Shown here: positions 1 through 64,000 of the stretch, piece after piece | Layout of the letters: each line of letters starts with the position of its first letter | Position numbering within the stretch: the first letter of the stretch is position 1 | NCBI GenBank assembly: GCA_963920765.1 | Contig: OY987244.1 | Coordinates: 32,495,678 to 32,559,677 of the forward strand | Length of the DNA: 64,000 nt | Direction of reading: 5' to 3' | Origin: Ulota crispa | Lineage: Eukaryota; Streptophyta; Bryopsida; Orthotrichales; Orthotrichaceae | Notes under the pieces: generated by a model | The model's input: the letters and a program-made list of their open reading frames with translations, nothing else | What the model was told of the DNA's origin: nothing | Database searches by the model: none | Translations under genes and position numbers: made by a program

Positions 1-40
<40 letters not shown>
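1..40. repeat. (AT)n microsatellite
   Basis: The window opens inside a pure AT dinucleotide tract, so its true left edge is not visible. Confidence 0.95.
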
Positions 41-43
<3 letters not shown>

Positions 44-246
44 CTGCCCAATTTGACATTGAAATTGAAAAAACCTTATAACTTTTGCATTACTTATTGG
101 AATGACATGAAATGAAGCTTCACTTGTAGATTGTGATAAGTAGCATTCATCCTAAAAATTTCATGAAAAATTTCCAAATTATGAAGTCAAGAGAGCTTGC
201 CCAAGTTCTCATAAAGCCCAAAGTGGGCTCCTTGGGCTTTTAGGGG
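41..246. mobile_element. Right end of a TTAA-flanked element (partial)
   Basis: The stretch ends in TTTTTAGGGGTTAA, the terminus seen at complete TTAA elements elsewhere in the window, with TTAA at 247-250. The left end lies in or before the AT tract. No coding sequence is visible. Confidence 0.5.
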
Positions 247-250
247 TTAA

Positions 251-1346
251 TTTACGTTTTTTATTAATTAACAAATTAGCCTAATTTATGCACATCACAA
301 AAGTTAATTTGTGTATTGTCATAAATTAACAAACTTGATTTTTTTATTTGCATACTTGATATCATATTAACTGCAACAAAGCATTAAGTTGCTTGCATTG
401 TCACAACCCCTCAAGTGAGAGGTTAGTTAGCAATTTACAATACTCATCTTTGAAAGTTTAAGAATAAGGAAGTCAGATTCAATTTTGACCATGCTAAGGA
501 ATATGGTGGCCTTGCCGCCACAAAAGTTGCACAATGATTGCCATGTGGCATATGTCAAGTGCAAACATTTTTTATAGGGAACCAATGGCCTTAGTTTGTG
601 CACATTGTCAAGGGTTAATTTTTTAGTTTATGCATTTATTTTTAAAAAACGTAAATTGAAGAGGCCTGGTGTAAGGCCACCTTTTCAAAGAGCATGGATG
701 GAGATTGAGAGCCTTTAGGCCTTGCCAAACCAGATGGAAAACTTTGAGCAAGTCTAGACGAGTGGAGATGCTCTTATTGATGAACAATTTACCTCTCTTA
801 GAGTTTTTAGATTTATTTTATATTTTTTGGGAAGCGATAAAACTTGCAACTTTTTTTGGAGTTATGAGGCGGGCTACATCCGTATTATGGATAAAACATC
901 AAACGTCCATCTGATTTTAGCAACGTCACATTCCTTTGAAATCATTCTAAGGCCGATTTACAATAGGAGTCAAGGTCATGAAAACTTGGGGTCATTTTTA
1001 CCAAAATTTCAGCCCAAATGTCCTCAAGAACAGCCCCAAGTGTTTATTGTAATATGAATACAATATAATGGGGCTAACTCTCTTGTGTGTAAAGGTTTTT
1101 GAGGTCAAAAAGTTAAGTCTACTAGAGTAAATTTTAAAAAGTTTAGGAGAAAAGGGATAAAATAAGAAATCAAGGATAATTGTTGATATTTTTACTCCAT
1201 TCTACAATGTTGGGTATCTCAAAAGAATGTTTTTAATTCAAAAAGTCATATCTTCATAAATTTGACAATGGCCTTGGGGTTAAGAATTGGCTTCACATTT
1301 TTGGAGATCCTATTTTTGAAGTTTGGGCTGAGTTCCATCTTATTGT
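251..1346. other. AT-rich stretch without a recognised gene
   Basis: Only short chance ORFs occur here, and none resembles a known protein. A possible weak element end, AGGGTTAA, lies near 611-618 but has no visible partner. Confidence 0.5.
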
Positions 1347-1350
1347 TTAA

Positions 1351-2417
1351 CCCCTAAAGGACCAAGGGTGTTTTTTGAGAAAAAATCTCAAAAACTGCCA
1401 ACTTTTAGTACATTGCCTAAAATTGAAAAAATATTTTTTTTTCTTAGTTTGGATTGTATAGAAAATCAGCCCATTTGACCACGCAGACTGTAAGATTATA
1501 ATATTTGAAGTGAGAAAAACAACGTTCATTCATTCTTGCAAAACAAGGTCAGCAGACTTTGAGCATTCCTAAAGTAAATTTTTTTCTCTACACAAATTTG
1601 AGTTTTTTTACCATTCACAAGTATATGATGTTAGGTTCATTCATGAAAAGTTTTAGATGCAAAAATAGAATTTAGCTAAGTCTAAATCATTTTGCAATGC
1701 AAGGAGGTTCAGTGATTTTGCAATACACTAGTCATTCTTTCATGATTTCTTATGCAATGAGGAAGTTTTTGTATGAAATCTGAACAGTGAAAAGTTAGAG
1801 ACAAACATCTGAAAAATGTGAATTTTTTTTTCAAGAGCTTTGGATTTACAGGTTAAAAGATAATAGGGCCTAAAGCTATAGGATTTTTTTTTTCTTCAAA
1901 CTGCGCAACACTACAAGAAATTGTGTCCTAATTGTTGACATGTTCGAACTGATTAAATGTGTCCAAAATGACAAAAAGATTGGCAAATTGAAAAGTTTTT
2001 GTAGATTTAGCCATGTTGATTTGGACATGTTTTTGTCATTTCGGACAGTTTCCCTTATAGTGCAAACATAGTTAACAAAGTTTGGCTCCCTTCAAAATGT
2101 GATGTGAGAGCTCTTTTTTTTTTGACAATTGTACACCACATTTTTTTGGTTATATACTTGCCAAATTTCAAAAGTTGATGAGAGTTTTAGCATAAGATTC
2201 TCCAAAGATGCTCAAATTGCCCAAACTGCCCAATTTCTTTTGGGCAACATAACTTTTGAACTAGACATCCGATTGAGGAAAAATTTACATTTCCACTTGG
2301 GGGATACATATGTGCACGTTGTGTAACAATTTTGAGAACATCCAATAAAAATTAACTCCATATGACCCTACCTAAGTTATCAAGTGGCTGTTGAACAACC
2401 ACTTGGTCCTTTATGGA
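1351..2417. mobile_element. TTAA-flanked non-autonomous element, family A
   Basis: The left end CCCCTAAAGGACCAAGG follows TTAA (1347-1350). The right end TTGGTCCTTTATGGA precedes TTAA (2418-2421), giving inverted termini and a TTAA target duplication. No ORF is convincing. A CACTA-like MITE at 1909-2062 is nested inside. TTAA targets and CCC-starting termini are known for piggyBac elements; assignment to that superfamily is inference. Confidence 0.75.
1909..2062. mobile_element. CACTA-like MITE nested in a TTAA element
   Basis: The element starts CACTACAAGAAA and ends TTTCCCTTATAGTG. It is flanked on both sides by CAA (1906-1908 and 2063-2065), the 3-bp duplication typical of the CACTA superfamily. 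At 154 bp it carries no gene. It inserted after the surrounding TTAA element. Confidence 0.8.
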
Positions 2418-2768
2418 TTAAACATTAAAATGTGTTTTGAAAAATTAGCCTTAACTCATAGTGTAAAGGCCTTGGGGCCTTTTTTAAAATATGAACCAAT
2501 CAAATTCTAGTGTTGGGCTTGTAAGAGGTTGGAAACCAACCTCTACTTTTAGTGTAAAGCAACCAAGTAATTTTTGTGTCAAAAATAGAGCATATTTAAA
2601 AAACTATTATTTCACTTTTTTTTCCTTAAATAAATCATTGGGTTGCAATGTTTTGGCAGGGATAAAATCTGTGTCTTCTTGTCCCCAACCTTGAGTCACC
2701 AACCCTCCATGGCAAAGAATACACAGGAACACTCCATTCACATGAGTTGAGCTTTGAAGATACATTAA

Positions 2769-3080
2769 GGTAGGAACACCCATAAGCATTAGTGCCCCAA
2801 TAACCGTCACCTCTGAAATCTTGGAAGATCTGTGGAAATGAATAGATGTAATAACAAGGTTGTACAACATGTGAACATGAAACCTTAGTGTTGGTTATGG
2901 GTGCAATGGCAGTTTGCTCTTTAAAAATTCACAATTTATTCTTACTATATCCAAATAATACATTTGAAAGTGCAAACTCATTTTGTTTTTGTTCCTAATA
3001 GGGTCATATAATTTGCTAGTTGTTTATTAATAGTCATCATGTTCAAAACCTTTAGTTTGACGTTTATGGGTGTGCCTACC
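2769..3080. mobile_element. TTAA-flanked MITE, family B
   Basis: It starts GGTAGGAACACCCATAAGC and ends TTTATGGGTGTGCCTACC, with TTAA at 2765-2768 and 3081-3084. A homologous copy lies at 28028-28332. No coding capacity. It is the first of four abutting elements that share TTAA sites. Confidence 0.8.
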
Positions 3081-3084
3081 TTAA

Positions 3085-3990
3085 CCCTCTACAGACCACC
3101 AAACCATATTTTGGTTTGGGAGAGTAGTTTTTGGCCTATACAATAAAATTGCTCAACAATTTGGAAAATAATCTTAAAGAACGCTTGTGATCACAAGAAT
3201 TTTGCACCCAATCCAAAAAACAACAATAGAATCAGATGTAGGAGTTGATAAATAATGGTGTTTATACATCATATCCTCAAACTACGTATCCATATTTGGT
3301 CAAAGATGGATCAAAGCAACAACACAATACATCAAGCATCCACAAAGAATGCCATATTTCAATTGTGCAATCTTAAAAAACTTCAAATTGCTCAAGGAAT
3401 ACACTTGTATTGTTTTTCTATACGCTAGTTGTACAATTGTACTATTTGAGAATCCATTGAAATGAAGCTATCAATTTATTTAAAGAAAAGTTCATCCTGT
3501 ATTTAAGGCTAATTCTTGATTGCTTTCACCTATTGGATTTTTTGTAACAATTATCAGAGTTCTTGTAGGACCGTTTTAGGGTAGCAAAGAAAATGGGATT
3601 TTTGACCCTTTTTGTCCACTTAGCTACACCTTGTGATTGCTATTTTTGTCTATTTTGAATGAAACTAGTCTTGTTGGAAAGGTGGGAAACCCTGCATTCT
3701 AGAAATGTAAGGCACTTCTCAATCAAAGCTTGCATGAAGCGCTAACATTCAAAACCACACAAGCAAAAAAACTAGAGATTTTCCATATTCGGCTCACTCA
3801 ATCATTATAATATTTCCCCTCCAATGGTAGATCTAGCTGAAATTTTGATGCATTGCGACAAACAAGGAGCCCTTCACATTTGTACGGTTGGATTATTCAA
3901 ATTTAGTCTATGTTTGTTTCAAATGCACATCCAATCTTATTGCCCAGGTTTCTAGTGGATTTTGGAAAAATGTGTGTGGTTTTTAAAGGG
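3085..3990. mobile_element. TTAA-flanked element, second in the chain
   Basis: Left end CCCTCTACAGACCACC and right end GTGGTTTTTAAAGGG are imperfect inverted termini. They are bounded by TTAA at 3081-3084 and 3991-3994. No ORF is recognised in 906 bp. It abuts a family B element on each side. Confidence 0.65.
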
Positions 3991-3994
3991 TTAA

Positions 3995-4391
3995 GGTAGG
4001 CGCACCCATCCTCGTCATTTCCCCATGGGCATTACTTGACATTGTCAGGAACTAATAAATATAAATCAAATGGTTATAGGTAATTAAGTGATAGTTATGA
4101 GTGACAAAGTGATGGTTGTGGGTGACTTGCATGACGGTTTTGAGTACCTACCTCACTATTTAAGAACCAACAAGCCTTGTTTTTAGCATCTCTTACACAT
4201 GGTTCCTACAATTCCTTCAGTGATTTTGGACTTTGAAAAATCTTTGTGAACAAATATTTGCAATTGGAACCTTGAAATTGATGCCAATATTTTTGGACTC
4301 CACTTCCTAACTTACAGTATTTTTTTCAAAGTTAGTCAATTGTTTTACCTACTCCAAAACCCTTATTTCCACGCATATGGGTGCGCCTACC
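3995..4391. mobile_element. TTAA-flanked MITE with family-B termini
   Basis: Termini are GGTAGGCGCACCCAT and ATGGGTGCGCCTACC, perfect inverted repeats over 15 bp, with TTAA at 3991-3994 and 4392-4395. The interior differs from the 2769-3080 copy, so only the ends define the relationship. Confidence 0.8.
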
Positions 4392-4395
4392 TTAA

Positions 4396-5296
4396 CCCCT
4401 AAATGCCCAAGGCACCAGATTTTAATGTTCAAAAATTTCAAGAAACCTTGAAACCCTATTGAAGGCATGTATTTTATTTTTTTCAAGCTTATTTTTTGAA
4501 AATGTTGCACATTGAAGTTAGCTTCACCATTCAAACTTAATTTCCTCCACATCTTATTCCAATTGTTTTTGGTGGAAGGTCAATTGCAAACATTTATTTT
4601 GTGTCAATAACAATGTCATGAAAAGTGTCATGAATAGTGTCATAGAGCCTTTGGCAAGTTGCCACATTGAAAAGATGGGCATCAAGTTGAGAAAAAAAGT
4701 GAAGGATTCCCTTGGGCACCCCCCTGGGCAATGAGGGCCCTTGTATTGAAATTATAATATCTAACAAAATCTAAAAGTGCTTTTGGACTTCACTTGGAAT
4801 GTCTTTGTTACAAACATTAGAACTCATTCCTTGTTGAATTTTCTTTCATTCATGATTATTTTTGGTCAATAAATGAAGATAAAAAAATTCTTTGTATTAG
4901 GCAATTACATTGTAACAGATGCATTGCAAGCTCATTTATGAAATTGTGGTCATTGATTTGGAAGGGGGCCATTAGTTTCAAGTAACAACAATAAACACTA
5001 ATGCATCCTAAGTGGTTGTTTTCCAATCTTTTGTCCAAAACTTGCCAATTTTCATTGAAGGTTTTGGGCAGCTCCAAAAAAGCAAAAAAATCTACATTCA
5101 TCATCATTCAATCTCAAATATCTTAAAATCCGTGTGGCCATTTTGGATTTTTTTGGGTAGAGCCATCTAGAAGCCTTAAAGTTCAAGATTCTACAGTTAC
5201 ATTTTTTTAATATTTAATAATGATCTTACAAAGACAATTCAAAAACTTCAAAATTGCCTTCCAAAAACAAGAAAAACAAGCTTAGGCATTTAGGGG
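4396..5296. mobile_element. TTAA-flanked element, fourth in the chain
   Basis: Left end CCCCTAAATGCCCAAGG and right end CTTAGGCATTTAGGGG are inverted termini, with TTAA at 4392-4395 and 5297-5300. The interior is AT-rich and only short chance ORFs occur. Confidence 0.75.
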
Positions 5297-5300
5297 TTAA

Positions 5301-6762
5301 TTGGCCCCAATGCATTGCATGGGGAGATCTCTCAACAAGAGACTACTCAATGCTTAACTGCTTATGTTGAGGGAGTTTAGCTCTAGAGTGTGTGCATAAC
5401 ACAAAACACCTATTTATGGAATTATATGGAGTGAAAAGAATAGCTTCAAGAAGCCAAGCCAAAATCAAACATTTCCACTTGGGGAGTTCACAATGTACAC
5501 TACAACCAAATACAATCTCTAACTTAAATCATCTAACTTGCTGTCTTAGCATTTGTGTCCCCACCTTGGAGGGGCGGCTTCTGGCTGCACGAGAGAGCCT
5601 TGGCTTTTGAGGAAACTTAAGACTTGGTGATCTTGTCCATCATTCAATAGGCCTAAGGAGGAGTAGCCATTGCCCAAGTGTGTACCTTCAAGGGCTATTG
5701 CTTCCCGGTGCTCTCTAAAACACTATATTCATTAATTTGGGAAAAATTGGTGTCCCATTTTGTACTCCCCCTAAAACCAAAAAACCCTCCTAAATCCCAC
5801 GTAGTTAGTAAGCTTATCATAGAAGTTGGAAGGTTGCTTCTTCTGGGTCACAATACGATGCATGCAAAGTCGTCAAAAATCTAGAAGTTCCATCTACATC
5901 CAGCACCGCAACCACAACGCCAACCTCTACTTTACACTCGTTAACTTGGGAATCGCCTAGCCATCAACGGTATACTCAATAGCACCTTCTAGGTGCAACA
6001 ACTCCTTTCCAAATCAGCATTAAATGACCGTGGCTATTGCTTTGATGCATGTGATGGCACTTAACCTATGTGCCCCAACGTAGTTTTGGGTAGAGTAAAT
6101 AGAAGCCTCCACTTCAGGTGTACAGTTGACAAATCATGTGGGAATCACAAGTTTTACGACAAACCAGACGATCATCAAAGGCATTTCCACATGAGTATTG
6201 AACAGGTTAGAGGAGAGGGCTCCACTTATAGTTGCACAGCTCTAATTCAAGGCCATTGGTGATTACAAAGAAAGGGGTGAATTTACATAAACGTAATTAC
6301 CAAGATTCAAATACGTATGAAGGCAATATTCATAAGTTTGGTAACCTGAACTCCCTTATAGTAAAGCTTTGCACAAATGGATAATACGGAGTTCACCATG
6401 CAACTGCTCTCAGAGATGGAGGTAATCATGCAAAGTAGAAAGAGAAATGGGGAAATGGTTGAAAACTTCATTACCTCTGAGAATCGGCGTAGAGCAATTT
6501 ACAATAATTCTACTATGGTAATACTGTCCATACCAAAATTTATGCATGGAAAAGAGTTTATCAAAAAGTAGCACTAGGTCGGTAGGAGCTAACGTGAACT
6601 ACGGCAACTCAATTTGACCCGCGGCTATGAATACGCTAGGAAGAACACTCAGGATTGCCATCTAGTCACATTTTAGTCTACTTTGCTAGGAAATACGTGA
6701 GTACCAGTATCTTGGCATGAGCCATTGCAACGCCCATCTACAGGAAAGTTGCCCGTATGAGA
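5301..6762. other. Intergenic stretch, no gene recognised
   Basis: ORFs of 64-72 codons occur, but none shows a recognisable domain. Base composition rises from about 5.9 kb toward island 1, so the island may begin near there; no terminal repeat was found to fix its edge. Confidence 0.4.
5719..5790. mobile_element. Truncated end of MITE family C
   Basis: The left terminus AACACTATATTCATTAATTT followed by GGGAAAA matches family C, as does the following text about 'cattttgtact'. No right terminus follows, so this is a broken copy. Confidence 0.55.
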
Positions 6763-6821
6763 TTTAGGAGATCTTCTAAATCCAGTCATACCAATACCTC
6801 AATAGTTTAGGTCACTCAGAG

Positions 6822-7482
6822 TCAGAGTAGCCAAAGTTGCTTTGCGCTTCCTCGCATCAAGCTAGGTTGTCTTTTGCCAACCTCACCTGTGCATGCGGGA
6901 TGGAAATATTTACCGCTCCGGATCTTGGCTTCCACGAGGTAAGAATAGAGTCCGTATGTACCCAGCATGGCGGCTGAGTGGAGTCCGCCTTCCACTTCAA
7001 AGTCGTCTTGTCCATGGCATCCCACTCCACGGTATGAATCTTGGACCGCACGATCCTTCATGACTGGCCTGAAATATTGTACAAGAATTTTCTTGAAATG
7101 CTTGCTTAATTCAGCCAGCTGCGGGTTCGACAGTGCCATAACCACCCAAATTGATTTTGGCACCTTGTTATCATCTCCAAGTCAGAGAAGGAAGATGTAA
7201 CTCTCCATGTAGTCTCTTTGCAACTCAAAATGACGTTTGAGGCTGGTTGTGGCGTGCACCAATGTAATGTTTGTTGATAGCAAATTCTTCCTTTATTGTA
7301 CCGTCCATGTTGAACATGTCAGTTGCCCTCCCACGAACTCGACTTGTTGGCCAGAACCCTTCAACGAGGACTGAGTTGTGTTCTAGGGTCGGCAACTCCA
7401 AAGCCACCTTCATAGCCTTCCAATAGGCAATCAGGCTTCCATAGTTTACCATATAGTTACCCGAAGTGTCCTCCCTTGCCAA
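6822..7482 (-). pseudogene. DUF7869-like protein, C-terminal part (broken)
   Basis: Downstream of the core domain, the reading continues as ESLAREDTSGNYMVNYG (about 7440-7490) in a frame shifted from the core, then stops near 7225. Further peptide remnants follow between 7163 and 6822, in two frames. I infer that this is the C-terminal region of the same protein from its strand, order and reading continuity. No separate domain was recognised. Frame changes and stops show that it is not functional as it stands. Confidence 0.4.
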
Positions 7483-7484
7483 CG

Positions 7485-8699
7485 ATTCTTAGTACCCAAT
7501 AAATCCTGACAAGCCTCTCAAAATGTCATCCTTCTGCTTCATCTCTATGGGCTGTGCTGCTTCTGGTGTCCCTCGCGGCCAAAGTTGTTTACGGTTTGCA
7601 CCAACCTTCCATATAGTTTAATACTTGCGCTAGGCTTCCAACTATCTTCTGTGCAACGAATTTTAAACTGCATAACTGGTTCGCCCTCTTGCAAAAAAAA
7701 CTTGAATTGTTGCCCTTTTGTGTGCCCAATTAACTCATTACCATTACATGCCAAGAATAGCGCAACAAATTTCTTAAAATCTGGAACTTCCTCAATCAAA
7801 TGGGGGATGACCTTTTCAGAATTTGGATCAAGCGTCATGTAAGACTCCATCAGAGCTGGTAGTGTAGGGTAATCCTTCTCTCTAAGCTTCATGTTCCACC
7901 TCCCAAAAGAAGCATCTATGTCCTCATGAATGTGGCCAACCAAAAGAAACAATACTATAACTTCTTCAAAAATGTAGTTTGCTACAAGCAATGACCAGAA
8001 GGAGAACACAAATCGGCTCTTATTGTCTTTTCAGCAGTTGTCAAATTGCACGTGAAGCATTGGAGGCAAAGGAATGGCCAGCGGAGGTTCGGACAACGTC
8101 GCCAGTCCTTCTGTACAATTCTCCTTGCCATGAAGAAGAGCTCTTGCTAGAGGTGTCCGCCTAGAGTTCCGAAAGAGCATTCCAATTATTGACTGCTTCG
8201 GGAGTTCCAGATCCCGAAAGAGTTTGGCTACAGAACCAACGATATGGTTAGAATCGGCCTTGTACAAGTCAAGGGCGTAGTGCGCAAAATTCACATTACC
8301 ATGACCATGGGCAATCATGCATGTCATGAAGATGGGCAGTTTATAGAGACCGTCTGTGCTTTTATTCTTTGCAGCAAAACTTGGTGATGCAATTTTTGAG
8401 TGATCCATCTTGTCAAGAATAATTGTCACGACCAAGTCAGGCTTCACAATAGAAAGATACTTTGACGCGCAATATGCTTGACAATGTGCCTCTTAGTCGG
8501 CGAGATGATGCTGCAAGCTAGCAACGTGGAAATTGTATGCACTAGATCCAACCGAGTGAACATCGCACAGTTGTTTTTGGTTGTAACAGGTTTCGCACCT
8601 GGCAAACAAGTCCCCCCATCGCTTTACCAAGCACTCGCTAAACTCGTGCCGCCGCAAGTAACTAATAGTTGAAGACGGGACTACCGGTAGTCCCAGCAA
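7485..8699 (-). pseudogene. DUF7869-domain transposon-like protein, core (pseudogene)
   Basis: A single minus-strand frame runs from about 8699 to 7545, interrupted by stops at 8493-8495 and 8031-8033. The second stop reads TGA where TGG would give QFDNCWKDNK. Recognisable pieces in order are a cysteine pair (RCETCYN), DLVVTIILDKMDHSK, LHVQFDNC and FLLVGHIHEDIDASFG. The VGHTHEDID and QxDN motifs are typical of DUF7869 proteins, found in multicopy, transposon-like genes of plants and other eukaryotes; their biochemical role is not established to my knowledge. Near 7560 the frame shifts to continue as AAQPIEMKQKDDILRGLSG. Similarity was judged from memory of the family, not by a search. Confidence 0.72.
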
Positions 8700-8807
8700 A
8701 ATGTTGACCTATAGCAAAGACTTGGAATTGTTAAGGTGTTGAGCCATAAAAGCAATGCCACTAGATCAACAAAACTAGCTGATCACTTAAATTAATTGCT
8801 GACCACA

Positions 8808-10700
8808 TTTAGGTGACCACCTAAATTTGAGCAAAGAGGGGTAGGTTTAGAGACTTGACAAGGCCACAACATTGTTACCAATCACAGCCATGAATTCAAT
8901 GCTTTATAGTCAATAGAATTAGATGATCACCTAAAACTTTGGATGACGTGCCCTACATTACACATTTAGGTGACGACCTACATTTGAGAAATTACAACAT
9001 CAAGCATATAACAAGGACTTGGAATAGTTAAGGATCAGAGACACCAAAACATACCCACTCTGGCTATAGAATTAGATGATCACATAAAACATCCACATAC
9101 TTGCCATAATTCATTCAGTAACATTGCTATTAAAGGTGATCAACTAGATTTTATACATTCCATGCTTGTATATAAGAGAGGAACACAGAGTTCATTAAGG
9201 GTCAGAGCAACAAAAGCAATGCTATTTATTCACTAGAATTTGGTGCTCACGTGAATCTCTGCTGACCACATATATATGACCACCTAAATTTGAGCACAAA
9301 TAAGTTTAGACACTAGACAAGGCCACAACATCATTAACGATCACAACCACAAATTCATTGGTATCCACTCAATAGAATTAGATGATCACCTAAAACTACG
9401 GATGAGTTGCCCTACATTGCACATTTAGGTGACCACCTAATTTTGAGCGGTGAAGGGTTTAGATACTTGTCAAGGCCATGAGATTGTTAACAATCAAAAC
9501 CATTATTCCAATGCTATTTAGCCAATGGAATTAAAAGATGACCTAAAACTCTAGATGAGTTGCCCTACATTGCACATGAAGGTGACCACCTAAATTTGAG
9601 AAATTACGACATCAAGCATATAACAAGGACTTGGAATAGTAAAGAATCACAACCATCAAAACAGTCCAACTCCGGCAATAGATTTAGATGATCACCTAAA
9701 TCATCCGCATACTTGCCATAATTCATTGAGTAACATTGCCATTGACGATGATCAACTAGATATGATACGTTCCATGCTTGTATTCAAGAGAAGAACACAA
9801 AAATCATTAAGGGTCAGAGCAACGAAAGCAGTGCTATTTATTCACCAGAATTAGGTGCTCACTTAAATTTTTGCTGGCCAAATATAGGTCACCACCTAAG
9901 TTTGAGCACAGAGATGTTTAGACACTCGACAAGGCTACAACATCGTTAACAATCACAACCACAAATTCATTGCTATCCATTCAATAGAATTAGATGATCA
10001 CCTAAAACCCTGGATGAGTTGCCTTACATTGCACATTTAGCTGTTCACCTAATTTTGAGCGCAGAGGGATTTAGATACCCGAAAAGGCCACGAGATCATT
10101 AACAATCAAAGCCATTAATCCAATGCTATTCTGTCAATAGAATTAGATGATCACCTAAAACTCTGGATGAGTTGCGCAACATTGCTCATGAAGGTGACCA
10201 CCTAAATTTAAGCAATTACAACATCAAGCATATAACAAGGATCTGGAATAGTTAAGGATCACAGTCACCAAAACAGTCCTACTTTGGCCAATGATTTAGA
10301 TGATCACCTAAAACATTTGCATACATGCCATAATTTAGTTAGTAACATTGCCTCTAAAGGTGATCAACTAGATTTCAAATGTGTGGCGTGCTTGTATGTA
10401 AAAGAAGAACACAAACTTCACAAGGGTCAGAGAACGGAAAGCACTGCAAATCATTCACCAAAATTAGGTGCTCACTTGAATCTCCCCTGACCACATTTTG
10501 GTGACCACTTCAATTTGAGCACAGAGGTGTTCAAACATTGGACGATGCCACAAGATTGTTAACACTCACGGCCATGAATTTAATGCTGTTTAGCCCATGG
10601 ATTTAGATCATCACCTAAAACTCTAGTTGAGGTTCCCTGTATTTTGAAGATACATTGCACATCAAGGTGACCACCTCAATTTGAACAATTATGAAATTAC
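8808..10700. repeat. ~612-bp tandem repeats carrying TTTAGGTGATCACCTAAA palindromes
   Basis: The phrase 'aattacaacatcaagcatat' and close variants recur near 8990, 9602 and 10214, a spacing of about 612 bp; a shorter, diverged unit follows near 10690. Each unit carries about four palindromic sites of two types: TTAGATGATCACCTAAAA and TTTAGGTGACCACCTAAA. Examples are 8808-8825, 8919-8936, 8965-8982, 9378-9393 and 9424-9441. Decayed sites continue to about 11755. The array lies between the N-terminal block and the core of the DUF7869-like gene, where an intron would be. Confidence 0.85.
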
Positions 10701-11856
10701 TCATAGAACAAGGACTTGGGTTAGTTAACTATCCGCGCCGAGGGAAGTGCGACCTTGACAATAGACTTACATGATCACCTAATACTGCGGCTCTCTTGAC
10801 ACAATTCTCTTGAATTCATTGCGCACGACGTTGACCACGTACATTCCCGCAACTAGATGTTGAAATCCGGAACAATGACACGGACATGTTAAGGGTCGGA
10901 GCCATAACAATAGTGCTATTCCATTAGCACAATTAGTTGATCACCAAGTACTCTAGCCAAACTGCCCAATTTCATAATGAATCGTTGTATACAAACGTGA
11001 CCACAAAAATTAAAGCAGTTAAGTGATCATCTAAACCATTATCCAGTCTCTTTGATGAAGTCCGTATTTTGATTGGTCACTGTACATAACTATTCCAGCT
11101 ATCATCAACATGCAAGGATTGCGCTTAGAGTTTGAATTGCAAATTGCCATTCCGCACAACTCCACGATATTCATCAGCAGATATAAGTATAGATGGAGGG
11201 CTCATCCACCTCAGTGGATCTAGGTGATCATCTAAATCTCTACAATGATCTAAATCTCCTGCTCCTCTTGCTACACTTAGTCCTTACCCGCTTCATGAAC
11301 AAATCCTGTGAGATTTAACCAACTCAGGGAGTGCATGAGACAGAACCTAGCGTTCAAGTAATGATGAAGGCCGTATCCGATGATAGATTAAGTTGGGGAT
11401 CACCTCCCACAACAGGTCGCTTGCCCTAATTGACTAGAACTCCATACACATAGACATGACCTTCGACATTTGAGCTATTACGTGATCACCTAAAAATGTA
11501 TCCGGCCGTATAGTTCAGCTACATGACTTTAGTGGTTGGAATAAAAACCAAATGAGGAGCATACTCCTTATTTCAAAGTTCATGTTATCAATTGGAAGAC
11601 GTAATTGCCAATACTGTTGACTTCATTGTGTACGTTGGCACATGTAACTATAGATGGAGTGAGGGCCAGCTAACACAAAGGATTGACGTGATCATCTAAA
11701 TTTGTTCACTACGCTACAATACATGCCTATAATGAAATTTAGGAGATCTTCTAAATTCAAAGTAGTGAGTTGAAAATTTACAATCTCGACTCTTTCAATA
11801 TTTTCCTATAACCAAATTCACTTGGCTTGCCTCAAGTGCCGTAGAAGGGGCAAGAC
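10701..11856. repeat. Decayed palindrome-bearing sequence next to the 612-bp array
   Basis: Single palindrome-like sites remain, for instance TTTAGGAGATCTTCTAAA at 11738-11755, GTGATCACCTAAAAATG near 11472 and AGGTGATCATCTAAA near 11221. The 612-bp periodicity is lost. No coding sequence is visible. Confidence 0.6.
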
Positions 11857-12800
11857 TCACCTTGTTGATCTTGTCGCAAATATCTTTCCACTTCAAACTC
11901 GTCGGCATTACTCGCTCGGCACCCTCTCCCCGGATGGTAATGTCCTATACCTGTAAGGCATAATATCAGCAGATGCGCTTATAATAAACCCCAATGATGC
12001 GGCGGCTTGCCTTGTCCCCGCCCTTCTCTTGCTTGTACCTTTGTTTCCATGTTGAGTTGATTGAACACTTAGGCTAGCATTTGTCTGCGCTATAAAATTC
12101 TGTCTTGGACACATTCATGATGATCATCCATGCTTTTAAGCATACTCGGCCGTTGCTCATTACCACGTACTTCTTTTTCAAATCACTATGCACTTGTCTA
12201 TGCACGTCCAGCTTCATGTGAGTTTGTATGCGATGATCTGCAGACCACATCTCATGCCGCATGCTTTTCACCACATCCTGATGTACTTTCTCCGTGCACT
12301 TATCATTACAACATTTTGTTGCAACGACACGCCATAGCGCGTTGTTGCTAACTTGTTCCTCCAACTTTGATAAGCGTTGCTTGCGATGACAACGACAATT
12401 GGTTCTGCATTGCTTGCAAGGCATGTGGTCAATGCCTTCACTGCGCCTTTGAAGGTTCTCTTGGAATGCTATTTCAATATCATGGAGTGAGATGCCCCTA
12501 TGTATGGCAAATTTGCTTGGCCATCTCCTCAATGTCCTAGTCCACTCGCTAGGGACTACATCTGAATTAATATTTTGCATTATCAAGATTCCCACATGGT
12601 CTGGCCCTAGTGGTTCTTAGTCTACGCAATTAGTAGGCCGGCTATTTTGAATTACTCCGCTCGCATCCAATGTGCCTTCAGCGTTCACGAGATGAACATC
12701 AAGATTTATCCACTTGTCCCTATGATAAGAAATGGGAGGTAGGGGGTCAAGTTCTTCATGATTTGCTTCTGCACTGTCATCCTCTAAAGATCCGCTCCCA
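11857..12800 (-). pseudogene. DUF7869-like protein, N-terminal block (pseudogene)
   Basis: The minus strand reads first an acidic segment (AEANHEELDPLPPISYHRDK), a stop at 12617-12619, then a long open frame to about 12074. The latter contains a cysteine cluster (CKQCRTNCRCHRKQ), CCNDKCTEKV and GRVCLKAWMIIMNVSKTEFY. Near 12080 the frame shifts to RAGTRQAAASLGFIISASAD, and after another shift to MPTSLKWKDICDKINK near 11860. This order (cysteine-rich head, CRKAW..SKTRFY-like motif, then the core) matches what I recall of DUF7869 transposon-like proteins. A possible donor, AAG/GTGAGT, near 11858 faces the repeat array. At least one stop and two frame changes make it inactive. Confidence 0.65.
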
Positions 12801-12839
12801 AAGGATCTTGCTCCAATCTGCTAATATTGCAATTAGGTT

Positions 12840-13486
12840 TTTAGTACACAAATCGTCGTTACAATGTAGTAACTACATTGTCTGGAAGCACACCATGTAC
12901 AAACCTGCTCTAACAAATGCTCTTCCAATTGCGGGTGTGCTGCCTCTCCACGCAAGGATGGGTCTGTATTGCGCAAACACCCATGTCATAATGGAGCTTG
13001 CATTCAACACTTCAATGATTTATAGGCCATTCCGTATCTACATTGCATGACTATTCCAATCCAAATGAGCGCGTCCTCCCACACACCGTTAAGTATGGCC
13101 GAGAATGGGATGGCTGCTTCCTGAATTTTGTCCAAAAATGTGATTTGAAATTGCAGTGGGTCATGTATTAACAATAAACACATCAACCTCAGGGGGTGAA
13201 TTCAACAATATAAGTGCCGTGCACTTAAGTCCATAGAGAATACCTCCTCCACGTCGATGTCAAAGTGATCTCCCATGCTGTGAAGTTTGTCCTGCAGATT
13301 ATATTCTAGCACTGTTGGTATATAAGTAGTTCATAATAATCATATGAACATATGCTTTATTGTGCAATGTCACGGATGTCAATACTTGTTTGCTTCTACC
13401 CCATCAACCCGGTCTTTCATACGAATATTCATTGTCGCAGTTAATGCTTCAAAGTCATTAGTTAGAGACTACACTGCCACTCATCA
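12840..13486. other. Upstream flank of the DUF7869-like gene
   Basis: No confident gene. A minus-strand peptide at 13004-13186 is helical in appearance and could be an upstream exon remnant, but nothing identifies it. Confidence 0.3.
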
Positions 13487-14112
13487 TTTAGGTGACCACC
13501 TATTTCTCTCTGTGTTGAATATCTACACTTTGACCTTGTGTACTAAACCTCGCTTAGTCCTAAGTATCTAGACTGATGCAAATGGCTTTTCTCTACAATC
13601 TTACGAACTGTGTCTTCCCTTCAACCATTGGACAATGCACGTTCTACATTACCAATCTCCACATGTTCCTAAAGCTTGGAATAAGAAATCAATCTCACAG
13701 TTAGAACTCTCTTGGTGTTTTCAAGAGCAAACGGTTTTAGTAAATTGTCAATTCATTATATGATAAGTAGGAACAGCCGTTCAATGTATCCCCGTCAACA
13801 TACTACCTTCAGGGTGATAGCTTACATTTGCTACATGGGAACATCCATGCTGAAGACCTCCCTCAATGAGGAACTTGACTCAAATTCAGGTGATCTCCTA
13901 AATCTATGCTTTCCATCGTTCAATTCACAAGCATATCCTGAAAACACTATAGAGAACCCGTTCTATGCGTAAGGTGGCTATTAATAACATCCAAATGTTA
14001 TGGCCAGCGTCTCAATCTATGGTTTCAGGTGATCACCTAAATCAACAACCAAACAATATTTACAGCGGGCATATACTGATCGCGTTGCCCAGAATTTAGG
14101 TGATCCCCTAAA
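13487..14112. repeat. Palindrome sites upstream of the DUF7869-like gene
   Basis: Sites are TTTAGGTGACCACCTATT (13487-13504), CAGGTGATCTCCTAAAT (about 13888), TTTCAGGTGATCACCTAAAT (14023-14042) and TTTAGGTGATCCCCTAAA (14095-14112). They lie 0.7-1.3 kb upstream of the recognisable coding remnant and are spaced unevenly. Confidence 0.7.
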
Positions 14113-15476
14113 ATCCATTCTGTGCACACTGTCCTTTTTATCACATTGTCATGTCATAGGGAACAGCGCACGCTTTCCATTAATCTTGACATAGTCCCAA
14201 TTGCTAAACGATGATAATTTGGGTCACAATAGTAGCTGTGCACTTTATTTTGGGGGGTCTCAATCCATAGTGGCACAGAACATATGAAATCCTAGACAGG
14301 TGCATGCCCGCAATCACAACCTTTTATTACTGGTGTTCATATGTCCCTTTGTTGGCAACACTCAAACAAAAAAAAAAAACACTAGGGTATGCACACGATT
14401 CACAGTCGCTTCACAATCCAGATTACCACTTAACAGTTATGGATGAATCCTTCAAATGGAAGCCTTTGCGCCATCAAGCATCCCTAAACCCTAAACCTAT
14501 GTTCACACAACCGACGCGGCAGCACCCCAATTCCATTCCCGCAAATCCCCATCAGTGCAAATGACCACGTCTTTCATCAGTGCAGTTGCCTCAACCCTAA
14601 ACTCCACATACTTGCCCTTCACACAAAAAGTCCTGCTCATGCATTCACATGAAACTTTTTCTATGCAAAAATTGTCTTGGATACATCCCAGGTTCCGGGC
14701 TCTTGCACAGCCTCTACTTCCTACCGGTACTGAATCAGATTCCCAGCAAACCAATGTATGCATTTCCAATACTCTACTCCAAAATCACAGACATAGCACT
14801 CAGGGCCCCCAAAAAATACCCTAAACTAGCACTGCCCGTCACCCCTGCCTCAATCCCATAACTTTCATCTATTGCTACTGCAAGTTCAGTCCCTCCATTA
14901 TAACAAGTACCTCACGCGGCTCATAAAAGTGACCACAATCCCCTCTGGTCTTCCTCAAAAATTGCAAACACTCATGACTTCTAGAACTTGCAGCAGCACT
15001 TGCACTTGCAAAGACAAGGAGCGCAACAACCTTCCACTCAGAGGCACCTACTGCGTGTACCACCACAACATACCTGCACAATCCTAGAGGAGCATACCAT
15101 TTGCAAACTAAAACTGTCGCGACAATGCAGGCAAGAACTTCGACTCAAAGTCCTCAAAGCTTTCGCTTGAACTGCACTCTTGCCTCTGCTTTTGACTGGT
15201 TAGGTTGTAACTATGGCACGTTGGAGCCATTCTCAGAGGTGGCGAGGTAGCGTGGATTCCGTTGCAGGCTGTTATATCTGTGGCTACTAACATTTGACGT
15301 AGCCCTTTTAAACTGGTGCCACATGGGGAGCTTCAATGTTTGTATTAAACAACAAATGTATGTGTGGAGTTCATTTCCCTAACAATGACGCTTGTAGGTC
15401 CTGCTGGCAGTTGGAACATGCATGCAATGTTTTAACTTATGCAAAACTACTCCCAAATACAAGTTCCTCTCTTTCT
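14113..15476. other. Moderately GC-rich stretch, no confident gene
   Basis: Overlapping short ORFs occur on both strands at 14503-15293. A minus-strand start near 15230 gives a 40-residue peptide beginning MAPTCHSYNLTSQKQ and containing a serine/acidic patch. It could be a first exon of the island 1 gene, but no splice evidence ties it there. Confidence 0.25.
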
Positions 15477-15480
15477 TTAA

Positions 15481-16122
15481 TCCCTAAATGCCCGAACCCT
15501 ATCTGAGCTTCTTGGACTTTCCTTGAAACGAAAAAATCAATCAACCTTTTTGTAAATCCCATCAAGTTTTTTTCAATTGTAACCATACAAAATTAAACTA
15601 TACATGTTATAGATTACATGGAAAACGAAAACTCAACAATATCATTTATAGTTTGTAAGATTATAACGTTTGAACTTGAGGGTGTTAAAACTGCAAAAGT
15701 AACTTAAAGTCTTCTAATCCTCATTCCACATATCAAATCTAGAAATTTGGTCACCATAAAAATATGAGGTTTAAGGTCATTACATGTCTACTCTAATCAA
15801 TTTTTGGTTTTAAAAATCTAGTCCTACATTTTTTTTTATAGATTTTTAATGTGGATTTTTCCCCAAACTCTAGTGTATTTGAGGCTCACTTTCAAGATCT
15901 TCCAACACTAGAAAACTCAAGATTGCAATGGACACCTTTGTACAAAATCTTGAGTAGAAAAACCATCAACTTTCATATTCAAAATCAAATTTTTGCTGTC
16001 GAAAGTAGACTTCAAAGCAAACTCACATTAAAAAAATAATGCTAAAAATAATAATTTTTAAGGTTTTATTCATCTTCAAAGTTTTGTAGGGACCCAAATC
16101 TTGTCGCTTGAGCATTTAGTGG
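15481..16122. mobile_element. TTAA-flanked element, subfamily A2
   Basis: The left end TCCCTAAATGCCCGAACC follows TTAA (15477-15480). The right end GAGCATTTAGTGG precedes TTAA (16123-16126). The interior shares blocks, in opposite orientation, with the element at 48475-49119 (for example the text around 'tgaggctcactttcaagatc'). 642 bp, non-coding. Confidence 0.75.
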
Positions 16123-16317
16123 TTAATTGACTGAATTTAATGCTAACAAGGTACAACTATAAAGGTTCACACTATAAACCTCAAAAAATAAATACCTCAT
16201 GAAGTGCTAAATTATAATCGTAATATAGAACACATCTAAGGATTGCTAGTAAGAAGCAATAGGCCTTTCTTGAATAAGAGAACAAGGTGTGCACTTCTCT
16301 TCCTTAAATTGTATTAA

Positions 16318-17209
16318 CCCCAAAAGGCCCATTGTCCCTTTGGAGGGAAAAAAGGGATTTTGTGTATGTAACTACGGCTAAACTAATTTGCCTGATTTTT
16401 TGAAACTTTTACTGAAGGTTTTGATTCAAAGCTCTACGTGGGAATGTAATTTTTCCTTCATTCCAACAAATATTGAAGAAGATACGCACAAAAATTTGGA
16501 AAATGCTGCTCCCCGAGCAACATACAACTTTTCTAATACTTTATTTGTTGTCAATTAAAAATTTGAAATAGGTTTTGTAGACTTATATAGATGTGCGAAG
16601 CTTTAAATCATTCAATTTTGATAGACAAATGAAAGTAACAAAAAAAAAGTTGCGTGAAGTTCTAAATTCCCTACTCTCCAATAATCTTTGAAGTCCTTTA
16701 TTTTACTCAATTTTCATTGTTTTGGAAAAAAAACAAAACATAGGGATGTAGTTTGATTGTGATAGCATTAAAACCGTTGGGATTTGCTTTTCTCATTTTA
16801 ATAATTAAATTCTCAACAATGAAATGTTTTCTCTCATTCTCTACTTCTTTTTTCTTCCTAATTTATCTCATGTGTTGTGTAGTTCCAATTGATTTGAAAT
16901 TTCTCCCACACTTACCTAACTTGGTCTTCTACATGGGAAAAAAAACCTCAATTTTGCGTACTGCACATTGTTTGATATAAGAGAACTCAACAATTTATGA
17001 CATTTAGGGGCAGCTTGAAAAAACAATTCTTCACTTCTCTTGCAAATATCTCACCCATTTTCATTTGGAATAAGCTCCTTCTCTTTTGAAGTTCCTCATA
17101 CTGTCTACAGCACAATCTTCTGGTTCAAAAAAAAAAACCATTCCTTCCACCTCTCCAAAAAGTGACAATTTCCATTGTATATTTTAAAAAGGACGTAGTC
17201 CTTAAGGGG
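16318..17209. mobile_element. TTAA-flanked element, family A
   Basis: Starts CCCCAAAAGGCCCATTGTCC after TTAA (16314-16317) and ends GTAGTCCTTAAGGGG before TTAA (17210-17213). It shares its first ~70 bp and an internal 'cttggtcttctacatgg' block with the copies at 35480, 49124 and 62326. No coding capacity. Confidence 0.8.
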
Positions 17210-17853
17210 TTAAATATAGTGGATTACTACTACAATACCCTTAATTACTAATGGGGTTGCCTTGTGTGATCATGAAATTCAATTTCATTGGTCACTTGTT
17301 TTTTTGGGACCCTAAGTTTCTCTTCACCTTTAACACTCTAATTTCTAAGTCTATGATAAAAAAAATTGGTGCGCTTCAATTCGAAACATTTACATGGGAC
17401 TGTTGAGTTACTTAAAATGAACATAAATAAAAACTAAGTATTGAAGGAATAATGTTTCAACCAAAATCTGTATTTGTCATGTATTCTTTCAAGTGGGTGA
17501 TATTGTCATGATTGACTAAAAGATGGACCAATAGAACAAATAATCCATCTAACTAAAGTATCAAATTCACTGCTCACGGGCTCCATCATTTAGCAATTTA
17601 GGCTGTCGTGGTACTAACTTCGTATACTTAATAGTACTAGAAACTGTAATGAAATACGTGGCTATTCAAGTCTTCCCGCAATAACATAGTTAAATATTTC
17701 ATTTGTTGATTTCACCCACCGGCCCTCCTCAGGCAACCATTCAACCTCTGATAGTTCAAGGCAACACTTTGGCAAAAGTTTGATTATGGTTAAAACCTTG
17801 GGTCCAATACATAACTTCCGTAGTATATGGCTATATGCCCCAATATTCATGGG

Positions 17854-17858
<5 letters not shown>

Positions 17859-17900
<42 letters not shown>
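17859..17900. repeat. (TA)n microsatellite, left of a foldback element
   Basis: A TA tract followed by (GTAT)n up to the foldback element. A second TA tract follows that element at about 18331-18354, so the element appears to sit inside one original TA repeat. Confidence 0.9.
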
Positions 17901-17912
<12 letters not shown>

Positions 17913-17918
17913 GTATGT

Positions 17919-18330
17919 GGGGATTGATATGTCTACCACACCCTTTCAAATATTGTACCACACCCTAGGGTAAATTTTAGATTTCTACCATCAAATAGGT
18001 GAATTTGAGAATTTGGAATTCAGATTTGGATGTAGAGACCATGATTTAGTTTAGAACCATAAAATAGAGGTTGTAATTGAACAACACCTAGTGAAAAAGC
18101 TTAACTTTGGGGAAAAGTACTACTTTTACTTTTGTTTGTAAAAAACATAAGCTTTTTCATTGGGGGTTGCTCAACTAGAATCTTTTTATGATTCAAGACT
18201 AAATCACGGTCTCTAGATCCAAATTTGAATCCCAAATTCTCAAATTCACCTATTTGATGGTAGAAATCTAAAATTTATCCCGGGGGTGTGGTACAATAAT
18301 TGAAAAGGTGTGGTAGACATATCAATCCCC
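17919..18330. mobile_element. Foldback MITE inserted in a TA repeat
   Basis: The element begins GGGGATTGATATGTCTACCA and ends with the exact inverse. The arms pair, imperfectly, over most of the 412 bp: the left text about 'accatcaaataggtgaatttg' recurs inverted on the right. No ORF. A diverged relative is visible at 21785-22000. Confidence 0.85.
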
Positions 18331-18354
18331 TATATATATATATATATATATATA

Positions 18355-18751
18355 GGGAATGGCCAAGTGCAGACAGTAACTTCTTAAAGCCACACTCCAA
18401 GGTTTGCTTTAAGGAATAACACTAGGAATATATTGTTGAATGGTTTCATTTTTATCCAAATATTTGTTATGTTCAAAAAGAAAATGAATGTATTTGAACT
18501 TGATATCATAATAAAATATTTGACTTACTTAAAAGAAATACTTCAAGATAATAGCAATGGAGCAATAAGACATAAAAATTTGAATATATTGTTTTCTCCT
18601 TTTTAATAAGATTGTAACGTCCTGGATTTATGAATTATAGATCTATTCAATACATATTAAGAATTTGCATTCTCAAACTACAAGCTTATACAGTCGTGGT
18701 TTTTGCAATTTAAGGAAATTTTTTTTTGGCATCAACAAGTTCAGGGGCTGG
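18355..18751. other. No gene seen
   Basis: AT-rich sequence between the second TA tract and the assembly gap. Nothing recognisable. Confidence 0.5.
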
Positions 18752-18951
18752 NNNNNNNNNNNNNNNNNNNNNNNNNNNNNNNNNNNNNNNNNNNNNNNNN
18801 NNNNNNNNNNNNNNNNNNNNNNNNNNNNNNNNNNNNNNNNNNNNNNNNNNNNNNNNNNNNNNNNNNNNNNNNNNNNNNNNNNNNNNNNNNNNNNNNNNNN
18901 NNNNNNNNNNNNNNNNNNNNNNNNNNNNNNNNNNNNNNNNNNNNNNNNNNN
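18752..18951. other. Assembly gap (200 N)
   Basis: Exactly 200 N, the size often used as a placeholder for a scaffold gap of unknown length. Reading frames across it are meaningless. Confidence 0.98.
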
Positions 18952-20340
18952 CCCTAAAATACAAGACTTGTTACTATGCGTGTGGAACTTGATTACCTTG
19001 AGAATGAGCATAAGATGCCAACTTTTCAAAATGTTATATGTCCAAAAGAGCCAATCAAAGCACAATTTCTACTACTCCAAAACAGTGATTTCCTTGTAGT
19101 ACCCTTTAAATTTTTGTTATAAGCTTCCTATCAAACCCTTGGATTGAAACCAAACTTTGCAGAGATGAGAAGGACTTGGCTTTCTATAAGATCTCATGGT
19201 TACTTTGGCCTAAAAATGACTCATCATTCTTGAAGCTTCACCCTTTCATTACTTACAAAATTGAGGTTCAAAACACCTTCATGATGGCTGAGAAATTTAA
19301 GGGTTTAAACTATTACTACTAGTGTATATAGGCATTGTATGTTGCATTGTAGATGCAAGACATTTTTAGGGGATGAGTTGGAAGCCCACGCTCCCATGCA
19401 TACGGGAGAATGTTGGTGATGTGTCATTTTTTTCTCTATTGATTAGGCAAGGTTTTTGTAGCTCTAAAGTACTGAGCCACCTAGATCCACTTTCTTTGAA
19501 TAACCACAACTTCTGGATTTTTTTTCCCATTCAAAGAGTTTTTTTCATCAAGTACGGCTAGACGCGGTCTCATGGTATTAACCATTAGGTACAATTTTTT
19601 TGGGCAAAAATCACACCAAAGTCCAAAATCCATATTGTGAACTAGTACCCAAATTAACAAATATTAGATTCTAATCAGTGGGGATTTTGCCAATTTACTT
19701 TGATTTGAAATCAAACTAGCCTTAAACTTTTGGTTCATAGTTGGGTATAGAATGACTAGATTGGATCATGGGGAGGTCACTAAATATATTCTTTGGAGGT
19801 CATGTGCGATGAAGTAAATTTTGCACCCCATATTTACTTTTTAATGAATTTTGATTTAGCTTCAAATTTTGGGTGGTCTCACAAAATCATTACATCTCTT
19901 AAGTGAAAAAAACCTGGACTCAAATGAATTAAACAAGGTATCCAAATGTGCAATTGAAAATTGTACTAAAATGGCTGAATTTTCACTTCAAATATTTTTG
20001 AAGATTGCGTTTGAATGACAAATGTATCCAATTTTTAGTGAACATAAACTATAACTAAGCCTTCATTTATTGGCAATTTAAAAATATTTTCAAAAAAAAA
20101 ATTTCCCACATAAAGTAGGGGTTCAAATTTTTCTCCAACTATACACTATATTTAGTATCTTCCAAAGTTTGCAAGTAATTATTTAGAATAAAGAAACTTT
20201 TCCATAATTCACAGTGTAAACTTCCAATATAGAAGAACACACAATAATTTTTTCAAACTATTGAACCAATTTCTTTCAATATAAAGATAGGGGTCAAAAA
20301 TTTTGATTGCATGTGTACCACAAGAAAATGGGGAGTGCAC
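18952..20340. other. AT-rich stretch without a gene
   Basis: No frame with coding character and no terminal repeats were noticed. Confidence 0.5.
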
Positions 20341-20356
20341 CCCCCCCCCCCCCCCC
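20341..20356. repeat. Poly-C run
   Basis: About sixteen C in a row after GGGGAGTGCA; a likely site of length error. Confidence 0.9.
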
Positions 20357-20406
20357 GTAGTCTAGATTGTGTGAATACTAGTTGAACTTTTAAAAATTGA
20401 GGGAAT

Positions 20407-20525
20407 AACCCCATATTTGTTAAATATGGAGTTGCATGTTATATATGGAGTGTATCTAGACATAGCATTGGTCCAAATACACTCCATATATAACACGCAA
20501 CTCCATATTTAACGAATATGGGGTT
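20407..20525. repeat. Near-perfect ~119-bp hairpin
   Basis: The left arm starts AACCCCATATTTGTTAAATA and the right arm ends with its inverse (CGAATATGGGGTT). Arms of about 49 bp differ at only a few positions around a ~20-bp centre. It could be a very small foldback element or a source of small RNA. Confidence 0.85.
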
Positions 20526-21784
20526 GAATGTCCTAAAGGTTCCATATTGGAAGTACGCTAAATTTTCTTAGCAAGACACTTGGTGGTTGAACAGGTATGA
20601 AGAACTTGTTGGTTACGGTTGCGATGGATGGGAGTTTCAGTAGCATTTGTTGTTGCCAGATTATTAACTAAAATCGGAAGTACTACACTTACTACTTAGG
20701 TTTAGGCAACTATCCAATCTAGGAATACCTTCATATATCAATTCCTCCATATCCATATCTTCAATGTTCACTGCATAATATTACTACTGAAACCTTGTTG
20801 TTCTCTAAGTGATTGTCCCCTTTGTAACATGACCTATCAAATGTCTGCAGCACTATACTCTTGAAACACAAGACACCTGCACAATATCAAGTCACCTCCA
20901 TTATATCATGTGAGTTCTTTTTAAATATCAAAGACCTAGGTTTTCTTTTCAGTTTTCTCACCAATGGGTGTCTCTCCATTTTTGAAATTGATTTGTAGAT
21001 TACGAGCTCCATCCATATTTTGGTTGGAGTTGAAGGTTGCCCTCGTGCATGGATTTTTGCAACATCATAAGTTTCTTGGGTAGTATACAAAGATTTATTG
21101 GCCTTCTTTTCCAAACACCCAAGTAATCATTGGCATTATTCAATCATTGCATGGAATTGGAGTAGAGAACACCTCACATGAGTTTGAAATGATGGCATCA
21201 ATTTTCAATCTAATTATAATTTTCTAGAAGCCTAGGCTGCAATGCACTTTTCATTCATGGAATCTGACATTTCTTGAAAAAGACTTCCTCTTTTTGTTTC
21301 TAAAGGCTTGAATCTCACATTTTTTTAGAAGAGGGAATTGGCCCTACATCGCCCCAAAAGGAGAACTCGTGTAGGTTAGGATTTCTATAAATTTCATACT
21401 CCATTTAACATAGGTCAAGATTTGAGGGAAAAAAAAATCCATTTGCCAATCAGCAGTTTCATTAATTTCTTTGTAGAGGGAAATTTCTTATTTAAGGGGA
21501 TTTTCTTTGCCATGGAAGATGTGCATATCAATATTTACTACATGTCCACAGAGTCATATTCATCAACAATGTCTTTCAATAAATTATCACATAAAACCTT
21601 GTATATTACCAAATTTTTCTTACACAGCAGTTCACCAATAAGGATGTTCTGGTGTGCAAATACTTGAAATTTGGAATGCGTGACTGGGATTCCACACGGA
21701 TGCAATGATATTTTTGTTGATATTAACATACAAACTATATTCCGTGTTTTATTGAAAAAGCTCCTTAAATAAATAGGAAAAAAG
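20526..21784. other. AT-rich stretch without a gene
   Basis: Short ORFs only, none recognised. Confidence 0.5.
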
Positions 21785-22000
21785 GAATTGATATGGGGAC
21801 ACCAAGGGTTTGATATATGCTCACACCTTGCGGTAAATTTTAAAATTTTACCAACAAAAACTTGAATTTGAGAATTTAGAATTTGCATTTGGACTTAGAG
21901 ACCTTGATTTAGTGTAGACCTATAAAACAAGTGACAATTGAATAAGACCCAATGTAAAAGTTTAGTTTTTTCAAACAAACAAAAGCAAAAGTAATACTTT
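21785..22000. mobile_element. Diverged, one-armed relative of the 17919 foldback element
   Basis: The text about 'ttgagaatttagaatttgca', 'agagaccttgatttagtgta' and 'aagcaaaagtaatacttt' parallels the left arm of the 17919-18330 element. The opposite arm is missing. Confidence 0.6.
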
Positions 22001-22844
22001 ATTTTCCCGCTAGCCAAACCAAAATATCATTGTAATAAACACATTGTGCAATAGCAGTCTTAGCCACAAAGGTTGCCAATATAGTAATTCAAATAGTCTC
22101 ACCTTCAAATGCTACCAACAGAATTCAAAAGAAAGCCTTGGTACAAACCATATTACAAAAGTATCCATGTCTTCCATGTTGGTCTATAGCTCAAAGAATT
22201 TGCACATTATTGGTTGTACAAATGGGTTGATAAGATACTCTATGAACTCTATTGCACATCATCCCATACAGCACATCACCCCTTAGAACTCTTATCACAA
22301 AATGTGGCTATTTTAAAAGAAAATGCAACATTCTAATTAACCAAAAAATGCTAGTAACCTTTGTGAAAGCAAAGTGTCATTGTAAACTACATTCCGCATG
22401 TCCCAAAAGGTTAGTCATTTGTTCCATCAGGGAAATTTCCACCTCCATGAAATAAAGAATAACAAATGAAATTGTATTCATGCAATTTTATTGCACCATT
22501 GATATTGCTCATGTATTCTTTTATATAAGGAGATATCCTCTTGTCAAAGAGTGAATTCATCCCAATTGCTGATTTAGTTAGTGAGTTTATTCAAAACTTC
22601 TTCTTGACAACTCAAAATGCTCATTTATTAATCTATATAAGTCAATATATAAATAATTATACATATATTCACGTATGGTGTATTGCTAAAGCCACGCCCA
22701 TAATTACTAAAACCACACCCCATTGTGTGTTTTGAGGAATAAATGTGAAAATTTCATGCGGCCGTTTCTTCCTGGATAAAAAGTTTCATTCTATCTGTCT
22801 CATAACATTCAGTAGCATTAGTAATGGCTGCCCTCCTTCCAAGA
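22001..22844. other. AT-rich stretch without a gene
   Basis: No coding frame recognised. Confidence 0.45.
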
Positions 22845-22872
22845 GAATGGTGTGGAATATTCCACACCATTC
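22845..22872. repeat. Perfect 28-bp palindrome
   Basis: GAATGGTGTGGAAT is followed directly by its exact reverse complement. A third, imperfect arm (GGCGTGGAACATTCCACC) follows at about 22892. Confidence 0.95.
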
Positions 22873-23401
22873 CATCCACTAGGATGAAATGGCGTGGAAC
22901 ATTCCACCTCCTTCTTTAGCTATGGAGACACTTGGTTGAATTTGTCAGAGTTTAGGAAAGGGGGGCTTAGTTCAATGCACACACATCGAGGGGGCCAGAC
23001 GTGTCAGAAATTTATAAAAAAAAAAAAAAAATTGTCAAAATGAAGTTCATGGATGATACCCAAAGACAGGGAAAGGCAGCTTCTCTTCAGGTTACTGAAT
23101 GTTATGCTTGTTGTAAGGGCATGTTCATAACAAATGAGTCACATATATTTCGAACAAAAAAAATTGGAGATCTGAACAACTTTAACCAAAAATTCATAAC
23201 ATCGATAGCAATGGTGCAATAAAATATCAAGAAAAGGATTTGATTTGTTTTTCTTCCTTTCGTGGAGGTGGAAATTTCCACAATGGAATAAATGACTGAC
23301 CTTTTGGGAAAAAAAAAGAAACATTAAATTCTCACATGACATGCTTGTACGGGTGTAGCAATAGCAATTTTGCATGTGGCTTTAACAACTACTTCTACAT
23401 A

Positions 23402-23403
23402 CT

Positions 23404-23473
<70 letters not shown>

Positions 23474-23475
23474 TA

Positions 23476-23527
<52 letters not shown>

Positions 23528-23564
23528 TATCTATATATACATATATATATAGATATATATGTAT

Positions 23565-23595
<31 letters not shown>

Positions 23596-23596
23596 C
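23402..23596. repeat. (TA)n / (TACATA)n microsatellite
   Basis: Nearly 200 bp of TA-based repeats with CATA interruptions. The long [10 protein letters not shown] ORFs through it are artefacts. Confidence 0.95.
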
Positions 23597-23689
23597 ATAT
23601 GCTATGTTGATGCATACAAAATAGCTTCAGCAAAGCTACACGGGTACTGCATGGATGCTAAATGGATTAAAAAGTTGGTGCTTCAATTC

Positions 23690-24188
23690 TATGAGCTCTC
23701 TGTGTATTTGTTTTTTGTCCCTCTTTTCCTAACATGTAGGAGACTAAGATTCCTTGGTTTTCATCACCCTAAACTAAAGTAATTCAAATTTTTGAATTTG
23801 ACAGTCACTCTTCCCTTTCGCCTACTAGTGTATGTGCAAATATAAGTGTGTGCAAATGTACCTGGCCTTATAGCACGGCAAGATTTTGAAAAGCATGTTT
23901 CCCACATCCAAGTCATTTGAGATTTGTACCAAACTTTTGTAACTTGGTACCGTACATGGAAAGAATGAGCCAGAACTTTTTGTAGCGCAATTTTATTGAT
24001 ACATTACAAGTGAAAAGCTTCAAAAAAATTTAGGCAATGCTTGGATGTTTGTTTCATTTATTTTAAACCTTAGAGGTTAATATCTCACTCTTCTACAAAT
24101 ATAATGAGTTGGTTTTTTCTGCGCATATACCTCCCATAGCGTAGAGCATGATCGTACGGTTCAATTTCCAACCCCAAAAAGAATCTAC
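23690..24188. mobile_element. Truncated family A TTAA element
   Basis: Shares 'gagactaagattccttggtt' and the following ~150 bp with the interior of the element at 62326-63267. No TTAA terminus was found on either side, and it is cut by the family C MITE that begins at 24190. Confidence 0.6.
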
Positions 24189-24189
24189 C

Positions 24190-24452
24190 AACGCTGTATT
24201 CATTAAATTGGGAAAATATTGGGTACCATTTTGTACCACACCTTAATCCAAAACAGCCACTTTACACCAGATTCAAAGGTATTAGATTCAATCTGAGCCA
24301 CGAAGATTTTTTCCTCGCAACCTAAATCCTCTCAAGAGTGGCCATGTGTACCAAAAAAAACGCTGGACCTTGGATTAAGCCTTAAGTTGACCACCTTAAT
24401 CCTTTAAAAGTCCCACTTTGTAAGCTTTTTCCCAATTTACAAATATGGCGTT
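24190..24452. mobile_element. MITE family C copy 1
   Basis: Left end AACGCTGTATTCATTAAATT plus GGGAAAA; right end CCCAATTTACAAATATGGCG plus TT. Both flanks are TACC (24186-24189 and 24453-24456). 263 bp, non-coding. Confidence 0.85.
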
Positions 24453-24456
24453 TACC

Positions 24457-24921
24457 GTTCTATAGATTCCCTGAGAATTGGCAGTTTCAAGTGAATTTCA
24501 AAGTACAAAGGGTTCAAACAACCTATTTGGGAAGTCATGATTGTGGCTATACTAGTAAGTGGGAGCCTTTACCTTCAGGAACCAGGGTTTTTTTTTTTTC
24601 ACTTTTTAAGAAATGCCAAAGTGGCAATTTTAAACGTTATAGTGGTCCTCCAAATTTCAACAGTCATCCACATATTGGGTAGAAAATATCAAATTAGCAC
24701 ATAATACATGTCTATAATTATGATTTCATCCACAATTTGGCAATTCCATCCAAGTTTTTTTTAAATTCAAAACTTTTTGGCAATTTCATCCAAATAATCC
24801 TATTTGTTTTTCTATAGGCTTGGTGCTGGTCAAAAAAATTTGATGCTTTTTTGCTCCAAATTGCCATAAAAAAACACTATCACTGACTATGCGCCCTTCT
24901 CAAGAACATAATTGTAATTTG
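24457..24921. other. AT-rich stretch without a gene
   Basis: A 63-codon plus-strand ORF (24491-24682) has no recognisable motif. Confidence 0.4.
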
Positions 24922-25180
24922 AATGCAGTATTTGCTAAATTAGGAAAAACAAAGGTGCCATTTTGTACTCCACCTTAACTCCAAAAAGTTACCTTCAACC
25001 AAATTCAAAGGTATGAAATACAGTCCGAGACACTAGGAATTTGTCCCTCAAAAATTCCTCCACTGATGTGATGGCAGCACGTGCACCAAAAGCGCCGTGA
25101 CTTTGGTTTTAGGTGATCATCTAAAACCCTAAGAAGTCCCAAAGGGTATTTTTTTTCCCAATTTAATGAATAATGCGATA
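24922..25180. mobile_element. MITE family C copy 2 (diverged)
   Basis: Left end AATGCAGTATTTGCTAAATT and right text TTCCCAATTTAATGAATAAT are degraded family C termini. The interior shares the 'attttgtactccaccttaa' block of other copies and contains TTTAGGTGATCATCTAAAA. No clear target duplication. Confidence 0.7.
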
Positions 25181-25186
25181 ATTCTT

Positions 25187-26444
25187 GGTAGATGACAAAG
25201 CAGTGGAAGATGTCCTAGATGTAGTAGACCAACTGCTTCTAGCAGTCTCATCTTCTACAATCTTCTATTAATATTAATTTGTTGGAAGTTGAAACAATGT
25301 CAAATGATTGAAGTATATATTAACACCAAATGCTTTGCAACCTTGTTTATGAGAACCAACAAAATAGCAACTGCCCCCTCCAACATTGTACATTAGAACT
25401 CTTCTAAATTGATATGGTTGGGACCCCAAGAACTAGATTAGTTTAAGTGAGTCATTATTTAATTTTGTAGAAGTGTAAGTGAAGTGACCTTGAGATCAGT
25501 GCCGGGACAGCACAAAGGCACATCACTACTATTGAATTAATTGCTTTGGTTTATGACTGATGCACGGTTTGACACTCGGGGAGTGCACTCCCCCCTTTTT
25601 TTAGGTACACATGTGATCAAACAAAGGGTTGTTTTAATTGCCTTTGTCTTAAATTTTTGACATGGCTTGGAAATAAAATAGCGTCATTTTAATAGGCATG
25701 GGGTCTTTATAAATAATGAAGGGTAGGGTTTAATAATGGGTATTACTTTTTTTTAGTTCTACAATAGGGTGGTTAATATTTTAAAAAATGAATATTTTTA
25801 TTAGAGGTAGTAGATGGGGCTAGGGTTTATTATAGTGCCAGAATTTTGCGCTCTTGCAAGGTATCCAAAGCCGGATCCAATGTCCACTATTAAGCTAGGT
25901 ATAGGGCAGTTTACCTATTTTTTACATGACTTTTGTGATTAAAGGGTGCAACATGGGTTCATTGATTTTGGACGGAAAATATCAGATGGACTATTGAGGG
26001 GTTCATTTTTTTGCTAATTTTTCTTGTGCGTTATTTTCTTGCAAGAGCAATAAGCTCACTTCTGTTTTTTCTTTTTTTACTTGTCATTCCATGTTTATAA
26101 TGAATATAGGATATACAAAAAGACGGCAAGAACTTTTTTTAAATGAAGATTAGGGTAAATTAAATCCCTTCAATTTAGAAATCTAGGTAAAGATAGCCCT
26201 ATAGAAATTTAAAAAAAAATTACCTATATAGCCCCCTGCTTATAGGTCCTTGCAAACACATTACCCACTAAAAACCCTATATGGTGCACTCCTCGAGGTT
26301 TGACATTGAGATGTGTGTTATATAATAGATTATAGGGGATATCAATTTAGGGGATATTGGTTTAGAGAAATTTTACTGTATAAGAGTAGCATTGTGATGA
26401 AGAGAATTATTATTTTCTGGATTGACATGAGAGTGCATCAAGAT
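25187..26444. other. AT-rich stretch, no gene
   Basis: The texts around 25565-25595 (CTCGGGGAGTGCACTCCCC) and 26284-26310 (GTGCACTCCTCGAGG) are partly inverse to each other. They may mark the ends of a ~0.75-kb degraded element; support is weak. Confidence 0.35.
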
Positions 26445-26448
26445 TAGA

Positions 26449-26709
26449 AACACCATGCTTGTTTAATTGGGAAAAATAGTACATTTTGGAACTTCCAAAG
26501 GTTTTAGGTGATCACCTAAAATTGAGCTTGCAGCATTTTTTTTGTTTGGTACACATGCCCTCACTTGAGAGGGAAAATTTGTGAGGGAAAAATCTTTGTG
26601 GCACAGATTGAATCTGATACCTTTGAATCTGGTTTAAGGTAACCTTTTGGGTTTAAGGTAGAGTACAAAATGGTACCTTTGCTTTTCCCAATTAAACAAA
26701 TACGGTGTT
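26449..26709. mobile_element. MITE family C copy 3
   Basis: Left end AACACCATGCTTGTTTAATT, right end AAACAAATACGGTGTT, with TAGA on both flanks (26445-26448 and 26710-26713). The interior holds the perfect palindrome TTTAGGTGATCACCTAAA at 26503-26520, the same sequence that defines islands 1 and 2. Confidence 0.85.
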
Positions 26710-26713
26710 TAGA

Positions 26714-28023
26714 AGAAAATCAACAATGAGAGTTGTTATATTTTGTACATAGGATTATATTCTACATTAGTTAATTTACGATTTGTTGTATTCTTGGGAA
26801 GTCAAATGTTGCATTACCTAGTGATGTCCATCTGCAGCAAAGCGCATGCCTCTATACTAATAATGAGACAAAGCACCATAAATGATGTTGAGGTACTTAG
26901 AAACTAGATATTGATATGCGCGATTAGGATTGAATTAAAATGAATTATATATGGTTTAAATCAATGATACTCTTGTTGTACTCAACATGATGAGCATTCC
27001 CTTCATAGGTAGATTGCATTGATGAGAACTCATGGGATACTAGTGTACATCTGTCCCAATAGTTTTTCTCCACTTGGGATATCATAATTCTGAAATCTTT
27101 ATGATTGCACAGAATCCAAAGGGTGATCAAAAATAAGGGATTGGTGATGCTTTTTTTGTAATAAGTACATACGTGAAGGTCCCTCTATGGACTTTGTAAA
27201 GGGGCTATTAAAGGGGGTAGACACTTCCTTGTGAACTACTAATATTAATTTCACATTTTAGGAGAATTTGGTCATTTTCAAGTGGCGTAAGATGAAAGAA
27301 GTTAAGAACTAATTTTAGAATTTAAAAAGAAATTGAGTGGGCAACCCTAAATCATTAAGAATACTCAAATGTATAGTCCGCTGGTACAAGGAATATTGAA
27401 GTGAAAAACCTATCCCGCATTCCCTCATTTGCAATGACACAACTGTAACCAAGGAAGTTATTTTGTATTAAGTACCGCTTTTTTTGCTACACCAAGGATT
27501 GAGTGGCTAATTGTTGTATAGTATATTCTAGAAAAGATTCAAAATATTAAGCCAACTTGCATGCACGGGTTTGCAAGTAGGAGCACAATTGTCATGGTTC
27601 CATTCAATGTCGCCTCACCCTACTAATGCAATGTTATGATGTCTCACAAAACCATCATGAGTTTTAGTCATGATGAAATGTTGTAAACATTGAACTTTAC
27701 AGTTGTAAAGTTAATTTAGCCATCATTGGTTCTCTACCATTTCTGGGCTTCTAAAAAAATTGAAGCCACTTCATCCATAGTTTTTTAACCAGCCCTTACC
27801 CCTGCAAGGTAGTGTGCTCATAAATTGTCCAGGCATTATAAACGCCCACCTCCCAAATGTCCCATTGCTGTACATGTTTTTTTTCATAGGTTTTCAAAAT
27901 GCACAATGAGTGTCCATTTGAGGAGGTGGGCAATTTTAGAGACCTATGGCCTTTCCACTTCAAGATTTTAGAGCTAATTCCACAAAACTCCATAAAATAT
28001 GAAATAACTTGGATTAGATGTCA
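26714..28023. other. AT-rich stretch without a gene
   Basis: Only short ORFs without recognisable motifs. Confidence 0.45.
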
Positions 28024-28027
28024 GTAA

Positions 28028-28332
28028 GGTAGGAACACCCATAAGCGTTAGTGTCCCCATAAATGTTAAATCTTGGAAAATCTATGGAAGTGAATACATG
28101 TAATGACAAGGATGTACAACATGCAAACATGGAATCGTAGTGTTGGTTATGGGTGCAATGGTAGTTTATTCTTTGAAAATTCACAACTTACTCTCAGTGT
28201 ATCCAAATAATACATTTGAAAGTGCAGACTTATTATTTTTGTGTTTCTAACAAGATCCTATAATTTGGGAGCTTTTAATTAATGCTCATCATGTATAAAA
28301 CCCTTAGTTTGACGTTTATGGGTGCTCCAACC
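28028..28332. mobile_element. TTAA-type MITE, family B copy
   Basis: Collinear with 2769-3080 over its whole length: GGTAGGAACACCCATAAGCG at the left, TTTATGGGTGCTCCAACC at the right. The flanks read GTAA and TTAC, so the TTAA sites appear mutated. 305 bp. Confidence 0.8.
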
Positions 28333-28399
28333 TTACTTTTTGCCTTCAACAAAAACTTACTAAAAGATAGTTGAAGAAGTTTCACCTACCCAAATGTCA

Positions 28400-30195
28400 C
28401 TTTTAGCCCTGAAATGGACAGTTTATGATCACACTACCTTATGGGTAGATGGAAGTTTTTATTGAACCTTGAACCTCAATGTCTATCGTAGGGCCGCCTT
28501 TTTGACGCTAACTACCTGCCACCTGGCTGTATGTGTAATCATTGCAATGGAAAAGACGTTCTTGCCGCCACTATCCTCCCTATCTTCCTGTACAAGGCTG
28601 TGTCAGTGCTGGTTCTCGTTACTCTTGCGCAGGCACAAACTTGTTTTGTTGTCATTTTGCTCTAAATCTGTTGTGCAATCTAAGCTTAGCAAGCGCTCCT
28701 TAGTTTCTCCCGTTTCCTGCCGTATCCATTTTTTGCGTTTGTATTCATGTTTGCGCCGTTCTAGTTTCTTGCATGCGCGAGGGCACTTGTAACATGCAAT
28801 GAAAACAAAGAACGTCCACTGGAACTGAGGAGGAAAACAAGGGAACTGCAAGGGAAGAGACTTGCGGCGCTCTTGTTGTCTTGAGGTGCAAGGAGAGTTG
28901 CCGATAGCAAAGAGATTGGCAAAATTAACGTCAGCCAAATTACTACACGCAAGCGGCAACTAGAAGCAACGGATCCCGTGTGCAGTGGTCCGCGAAGGCA
29001 TGAAGTTCTAGTTGCATGAAGCAAAGTCCACGCTGATCAGGTGAGTTGTCTCTCTTTGCATCACCTAATGTTGTGATACCATGTCTTTTCATAATTTGTA
29101 CTGCATTTGCACTAGTGTCACTATTGTTTGCTAGACATGAAGACCCTTGTTAAGCAATCCAAGGCTCTAAGATATGCAGGAAGTTATTTTGTTTGTTACA
29201 ACTATTACATGGACGTGGGGAATAGGAGAGAAACGCTTGCAATGATTTGCAAAGATAAGGCCTTGGCAAAGTCCTCTCCTTTGTAGGATTTGGGCAATTA
29301 CTATGCTTCAGTTTTTGAATATCGTTGACATTGGCTCCTGCGTAAAAGTGATTGAAGGAGCACATCTAAGGGTGCTTGCTTCCTGCTTTGACGATTGTTT
29401 ATGGCACATCCATTGCATAATGTGGAGCGTGCAATTGGCTGATCATGCAAAAAAACGATAATGTATATGATTGTCTTTCAAGGATTAGGGCTCACGGATT
29501 GCTTGTTTTGTGCTTGATGTGAAACATGTGATCAGGGTTTATTTGCAATAGTATTGCATGTGTTCCAAGATTAGGAAGTTGAAGCGTTTGTTGTTGTAGG
29601 GTTTTTGATTGCCGTGAATACATTTGTTGCAATATTTTGGAGTTGATGGTATACGGCAGGTGCGCATGGGTAGTAATTTTAGGGTTCACTGTAGAATTGA
29701 AGATTAGGGATTTAGAATTAGCAATTGCAGGTAGTTAGTCATTGCTGGGTATAATCTATGCATACTGTAAAGGGTTTAGGGTGCGGATTGCACATTTCAA
29801 TGCGTCATAGGATTCACATGTTGGGGCGGTAGGGAAGTTCCTCCTTTGCAGGGTGATCTCTGAAGACCATTGATATGCAAATAGTGTTAGATATTAGGAT
29901 TGAGTGTCATGATCCCGGTCTTGTGAAATTAAGTGAATGTATATGACCTCTATTTTTTGTTGAGGACTTCCAGAATTGCAAAAGTAGAATTGATGCTCTT
30001 AGCTTGATTTGCGATGACATAAGTTGTATTTGGCAGTGCAGCTGTGACGAGTGGATGACGTGAAATACCGGTGGTGTTCATCTAAGTGGTGCCGTAATTG
30101 CATTGATGATTGTTTCAGTAGAAGTTCAGGTAAAATTTCCTAAATAGAAGTATGTTTGGTAACTTCGGTTATCACTTGTTTTAGAGAACACGTAA
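28400..30195. other. 5' region of island 2, possible untranslated exon
   Basis: Composition is more balanced than in the surrounding sequence at 28.47-29.04 kb. CAG/GTGAGTTG at about 29040 looks like a splice donor, which could pair with the acceptor CTTGCAG at about 31017 just before an ATG. No coding frame is convincing. The exon idea is inference. Confidence 0.3.
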
Positions 30196-30988
30196 TTTAG
30201 ATGATTCCCTAAAATGGTCCACGAGGGCATTGTGGCAATCTGGTATGTTAAGCGGTCCCATGTAGAAATGACACTAAAAATTAGGTGACCTCCTAAATGT
30301 AGAGCGTCTGTGAAGTTTGTCATTGCCAGCTAAAAACATCAACCGAGAACCAACTACTTAGATTGAGACCAGAGCAAGTAAAATCTGTAGACTACAGTGA
30401 CAAAATGAAAAGTGTCCAAATAGTAGTTGCGTAATGAAATCTTTGAACATACTTTGTAGCAAATAAGTTTCAGACAATCACCTAAATCATGTTTGTGGGA
30501 GGAAAGTGCAATTTCGGTGTAAACTGAGCCCTTATCTGTATTTGTACTTTCAGACGACCTCCTAAATATGACGAGGTAGGACAGTAATATGACCCAATAA
30601 AACTCCAATTTTGATTGTCATGTTCAACCCTAAAATCAAAACATACTCCTTACACCCATACTACTCTAGATAAATACTGTAGCTGTGATTGATTAAATGG
30701 AAAATCTTGCAAGATGTAGTTGCCATGGCTAATTGGTAAACATGTTTAAAAAGAAGTTGGTTTTAGATGATCACCTTAATCTTGTTTTCAAGTGAGCTGC
30801 AAGAAGTCTTTGTCCGATTGAACCCCATGTGAATGCGTAAATACAATTTAGGAAACCTCCTAAATGTGATTGGTTCTGATTGTAACAACATTAAAAATTA
30901 AAAGCAACAAAAGATAAGTATGCAATGATCACGATTATTGAAGAAGGTAACATGTGATGACAATCCTGAATTTAGAAGATAGCCTAAA
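30196..30988. repeat. Seven spaced palindromes upstream of the ParB-like relic
   Basis: Copies begin at about 30196, 30279, 30468, 30548, 30761, 30847 and 30971. Examples are TTTAGATGATTCCCTAAA, TTAGGTGACCTCCTAAAT, TTTAGGAAACCTCCTAAA and TTTAGAAGATAGCCTAAA. The first six fall in pairs 80-86 bp apart. The outer half-sites TTTAG and CTAAA are kept while the centre varies, which suggests the arms are what matter. Confidence 0.75.
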
Positions 30989-31018
30989 TCCTGACTGTAG
31001 ACATCTGTGGCTTGCAGG

Positions 31019-32128
31019 ATGTCCAAGTCATACTCATTGTTCCGCACGATAGCTGCTGAATAAGATGAGAGTCCTAAAGACCTCGACCCCAAATTGTTCG
31101 CTGACATCAAACTCTCAAAATTTACTATCAATCGCGAGAATGTTGTCGAGGATCAAGGTTGGGCAGTGACTAGAAAAACCTCAAACTTGTCCACAATTTG
31201 CCTATCCGTCCGGCTTGCAGGCACTGCAGTACACAAGTCAATTAAAGGAACCTCCGTTGTTGGATGGAAGCTAGCAGATCCCTACATATAATTGATAATC
31301 CAACGCAATGACACAAGAGCAATGGATGCATTACTCGTCAATCCATCAGTATTTCGCATAAACCACAATGAAATGATTAAGGTGTGGCGGGACACAACAT
31401 TGGCGAAGTTCATAGAAGAGACGTTTGCGAAGAGGATAAACAAACTGATGCTGGTATGCAGCCAAATAGAGAAGGTTGCGGCTAAGTTAAGCGCTCATGC
31501 AGAAGAGAGTGCAGCCAAAAAACGACCAAATGCAAACACCGGCTTCGCTTCTGGCGTAGTTAATCTTTGCACCATCCCGGTCCTTGGAGTAGGTGTTAAA
31601 GGATTGCCAAGGAACGTCCCTCGGAAGTACACCTAGAAGAGGAAGCAAGGACCAAAATGGGCTAACGCAACGGCAAAGAGTTCCTCCAAAGCCGACCCCA
31701 GCATGACCAAGGAACTTGTTAACAATCACTTCTTACCTGTTGCTTGAAATCCAGATGGCACGCTAAACGCGGCCAAGTGCATTGAGCAATTTAAAAACTT
31801 TGAAGCAGAGTACAAGCCATGCTATCCCTCAGATTTCAACAAGATTGTCAAAGTCAATGTGACTAAAATAGATATTGCTCTAGCGAGCTATATTGTACAA
31901 GTGCTAGAGCCCGAGGGCGTGGCCACCATGTATAACGTGTTTGTATCGCATGCAAACCCTGTGAGGCAAATTTTATGCATGTATTTACAAGGCCTGACAA
32001 AGTGGCCAAAGAATTGGAACAACATTAAAGGTGGTCGATTCTATGTAGTGAATGGACAGCACTCGGTGGAAGCCGTCCAGAGGTTGTTATCCGAAGGCAT
32101 TTTGAAGGCGAGAGGAGGGACTAGCTAA
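31019..32128 (+). pseudogene. Island 2 protein with ParB-like GQHSV motif (pseudogene)
   Basis: One plus-strand frame starts at ATG 31019, directly after a CTTGCAG acceptor-like sequence, and runs to 32128 with at least four in-frame stops (near 31061, 31289, 31634 and 31745). Recognisable text includes DPKLFADIKLSKFTINREN, FRINHNEMIKVWRDTTLA, a basic stretch (KRKQGPKWANATAKSSSK) and GGRFYVVNGQHSVEAVQRLL. The last resembles the GQHR/GQHS core of ParB/sulfiredoxin-type folds. Similar GQHSV proteins occur as multicopy genes in some eukaryotes, as far as I recall. The whole frame keeps coding character, so it was a gene of about 370 codons. Its function is unknown. Confidence 0.5.
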
Positions 32129-34409
32129 TCAATTGGTATGCACAAATTATCTGGGATACAGAGCCATGGTGGAACCAAGCAATATCGGAAGACTACAACT
32201 AGTCTAATATGATTAATTTTTTCAAGTCAATGTCCTGATGGAGATCTCTCCATCATGTAGATACTCGTTATTTATTTACATTTGTGTTGATTTCAATAAA
32301 TCAATCTTGAGGTAAAAGGAATGGTTGTGGAGAGGACCACGGTTTGGTGACAGCACAGCAGCCATAGATTCTAATGCATTGTATTGTTTTGTCACATGCA
32401 CTGCTTAAGGAGATAAATAGTGAGTTAGCTGAGCCAATTTCCTGCCTCACTAGCTGCCAAGCCGTGAACCGCCATCACCGCTCGATGAGTCCAATGAGGT
32501 TCGAATCTAGATCGGCGGGCGACCAAAGACGACTGCTTCTCCAGTCAACCAAGTCCACAATTTGGCAATTGAAGAAAATCGTTTGACGCTATTATATGCC
32601 TGCAAAGGCACGTAGCCACTTTATGATGGTATTTATTTTGTAATTTAATCATTTTTATATGTTTATCTAGATATTTTGGAAGGCTCATACATTTTGCTTT
32701 TGTTTGAATAAAAATTACAAAGGATTTAGAAATGAATGGGAATGATGTGAAAGAAAAAGGAGTTTGGCATTTATGATGGGGTTAGGATAGAGAGGGACAT
32801 AGGCTGATGTGTCCCACTTCCCTACCATAGATAGGGTCAAAATTAAAGAAGAGAAATTCCTTAGTTGTTGGAAGTTAGTGTATGAATATTAGTAGGAAGA
32901 AGGGAGAAATTTCAAAACTTTGATGTGAGAGAATTTTTTGTATATACATGGTTTTGAATTAAAATTTGAAAGACTTGTTTCTTGTACAATTGCCTTTTCA
33001 AAATGAGTTTGCAAGTTTGATTTGGAGTTGTAATGCAAAAGTTATGAGTGTTTGAATTTTAAAGTCAAAAAGCCAAACCATGAAGAAAGGCTAAGACTTT
33101 GAAAAACCATAGCTTATGATTTGTACATCATTTTTTAACAAGATTTTAAAAAAGTGTTCATTTTAGTCTTAGCTTTCTAAAAAGTTCTTCAACTCAAGAT
33201 TTTAAGCTTAAAAGAGAAAGTTATAGAGGTGTGAAGGATTAGAAGTGGCTGCCATTTTGTTAGAAGAAGGCTGAAACTTTGGAGAATTACAACTTTTGAA
33301 CAGTATGAAATTTTTTTCTCAAAATTTTAGGAGTGATAGTTTGTTATCAAAGCTTTTTAAATTGTTTTTAATTATTTCGTTTGAAGTTTTATTGAAGAAG
33401 TTATAGTGTGTAGGAGTTGGGGATTTGGGTGCTCTCTAAAAAATTGAGACTCACACTTTGATTGACTAGAAATTTTGGACAAAGTTTTGTTTTAAAGTAA
33501 AAATTATACGAGTTATAGCCAATGGTATTATCTTTTCAAATTGATATCACATTTCTATGAGTGATGTGTAAAACAAAAGTTATAGAGGTTTATAAAGATA
33601 ATGTTTAGTTCACAAGGAGGAAGAAGAGCTTCTACTTTGAACCCGCATAACTTTTGGGCAATAGCTTAGATTGAATTGAAATTTGAAAAGATGTTTGAAA
33701 TTTAGAAGAGCTTTTCAAATTGCTATTACACTTAGCATTCAAATCTTTGAATTATTTGTGGCATTAGATAAAAGGTCGCAGCTTTTTTAGGACTTATTAT
33801 TAGTGATTATTCCATTATTTTTTATTAAAACATGAAGATTTGAAGACATGAAAACTTGAAGATCTAAAGATATGAAAACTTCAAGAGGAATGTTTTGAAT
33901 TTATTTTTTATGTATGTGAAGGATGTGGCTTTATTATTCCTAACCAATTTTGGAGGCTCATTTGTCAATTTATTTTCATTTTGTTTTGTAAATTTTGTTG
34001 CAAGCAATTTGGGTTAAATCAAATTTAATCCTATTTATTGTTATGGTGACAAAGTGAGATTGATCATCCACATGGTTGAGACTTACTCTGTTCTCACGAT
34101 CTGAAGTTTTTGTTAACAAATTGTGAATTTGATTTTAAGATCCCATCATACAGACGGCAGTTTATATCTGCTGACTCAATCTACCCGTCCCGTATCCAGT
34201 GGGTTCTTATCTCTACTTTGACTCTTCTACTTTTAGAATCAGCTAATAGATAGGCCAACGGAAAACTGAAGACTGAAGATTTGAAGAGTGAAAATCAAAA
34301 CCAACAACAATTCTTAGTCAGCGACGCACAATCGCAGCGAGACACCCTGCGTGTTCCCAAGGCGCACTCCTCTCAGCCCAACACCAAAATAGATGTGTTC
34401 ACCAAATTT
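32129..34409. other. AT-rich spacer in island 2
   Basis: No gene. The 32.7-33.8 kb part repeats loosely related phrases ('aaaagttatagaggt', 'aaaattttgg') without a fixed period. A 70-codon ORF at 32374 is unrecognised. Confidence 0.4.
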
Positions 34410-34552
34410 CCAATGACCAAAATTTAGGTGATCACCTAATTTTCAATGACTAGAATTTAGGCAATTACCTAATTTCTAATGACCCAAATTTAGGTGATCA
34501 TCTAATTTCCAATGACCGGAATTTAGGTGGTTATCTAAAATTTCCCTCGTGT
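34410..34552. repeat. 4 x ~39-bp tandem repeat, one palindrome per unit
   Basis: Each unit reads roughly CAATGACCAAAATTTAGGTG followed by ATCACCTAATTTT. The centres vary: GATC, AATT, GATC and GTTA. The sites start at about 34422, 34455, 34490 and 34532. Regular spacing near 39 bp would place successive sites at nearly four helical turns. Confidence 0.9.
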
Positions 34553-35475
34553 TTGAGGCACTTTTCAATTCTAAATAGTGTATGAATTATTGACCAACAA
34601 TAGTACTATGTCAAAAAGCCTTATATGTAAGCTGTCGTTACAATGCCAAAACTGCAGAAGTGTGCCAAGGTACTTAGCTTGCAAATGACATAGTTGTTTA
34701 TGTGGTCACGTACGTGCACGCCTCGGTCTTCCATATGAACAATGTTGCGTGTAACTTGATTGTGACAGCAGTGATTGATTTGGGATCACGGTACTCTTGA
34801 TCCGCATTGCCATAGTAGACTTGTACATAGTCAGATCGTTTAGCCGTTTTTGAATGAGTGCAAATATAATCTAATTTTGTATCTAGGGAATCTACGTTGA
34901 AAGCCATTTTCTTCATTCCATGAATCTATAAGATACAATTTTCCGCAAGCTCACTGACTTAAAGCAGTCATCCAATAGTAATACTAAGGCTTCTGTCTTG
35001 TATGAGAAGATCTCCACTTTGATTGTAGGATTAATTCTTCCTGATGCGTTATCAATGGACAATTTTGGATAGAAATTTCTACTCTCTAAATGGATGTCCA
35101 TTATTTTCAAAAAACATGGATGCTGGATTCCATTTGAAGTAGGGGAGACCCACACTTTGGTTTTCTAGGTGTGGAAGGTGTGGGTGCTCCTTCATGGCAC
35201 ATCCTATGTATCCATACTTTGAGAAGAGCACATATGCTTGTGGTTGAAGTGAAGCACAACTCTAGGTTGCATTTACGTTGTTTGTATTTGCCATTATTTT
35301 GGAATATTGTTAGGCATTGCTGGTATACGACTGGAATAATGCATGTCATGTTTGGTACTCTGTTTTTCTTGCGCGCTTGAACTATTCTATTTTGTCAATG
35401 CACAGGGTAGGAGCAAAGACATAATACAAAGGCCCCTACTCTGCTTTGTTCGGAAGCATCTAGTTGTCTTTGACC
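34553..35475. other. No recognised gene
   Basis: Minus-strand ORFs of 72-80 codons lie at 34698-35349. They overlap one another and show no motif. Confidence 0.4.
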
Positions 35476-35479
35476 TTAA

Positions 35480-36399
35480 CTCCTAAAGGACCATTGTCCC
35501 TTTGGGAGACAAATGGGATTTTGGGCAGGTACCTACGGCCTCAATTTTTGTCTTAATTTTTTGAAACTTTTTTTGAAGATAGAAAAACACATTAGCTTTT
35601 GGAGAATATAATTTTTATTCCAATTGATGCCAGGGAGCAAAAGTTATGTCCAAATAAGCACCAATTTGGGGACTAGGGGTAGCAAAAAAAATTCTTATAA
35701 AAACTTGAAAAAAAATTAATTTTCTTTTCTCATAGATTATATCTTTATCTACTTTTGAAGCTTTTATTCATTCCATTTGGACTAGTTATGAGAAAGTTAT
35801 GGACAATCTTGTTTTTTGGGCAACTCAAGCATCTTCTTGAATAAATAACTTATAAACTTCATTTTTTAATGCAGATTTAACATTTTTTCAAAAAAAAATG
35901 TTGGAGAGGGTGAATTTGCTTTTTAGAACAATCTCACTATTGGGATTATTGTGTTTCAATTCCATTGCAAGGTTATTAGCAATTTAAGTTTTTCTTCAAT
36001 CTCATACCTTCTTCTACCTAATGTTTTTTTCTAAGAATGAAAGTTAAGTATTCTTTTTTGAAATTTTTACCCAAGATTCCCAACTCAACTTCCCACCATG
36101 CAAAAATAGAATTCCAAACTCTGTGGTGCAAAAATTTTAAGTTAAAAATGTTCAAAGTTAAATAATCTAGTCAAGCAAGGTGCAAAAAAAGTTGTTTTTT
36201 ACTTTTTAAATTCAAATATCTTCCAATCTGTGTGGTCAAAGTTCTTGAGTTTTGTATGACACATTTTTATAATAGTTTAGGACAAGATCCTATGGTTAGA
36301 TATGCAAAATGCCTAATTTTCAAACTTTTTTACTCTTTACCATAGAAGTGGCAGTTTTGAGTGATTTTTGACAAAATAAAGGCCATGGTCCTTTAGGGG
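35480..36399. mobile_element. TTAA-flanked element, family A
   Basis: Starts TCCTAAAGGACCATTGTCCC after TTAA (35476-35479) and ends GGTCCTTTAGGGG before TTAA (36400-36403). Collinear with 16318, 49124 and 62326. 920 bp, non-coding. It sits inside island 2 and so postdates that island. Confidence 0.85.
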
Positions 36400-36485
36400 T
36401 TAATCATGTCTTGTGCAAAGTAGAGTATACACCGTGCAAGCTAGAGAGTGTACGCCAGGGCCTTTATGCTGAAGAGTAGGAGGAC

Positions 36486-37143
36486 ATGCAGTACACAAAA
36501 TTGATACTTATAAAAAGAGCAGCAAGAAACTCCTATAGGCTAGTAACAGCCCGCCCAAATGTGTGCATATTTCTGCAACAACTTTCAAAAGTGGCGCATG
36601 TAGGAGTGTGGACATGTATGGGCCAAGATATGGCCGCACCAATAGTGTCCTGGTTATTCAAAAGGTGTGGAGCATCTTTTGTTTTGTTGCAAGAGCATTG
36701 TACTAATTTGAAGGATAGAAACGGCAGGTATTACAATGCAAGGATAAGAACTCAAAGAGTTTTTTAAGGAGTTGCTGATGATATGGAATAGAAGATTTGA
36801 CCTATGCTTGGATCAATTTATGGCAGCGGACCATAACACAATTCTGGTTGACAATAGCCTGCTTAAAGGTTTCTTGAACCCTCGGTCGAATTGTTTGTTC
36901 CCAAACTCCTAGTACAAAAACAACGATAACAATTGCCACATTGAGAAGAGATTGGGGCAGTTGTTAGACATGTGTAGGTCTGAGCTTCTTGTGCCAAAGT
37001 TTGTGGAACTAGTATTAGAAGCAGGAGAAGAAAGAATTTTGGGGCAAAACCCGATTGATCCCTATAGTGTTGTTGTCCAAAGGACGCAGTCGTTTTTGAG
37101 GTTTGTTAGACCCTCTAGTGGTACTTTGGTTTGCTGTGGGTAG
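36486..37143 (+). pseudogene. FCP1/SCP-like HAD phosphatase remnant
   Basis: The first frame (36486-36767) reads RLVTARPNVCIFLQQLSK, HVGVWTCMGQDMAAP and LLQEHCTNLKDRNG. After a shift near 36766 it continues KELLMIWNRRFD and NTILVDNSLLKGFLNPRSNC, then a stop (FPNS*), then HIEKRLGQLLDMCRSELLVP to 37143. Order and motifs (VGVWT, QxxCT, TILVDxS...NP..FP) match the FCP1 homology domain of RNA polymerase II CTD-type phosphatases. The catalytic DxDGT motif expected at the front is absent: KLIL is followed directly by IKRAARNSY. A frameshift, a stop and that loss make it inactive. The first 320-bp repeat unit overlaps its 3' end. Confidence 0.62.
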
Positions 37144-38060
37144 AAATAGAGTGACAAAATACTCTATTTTACGGGATCTCCTAAAATTGGACCGTGTGCA
37201 TGACCTTTCCTAGTATGTTATGTACAGTTTTGTGGATTTTGCGTCAGTATAATATACAAGGCGTTTTGAGAACCTGATGTGTGATATGTAGCTATGCTAG
37301 ATTGTGTGAGTTTGGAGATTCTAACTGTCCAAAGTTCTAGTATGAATTATTTCACGTATATCCTTTGTAACCAAAGTGTCTATGGTTTCCTTTTTTATAC
37401 TTGTCTACACCGTTCTTGAAGTTTCATAGAACCTCTACTAATACTCTGGTTTGCGGTGGGCTATAGAAGGGTGACACTGTACTCAGTTTTAGAGGATCTC
37501 CTAATATTGGACTGTGCGGACGGCTTTTCCTAGTATGTTATGTACAGTTTTTTGGATTTTGAGCCAGTATGATATACAAGGCTTTTTGAATACCTGATGT
37601 TTGATATGTTGCTCTATTGGATTGTGTGAGGTCGGAGTTTCTGACTGTGGGAAAGTCTGGTCTGAATTATCTCACGTATATCTTTTGTAAGAGAAGTGTG
37701 TGTGGTTTCCTTCTTTATACTCATCTTCACCGTTCTTGATGTTTGTTAGAATGTCTAGTGATTCTTTGGTTTTTTAGTGGGCAATAATAAAGTGACAATG
37801 TCCTTTGTTTTAGGGGATCTCCAAAAATTGAATAGTGCGCACAACTTTTCCTAGTTTGTTACGTACAATTTTGTGGACTTTGAGCCAGTATGATATATAA
37901 GGCTTTTTGACTACCTGAAGTGTCCATAGTCTATAGCTCTATTACATTGTGCAAGTTCAGAGACTCTGACTGTGCAAATTTTTGGCTTGAATTATTTCAT
38001 GTATATCTTATATAATTGAAGTGCCTATGGCTTCATTTTTCTACTCGGCTACAGTGGACA
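37101..38060. repeat. 3 x 320-bp tandem repeat with palindromes
   Basis: Units start at 37101 (GTTTGTTAGACCCTCTAGTG), 37421 (GTTTCATAGAACCTCTACTA) and 37741 (GTTTGTTAGAATGTCTAGTG), a period of exactly 320 bp. Each carries one palindrome-like site: TTTACGGGATCTCCTAAA, TTTAGAGGATCTCCTAAT and TTTAGGGGATCTCCAAAA. The first unit encodes the last residues of the FCP1-like frame, so the array grew from the 3' end of that gene. Confidence 0.88.
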
Positions 38061-39299
38061 TTGTAATGATTGTGCAATCACTAGCTCTAGATGTGCAATT
38101 AGGAAGATAACCACTCTTGCATAGTGTACTACAGTCTGCAGTTGTAGCACCTAAAACTAGATTTGACTTTATGTATAGAACTGCACCCATTGTTACCTAA
38201 ATCGCTTATTCTAGAACGTTGTTCCGAGTGGTATTGGAATGTTTTTTCTCATTAAGTGGATTAAATACTAACTGGTTGTAGGTTGGGACATGAAACAATG
38301 AGAATAGTCAAAGTATTGGTTCAGACCCGGATCCCTTTTTGCTATGTCTTACCCACAATGGACTACTCGCTAGAGTCCAACGTTGAAGTTGGTGTCGTGA
38401 ACAATTCAATTTCTTGTGCAATAGGTCCAGCAGAATTATTACAATTTTATCAGTAGTGTGGAAGACCTTGGCCTAAGTTGCGATATGCATCATATACAAA
38501 GGTTCCAGCTGTAGTGGACACAATCACCATGATCTTTATTGAGTGCTCTAGCTTTAGCTATACGCACAACAGCATGGTGGGAACATTACAAGGAGACCAA
38601 CAATAACAATTGAAAGGCCAATCATTGTAGTGTTGCAGGACCATATCAAGATCTTGAATAATTAAGTGCTACACTTGATAGCTCATAGAGTGGTTTGAAA
38701 TGCCTCAATTAAGTAGCTCTAGAGAATTCTTATCCAAATAACCAATTAGGTGTGTAGACAGTACATTTAATAAAAGGCTTTCCATCTAAGTCCATTAGTG
38801 AGAGATGTTGTAGGCATGTCCCACATTGGCGTAAGCATAGCAATGAATTATTGTTGCACGTTTTAAGTAGTATCGTCAGAAGCTTAATTTTGAGCGGGCA
38901 CGTTCTATTCAATGTTAATGGACTATTGTGCTGGTGGGAGAATTCCAAGAGGATTCTCCGTGGAATAAATTTTTTGGAAGAAGTTACATTTTCTAGTCCC
39001 GTGTACTTGTGAACCAAGAATCTGAAGGGCAACTTGTATGCATGCTAACATTTTGTTGAGGCAATAGTGTATCACGGGTGGGGTGTCTTTACGGCAATGG
39101 GTAGGTAGAGAAGATGTAATATGTTTTATTAATCACTACACATCTTCTAAGGCTAGCAGTCACTGGTCATGTAGGTTACATATGCAAAAGTAAAAGTTTA
39201 GTAAACGTAGTTCATGGTTTAAAGGAGCATGCATATACTACATTCATTGAGGTGCAAAGACATTTTACAAAGAAGTTCCCGAAGTTGCCAAAGTGCGAA
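38061..39299. other. No recognised gene
   Basis: A 100-codon minus ORF (38730-39032) has no recognised domain. Confidence 0.4.
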
Positions 39300-39356
39300 T
39301 AGATTTCTGAAAGTCCCAAAATGTACCTTTTTTCCCAAATTAATGAATATGGCGTT
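39300..39356. mobile_element. Truncated MITE family C end inside a kinase exon
   Basis: The right terminus (TTTCCCAAATTAATGAATAT then GGCGTT) abuts the kinase reading directly at 39356/39357. The opposite end is missing, so the true left limit is unknown. The insertion removes everything after MNDVVR in the kinase frame. Confidence 0.65.
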
Positions 39357-39508
39357 CTAACCACATCATTCATACAAGGTTGGAATTTAGGTTTCCTCTC
39401 CACGCATTTCATAGCTAGTCCAGCCACTTTCCATACACTAGGCATATCAGGATTGGAAGTTGCAATGCCAGAGCCCACCAATGTTTCCACGTCTCCCATA
39501 TTCATCAT
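39357..39508 (-). pseudogene. RLK pseudogene: kinase subdomain XI piece
   Basis: Reads GDVETLVGSGIATSN, then SVWKVAGLAMKCVERKPKFQ and PCMNDVVR. It matches the end of plant receptor-kinase domains, where a conserved R in the CVE...RP motif contacts the Glu of APE. Here the RP is changed to QP, a further sign of decay. It is cut off by the MITE at 39356. Confidence 0.8.
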
Positions 39509-39564
39509 CTCTCGCTTGTGATCATAAACAAATCCCCCACCTTTGGACTTGTCAGAATTTCAAT

Positions 39565-39852
39565 CACTACAAGAAAAAGGGCCGTTTTTGACTAAGGATT
39601 TTGACTACCAAAACGCTAAGACAATTAGGTTTTCATGACTAGTATTTATGACCACATGTAGTCATAAATAATTTAACTTATGACTATGTGTAGTCATAAA
39701 TTAAATTATTTATGACAAAATGAAATTATTCAATCATAAATTAATTATTTATGACTACATGTGGTCATAAATATTAGTCACAAAAGTGTAGTCATTTTAG
39801 TCTTTTTTGTAGTCAAAATCCTTAGTCAAAAATGGCCATTTTTCTTGTAGTA
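39565..39852. mobile_element. CACTA-like foldback MITE
   Basis: Starts CACTACAAGAAAAAGGGCCG and ends CATTTTTCTTGTAGTA (last base mutated from G). The flanks are AAT on both sides (39562-39564, 39853-39855). The interior repeats 'tatgactacatgtagtcata' in inverted copies, so the whole 288 bp can fold back. Confidence 0.88.
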
Positions 39853-40049
39853 AATATTATCAAAACCGCTTGTGTACAACAACAAAAAAAACATAAGTCA
39901 ACTTGAATTTGAAGCATTGAACATGTTTAAAGTCATATAGGTTTGAGAGACTTTTGAATACAAGAGGGATGGCTGCTTTACACGTGTACTTTTTGTGTAT
40001 CCATACAGTCCTACTTTTTCCCCTCTTTTGGAGGGGGTGTAGGCCCCTC

Positions 40050-40170
40050 TTTCCATGGTCAACATCAAAGCTACCCAGACTACAGGCACACCAAAAGCAT
40101 ACACATTAAAAGGATCATCTAGGAGTATGAAACCAGCTAAATGAACTTGCAAGGTCAGGTTGTTGGGCAA
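40050..40170 (-). pseudogene. RLK pseudogene: degraded subdomain IX piece
   Basis: Reads NNLTLQVH and then NVYAFGVPVVWVAL, comparable to the (Q)LT.KSDVYAFGVVLLE segment of receptor kinases. The invariant Asp is replaced by Asn (FNVYAFG). It lies between the subdomain VIII and XI pieces in the right order and strand. Boundaries are approximate. Confidence 0.55.
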
Positions 40171-40564
40171 TTACCCATATTGCGATGTGGGAACAAGGAC
40201 CGGTGCCAACAATGTTGTCAATTAGCTTACGAGCAGATATTAATTTGAGCAAAAAGACACCATTGAAAGCTACAGACATCACTTTTGCCAGTTAGTATTT
40301 GTGTCTCAAAGTACCTGCAAAATGCCAATATATCATTATTTACATGCTGATCAAGTGGATGCCAAAAGTATCAATATATATATTTCATCAATGTAATCAA
40401 AGTTTCAATTTGTGATTGGCAAAGTAGAACCAAACCATGATTGAGAAAGCTTGAATTCTAACAAGGAGATTTTTCACAATGTACACAATTATAGCATTAA
40501 GTATGCATGCACTAGTTGCATGGTGTTGTTTCAAATTGGAGTACTATCCAATAGGACGACGCTA

Positions 40565-40794
40565 TATTGTGAGCGTAGAATGGTGAGCTTGTAAGCGGTG
40601 AGCCAAGATTTGGTGAGCAAGAATCAATTTTGATCTCAAAATCAATAGAAAATCTTTAAAAAAAGCAAGTTTATCAAAAAGTTTAAAATGTACTATTATA
40701 GGGCCCTATGTATACAATTATAGGTGAAATTGAGTATTTTGAAAAAAAATCTTTGCTCACAACTCATGGCTCATGGATCCCCGTTCACAAAATA
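40565..40794. mobile_element. Small MITE, family F copy 1
   Basis: The left text TATTGTGAGCG and right text GTTCACAAAATA are short inverted ends. The interior 'ttttgatctcaaaatcaat' and 'catggatcccc' blocks recur at 63608-63820. About 230 bp. Confidence 0.65.
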
Positions 40795-40919
40795 GCATTC
40801 CCCCTATCCAATAGCTCAAACTTGATTGTATCAAGATCATATCAGACCATAGCCCTTGCCACTGACCTAAGCCCATACATATGGTAATTCTTCATAAGCT
40901 AGCCTTACTTTGCTATTAC

Positions 40920-41213
40920 CTACACTAAATATTGCATTTAGGTTGCCTTGACAATTAGATTGCCTTACAATGATAAGTTAACTCATGACTCATCACTTGG
41001 CCACTTGGAGGTGTATGCAACTTTCTAGATACTTAGATTTCACATGGTTTACGACTTGGACACCACTAGTTTGTATTTCTGCAGCTACATTGTTGTTGCC
41101 AAGCTCTTTAAAGTTTGTTTGTTACAATCATTATTGATAAAAATTATTGTAGCAGCAATAAGTGCAAAATGTTGAGAACTTCATGTGGACAACCTAAGCA
41201 ATATTCAGTGTAG
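40920..41213. mobile_element. MITE family E copy 1
   Basis: Termini CTACACTAAATATTGCATTT and CAATATTCAGTGTAG are inverse. It is collinear with 48020-48325. It lies in an intron of the RLK pseudogene. No clear target duplication. Confidence 0.75.
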
Positions 41214-41272
41214 TTCATTGTATGCCAAGGACATTGCAAATCTTGTTCATTGCATGGAAGGGTGGAAGGGGT

Positions 41273-41476
41273 TTACTCTAGATCCACGTATCTGAACATC
41301 CCCTTAGCAATGGTAGAAGCGTGAGTTTCCCCATCAATTGGCCCAAACTTACAAAGTCCAAAGTCAGCAAACTTGGCCACATTTTGGTCTGAGAGGAAGC
41401 TGTTGCAACTTTTGATGTCCCTATGAATCATATTTGGAGTGCAACTCGTGTGTAAATACTCCAAACCTACATGCAA
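41273..41476 (-). pseudogene. RLK pseudogene: kinase subdomains VI-VIII
   Basis: Reads HVGLEYLHTSCTPNMIHRDI, KSCNSFLSDQNVAKFADFGL and CKFGPIDGETHASTIAKG, then MFRYVDLE and a stop. The catalytic HRD and DFG motifs are present. The subdomain VIII GT.GY.DPE motif has become GMFRYVDLE, and the stop follows at once. This exon type (GLEYLH..C.P.IIHRD) is characteristic of plant LRR receptor kinases with a malectin-like ectodomain. Confidence 0.88.
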
Positions 41477-42811
41477 TACACCATTGTTCTTGGACTTGGT
41501 CAGAGTTAGAATTTGGACTTCTAATCTAACTTGTAATTCACCTCACTTCTCCCAACTTGTTAATTATTTATTTATTACTAAAATGAAACTTAACTCAAAG
41601 CAAATGTTTACACAAATTTGTCCAACAATCACAAAAATCTAACAAGCAACATGTATCCCATGTTCTTCAATTGACCTAAAACACCATTCTTTTTTGTGCT
41701 CCTCATTCATGTCAGTGGTTTGTTTCTCCATCAAAAGCATACCACATTTTGGCTCACACATGCAAACAAAATCTTTTACCTTTGCATTTAGCTAGAACTA
41801 AGAAGGTCCGACCTTTACAATGAAAAGGCAAGGCAAGTGATAGTGTGCTGCACTTTCCAGGTGTGGACACAGAAAGCGTAGGAAATACAAAGGTTGACTA
41901 TGGCTAGCAAACAATTTTAATATGGATGTCCATCAAACAAATAAATAAAAGAGAGAGAAAAGAAGGAAGAAAAAGTTAGGGTTTAGATAACCCCATAATT
42001 TGTTGTTGGTTGGAGAGTTTCCAGTCTCCATAATAATTAATAAGACGAGTACTCTCTACAGATAAGAAAGCATATTTAATTACGTTGGCTTTCAATATGG
42101 TAAGCATAGGGGGGGTTGGTTGGATTATGTAACTTACTTTGAGTTGCATCTATTGCAATATAGAGGCGTGATGTCCACTCAAGAAGGTATTTGATTGCTT
42201 TTTCAGAACCTGCACATGATCACCATGCTCCATTTAGATGGTTTCAATATCTTCACATTTAGCATTGAGGGACACAAAGAAATTCTATTTAGGTTTAATG
42301 AAGTAAAAAACTATGGATTTGCCAGCATGTACAAGACAACTTTTCTAGGTCTCACAAAGTTGTGTGTTTGTTATGACACCAGCTTATGACATCACACATG
42401 AACTCCAAAAAAATCAAGAATTCTCAATTTTAGATTCACTTATGTGTACAATGAAAAGGATTGGATTGGATAAGATGCTAATTAGGTCAAATAATACTTC
42501 AATGTTGGAATACAGCAAATCTCCATAAATCTACCCTTCCAATGCAACACATGAAGATAGTTGTCCAAACATGTACAAAAGACCTGATTCAGTGTGCAAA
42601 TTTCAATAGTACAAAAGCTTAAAACATGCAACTAGGGGTGATTTTTTGAAAATCAAGCGTGAGAAGAGGATATTGGTGATTCTAATTTACTTTATAAACA
42701 CCAAGGCAACAACACAGAATTAGTAGTCTAGTCACTATTTCCAACCACTGCTCCTCTTGATTAAGCTTTTGCATACTAGGATGTTTAATGGAGATGATTG
42801 AATTTGCATAA

Positions 42812-42934
42812 ACCATAAAGATGTTCTTGAACAGTGTCGTTGTGCAAAAACTCATAAATGAGAATTTGAGAGTTGTTCTCTTTACAATATCCAACTAAAT
42901 TAACCAAATTTCTATGATGCACTCTTGACAACAC
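42812..42934 (-). pseudogene. RLK pseudogene: kinase subdomains IV-V exon
   Basis: The minus strand gives VLSRVHHRNLVNLVGYC followed by KENNSQILIYEFLHNDTVQE and HLYG, a near-intact LSRVHHRNLV..GYC...LVYEF..NGTL.EHLYG segment. It is well preserved between the phosphate-loop piece and the HRD piece. Its downstream end runs into a stop, and the expected W..R..IA segment is degraded. Confidence 0.85.
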
Positions 42935-42991
42935 CTCTACCTATACCACATGAACAAAACAAATAGCACGTAATTCAATACTTTACTTGTA

Positions 42992-43132
42992 AACACCATA
43001 TTCATTAAATTGGGAAAACCAAAATCCCAAGTTGTCTTCACCTTAAACCTAGAACTTGATTTAAGTTGGTCAACTTAAACCTAGTTAATGCCCAAAATGT
43101 TCATGAATTCCCAATTTAGTGAATATGGTGTT
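42992..43132. mobile_element. MITE family C copy (short)
   Basis: Left end AACACCATATTCATTAAATT, right end AATTTAGTGAATATGGTGTT, with TGTA on both flanks (42988-42991, 43133-43136). At 141 bp it is an internally deleted copy. It contains CTTAAGT/AAGTTGGTCAACTTAAA palindromic text. Confidence 0.88.
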
Positions 43133-43779
43133 TGTAGGAATAAAAGCTTTCCCAAAAGTCTAATATAAGTCTAATGGCACCCTACAAGTGATCCCTTGTT
43201 AAATTCACAACATAGCTCAAGAGTTAACAACAAGAACATCATAGGCACCTTCAAACTACATAAACTTTATGCATGATCTCAATACCAGCATGTAATGCCA
43301 ATGTGATCATTTGTGATACATGAAGAACTCAATTCTTGACGAGGAGCCTTACCCAAAATAATATTAAGTTTGCATACAATTGTAGAGAGGTATAACAATA
43401 GACTTGCACTTTTTGGTTTCTTGTGTGTGATTATATAGTGACTTCCCAAGGCAGGTTTGAGCAACTCAAACTTGCTTGCATCAAAATTAAAGAATTATGT
43501 CACATGATGACAAAGCAAAACCAATTAACATGTTCTTCATATGTAGAATGTTGCCAAGTTTTGACAAATCCATGGGTCTGGCTACACACAAGTAGGAATT
43601 AGGAACTTTAATGAAATAAAATACATTTATACATTTGTGTAGCTAGGTTTCAATAGAAATCAGAAAAGACATTTTCCAAAACTTGTATTGTTGTTGGTAG
43701 AAAGACAAAAACATTACACAACCTTTGTCATAATTGATATAATCTCAACCAAAAAATCTTTGAAACCACCTTAGCTCAT

Positions 43780-44060
43780 TGGCAAGTAAAATGATTGCAC
43801 CTCAATGTTGAACTCGACAACGTCAAGGAGGGCCTCTGGATCGCAAAGTCGAAACCATTTGGTAACTTGCCATAGTACACACTCCCAAACCCTCCTTGTC
43901 CCACTGGAGTAGTTGTTGGTGGCCACGTGGACGTCATGAAGCGTGTACACCAATGCACCATGGTTCATCATCACAGGCTTCTTCTCCACGTTGTTGGGCG
44001 AGTGCAACCCCGCTGCAAAGTTTCCAAACACAGCATATATAACCCCTTCTTCTCTACAGC
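43780..44060 (-). pseudogene. RLK pseudogene: juxtamembrane and phosphate loop
   Basis: Frame 1 reads HSPNNVEKKPVMMNHGALVY then TLHDVHVATNNYS. After a frameshift it reads VGQGGFGSVYYGKLPNGFDF, then AIQ, and after a second frameshift VVEFNIEV. This is the classical F....ATNNFS...GxGxFGxVYYG...G..VAVK...EF..EV region. The invariant Lys is not readable (AIQ), and two frame changes split the exon. Confidence 0.85.
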
Positions 44061-44245
44061 TTGCCAATGTGGCTCACTCATTGGATTCCGGTATACTGGT
44101 TTAGAACTGATAATCAAGTTTTGTAAAAACAAATATGCAAATTAATTTTGAAAGATTATAGCAGCACAACAAAGCGATAAATATACAACCGATCACAAAC
44201 TACGATTTAGATGGGCAAGAAACCAGTTATATAAAGTACGGAAAC

Positions 44246-44530
44246 ATTTGATGGATACCCCTGAAATTTGCGATATAATTTTTGCAAATGGCAGATGCCC
44301 CTATTTTTTCAAAAACTGCACAAGTACCCTTGCATCCGGCGTTTTGTTTTGTTACGCATGCTACTTTTTTCGTGATCAATGTTGAAGCAGCAACATGTGC
44401 ACAAGTGGAGAAGGAAGTGGCATGCACAACAGAATAAACGCCTGAAAATTATGGTCGAAGAAATATTTGTGTAATTTCTGAACTGAGGGCATCTATACAA
44501 ATATCGCAAACTTCAAGGTAGATTACTCGC
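44246..44530. mobile_element. MITE family D copy 1
   Basis: Long imperfect inverted ends: ATGGATACCCCTGAAATTTG at the left and CAAACTTCAAGGTAGATTAC at the right. Related over its ends to 45121-45613. It lies between the juxtamembrane and pre-transmembrane pieces of the RLK pseudogene. Boundaries are approximate. Confidence 0.65.
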
Positions 44531-44589
44531 AATACACGGATGAATCCGACTTGTGCAGTTGCACAAATCAGCTTGCACTACATCACTTA

Positions 44590-44749
44590 AGACCCAAAGT
44601 CCAAAGAGCCACGGATCCTCCCTCCACTCCCGCTATCAGTCCCACGTCTGCCTTGTTGCTGCTTGATTCCCTTCCCGACCCCGATCCAGTTTCCACCGGA
44701 CACGGCGAAGACACTGGCCCTGCCATCGCCGTGTTCTCCAACAGGCTTG
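44590..44749 (-). pseudogene. RLK pseudogene: pre-transmembrane exon
   Basis: Reads ENTAMAGPVSSPCPVE, then GSGSGRESSSNKADVG and LIAGVEGGSVALWTLGLK. A serine-rich linker followed by the start of a hydrophobic segment is the usual layout just before and in the transmembrane helix of LRR receptor kinases. A family C MITE starts at 44750, at its 5' side, with a CTTG duplication. Confidence 0.6.
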
Positions 44750-44974
44750 ATCACCATATTCGTTAAATTGGGAAAAAGGGTACATTTTGGGACATGATCA
44801 TGTACAACCAAGTTAGCAGCTTTTTTGGTACACGTGCCCTCACCTGAGAGGAGAAATTTGCGAGGGAAAAAATCTTAGTGATTCAAATTGAATCTGATTC
44901 GAGGTGACTATTCTGAATCAAGATGAAGTACAAAGTGGGACCACTTTTTTTCCCAATTTAACAAATATGGTGTT
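44750..44974. mobile_element. MITE family C copy at an RLK exon
   Basis: Left end ATCACCATATTCGTTAAATT (AA to AT at the tip), right end AACAAATATGGTGTT, with CTTG on both flanks (44746-44749, 44975-44978). 225 bp. It interrupts the RLK pseudogene beside the pre-transmembrane exon. Confidence 0.85.
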
Positions 44975-45120
44975 CTTGGGTTCCCGCTCACACTGCCAGC
45001 ACGCATGCAATCAAGCAAGCACACGTTGCATAAGCAAACTAAGGTACTGCCAAATGTAGTCGCATTCCAAAAAAGATTGAACTCATGTTGATTTTGCACA
45101 TAAAACCAAAAAAGAATGAC

Positions 45121-45613
45121 AAATTTCATGGATACCCTTGAAGTTTGCCTAATTTACATAGATTCCCCGGATTTTTCAGAAATTACACAAATATCCTTGG
45201 TTCATAATTTTTAGGCATTTGTGATATTGTGCATGTTGGTTCTTTCTCCCTTGTGGTGTGCATGCTACTTCTTTTCCATTCTATTGCACTCCGCTTGTTT
45301 TGACATTGGTTATGAAAGAAGTAACATGCATAACAATACAAACACCTCACTACAAGGGAGTAATGTCAATTTGGATATTTTCTATCAATAAGAGCATCTT
45401 GATTAGGACACTTTTATCAGTTTTTGTCAATTTGGACATATTTTTGTCAAAATTTTGTCAATTCAGATACTTTAATCAATTTGGACATGTCAATTTGAAC
45501 ATTGTTTCCTTGTAATGCCTCAAAATTATGGACCGAGGATATTTGTGTGATTTCTAAAAAATCAGGGATACCTATGTAAATATGGCAAACTTCAGGGGTA
45601 TCCATGAAATTTT
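45121..45613. mobile_element. MITE family D copy 2
   Basis: Ends AAATTTCATGGATACCC and GGGGTATCCATGAAATTT are inverse. The inner text ('tttgcctaatttacatag' against 'tatgtaaatatggcaaac') extends the inverted repeat. 493 bp, non-coding. It lies in an RLK pseudogene intron. Confidence 0.8.
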
Positions 45614-45730
45614 CCCAAAAAAGAAAAGGAGTTTCAACTTTTAGATGCACCTCTGGATCCATTGCAAGAAAGGACATTGGAAGAACAGGTGAGAAGTCCA
45701 AGGACCGGTTGGATTGGGTTCAGCCTTGAT

Positions 45731-45822
45731 TTATAGCACGTACTCTAAAGTTAAGCCATCTCGCTTCAGTACTGTGGGAACGCTTCCTGTGAAGTTGTTG
45801 TTTTGAAGATATCTGTAGCAAG
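45731..45822 (-). pseudogene. RLK pseudogene: LRR exon 2
   Basis: Reads LQNNNFTGSVPTVLKRDGLT, the last leucine-rich repeat plus the short tail seen before the linker in this kinase class. An acceptor-like CTACAG precedes it; the frame stops after YVL. Confidence 0.75.
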
Positions 45823-46074
45823 ATACAGTGAAAACAGAGTCAGTTGCAATACTTTTGGCTTCAATGGTCTCTAACTGTGATCGAAGCTTCGAATGCGTTG
45901 GAGGATTCTTTTTTTTGCATGGAGTCAAATGATATCCCAAGTCTAGTATTGCAGAAGAATTTTATGAATAAACCAGAATAGTAAGTTGAAAAGATCAATC
46001 TATACGCAATACAAGTTTGAAAATAATCTTTTAAAAAGGTAAGCGAGAAAACTAGAGAATACAAAAGAAAGAGA

Positions 46075-46329
46075 AACGCCATATTTGTTAAATTGGGAAA
46101 AAGTTTACAAAGTGGGACTTTTGAAGGATTAAGGAGGTCACTTTAATTCAAGCTCCAGCGTTCTTTTTTTGTACACGTGCCCTTACTTGAGAGGAGGAAT
46201 TTGAGAGGGAAAAAATCTTAGTGCTCAAATTGAATCTGATACCTTCAATGGGTTTAAGGTGGCTATTTTGGATTCAGGTAAGGTACAAAATGGTACCCAT
46301 CGTTTTCCCAATTTAATGAACATGGCGTT
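46075..46329. mobile_element. MITE family C copy beside an LRR exon
   Basis: Left end AACGCCATATTTGTTAAATT, right end CCCAATTTAATGAACATGGC plus GTT, with GAGA on both flanks (46071-46074, 46330-46333). 255 bp. It directly abuts the coding part of LRR exon 1. Confidence 0.88.
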
Positions 46330-46436
46330 GAGAGGGATGTCCATACAACTCCTGTAGTGTTGTAATGAGTCCCAACGACGCCGGAATTGGACCGCTGAGC
46401 TTGTTGTTTTGTAAATGCCTGCCGCATGAAACCATA
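46330..46436 (-). pseudogene. RLK pseudogene: LRR exon 1
   Basis: Reads HLQNNKLSGPIPASLGLITT then LQELYG, a complete LxxNxLSGxIPxxLxxLxxLxxL repeat. The MITE at 46329 joins its 3' end. Exon 5' border is probably the GCGGCAG acceptor-like site near 46424. Confidence 0.82.
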
Positions 46437-46739
46437 GTTTGTAAGATCCCTTGGTGAAGGAAAACGGGAATTATCATTACTGAGACTTTAGTGATATAGT
46501 ATTGATAAATACAACCGTATAGATACAATCTAAAAGACAAAAGCTGAAACTATTATTGATACAAACTCTAAAATTCTCTTTCCTTGATTAAATTTCATAA
46601 TGGATTATCATAAGTCTACAAAAATGAAGAGAGTTTGTGAGCTTTACAAGTAGAAGCATTTCGCTCATGAGCATCATAAACTTCGTAGTATGAAATGTAT
46701 AGCTTTACCAAACATGGCGATTCAGAAAACACGGCCATC

Positions 46740-46915
46740 ACCTGCTTGAGAGGAAGCAGCAGAGGCTGGCTGTGCAATGGAGGCCAAATACGCCACAACC
46801 ATTGCTAAAAGCCGGGTCGCTCCATACTGGGGCATTCTGTAACCGATCCAAGCCAGAGCATACGATTTCATCCGGATAAATGGTTCCATCAAGCTGAAGA
46901 TTGCAAAGTAAATGA
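46740..46915 (-). other. Possible exon remnant, unidentified
   Basis: The minus strand has open text between an acceptor-like CTTCAG and a donor-like CAG/GTGATG. It includes GTIYPDEIVCSGLDRLQ in one frame. It lies between the LRR exon and the proposed N-terminal piece of the RLK pseudogene, but I cannot match it to that protein. Confidence 0.25.
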
Positions 46916-47256
46916 AAGACCACAAATCAGCAGAATGTCTGTATGAATGAGTCGTATAACCGTGTCAAGGTGTTCAAAACAGAATTATGAACCTGACAAA
47001 GTTCGAACTAGTCTGAACTAGTCTCAGCTAGATTCTTATTGAAGCAAAGAAATCGCAAAACATGCTTGAGCCCCCGCTTGAGCCAGCATATCGAATGGAC
47101 TTCAGAGAAGCTGAAAAATCGGAGTGAGTGAGAGTGATAGAGACTTCAGATCCGACACTTCGACAGACACCGAAGGCTCAGATAAAAAAGCACCTACATG
47201 TCCAGCAAAAAGCTCCGGGCAAGCATGATCAGCCAGAGTTGGTTCCTTGCCTCTAA

Positions 47257-47649
47257 GGTGGTCACTCTAAAACCGTCACTTTAAGGGCTGTTCTGAATTT
47301 TCATAGGCTTTTCAGGACATGAAGATTTTCTGTCCTTTTTTCCATCAAAAAGAAATGGATGCTAAATGTAACCCAGTTTTTTTCATATTTTTTAAGGCAT
47401 TATTGAATTATTGATGAATTTTTAAAGTTTTTTGTAATAGACACCTATCTGTGACCATAAGTCTTCCATAAAGCATCCCTACAACTTGTAAAGAGATCAA
47501 GTAAATAGAGGAGTATGATTGGTTCTTGCAGTAAAATTCACCTTTTTTTTTTAAGACTAAGAGGGGTCCATTCAAAAACCACCTCATATCCATTCTTGAA
47601 CTACCTATGGAGCGCTTTAAATTTAAGTGACGGTTTTAGAGCGACTTCC
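47257..47649. mobile_element. TTAA-type foldback element, family H
   Basis: Left end GGTGGTCACTCTAAAACCGT and right end GACGGTTTTAGAGCGACTTC plus C are inverse. The flanks are CTAA (47253-47256) and TTAA (47650-47653). 393 bp. It abuts, and seems to interrupt, the proposed N-terminal piece of the RLK pseudogene. Confidence 0.75.
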
Positions 47650-48000
47650 TTAACGAGAAGCCAGCCAGGCAGTGTTACTCGACTCGTTCAAGCCAAAGTA
47701 GTGCCGCACCTCGGCAACCTTTGCAACCATGGTTGCCACGAGAAAGCTGACTCTCTGATCGTCAACGTCGAGTGCCAAACTCCGCTCCTCCGACTGCCCG
47801 CACTTGTGTACTGGCGAACTGGAATGTGCAGCAATTGCAGCAGCATCCGTGCTACGGAAAATGGTACTGCAGGGAGCCAGGGACGGGCTAAAAGCGGAGG
47901 TGGTGAACTTAGCTATCCCCGAAATACCTGCATTCTCACTTTCCCGGTCTCCCGCCTACCGATGCGGTGCCATTGCTACCGAATGTACCGATCAGCTGGG
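47650..48000 (-). pseudogene. Proposed ectodomain piece of the RLK pseudogene
   Basis: A minus-strand frame without a stop for about 110 codons ends at the TAA formed by the H-element target site. It includes GISGIAKFTTSAFSPSLAP, LALDVDDQRVSFLVATM and VAKVAEVRHYFGLNESSNTA then WLASR. The last part resembles the ....AL..V...F.L...W.GDPC segment between malectin-like and LRR regions. Beyond the H element, a SCLPGAFCWTC-like reading (47170-47240) may continue it. Base composition is clearly more GC-rich than the flanks. Assignment is tentative. Confidence 0.4.
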
Positions 48001-48019
48001 TCCTTTCTTTCTTGGGTTG

Positions 48020-48325
48020 TACACTGAATATTGCATTTAGGTTGCCTTGACAATTAGGTTGCCTTACCACGGTAAGTTACCTTATGACTCATCACTTCGT
48101 CACTTTGAGGTGCATGCAACTCTCTAAACACTTGAATTTCACATGGTTTATGACTTGAAAGTTGTTAGTTTGTCTTATTGCAGCTTCATTGTTGTTGACA
48201 AGCCCTTGAAAAACTAATTATTGCAATAATTTTTTATGAAAATTACTGTAACAACAGTAAGTATTTATATAGTACAGTATGTCGAGAAATTAGTGCGGGG
48301 CAACCTAAATGCAATATTCAGTGTA
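48020..48325. mobile_element. MITE family E copy 2
   Basis: Starts TACACTGAATATTGCATTTA and ends AAATGCAATATTCAGTGTA, perfect inverted ends. Collinear with 40920-41213. 306 bp. Confidence 0.82.
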
Positions 48326-48474
48326 GAAGTTGATAACTTTATTGGAACTTGTTAGCGCATTCAAAGCAGCAACGTTACTTGGGGTGATAGGGATTGGGGT
48401 TGTGGGGTAGGGTTGATGTTTGGTATTTCCGTTGGAAAGTGGAACTGTGGAAGCACCCATACTCGATAACTTAA

Positions 48475-49119
48475 CCCCTCACCGCCCAAGGGGCCAAAAT
48501 TGGGCCCCACTTAATTTTATCCCCAAATGCTCAATCTTTTTTCAAGATTTTTTTTAGTGGTTATTTTTTTATTTAAATTCTTATTGAAGTCTAGTTTCAG
48601 CATGAGGAGCCTGATTTTGAAATTTAATTAACATGATTTGTCTATTCAAGATTTTGTGTAAGGGTGTCCATTGCAAATTTTCACTTTCTAGTGTTGAAGG
48701 CTCTTGGAAATGAGCCTCAAGTACACTAAAACTTGGAGAAAAAATCACATTAAAAATTCAATTTAAAAAATTGTAGAATAGATTTTGAGAAGCCGTAAAT
48801 TGATTGGGGTTATGCATGTTATACTTTACATACTCATGTTTTGTTTGTACCCTCAATTTTAGGTTTGAGATGCAAAAATAGGATTGAAAGACTTCAATCA
48901 CTTTCACAATTTTAACACCCTCATGATCAAACATTATAATCTTTCAATCCATAAATGACATTGTTGTAATTTCTTTTCCTATGTGATCTATAACATGTTT
49001 ACTTTGAATTTGTACGGTTGCACTTCACAGAAATTTGATAAGATTGATCAAAATGTCGGCATTTTGTTCACTTTCAAGCAAATTTTGAGACACTCAGAAG
49101 TACCGTGGGCGGTGAGGGG
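48475..49119. mobile_element. TTAA-flanked element, subfamily A2
   Basis: Starts CCCCTCACCGCCCAAGG after TTAA (48471-48474) and ends GTGGGCGGTGAGGGG before TTAA (49120-49123). The interior is homologous, in inverse orientation, to 15481-16122. It shares its right TTAA with the next element. Confidence 0.85.
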
Positions 49120-49123
49120 TTAA

Positions 49124-50147
49124 CTTGTAAAGGACCATTGTCCCTTTGGGGACAAATGGGATTTTGGATATGTACCTTTGCATAAGCTACTTTGTGTGAT
49201 TTTTTGGAATTTATATTGAAGGTGGGAATTCAAAGATCTATATGGATATCTAATTTTTCTTTATTCTAACATTTGACAAAGAAGTTATGCAAGAATTTAT
49301 CAAAACTAGGGGAGGAGGGGCAATTTGGGTAGCCCAAAAGCTTCTTTAACCCTTAAACGCTAATGGGGACAAAAATTGTCTCCTTCAAATACACTAGGCC
49401 AGTGTATTCACAGCGATAGGCCATTAGGCCCCAGCGCTTAAGGATTAAAATTTGCATTTAAAAAAAATAAAACTTTGAAATTGGTTCCTTAGATTTTTTT
49501 TATACTTGGTAAGCTTTGAATCATTTAGTTTCAATCAATGAGATGAAAGCTATGAGGAATTTTGTTTGTGGGCAATTATGGACTCTCTACTCTGAAATAA
49601 ACTTTGAAGTCCTTTATTTTACTCAATTTTCCATGTTTTGGAAAAAAAAACTAAACTAAAGGAAGTAGATTGCTTATCACAACATTACCACTACTAGGAT
49701 TTTCATTTTTCATTTCAATAATGAAATTCCAAACAATTTAGTGTTTTGACTCATTCTCTACTTCTTTTTACTAACTCTTTTTTTCCCATGTATTTTATAG
49801 TTCCAATTGATTTGAAATTTTTGCCACATATACCTAACTTGATCTCCTACATGGAAAAATAAAAGCACAGCTTTGGGTAGAGCAACTTTTTCATGTAAGA
49901 GTGGTCAAAGGCTTTTGAAATTTAATGGCAGTAAGGAAAAAAACCTTTTCCCTTCACTTCAAATGTAAGTATCTCCCTCCTCTCCATCTAAAATGACCTG
50001 ATTTTTTCCTATAAGTACCTCTTCTAGTCTAAGGCAAGATCCTACGGTTGAATTTCCAAAAGAAAAAAAATCTACCTTCTTACTCATCCTCCAGAAGTGG
50101 CAATTTTCAATGATTTTGGCAAAAAATAAGGCTTGGTTCTTTGGGGG
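49124..50147. mobile_element. TTAA-flanked element, family A, with nested insert
   Basis: Starts CTTGTAAAGGACCATTGTCC after the shared TTAA (49120-49123) and ends CTTGGTTCTTTGGGGG before TTAA (50148-50151). Collinear with 16318, 35480 and 62326 apart from the 95-bp insert at 49350-49444. Confidence 0.85.
49350..49444. mobile_element. 95-bp TTAA-flanked mini-element nested in family A
   Basis: Starts CCCTTAAACGCTAATGGGG and ends CCCCAGCGCTTAAGGA, with TTAA at 49346-49349 and 49445-49448. One of the smallest self-contained TTAA units in the window. Confidence 0.75.
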
Positions 50148-50151
50148 TTAA

Positions 50152-52548
50152 GTGATTCTGCAGTAAACTACAAAGAGTTTAAGGCAACAAATAGTCCCCA
50201 TGTAGGAAGATAAGTAGTATTGAGATTGATAATATTTGTGATATTATTTGCAAAACTAAAATTAATGTGAATTTTGGGAGTCCAGAAGTGCTCTCAACCC
50301 ATTGACAACCTCTAGACTCATGCAATTTTGATAATAGCCAAACTATTTTTTGCTCATTACTACCTACTTCACTTTGGGACACATGGTATGACCTAAGTGG
50401 TCCCAACCTTGAAAAGGACAAAAGAACGCATTCCAAAGCACCTATCCATGCTATTATCGGAAATAGCACACCTTGTTGGTTGGAAATGAGGCATTGTTGG
50501 CTATAGGTGCTTCCATCATAGAGCAACACGCACCCAACAATACAAGAAAGTAAGGAAAATTTGGAGAGAATTGGATTGAATCAAAATCTTTTATGTGTTC
50601 ATCCATAAAATCTACTAATATTAATGGATTTCATCCAATTTTTGATAAACTTGGTGCTAACTTGGAGAAGGATTTGACAACTTCATCCATTATTTCACTC
50701 AATATTTTTAGTGTTATGGTTGCCAATCAGAAATGGAGGTAAGATTTAGGCAAACCTTTGCCAAGAAGATTTTCCGTGCTACCGGGGTAGGCAACATTTT
50801 TTTTTTGAGATTTTTTTTTAATTAGTCACTGCACAACACGCACCCGAGAGTGCAAGCAGTTCTGGAAAAAAACAATAGATGGGTAAAATCATCCTTGTGT
50901 GCACATCCATCCATAACCTCTACTAAAATTAGTAACTTCCATCCAAAATTTGGCAAAAGTGGTTTTTGGTTGAAACTTGAAAGAAATTTGGCAATTTTAC
51001 CCATTTTTCACCTAATTTTTATTAGTGTGGAGGGAGCCAGTGACAAAATGAGGTATGATTCTGACTAAAATTCGCCAATAAAAAATTCACTGGGGGTAGC
51101 CCCCTTGCTTTTGTCCTCCCAGCTCTATCCATAGCAGTTGTGTTGGTACAGATTGTAAATGAGGCCCAAGCCCCGGTCACACCAACATATACAGCCGTTT
51201 GGTACAAACAGGGCTAGTCTTCATCTTTCCCAAACCCCTTCCTTTCATTTGAACAGAAAAAATCAGAATTTGAACTTAAACTTAGAACGGTTGGCCAAAG
51301 CTGGAAATTGGGAATTTAGTATGGATTTAGAGTTCCTCAATTAGTCCTCCTAGACTGGATTGAGTAAAAATGAACAATAAAATAGAGGTGTTTTTTCCTG
51401 TTTTTCTGGTTAAAAAATAAGATGGAGCTTTCTCACCTTGGAATCCGCATACAGGGAATTTGGGGAAAGCTGGAAGCAGATCCTGTTTTTATTAATAATC
51501 TCACTTTTGGATTGCTTCTAGTGTGCAACGTGAATACTTTGTAGTTTGACACCAGCATCTCAATGAAAGTTTTAGCAATGCTAAGGTACGAGGCTCATAA
51601 ACTGTGCACGCACTTTGAACCGCCTATGTAGGGTTGTCAAAGTCAGTGCACAAAGTTTCTTAAATGGGTCACATATTCTATGTTCAAAAATTGTACTTGT
51701 GCATGCACAATTTTAGGAACTGAAAAGAGTGACATGAGTCATTGTTGAGTATGCTTATTGATCATAATTGTGTTGAGATTTATCTTTTAGTGAAATGTAG
51801 ATATATGTCATATTAAATTAAACAAAAATATGTTTTCAATCATAATTTGAGTAATAGAATATGGAATGGGTGCTTGCATGCTTTAAAGGACTTAGTTGAA
51901 CATTCTTGGTTTTGTGGTGGTTTATTTTTGTACTGATGTGCTCCATTTACAAGTCACTTTTGAACCATGAATGCTACAACCTATGATCAAGAATAGCTAC
52001 CTATACACCTCTTACTTTGATAAATTATAGTTAATTGATGACAACTCAAAAAATATTAATTTAAGTGACCATAAAACCACTTCTTCTTTGACTTTCTACC
52101 AAAAACATTCCCAGATTGCTAAGCTGACTTGAAGTTTCTATAGATGTCATCTTTCCTTAGATGGTCGGTCCATGAGCCTCCTACCTTACATACATGCAAT
52201 ATTTCTATTTTCAGCAGTTTTTCTTTCAAACACAACTCAATTTTTTTTTGCCGAAATCTTAGAGTTGACGAAATTTTTGAATTGCTCTGTTCTTAACATA
52301 TATCAACATTGTAAATGAAAACACATGCTTTTCAATGAACAGTATTTTATCCGTATTGTAAATATTTCATCCAAATTCGGATTCATAGCAGTGAGTAGCA
52401 TCATTAGGTCATTGAACAGTTTTTTTTAAATAAATGATATAAAATTCATCCCTACAGATACATTATCATGTTATCAAGCCTGTCCAGTGTTGTCGTTGGT
52501 AAAGAATAGTGTTAATAAATTACCGTACATGATGCAAGTGGGACAGAG
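50152..52548. other. AT-rich stretch without a recognised gene
   Basis: The longest frame (50179-50529, minus, 116 codons) has no recognisable motif. No terminal repeats were noticed. Confidence 0.45.
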
Positions 52549-52552
52549 CTAA

Positions 52553-52934
52553 GGTAGAAATACCATAAACGGTTAAAATAAGCCACTTTAGCCTGTAAGA
52601 TATGAGGAATTTCTTGAGAAATTAAGCTCAATATGTGGAGAAACAAGGATAACAAAGAGTGCAAAAAAAAATATTACTCAAGAATGAATATTTTATGCAA
52701 TATAAATGTGGGTTTAGGGTTTGAACCGATTATGATTTCATAGGTGCACTTTAAACGGTTACCTCTAGAACTTTGTTCTGAAACAAGTTTGAACCAATCA
52801 AATGCGAAAAAATAGCATCTTCTTGAAATCTTTTTCAAAACCAACTCTTGTTGGTTTTAGTTGGTTTTAGTGTTGGTTTTAGAACAGTCTACGCTGCCAT
52901 TATCGGGGGAGTAACCGTTTATGGTATTTCTACC
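52553..52934. mobile_element. TTAA-type MITE, family G
   Basis: Ends GGTAGAAATACCATAAACGG and CCGTTTATGGTATTTCTACC are perfect inverse copies. The flanks are CTAA (52549-52552) and TTAA (52935-52938). 382 bp, ending about 250 bp from the stop of the 53.2-57.0 kb gene. Confidence 0.85.
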
Positions 52935-53181
52935 TTAAAAAGGGACGCCACTCACCACAATCGTCCAAGATGGGAATTGCCGTTCCTGCCTTCCGCTGGC
53001 CCAGGACCAGAAGGCCCAGAACAATGAGCGATAGAAGCTTGCTGCAGGGGTCGACCAATTATGCTGATGCTAGCTGGAAGATCACCACTACTTAGGTTTA
53101 ACAACCACCACCACGGTTAGCAATATACTGTTAAGAAGATGATGTGCACCTGTGAACTAAACCATCATTTTTGCGATGAAT

Positions 53182-56100
53182 TCACTTGAACTGATTTAAA
53201 TCTGAGAGCCAACCCAAACCTGGATTGCTCTTACGAATCGTTTGCATACTCGTTACGTGATGTCTCCCAAGCATTGATCCCGAAAAAGTTACTTCTTCGT
53301 CGTCGCTGCCTCTAGAATGTGTATCCTCGGAACCATTACGTGATAACCCTGAGATGGAAAAGGCACCAAGTACACTACCGACGACATTCAGTACGTTGTG
53401 TTTGTTTAACCTACTATTCGGCTGCCTAGGGTTCTCAAGTTCACCTATATTAATGGCCTCTTTGGACGTACTCGGTTCACCGACTGGTGAACTTGTATTA
53501 TTGACGGTCCTTGCACTTTCTAATTCTGATTCCAGATGAGATACGGGCATGTCCGGATCCCCTAAGCATACGGAATCAAGATAGTTTCGGTCGCTCTCAT
53601 CTTCGTCAATGTCTCCGGCCAAGCTCGTGGCAGCTTCTGCACAATCAATGCCACAAAACCATAACAATGAACAAGTAGGAACCAGAACGAGCAGTGCAAC
53701 CTCAGGTCGTGAAATGGAATTTTAATGATACGACGGCAATATCACAGCTCACACGACAAAGACAGATCGAGAGCCAGAAAGACTTGCTTCAAAGCAGAAT
53801 CGAGAGTAGGAGAGTAATGAATCTAGATAACAGCTAGATATGAATAAGTGAAGTTGACTTGGATCTTACCGCTAGAGGACTGTCCATGGCCGCAATTATT
53901 TGATGAGCTTTCACTCAACACAAGGCTCCTACTTGACGATTGGCAGAAAGAGTCAACCTGCGGAAACGAAGCTGTTGTTCCCCATCAAAATAAAACTGGA
54001 ACTCTCACACCCTTAGACTATCATCATAAAGATCTAAACAACAATGCACAGTTGGCATATCAAATTTCGGAGAGAAAATAATATAAACAGTAAGTGCTAA
54101 AGAAAAATAAATAAGCACTACAGTAATAAAAAGAAGACAATAAAAATCGGGTTAGTGTTTTGTTTCTCGTTACAAGACGAATAAAGTTCGCTGTACCTCT
54201 GGATTTCTGGATGCTTCACTCCTGGAAGTTGGTGAGACATCTTCTAAGAGCAAACTTGGACTTCCTCCCAAAAGAAGTGGATCCTCCGTTCCCCTGTATA
54301 TCCTATATCTGTTTTCTCTGTCAACCTGCCGCTGGAAAGCCATGCCTGCTGCAAAAAATACAGCTACCAAGACGTCTGGTCTGGTCGACATGTTCCTTGC
54401 AGATTGGCCTGATTGCAACAAGGGAAAATTTCTCAAGCTCAGAAACGACAGTAATATAAATAAAATGCTAGCAATTCTTCAAGGATTAGATTCTGTAAAC
54501 GTAAAATGTGAAACTAGACATAAACTCGACGCGTTTAAGTCTAGTAATTATCGGTCTTCAGTATTCAACAACGTCCCAGGCCACTATCATGCAATGAATC
54601 ACATAACGAACACACCAGCTGCATATTTCTCCTAACTTTGAGCTGCTACATATCTGTGCAACTTCGAGTTTAGTTCAGTAAGCTCACCTTCCATCTCCTT
54701 CAGCATTTCAATCTGTTCAGCGAAAAAAAGAAAGTGTTAGAAGCTAAAAATAAATGCCATCAGGTCAAGAGTAGAGGGTGATGAGAAAAGCAATATGCTC
54801 TCAAGGAAGAGAAATATTATCAGCAAGACTCAATATAAACCAATCTCTCTCACCTCTCTATCGATTTTATCAAGGCATGCATTTGTTGGCGAAACCTGCA
54901 GTTATACAGGACCAAAAACCAGTTTCAGTAATCAATGGAAATGCCTCGAGAAGTCAATGTTGTGATGGACATGAAATCTAATAATACTCACTTTGATGAA
55001 TTCAAATAATTAGCAGAATGAACCACATCTATTAACGTCTGCATCACCTAAGTATCAGGCAAGTCCAACATTGAAATCGTTTCATCCACCCTCCTTAACT
55101 GCCAGTTCCTACAACCTGAACATATTTGAGAATCCATGGCGTACGGTAACTCATAACTGTAGATGAAGACTTACCTGTTCGAGAACGCTATCGAGTAGAA
55201 TTGATGGAGCTTCATGGCTTCTTTCAGTATCCACCGGATCTGGTGGGTACCAAAGATTATCTAAGGAAGGCCTCAAATTACTGCAACACAATCCGGAATG
55301 CATTCAGAGCCAGATAAACTTCATTCTAGTTCAATAATGAAATTCTGAATCTCAGGCGAAACACTTTTGACAAACAAAAGTACTTCAAAAAGCACTAAAG
55401 AAGCATTCAAAACCCGTACCTGAACATTCACTGCGTATACGAGTATCCTTAGATTTAACTGAAACGGGTCCGTAGGTTTAGAATATCATTTTTTTGCAGA
55501 AGAAGAGCTTGTTAGATTACCTTGGATCTTCAAAGTGCAGGAATTCTTGGTTTGAGTCAGCATGATCCAAAAACGCAGTCTTCTTAGTTGAAGAACATAA
55601 AACTGACATCTGAAACGACCAGAAAATATACCAGTTATCAAATACAGAATCATGCATCCAAGTCGTGACTTACAGTACATTCTCCATAAAGATAATCAAG
55701 TGTCAAAATTTCCCAATCTACTATGTAATTTAATAACCAATCTCGAGAACCTGAATTTCTGGTTAATGCTACAAGAGACTTATAACAAAGAACAGATGGA
55801 TTTCAACGGGACCACTTTCTCTTTAAGAACTCTTACCTCCAACTTAGCCGTCCTTTGAACATGGGATGGTCCACTTGAAAACAAGGGGTATTCAAGGTAA
55901 ATTTCAGCATCGACGTCCTCACAGAACTGAAGAACCATAAACATGCATATGGTGATAGCAATTAGCAAAGGAACGATAATCTGAATGATAGGCTACTGTA
56001 ACTTCACAAATAAGTTTTCCAATATTTCTTGCACACTAAATAAAATTATTGTGATATCAATCACCTTTGGTGTGACCTTCTAAATTAACTCTACGCACAA

Positions 56101-57016
56101 CAGCAATCGGGCTTAAGGTTTATTATGTAATCAAACACACGTGGCTTCATAAGTAAAACTTCCTTTCAAAAATTATCACTTATTAGACAAATAAGCTAGA
56201 AGGATTCACCTCCCTAAGATCCACAGTAATATGACCAGACAAACCAACACTCCAGTTCTGCGCAAGAAGTGAAAAACTATTAGCATTTGGATGATACTCT
56301 GATAAGGGTCGCCTACAAAAAGCAGAAAAAGTGGATAGCTCATCAAGAAAAGAGTCTGGATTATTCAAAAAGGTACCTGGTCTAAAGCAGCCCGATACAA
56401 TCATCACCACCCCATTCACAAGACAGATACAAAGTCAATAACGTTGATTATCAAAAACCAGTAATTTACAACGTATTGAGCAAAAGACAATATGTGCAAC
56501 AAATAATTCACATAACTTCTCACAATTTCCGATGTTCACAAACGTGGCATGCTTATCCATCTAGGTTTACTTAACTGACTCTACTTTCAATCGTTCCTGA
56601 GCACCCACCCACTCCAACCAAGCTCCAATAGCGTGAAATGGATACAATATCATCACTTATCTATGTTACAAAATTCACGGTCACCGATAAAACATCTCAA
56701 GATAGAGATTGAACACACCTATATATACATGAAGCTTATCTGATGTACCATACGCGATCTGGCACGAGAGTTGATGATTGATAACACATTCATCGGCAAT
56801 TACTTCAAATTCTCCAATATTCTGCTGTTCAGTTCCGTGTAAGAGAGTGATTTTCAGACAGTACCTGTGACAATTATTGAAAGTGTTCTCTACAGAACCT
56901 TGGGATTCCCTACGGCTTGGGAGCCGTATTCCAGTGACAGTTAAAAACTTTATACAAAAGTCGTACAGGTGATCTTTATGTAGCAGAGATCTTTGTGAAC
57001 TTTTACTCATTGCCAT
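53182..57016 (-). CDS. Multi-exon gene, protein of unknown family (~503 aa)
   Basis: Predicted exons (minus strand, 5' to 3'): 57016-56719, 56376-56210, 55926-55837, 55609-55521, 55280-55175, 54895-54854, 54712-54688, 54348-54197, 53957-53870, 53636-53182. All junctions are GT-AG and phases agree throughout, giving 503 residues. The N-terminal two fifths look beta-rich (CLKITLLHGTEQQNIGEFEV, QIAYGTSDKLHVYIG, HITVDLREFCEDVDAEIYLE). A proline/acidic linker follows (LWYPPDPVDTERSHEAPS), then a short predicted coiled coil (LDKIDREIEMLKEMEG), then a Ser/Asp/Glu-rich tail ending LGWLSDLNQFK. No transmembrane segment or signal peptide is seen. I do not recognise the family. ATG 57016 is chosen because it keeps the frame; untranslated exons may lie upstream. 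An unused open segment (54992-55098) is noted separately. Confidence 0.62.
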
Positions 57017-59524
57017 TGTCACAGGTCATTGTCCTAATTGATATCAGTGCGAAAAGTCTCCAAGTCAATACTGCAACCGCTAGATGTAGTAGCAGAGCCT
57101 CCAAATCGCAGTCCTCAGCTGAATCAGAAATTGACTTCAAATATCTGCCATTTCAGAGTAAAGCTATCAAAAACACGAAAAATATGCAAACCATAGCAGA
57201 TGAGGGAAACAGTGAGAAATAGGCCATTTTTTTCCTGACGGATAAAATTTTAGACAACCTTTGCTACAACAATTCGGAAATTTTCTATCGTGTTTTAAAG
57301 TCCTATTTATCCAAGTTCAAATTTCCCACACAGAATTGCCTGCAAGTATGCAACGATTTTTTGAAATCAGATTAACACCCATGCTCTTCACCTCTAAGGA
57401 AGGTTAGCAAAGGTCCAAATAAAACCATCTGAATTCATCACCACCTTCACAATTCTACAAAATTCTTACGAATTTTTGATCCAGCACCATATTCCATGTT
57501 TGCAAATCAAAATCAAAACCAAAACCAAAAACATTACTTGCCAAGGGAAGCAACCAATGTAAAACTCTTGAAAACGTTGACGTAGGATCTCTATAAATTC
57601 GCCCCTAAGCTTGTCTGATACATAAACATTTCACACACCATATTCCTGTGATGTCATCAGACTATCACCAACTGTGATCTCAAAGCACAACAAAACTAGA
57701 GTGTCGGTAGCCAACGAAAACAATAGTAAATTAGCAACTAGCATTGTTTGAAATTGTAGTCAATATCAGATGCAAAAACGGACAGGATTTTGCTGGACTG
57801 ACCTATCGCAACGATCCAAAAGCTTAATACAGATCTTTTCTGCCACATGTAAACAGATCCAGCAAATCAACTCATTTAATTGCTAGAAGTCGACCACATA
57901 ATTCTCGTTTTTGGCAGGAGAGGAGCTCCAGAAAACAAGGTCTTCCTCCGCCCACACGCTGAAACGCATATATCGTCGCAACTTTGCTGCTTTGGAGAAG
58001 AAAAAATGCGAACACTAACTCCCTGCGCGAATTGTATTTCTAGACTTCGCTACACTACTACAGAGGTGCGGACAAGAGACAAGAAGCAAAGTCGAGGGTC
58101 AAATAAGTGAGTCATATCTGAACAGAAGAATTACAGATGAGCTTCTGAGATCGACGATGCAATTCGATTTAATGGAATGGTGCAAACTCTGTTCACACCA
58201 GATATCCTGGGGCAACGACTTCTATTGTGTCCATCTTGCGATACTGCGTCGCAATGGATGTTCATCGATGTAAATCCAGGACACACAGAGGATTGATAAC
58301 ATACAGGGTGACACTTCAAGAGAATTGTCATCTATTCACTTTATCTTTGATTCTGAATTCTTATCATTGTGAAGAAAAAAAGCCGCCCGAGAAAATCCCT
58401 TCAAAACTCTCGATTGCCTAAGAGTGACCCGTTACATATCCATCCCGGCATCCACATCATGACAGCCATAGCAGCAAAGCACTGCTGAGCACGACAGGTG
58501 GTCGAACGTGAATTCTTTTAATCTGCACCTTAAACATCAGGCCCATGGCTAGACTACTAGCAACAGGTCTCAACCTTCAATTCGCTGATCTTAGCACAGC
58601 ACATGAGAAAGTAAGCAGCACATCAAGCTGAACAAGGGTCGAATCTTTGAAATCCCGGCTCTTTCAGTGAAAGAACTCGAGACTCGAGCTTTAACGATAC
58701 AATCACAATATTTATAGAAAATCATTGATAACAGAAGTCCTTAGGATCGCGTAGATCGCGTGCTTAAAGCACAATCCACGACCTCTCATGGCATCTTTAC
58801 CGCAACAAAAGACAAAGTCTACCTATTACATCCACCACCTCAGGACTCGAGATGATTTAGCTCGATAAATAGTCTGAGGCAGACTTTCCTTACCTCAATT
58901 ACTAATTATAAACTCGCTAAGGCCAATTTCCTTCACGAAATCCTTAACAATTTTCACAATTTCAAGGATTCGAACACAACGACGAATTGGTGCAAGAACG
59001 CGTCCACGGCATAATTTCCTCACCTCAATTTCTAGTTACAAACTCGATGGAGCCAATCTCGCTCCACTAAAATCCTTAACAAAAAATTCTAAAATTCATA
59101 GACATTCCACAAAGATGGCGGCCGCAACGGACACGGCAAGAACGGCATCACCAAAAATTCCACGAAGAATGGTACGTACTCGAGGCGCAAGAAAGAAAAG
59201 AGCGCCTTCCTGAGCCAGCCGCATCGCCTGAATTGTGTGCTACGTTTGATTGAAGGCGTACCTGAACAGAAATTGAAGGCGAAGCGCTCTTCCGGCACGG
59301 CAACACGGCAACGGAATCCGTGCACACCTGGCACAAGGCGATCAATTGCAATTCCGGCAGAATTGCGCTCGCGAAAAGGTTATGCCACGGGAGGGAGAGG
59401 CGACCAGGCAAGCAAGAGCGAAGGAGGTTGTCATGGCAATGGAGGTCGGCAGAGGAGCCCGCTGGGCCGTGAGATCGTGACAACACCAATGCCGTGGGGC
59501 GTGCAAAACGGCGGGGATGGAAAA
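57017..59524. other. Upstream region of the 53-57 kb gene
   Basis: No coding exon was recognised. GC content rises at 59.1-59.85 kb, compatible with a promoter or first untranslated exon of the minus-strand gene. Overlapping ORFs on both strands there have no domain; one minus frame (59728-59342) begins with an arginine/serine-rich text like an organelle transit peptide (MALSSVRFASAPPRRRAVV), but nothing follows it. Confidence 0.35.
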
Positions 59525-59584
59525 GCATTCATCCAAGCATCCATCCAAGCATTCATCCAAGCAGCCATCCAAGCATTCATCCAA
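59525..59584. repeat. 5 x 12-bp tandem repeat
   Basis: Units vary around GCATTCATCCAA (third base pair positions change: GCATCCATCCAA, GCAGCCATCCAA). In frame the plus strand would give FIQA/SIQA repeats and the minus strand LDE/LDG repeats; neither is evidence of a protein. Confidence 0.95.
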
Positions 59585-59900
59585 TGCCTGTGGGATATCC
59601 TGGGACCAGGACCGGGCTTGGTAATTGACGCCTTTGACAGTTTGACGGCCATCAGTCAGAAGGGAGGGGATAACGACGGCACGACGACGGGGCGGCGCGG
59701 ATGCAAAACGGACAGAGGACAGGGCCACGGGGGTTATGGATTGCAGCGTGTCCTTGTCGCTTGTCCTTTGTCCTTAGGCCAAGTCCCTAGGGTTTTGTGT
59801 TCGAATTTATTGTTTTTGTGCTTCGTAATCCTACTGACTGCGCAAAGACAGTAACCTTCCCCATACTTGAGCAGTCCCTAATGCCTCACTCTACATAGTA

Positions 59901-60478
59901 CTCCCTCTGTTCCAATATAAAGCTCCAAAAAACTTATACATGAGAGATTAACTGTATTTTTAGTCATTATGCTAGTCACAAATGCATTCTAGAATTATAC
60001 CACCTATCAAATGTTTGCAAAATCTCTAATTTATATGTTGCCGTTTAGACACCCAAATTTCAAGCAAAAAGTATCATATTTACGTATAGTCAGTGAATGA
60101 TGTCAACTCCTCATTATTTTAGTCTCTGTACTAATGACACATCCGTTCTAGAATCAATATACCATTTACCAAATGTGTGCAAAATCTCCAGCTTTTATGT
60201 TGCCATTTGGGCACCCAAATTCCATGCAAAAGTACCATATTTGTACATGTTGCTAGGTCCTCATTATTGATGATTTAAAAATTAGTAGCAACAATGGTAC
60301 CTCATATGGGCAAGGCCAAGCTTGTTAGGAGAGGAATGCTCTCTAATTGCTTAACTTGCCCCCATGAGATCATTGGACATGACAAACGCATTCTCAACAA
60401 TTGAAATTAGCAAAAGGGAGCTTTTTAGTGGGGCAAGAACTATGCCTAATTTGGAGCATTATATTGGGATAGAGGGAG
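59901..60478. mobile_element. Stowaway-like MITE
   Basis: Starts CTCCCTCTGTTCCAATATAA and ends TTATATTGGGATAGAGGGAG, with TA on both sides (59899-59900, 60479-60480). CTCCCTC-type ends and TA duplication define Stowaway (Tc1/mariner) MITEs of plants. 578 bp is long for the group: an internal ~160-bp segment is duplicated (59957-60085 and 60118-60250, approximate). Confidence 0.88.
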
Positions 60479-60480
60479 TA

Positions 60481-62321
60481 CATACTCTACATTTGGGGTG
60501 TTCTTCACACACTCTTGAACCCAAAATGGAGTAATGAATGCCACTTACACCAGCAAATTCTACCACATGTCAGCTTAGGAGCTAGTTTGAGAGAGTTGGG
60601 ATTGGGACCATCAAGTACATGTATACAAAAACATCCAAGAAATTTCAAAGTTAATTTAGAGTTGCTAATAGGGACCCTATGAACTACAACTTTTCCCTTT
60701 AATGTAAAATAAACTACAATACTTTTCTTCACAATAATTATGTTCCAAGATAGCTTGTTGAAGGCTAATCCCACATATTTGTTTCCTAAGTTTTCCAAGA
60801 CCTTGAGGTACCCCAAACCCTTAAACACTTGGGTATGTTGAAGGTTACTTTACAGCAGCAAAACCTAACAACCACATGAGCTTTTCATTGCAACCCTCAA
60901 TAAGTTTGAAACTCTTGCTCGATAGCTATTTATTTTACATAATGCCCTCTTTGGAGACCATTGCTCAACGTAAATCAATGCTAGGAAACGGATGAACTTG
61001 TACAAGAAAAAACAGTAACTCTCATTTAGAGAAAAAGATTAGCATAACTCTCTTTAAACCCTAATTTTGTAATATAGTTTGTCATGTAAAGGAACAAGAG
61101 GTTTCCTTGTGGTGGTTTGCTAAAATGGCACGCATAACAGATAAAATGACCTACAATAAAATCAAAATTGTACCATTTTAGTATGCACCATAAAGTGTTG
61201 CCATGTGTTACAACAAGACAAACGTGTCACATATCACAATTTTTAATTCAAAATTTCAATCCGCATTGAATATTGAAATGAACCAATAGCAATTGTTATC
61301 TTGAAGGAGAACGGAGTCAGGCTGCAAATCGTTTCAAGTTTCAAGGAAACCAGTAACTTGTATGAATGGTTTCACAATGCATGCCAATTTCACAATGATT
61401 TAGTTTACATTGATACACACTATATTTTTGTTGGCAAATAATTGACAAATTTAGACATATTGAAATTCACATTATTGTTGATGCTAAGCAATATAGTGGT
61501 GTAAGCTATTTTCAGTAATTGCAATTTTGGAGAAGTTATTTTTTTCCACATTTTATGTTCTTGACATTATATCATTGAGTTTATTCCTTATTTTTCATGA
61601 CCAATTGAGCTTTACTTTAAAATAATGTGAACAACTTTTTTACTATGTTCTCCATTTATTTAGTTCACACAAGTATTGTTTGATGTCTTTTAAAGATAAG
61701 AACCCAAACAAAGTTGTAAGAATTAAAATATGTTGGAATACACATAAACTACAACACTAAGTATTTTTGGATTTACTCAATTTCACATAACAGAAAAGGA
61801 AGGTTTATTTTTGGGATGATGATTTTTGTTTGGGAAATATACTTTGAGTTAACAGATTAAGTTGAAGATGCATAATCTTCAATAATGAATTGAGGAACAG
61901 TAAATAATCATCACAAAGGTCTCTCTACTAATCATTGATAGAAAAGACATTAGTAGTAATTTCAAATCAGTGAATTTATAAACACCTCATATGGCATATG
62001 CAAAAAATCATGAGTTACTTTCTGGCAAGTTTTAAAAAAGATTAGTCTTGATACTTGACAATTGTTACTTTCAATTGTGAAGTTTTTACAAATGCAATTT
62101 TTATTACCTCATGCATTATGATCTTTATTGGAGCTTGAACTTTTTTGAATTGTTTATTGCTGATACTTGATTGTTTCGCATAAGCTGTGATTTTTTGTTC
62201 TTGCACTTGCAACCAATCATACCTTGAAAGAGAGTTGAATATAAGCTCATGTTTTACCTACATATTAGGAAATTGAATCTGAAGAGAAGTTAGGGTGAGC
62301 ATGAAACTTCCATCCACTACC
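60481..62321. other. AT-rich stretch without a recognised gene
   Basis: A 107-codon minus ORF (60505-60828) contains VKKSIVVYFTLKGKVVVHRV and is reminiscent of decayed copia-type integrase/reverse-transcriptase text, but too little remains to call. Nothing else was recognised. Confidence 0.35.
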
Positions 62322-62325
62322 TTAA

Positions 62326-63267
62326 TCCCTAAAGGCCTAAATAGCCCCTTGGGGGCCAAGTGGGATTTCAAGCATGTACTTCCATCTATATTACTTTGTG
62401 TGATTTTTTAAAACTTTTATGAAATATGGAGAATTCAAAGATTTGCGTGGGCATCTAATTCTTTCTTCATTCCTACATTTATTGGAGAAGTTATGCATGA
62501 ATTTCTGAAAAATGGGGGAGGGTGGGCATCCCAAATACTTTTTTTTAAATTGCATTTTTTTTAAACTAAAAATCTGAAATTGGTTCTTTAGATTTATACA
62601 TATGTGGGAAGCTTTTAATCATTCCATTATGATTGATGAATGAGAAGTTTTAGTTTGTGGGTAGGTATGAGATTCCCAAATATCCATTCCTTTTGCCCCT
62701 TGTAAAATTTTGTGCTCTACTTTTTTGAGCTCTTTGTGTGTTTTTTTTTTAAATTTTTGTTTCCAAGTTGTAATAGACTAAGATTCCTTGGTTTTCACCA
62801 TTTGGACCAAAGTAATTCATATTTCTCAATTTTACATAAATCTTCCAATTTTTCCTAGTGTATATGCAAATTTCATGGCCTTACGATATTGCAATGATTT
62901 ACAAAGTATGATTCACACCTCCAATTCATTTGAAAATTCTCCCACACTTAGCTAACTTGGTCTTCTACATGGAAAAAATAAACCTCAACTTTTCCTAGAG
63001 CAATTTTTTTGATATAGGAGCAATCAAAGGCTTTTGAAATTTTTGGGTAGCAAGGCAAAAAACTTTTTTTCTCACCTTAAATGTCAATATCTCAATCCTT
63101 TACATTTAGAATGAGCTGATTTTTTCCCAAAAATACCTCCCATAGTTTAGGGCAAGATCCTACAGTTGGATTTTCAAAAAAAACTTTTTTTCTACCTTCA
63201 TTCTCATTCTCCCAAAATGACAGTTTTCAATGACTTTCACAAAAAAAAGGGCTTGAACCTTTAGAGG
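62326..63267. mobile_element. TTAA-flanked element, family A
   Basis: Starts TCCCTAAAGGCCTAAATAGC after TTAA (62322-62325) and ends GGCTTGAACCTTTAGAGG before TTAA (63268-63271). Collinear with 16318, 35480 and 49124. 942 bp, non-coding. Confidence 0.85.
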
Positions 63268-63271
63268 TTAA

Positions 63272-63607
63272 TGATTTAAGGTAAGCCCTTTAATGCCTCC
63301 AACTCTTCAAAACGGCTTCTAATTTGTTTCCTACTATTACAAAAATCTTTAACAATGAAAAATGAAGTTTCTCCATAAATTTAGTAAATCTCAATGTCTA
63401 CAATTGTAAGATAAATCTCCACTATAAAATCTATTGATTGACAAATAAACGCAATTATCAAGAAGAACTGCAAATTGAATTTGCTTATCCACTTGATCCA
63501 AAGATGAGGTTAATACATGCAGCACATAGAAAATGAAAAGTATGTTGAACGACAACTTTTTGTGTTATTTAAGTAAGGATTTTGTAAAGCTTTTCGACGG
63601 ACAATGC
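63272..63607. other. AT-rich stretch without a gene
   Basis: Nothing recognised. Confidence 0.5.
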
Positions 63608-63820
63608 TATTTTGTTTTCATAAAACAGTGAGCCATGAGCACTAAGCCAAGACTTTGTGAGTGGGAACCGATTTTGAGCTCAAAATCAATGAAAAATTCA
63701 CAACAATCTTTTCAAGAAATGAAATTTAAATACACAATGTACATGTTTATAGATGAGGATTTGTATTTTAATAAAAATTCAAGCTTGCAATTCACAGCTC
63801 ATGGATCCCCACTCACAATA
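63608..63820. mobile_element. Small MITE, family F copy 2
   Basis: Shares 'ttttgagctcaaaatcaat' and 'ctcatggatccccactcaca' with 40565-40794. The left end is diverged; the right end CACTCACAATA is the inverse of the copy 1 left end. Confidence 0.6.
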
Positions 63821-64000
63821 TAAGATAGAAGCACTCTGTATGGATAATTTTGTGAAATCAGTTTGGGAAGAAGGTGCATTGTGATTTTGAAATCAAATGA
63901 CAATTAGCAAATGGGCAGATACGGGTTAAAAATTGCCCTCATGTTATTTTGCAATTTTATGAATAAAATATGATTTTTTGAAGACAAGGTTGTAGATACA

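Follow-up and report, generated by a model that had tools for sequence, protein, structure and literature searches.

The two clusters of palindromes and broken genes in the window (the whole 64,000-nucleotide stretch of DNA that was analysed), which a preliminary description had taken for separate islands, appear to be gene clusters of one 33.6-kb element, a giant and presumably cut-and-paste DNA transposon with TIRs of about AACACCATATTYRTTAAWTTGGGAA and a 4-bp TSD. We favour, with a probability of about 0.7 and on the strength of sequence comparison, the reading that this is one giant DUF7869/ParB-Srx/FCP1-like transposon, whose palindrome, specific to the family, would be the cis-site of a dimeric DNA-binding protein encoded by the element. 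The poorly known DUF7869, a ParB/Srx protein and an FCP1-like gene would thereby be joined in a single giant DNA transposon with defined ends, as follows:

5719..39356, 33,638 bp: degenerate giant TIR DNA transposon with both islands inside, recognised by TIRs, TSD and gene order
5715..5718, no strand: left TSD, CTAA
39357..39360, no strand: right TSD, CTAA
5719..5746, plus strand: left TIR of the giant element
39329..39356, minus strand: right TIR, resembling by eye the site-bearing end of family C MITEs

The TIRs of this element have 1 and 0 mismatches to our working consensus AACRCCATATTYRTTAAWTTGGGAA, and the search for termini and target duplications that had been proposed led to TIRs at 5719 and 39356 with CTAA on either side. 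Because ends and TSD match, the islands are read as one transposon, and two independent ones were rejected. Both ends could be seen for three giant copies, that of the window and those at C5:539850-577498 and C2:7396680-7448484; the last two are 90% identical, with homology beginning at the first base of one TIR and ending within 2 bp of the other. Since the homology stops at the TIRs, we rejected a segmental duplication as the source of the C5/C2 similarity, scattered repeats apart (outside the TIRs the loci still have 688 bp at 82% and 61 bp at 93% in common). A short TIR element within the C5 copy also matches 68 bp at window positions 5716-5783. Identical 4-bp TSDs flank two of the three giant copies (CTAA/CTAA in the window, ATTT/ATTT in C2), and the C5 copy fails, having no clean TSD (flanks ATCA/ATAC). 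Among 37 TIR-bounded elements (3 giant and 34 short, the clade 3 giant copy excluded), 19 have identical 4-bp flanks and 18 have no 4/4 TSD, compared with a mean of 0.99 and a maximum of 6 identical in 2000 permutations of the flanks, in which the kinship of MITE copies is ignored. A candidate left end of the clade 3 giant copy, L045:3699, turned out to be a MITE of 275 bp that has a TSD of its own, and was rejected. The unit common to the copies is bounded by TIRs and has a TSD of fixed 4-bp length, as in TIR DNA transposons.

Three broken genes of the element were located in the window:

7026..12712, minus strand: broken DUF7869 gene (candidate transposase), in several pieces, Pfam PF25273 at 1.2e-23
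31247..32226, plus strand: broken ParB/Srx-like gene with the NGQHSV motif, by tblastn with the L036 ORF
36582..37134, plus strand: broken FCP1-like (HAD phosphatase-like) gene, by tblastn with the L040 ORF (63% and 37% identity)

The Pfam match of one piece bears out the DUF7869-like gene that had been proposed, and a second piece falls just below the cut-off (1.3e-5); the tblastn pieces lie at 12712-12092, 12057-11911, 8705-8262, 8267-7761, 7733-7611, 7614-7219 and 7157-7026, with a 3.2-kb gap at 8706-11910. The product is a candidate for the element's transposase. On the question of a DDE/D transposase, conserved KMD, DN and H.H.DID blocks were seen in three aligned copies. Pfam scans of three window ORFs and seven element proteins returned DUF7869 and no transposase family, which a broken copy could escape, and one DUF7869 query protein found no relatives in viral contigs by a method that detects close relatives only. 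The FCP1-like identity stood in part: a relative, L046, matches dullard-like phosphatases (TIGR02251) at 2.8e-6, far under the family's own cut-off, whereas L040, closer to the window gene, has no profile match. The gene order of the window, DUF7869 divergent from the ParB-like gene and then the FCP1-like gene, is common to other copies. Counting the nearest neighbour only, DUF7869 was found within 60 kb of 27 of the 35 ParB-like matches, upstream and on the opposite strand in 27/27, and an FCP1-like match within 30 kb of 15 of the 35, downstream and on the same strand in 15/15. These counts used 79/150 DUF7869 rows (weaker rows and second pieces omitted), 35/37 ParB rows and 23/27 FCP1 rows (second pieces omitted). 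On contig C11, DUF7869 is dense enough to make chance neighbours likely; with this contig left out, the DUF7869 count is 21/24.

The palindrome TTTAGNNGATCNNCTAAA occurs at 36 window sites with up to 2 mismatches, against a mean of 0.38 and a maximum of 3 in 100 shuffles, and its reversed pattern at none, so the motif first described is real; 7 matches are exact, 2 of them in nested MITEs. All sites except the one at position 1404 (35 of 36) fall within 5719-39356, nested MITEs accounting for 2 of them, and their positions agree with the clustering claimed at 6.7-14.1 kb and 30.2-37.9 kb:

6763..6780, no strand: palindrome 3' of the DUF7869 gene, from the window pattern count
8774..11755: array of 16 palindromes (up to 2 mismatches) in the DUF7869 gene's large gap, probably an intron
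13487..14112: palindromes upstream of the DUF7869 gene, at 13487 (3 mismatches), 13885, 14024 and 14095
30196..30988, no strand: seven palindromes upstream of the ParB-like gene
34368..34539: four palindromes in a 33-bp repeat, at 34423, 34456, 34489 and 34522
37091..38040: 320-bp tandem repeat at the 3' end of the FCP1-like gene, with palindromes at 37168, 37488 and 37809

Part of the array at 8774..11755 is carried by a 153/612-bp repeat. Of the spacings reported earlier, those of 612 bp (153/306/459/612 bp) and 320 bp hold, and the one of about 80 bp is seen from the positions as pairs 80-85 bp apart at 30.2-30.9 kb, but the supposed spacing of about 39 bp is really 33 bp. That all three genes have sites 5' of them, inside them or closely following them would suit an ordinary operator, serving only the autoregulation of these genes, for example by negative feedback; this reading leaves unexplained why gene-less MITEs of two TIR classes retain the site, and we hold it to be improbable.

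The form of the palindrome differs by lineage, being either 18 bp around TGATCA or one of the 21-bp forms TTTAACTYRANTYRAGTTAAA and TTTAGGTYRANTYRACCTAAA. In a tree of 29 ParB copies, on which we set the palindrome labels ourselves, one clade (support 0.935) holds the 12 TTTAACT-labelled copies and a second (1.000) the 2 with the TTTAGGT-21 label, both separate from the 14 copies given the 18-bp label; the '18' of L018 comes from weak sites, and L012, L013 and L032 have few sites. L030 has neither form, the palindromes of L036 are mostly weak, and several other loci have few or none near the ParB-like gene. Of the 511 21-bp places, the first 50 listed show co-variation of the arms at positions 6/16 in 50/50 (29.8 expected) and at 5/17 in 47/50 (34.6 expected), in a test that assumes independence and is applied to places that include MITE copies of shared ancestry; the inner YR positions do not co-vary (30/50 and 23/50, with 32.8 and 28.4 expected). 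Passive hitch-hiking, with the palindrome a functionless by-product of MITE-derived or tandem repeats, could account for the window sites in tandem repeats and would fit the common descent of MITE copies, but both arms change symmetrically, the same site stands in different repeat units and its type matches the ParB clade, which makes this explanation very improbable. Because the symmetry persists as the sequence changes between lineages, and because the site is found in varied repeat units and in families with different TIRs, the original proposal, that the site is under selection and is bound by a dimeric protein encoded by the element, is supported as the probable reading. Many lineage-specific protein-palindrome pairs in one genome would make a long-standing question testable, and the question opened is how transposon proteins and cis-motifs change specificity together, with non-autonomous copies keeping up.

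The likeliest binder of the palindrome would be the ParB/Srx-like protein, for which we judge the chances about even; the DUF7869 protein, through its cysteine-rich N-terminal part, is the next candidate. The top 14 PDB matches (Foldseek) of the structure model of L036 are 13 ParB/Noc proteins and 1 sulfiredoxin; the best E-value, 6.8e-4, belongs to the only match below 0.001, and target-normalised TM-scores against ParB/Noc reach at most 0.41. This single AlphaFold model of moderate quality (mean pLDDT 60; 73-95 over residues 161-320 in blocks of ten) suggests a ParB/Srx fold, and through this relative the 'GQHSV/ParB-like' gene of the preliminary description finds backing. None of the profile libraries returned ParB for the element's protein, and PDB sequence-profile searches with two alignments returned nothing useful. 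The CTPase clamp of ParB has a GxRR nucleotide-binding motif; the canonical GxRR is absent in the ParB-like proteins, which have NGQH[TS]V instead, its place judged by eye, with G conserved in 22/29, Q in 24/29 and H in 24/28. The next exon group after the ParB-like part (489 aa) gave an unusable model (pLDDT 46), so that a DNA-binding domain was not located, and a ParB-methyltransferase fusion with a degenerate methyltransferase, considered for the C-terminal FGG motif of this group, was dropped, with no profile and no usable model. Searches with one ParB-like query protein, able to detect close relatives only, confirmed no relatives outside this genome in GTDB contigs, viral contigs or plasmids, and none in PADLOC. 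A modelled ParB/Srx-fold domain and a multi-copy palindromic site on the same element recall ParB-parS, Noc and DndB, whereas, compared with bacterial ParB-parS, this is a eukaryotic transposon, NGQH[TS]V replaces GxRR and binding is predicted. It is conceivable, if unlikely, that a ParB/Srx-fold protein loads at the palindromes and spreads or bridges along the 34-52 kb element as in a ParB-parS system, keeping it open and mobile, with site and protein co-diverging such that each lineage licenses its own giant copies and MITEs only.

Genome-wide, the exact 18-mer was found in 615 places and the reversed pattern in 1, so the motif is far above background as predicted, but the expected clustering around genes did not appear: none of the first 50 of the 615 places listed (C1:0-24.3 Mb) is within 20 kb of a listed DUF7869/ParB-like match (DUF7869 list for C1-C6). 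Over the C1 stretch listed, the exact 18-mer therefore lies mainly away from such genes, an outcome that the preliminary description had named as one that would refute it. The 21-bp TTTAACT relatives are close to these genes, 29 of the 50 listed (of 147) being within 5 kb of DUF7869/ParB-like matches, with 0.5% expected. A sample of off-gene sites, entirely on C1 and not random (the first four listed 18-mers, eight without the longer 22-mer, and eight 21-mers), fell in MITEs with related TIRs in 20/20 cases. For 12/12 of the 18-mer sites a TTGGGAA-type TIR lies no more than about 70 bp away, and since all 12 are in short elements with the same TIR type, they appear to be of the same system; the 21-mers are in short elements bounded by a related, partly divergent AAAATGGGAGATT-type TIR in 8/8. 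As MITE copies share ancestry, their sites represent few independent events. The two MITE families have TIR type and TSD length in common with the giant family, although giant ends of the AAAATGGGAGATT type are not firmly defined, and on these sequence features they qualify as putative non-autonomous derivatives of it, which would indicate autonomous relatives for both. Nested family C MITEs and short TIR elements outside the giant one were also found in the window:

26449..26709: nested family C MITE, palindrome at 26503, TSD TAGA
24922..25179: nested family C MITE, palindrome at 25108, flanks TTTG/AATT, no TSD
24190..24452: nested family C MITE, weak site at 24382 (3 mismatches), TSD TACC
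42992..43132: short TIR element outside the giant, TSD TGTA
44750..44974: short TIR element outside the giant, TSD CTTG
46075..46329: short TIR element outside the giant, TSD GAGA

With sites so numerous at the 5' ends of genes and within presumed introns, the protein may activate or un-silence the element's own genes, and through the single site within each MITE the same protein may license MITE mobilisation; binding would then activate rather than repress. In En/Spm, as described in PMC2613891, the element encodes TNPA, whose binding sites are subterminal repeats that act in cis as determinants of excision and vary from family to family. A TNPA-like accessory site, with the palindrome needed in the transposition complex and the internal copies acting as enhancers or protein sinks, would fit the sampled 18-mer MITEs, where the site is about 53-66 bp from one end; in the 21-mer MITEs it is more central, and near the ends of giant copies there is no site (up to 2 mismatches), the outermost being about 1.0-1.5 kb inside, so we consider this role tentative and somewhat unlikely. 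The subterminal comparison made at the outset was not borne out, the sites of giant copies lying instead in the 5' regions and 3' ends of genes and in their presumed introns. According to the account in PMC10398659, VANC targets are tandem short family-specific motifs in non-coding VANDAL regions that diverge rapidly. Here too we found family-specific motif clusters in non-coding regions and in tandem units, and in the TTTAACT form the inner half-site dinucleotides are TG, CA or CG in 145/158 and TA in only 3, as expected of decaying methylated CpGs. A VANC-like anti-silencing site, at which the element's protein would remove DNA methylation without acting directly in the transposition complex, is thus a real possibility, short of a probable one, since gene-less MITEs of about 245-385 bp keep one site, which fits a cis-role in mobilisation, though anti-silencing of MITEs is possible.

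The likeness to En/Spm and Mutator that had been suggested fails as membership, though for the presumed mode of action the best comparison is still with En/Spm TNPA or VANDAL VANC. With En/Spm the element would share an encoded DNA-binding protein, derivatives with the same TIR and motif, and a family-specific motif; it differs from this CACTA group in its TIR (AACACCATATT... and not CACTA), its TSD (4 bp, not 3), its size (34-52 kb) and a motif that is palindromic and not subterminal in giant copies, and CACTA/EnSpm membership was rejected on TIR sequence and TSD, with no tnp2-type transposase in the Pfam scans. Mutator/VANDAL elements have TSDs of 9-11 bp, and membership there fails on the 4-bp TSD. 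Arabidopsis VANDAL/VANC are likewise multi-gene DNA transposons with short family-specific motif clusters in non-coding regions, divergent between families; our element, by contrast, has a 4-bp TSD, a palindromic motif that gene-less MITEs also carry, and a candidate binder modelled with a ParB/Srx fold. KDZ (Kyakuja-Dileera-Zisupton) and Plavaka are also multi-gene eukaryotic DNA transposons with accessory enzymes, with TSDs given in PMC12730594 as 7 bp for Kyakuja, 8 bp for Zisupton and 2-3 bp for Plavaka; the 4-bp TSD separates our element from both, and KDZ membership fails against 7-8 bp. Giant size is shared with Starships and other giant eukaryotic elements, but Starships are described as using a tyrosine recombinase, and the element here combines a DUF7869 gene with TIRs and a short TSD.

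The window repeats a gene order that recurs in many copies across the 275-Mb genome. In a genome-wide count, a DUF7869 gene (candidate transposase) lies within 60 kb of 27 of the 35 places with a ParB-like gene, and in 27/27 the nearest one is found upstream in the opposite orientation; an FCP1-like gene (HAD phosphatase-like) lies within 30 kb of 15 of the 35, downstream and on the same strand in every case. The genes of the window stand in the same order:

Genes of the window element
7.0-12.7 kb, minus strand: DUF7869 gene
31.2-32.2 kb, plus strand: ParB-like gene
36.6-37.1 kb, plus strand: FCP1-like gene

Because this is the order of the other copies, the two palindrome islands of the preliminary description are the two gene clusters of a single element.

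The ends of the element were delimited with two other giant copies, on contigs C5 and C2, which are ~90% identical. Their similarity starts at the first base of the inverted repeat AACACCATATT and ends within 2 bp of the partner repeat, and outside these ends only scattered repeats align (688 bp at 82%; 61 bp at 93%). The C2 copy measures 51.8 kb end to end (~21.7 kb of its interior unread) and is flanked by ATTT at both ends, the C5 copy measures 37.6 kb and is flanked by ATCA and ATAC, without a clean duplication, and the window element has the same inverted repeats at 5719 and 39356, with CTAA on either side. Identical 4-bp flanks were found in 19 of 37 repeat-bounded elements (34 of them short), the other 18 having no match, while shuffled flank pairings gave a mean of 0.99 and a maximum of 6. 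Membership of CACTA, KDZ or Mutator is ruled out, since target site duplication and terminal inverted repeat (TIR) differ from theirs. A 119-bp element at 20407-20525 has a related but distinct TIR (AACCCCATATTTGTTAAATATGGAGTTGC) and the duplication GAAT.

Within the window, 36 sites match TTTAGNNGATCNNCTAAA at up to 2 mismatches (0.38 expected; reversed-pattern control, 0), and 35 of them fall within 5719-39356, two inside nested MITEs. The gap in the DUF7869 gene holds 16 of the 35 and another 7 lie just upstream of the ParB-like gene. This placement agrees with the C5 copy, where, with exons placed by protein similarity only, sites occur 5', 3' and between the pieces of the DUF7869 gene, 5' and between exon groups of the ParB-like gene and on both flanks of the FCP1-like gene, and where none (up to 2 mismatches) was found across the 21 kb separating the gene clusters. 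Spacings of 612 and 320 bp were confirmed, the one described as ~80 bp is 80-85 bp, and the supposed 39-bp spacing measures 33 bp. The window also contains a long array of short near-repeats spaced 8-12 bp (23354-23631) and a stretch of undetermined bases (18641-19099; X in translation).

Over the 275 Mb covered the 18-bp palindrome is in clear excess, with 615 exact matches where the reversed pattern has 1. None of the first 50 listed places (C1:0-24.3 Mb) has a DUF7869 or ParB-like match from the lists closer than 20 kb. All 12 of these 18-mer places that were inspected (L001-L004, L048-L055) have the TTGGGAA-type TIR of some short element no more than ~70 bp away, L001 and L054 showing one end only and L004 one weak end, and 8 sampled isolated 21-mer places are in short elements whose TIR is of the related AAAATGGGAGATT type, with partial divergence in L058 and L059. 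The sampled off-gene sites are therefore part of apparent non-autonomous relatives, and in the sampled elements TIR type and palindrome type go together. The MITE at L045:3699-3973 also bears a AAAATGGGAGATT-type TIR. In this second MITE family (L045:3802, L056-L063) the palindrome is nested in a longer one (51 bp at 98% in L045).

The site itself varies near the ParB-like genes of different copies.

Palindromes near ParB-like genes
TTTAGTTGATCAACTAAA: loci L035 and L037
TGTACNTGATCANGTACA: L038; 16 matches at up to 4 mismatches, against 5 for the reversed pattern
TTGAGNTGATCANCTCAA: L036, mostly weak; 14 against 1 for the reversed pattern
TTAAGGTGATCACCTTAA: L024 and L009
TTTAACTYRANTYRAGTTAAA and TTTAGGTYRANTYRACCTAAA: 21-bp forms, in other clades of ParB-like copies

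In a phylogeny of 29 ParB-like copies, the 12 with the TTTAACT label make up a single clade (support 0.935), the 2 with the TTTAGGT-21 label a separate one (support 1.000), and the 14 labelled 18-bp fall apart from both. One copy, L030 (C11:1029173-1032496), has neither palindrome form; in their place it carries repeated words that resemble GGCAAAGATAATTATC. Exact matches to the TTTAACT form number 147 genome-wide (control, 2), and 29 of the 50 listed lie within 5 kb of the genes (0.5% expected). The list of 511 21-bp places was analysed through its first 50 entries, all on C1: arm positions 5/17 are complementary in 47 and 6/16 in all 50 (34.6 and 29.8 expected if independent, kinship ignored), which is not built in, since the search pattern permits either letter there; the inner YR positions do not co-vary (30/50 and 23/50, against 32.8 and 28.4). 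The inner dinucleotides of 79 TTTAACT-form sites (L016-L034) are TG in 66, CA in 62, CG in 17 and TA in 3 of 158, the first three together making up 145. These counts fit methylated CpG mutating to TG or CA, and from this pattern we infer that the palindromes may be methylation targets.

The simplest account would be that an element-encoded dimeric protein recognises a family-specific site. That MITEs keep the palindrome points to a cis-role in mobilisation, and the concentration of sites around genes points to a role in controlling expression; a single protein may do both. Good functional analogues of the proposed system are the VANC proteins, which bind tandem motifs, particular to each family, in the non-coding parts of VANDAL elements (PMC10398659), and TNPA, whose target repeats are subterminal and vary from one CACTA family to another (PMC2613891). 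DUF7869 was not mentioned in the literature searched, most subscription papers lying outside it; the literature matches listed for ParB with transposons (mosses, plants, eukaryotes) and for giant DNA transposons, as far as their accessible text goes, held nothing resembling the element; and the accessible part of a giant-transposon review (PMC6431247) does not mention ParB. We regard the element as a novel variant of an established type, that of TIR transposons which encode a DNA-binding protein and carry the repeats cognate to it.

The ParB-like open reading frame of L036 gave no match in profile-library scans, and the ParB-like alignment no useful match against PDB. The structural model of L036 is confident at residues 161-320, and its top 14 PDB structure matches are 13 ParB/Noc chains and one sulfiredoxin, the best at E 6.8e-4 and no other below 0.001. 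A ParB-type CTP clamp is not indicated, because the motif NGQH[TS]V stands in place of GxRR; we take it to be reminiscent of the DGQHR motif of DndB-like proteins. One of the two scanned FCP1-like relatives gave no profile match, and the other resembled HAD phosphatases at 2.8e-6, yet far under the family's own cut-off. Three aligned DUF7869 copies share the acidic blocks KMD, DN and H.H.DID, which could be a DDE/D triad. The DUF7869 copies that best fit the Pfam model, with long open frames (C2:9211222, C6:8554322, C1:1204075 and others), coincide with none of the listed ParB-like places. Contig C11 (6.3 Mb) has a very high density of DUF7869 and ParB-like copies and is possibly a sex chromosome or another degenerating chromosome.
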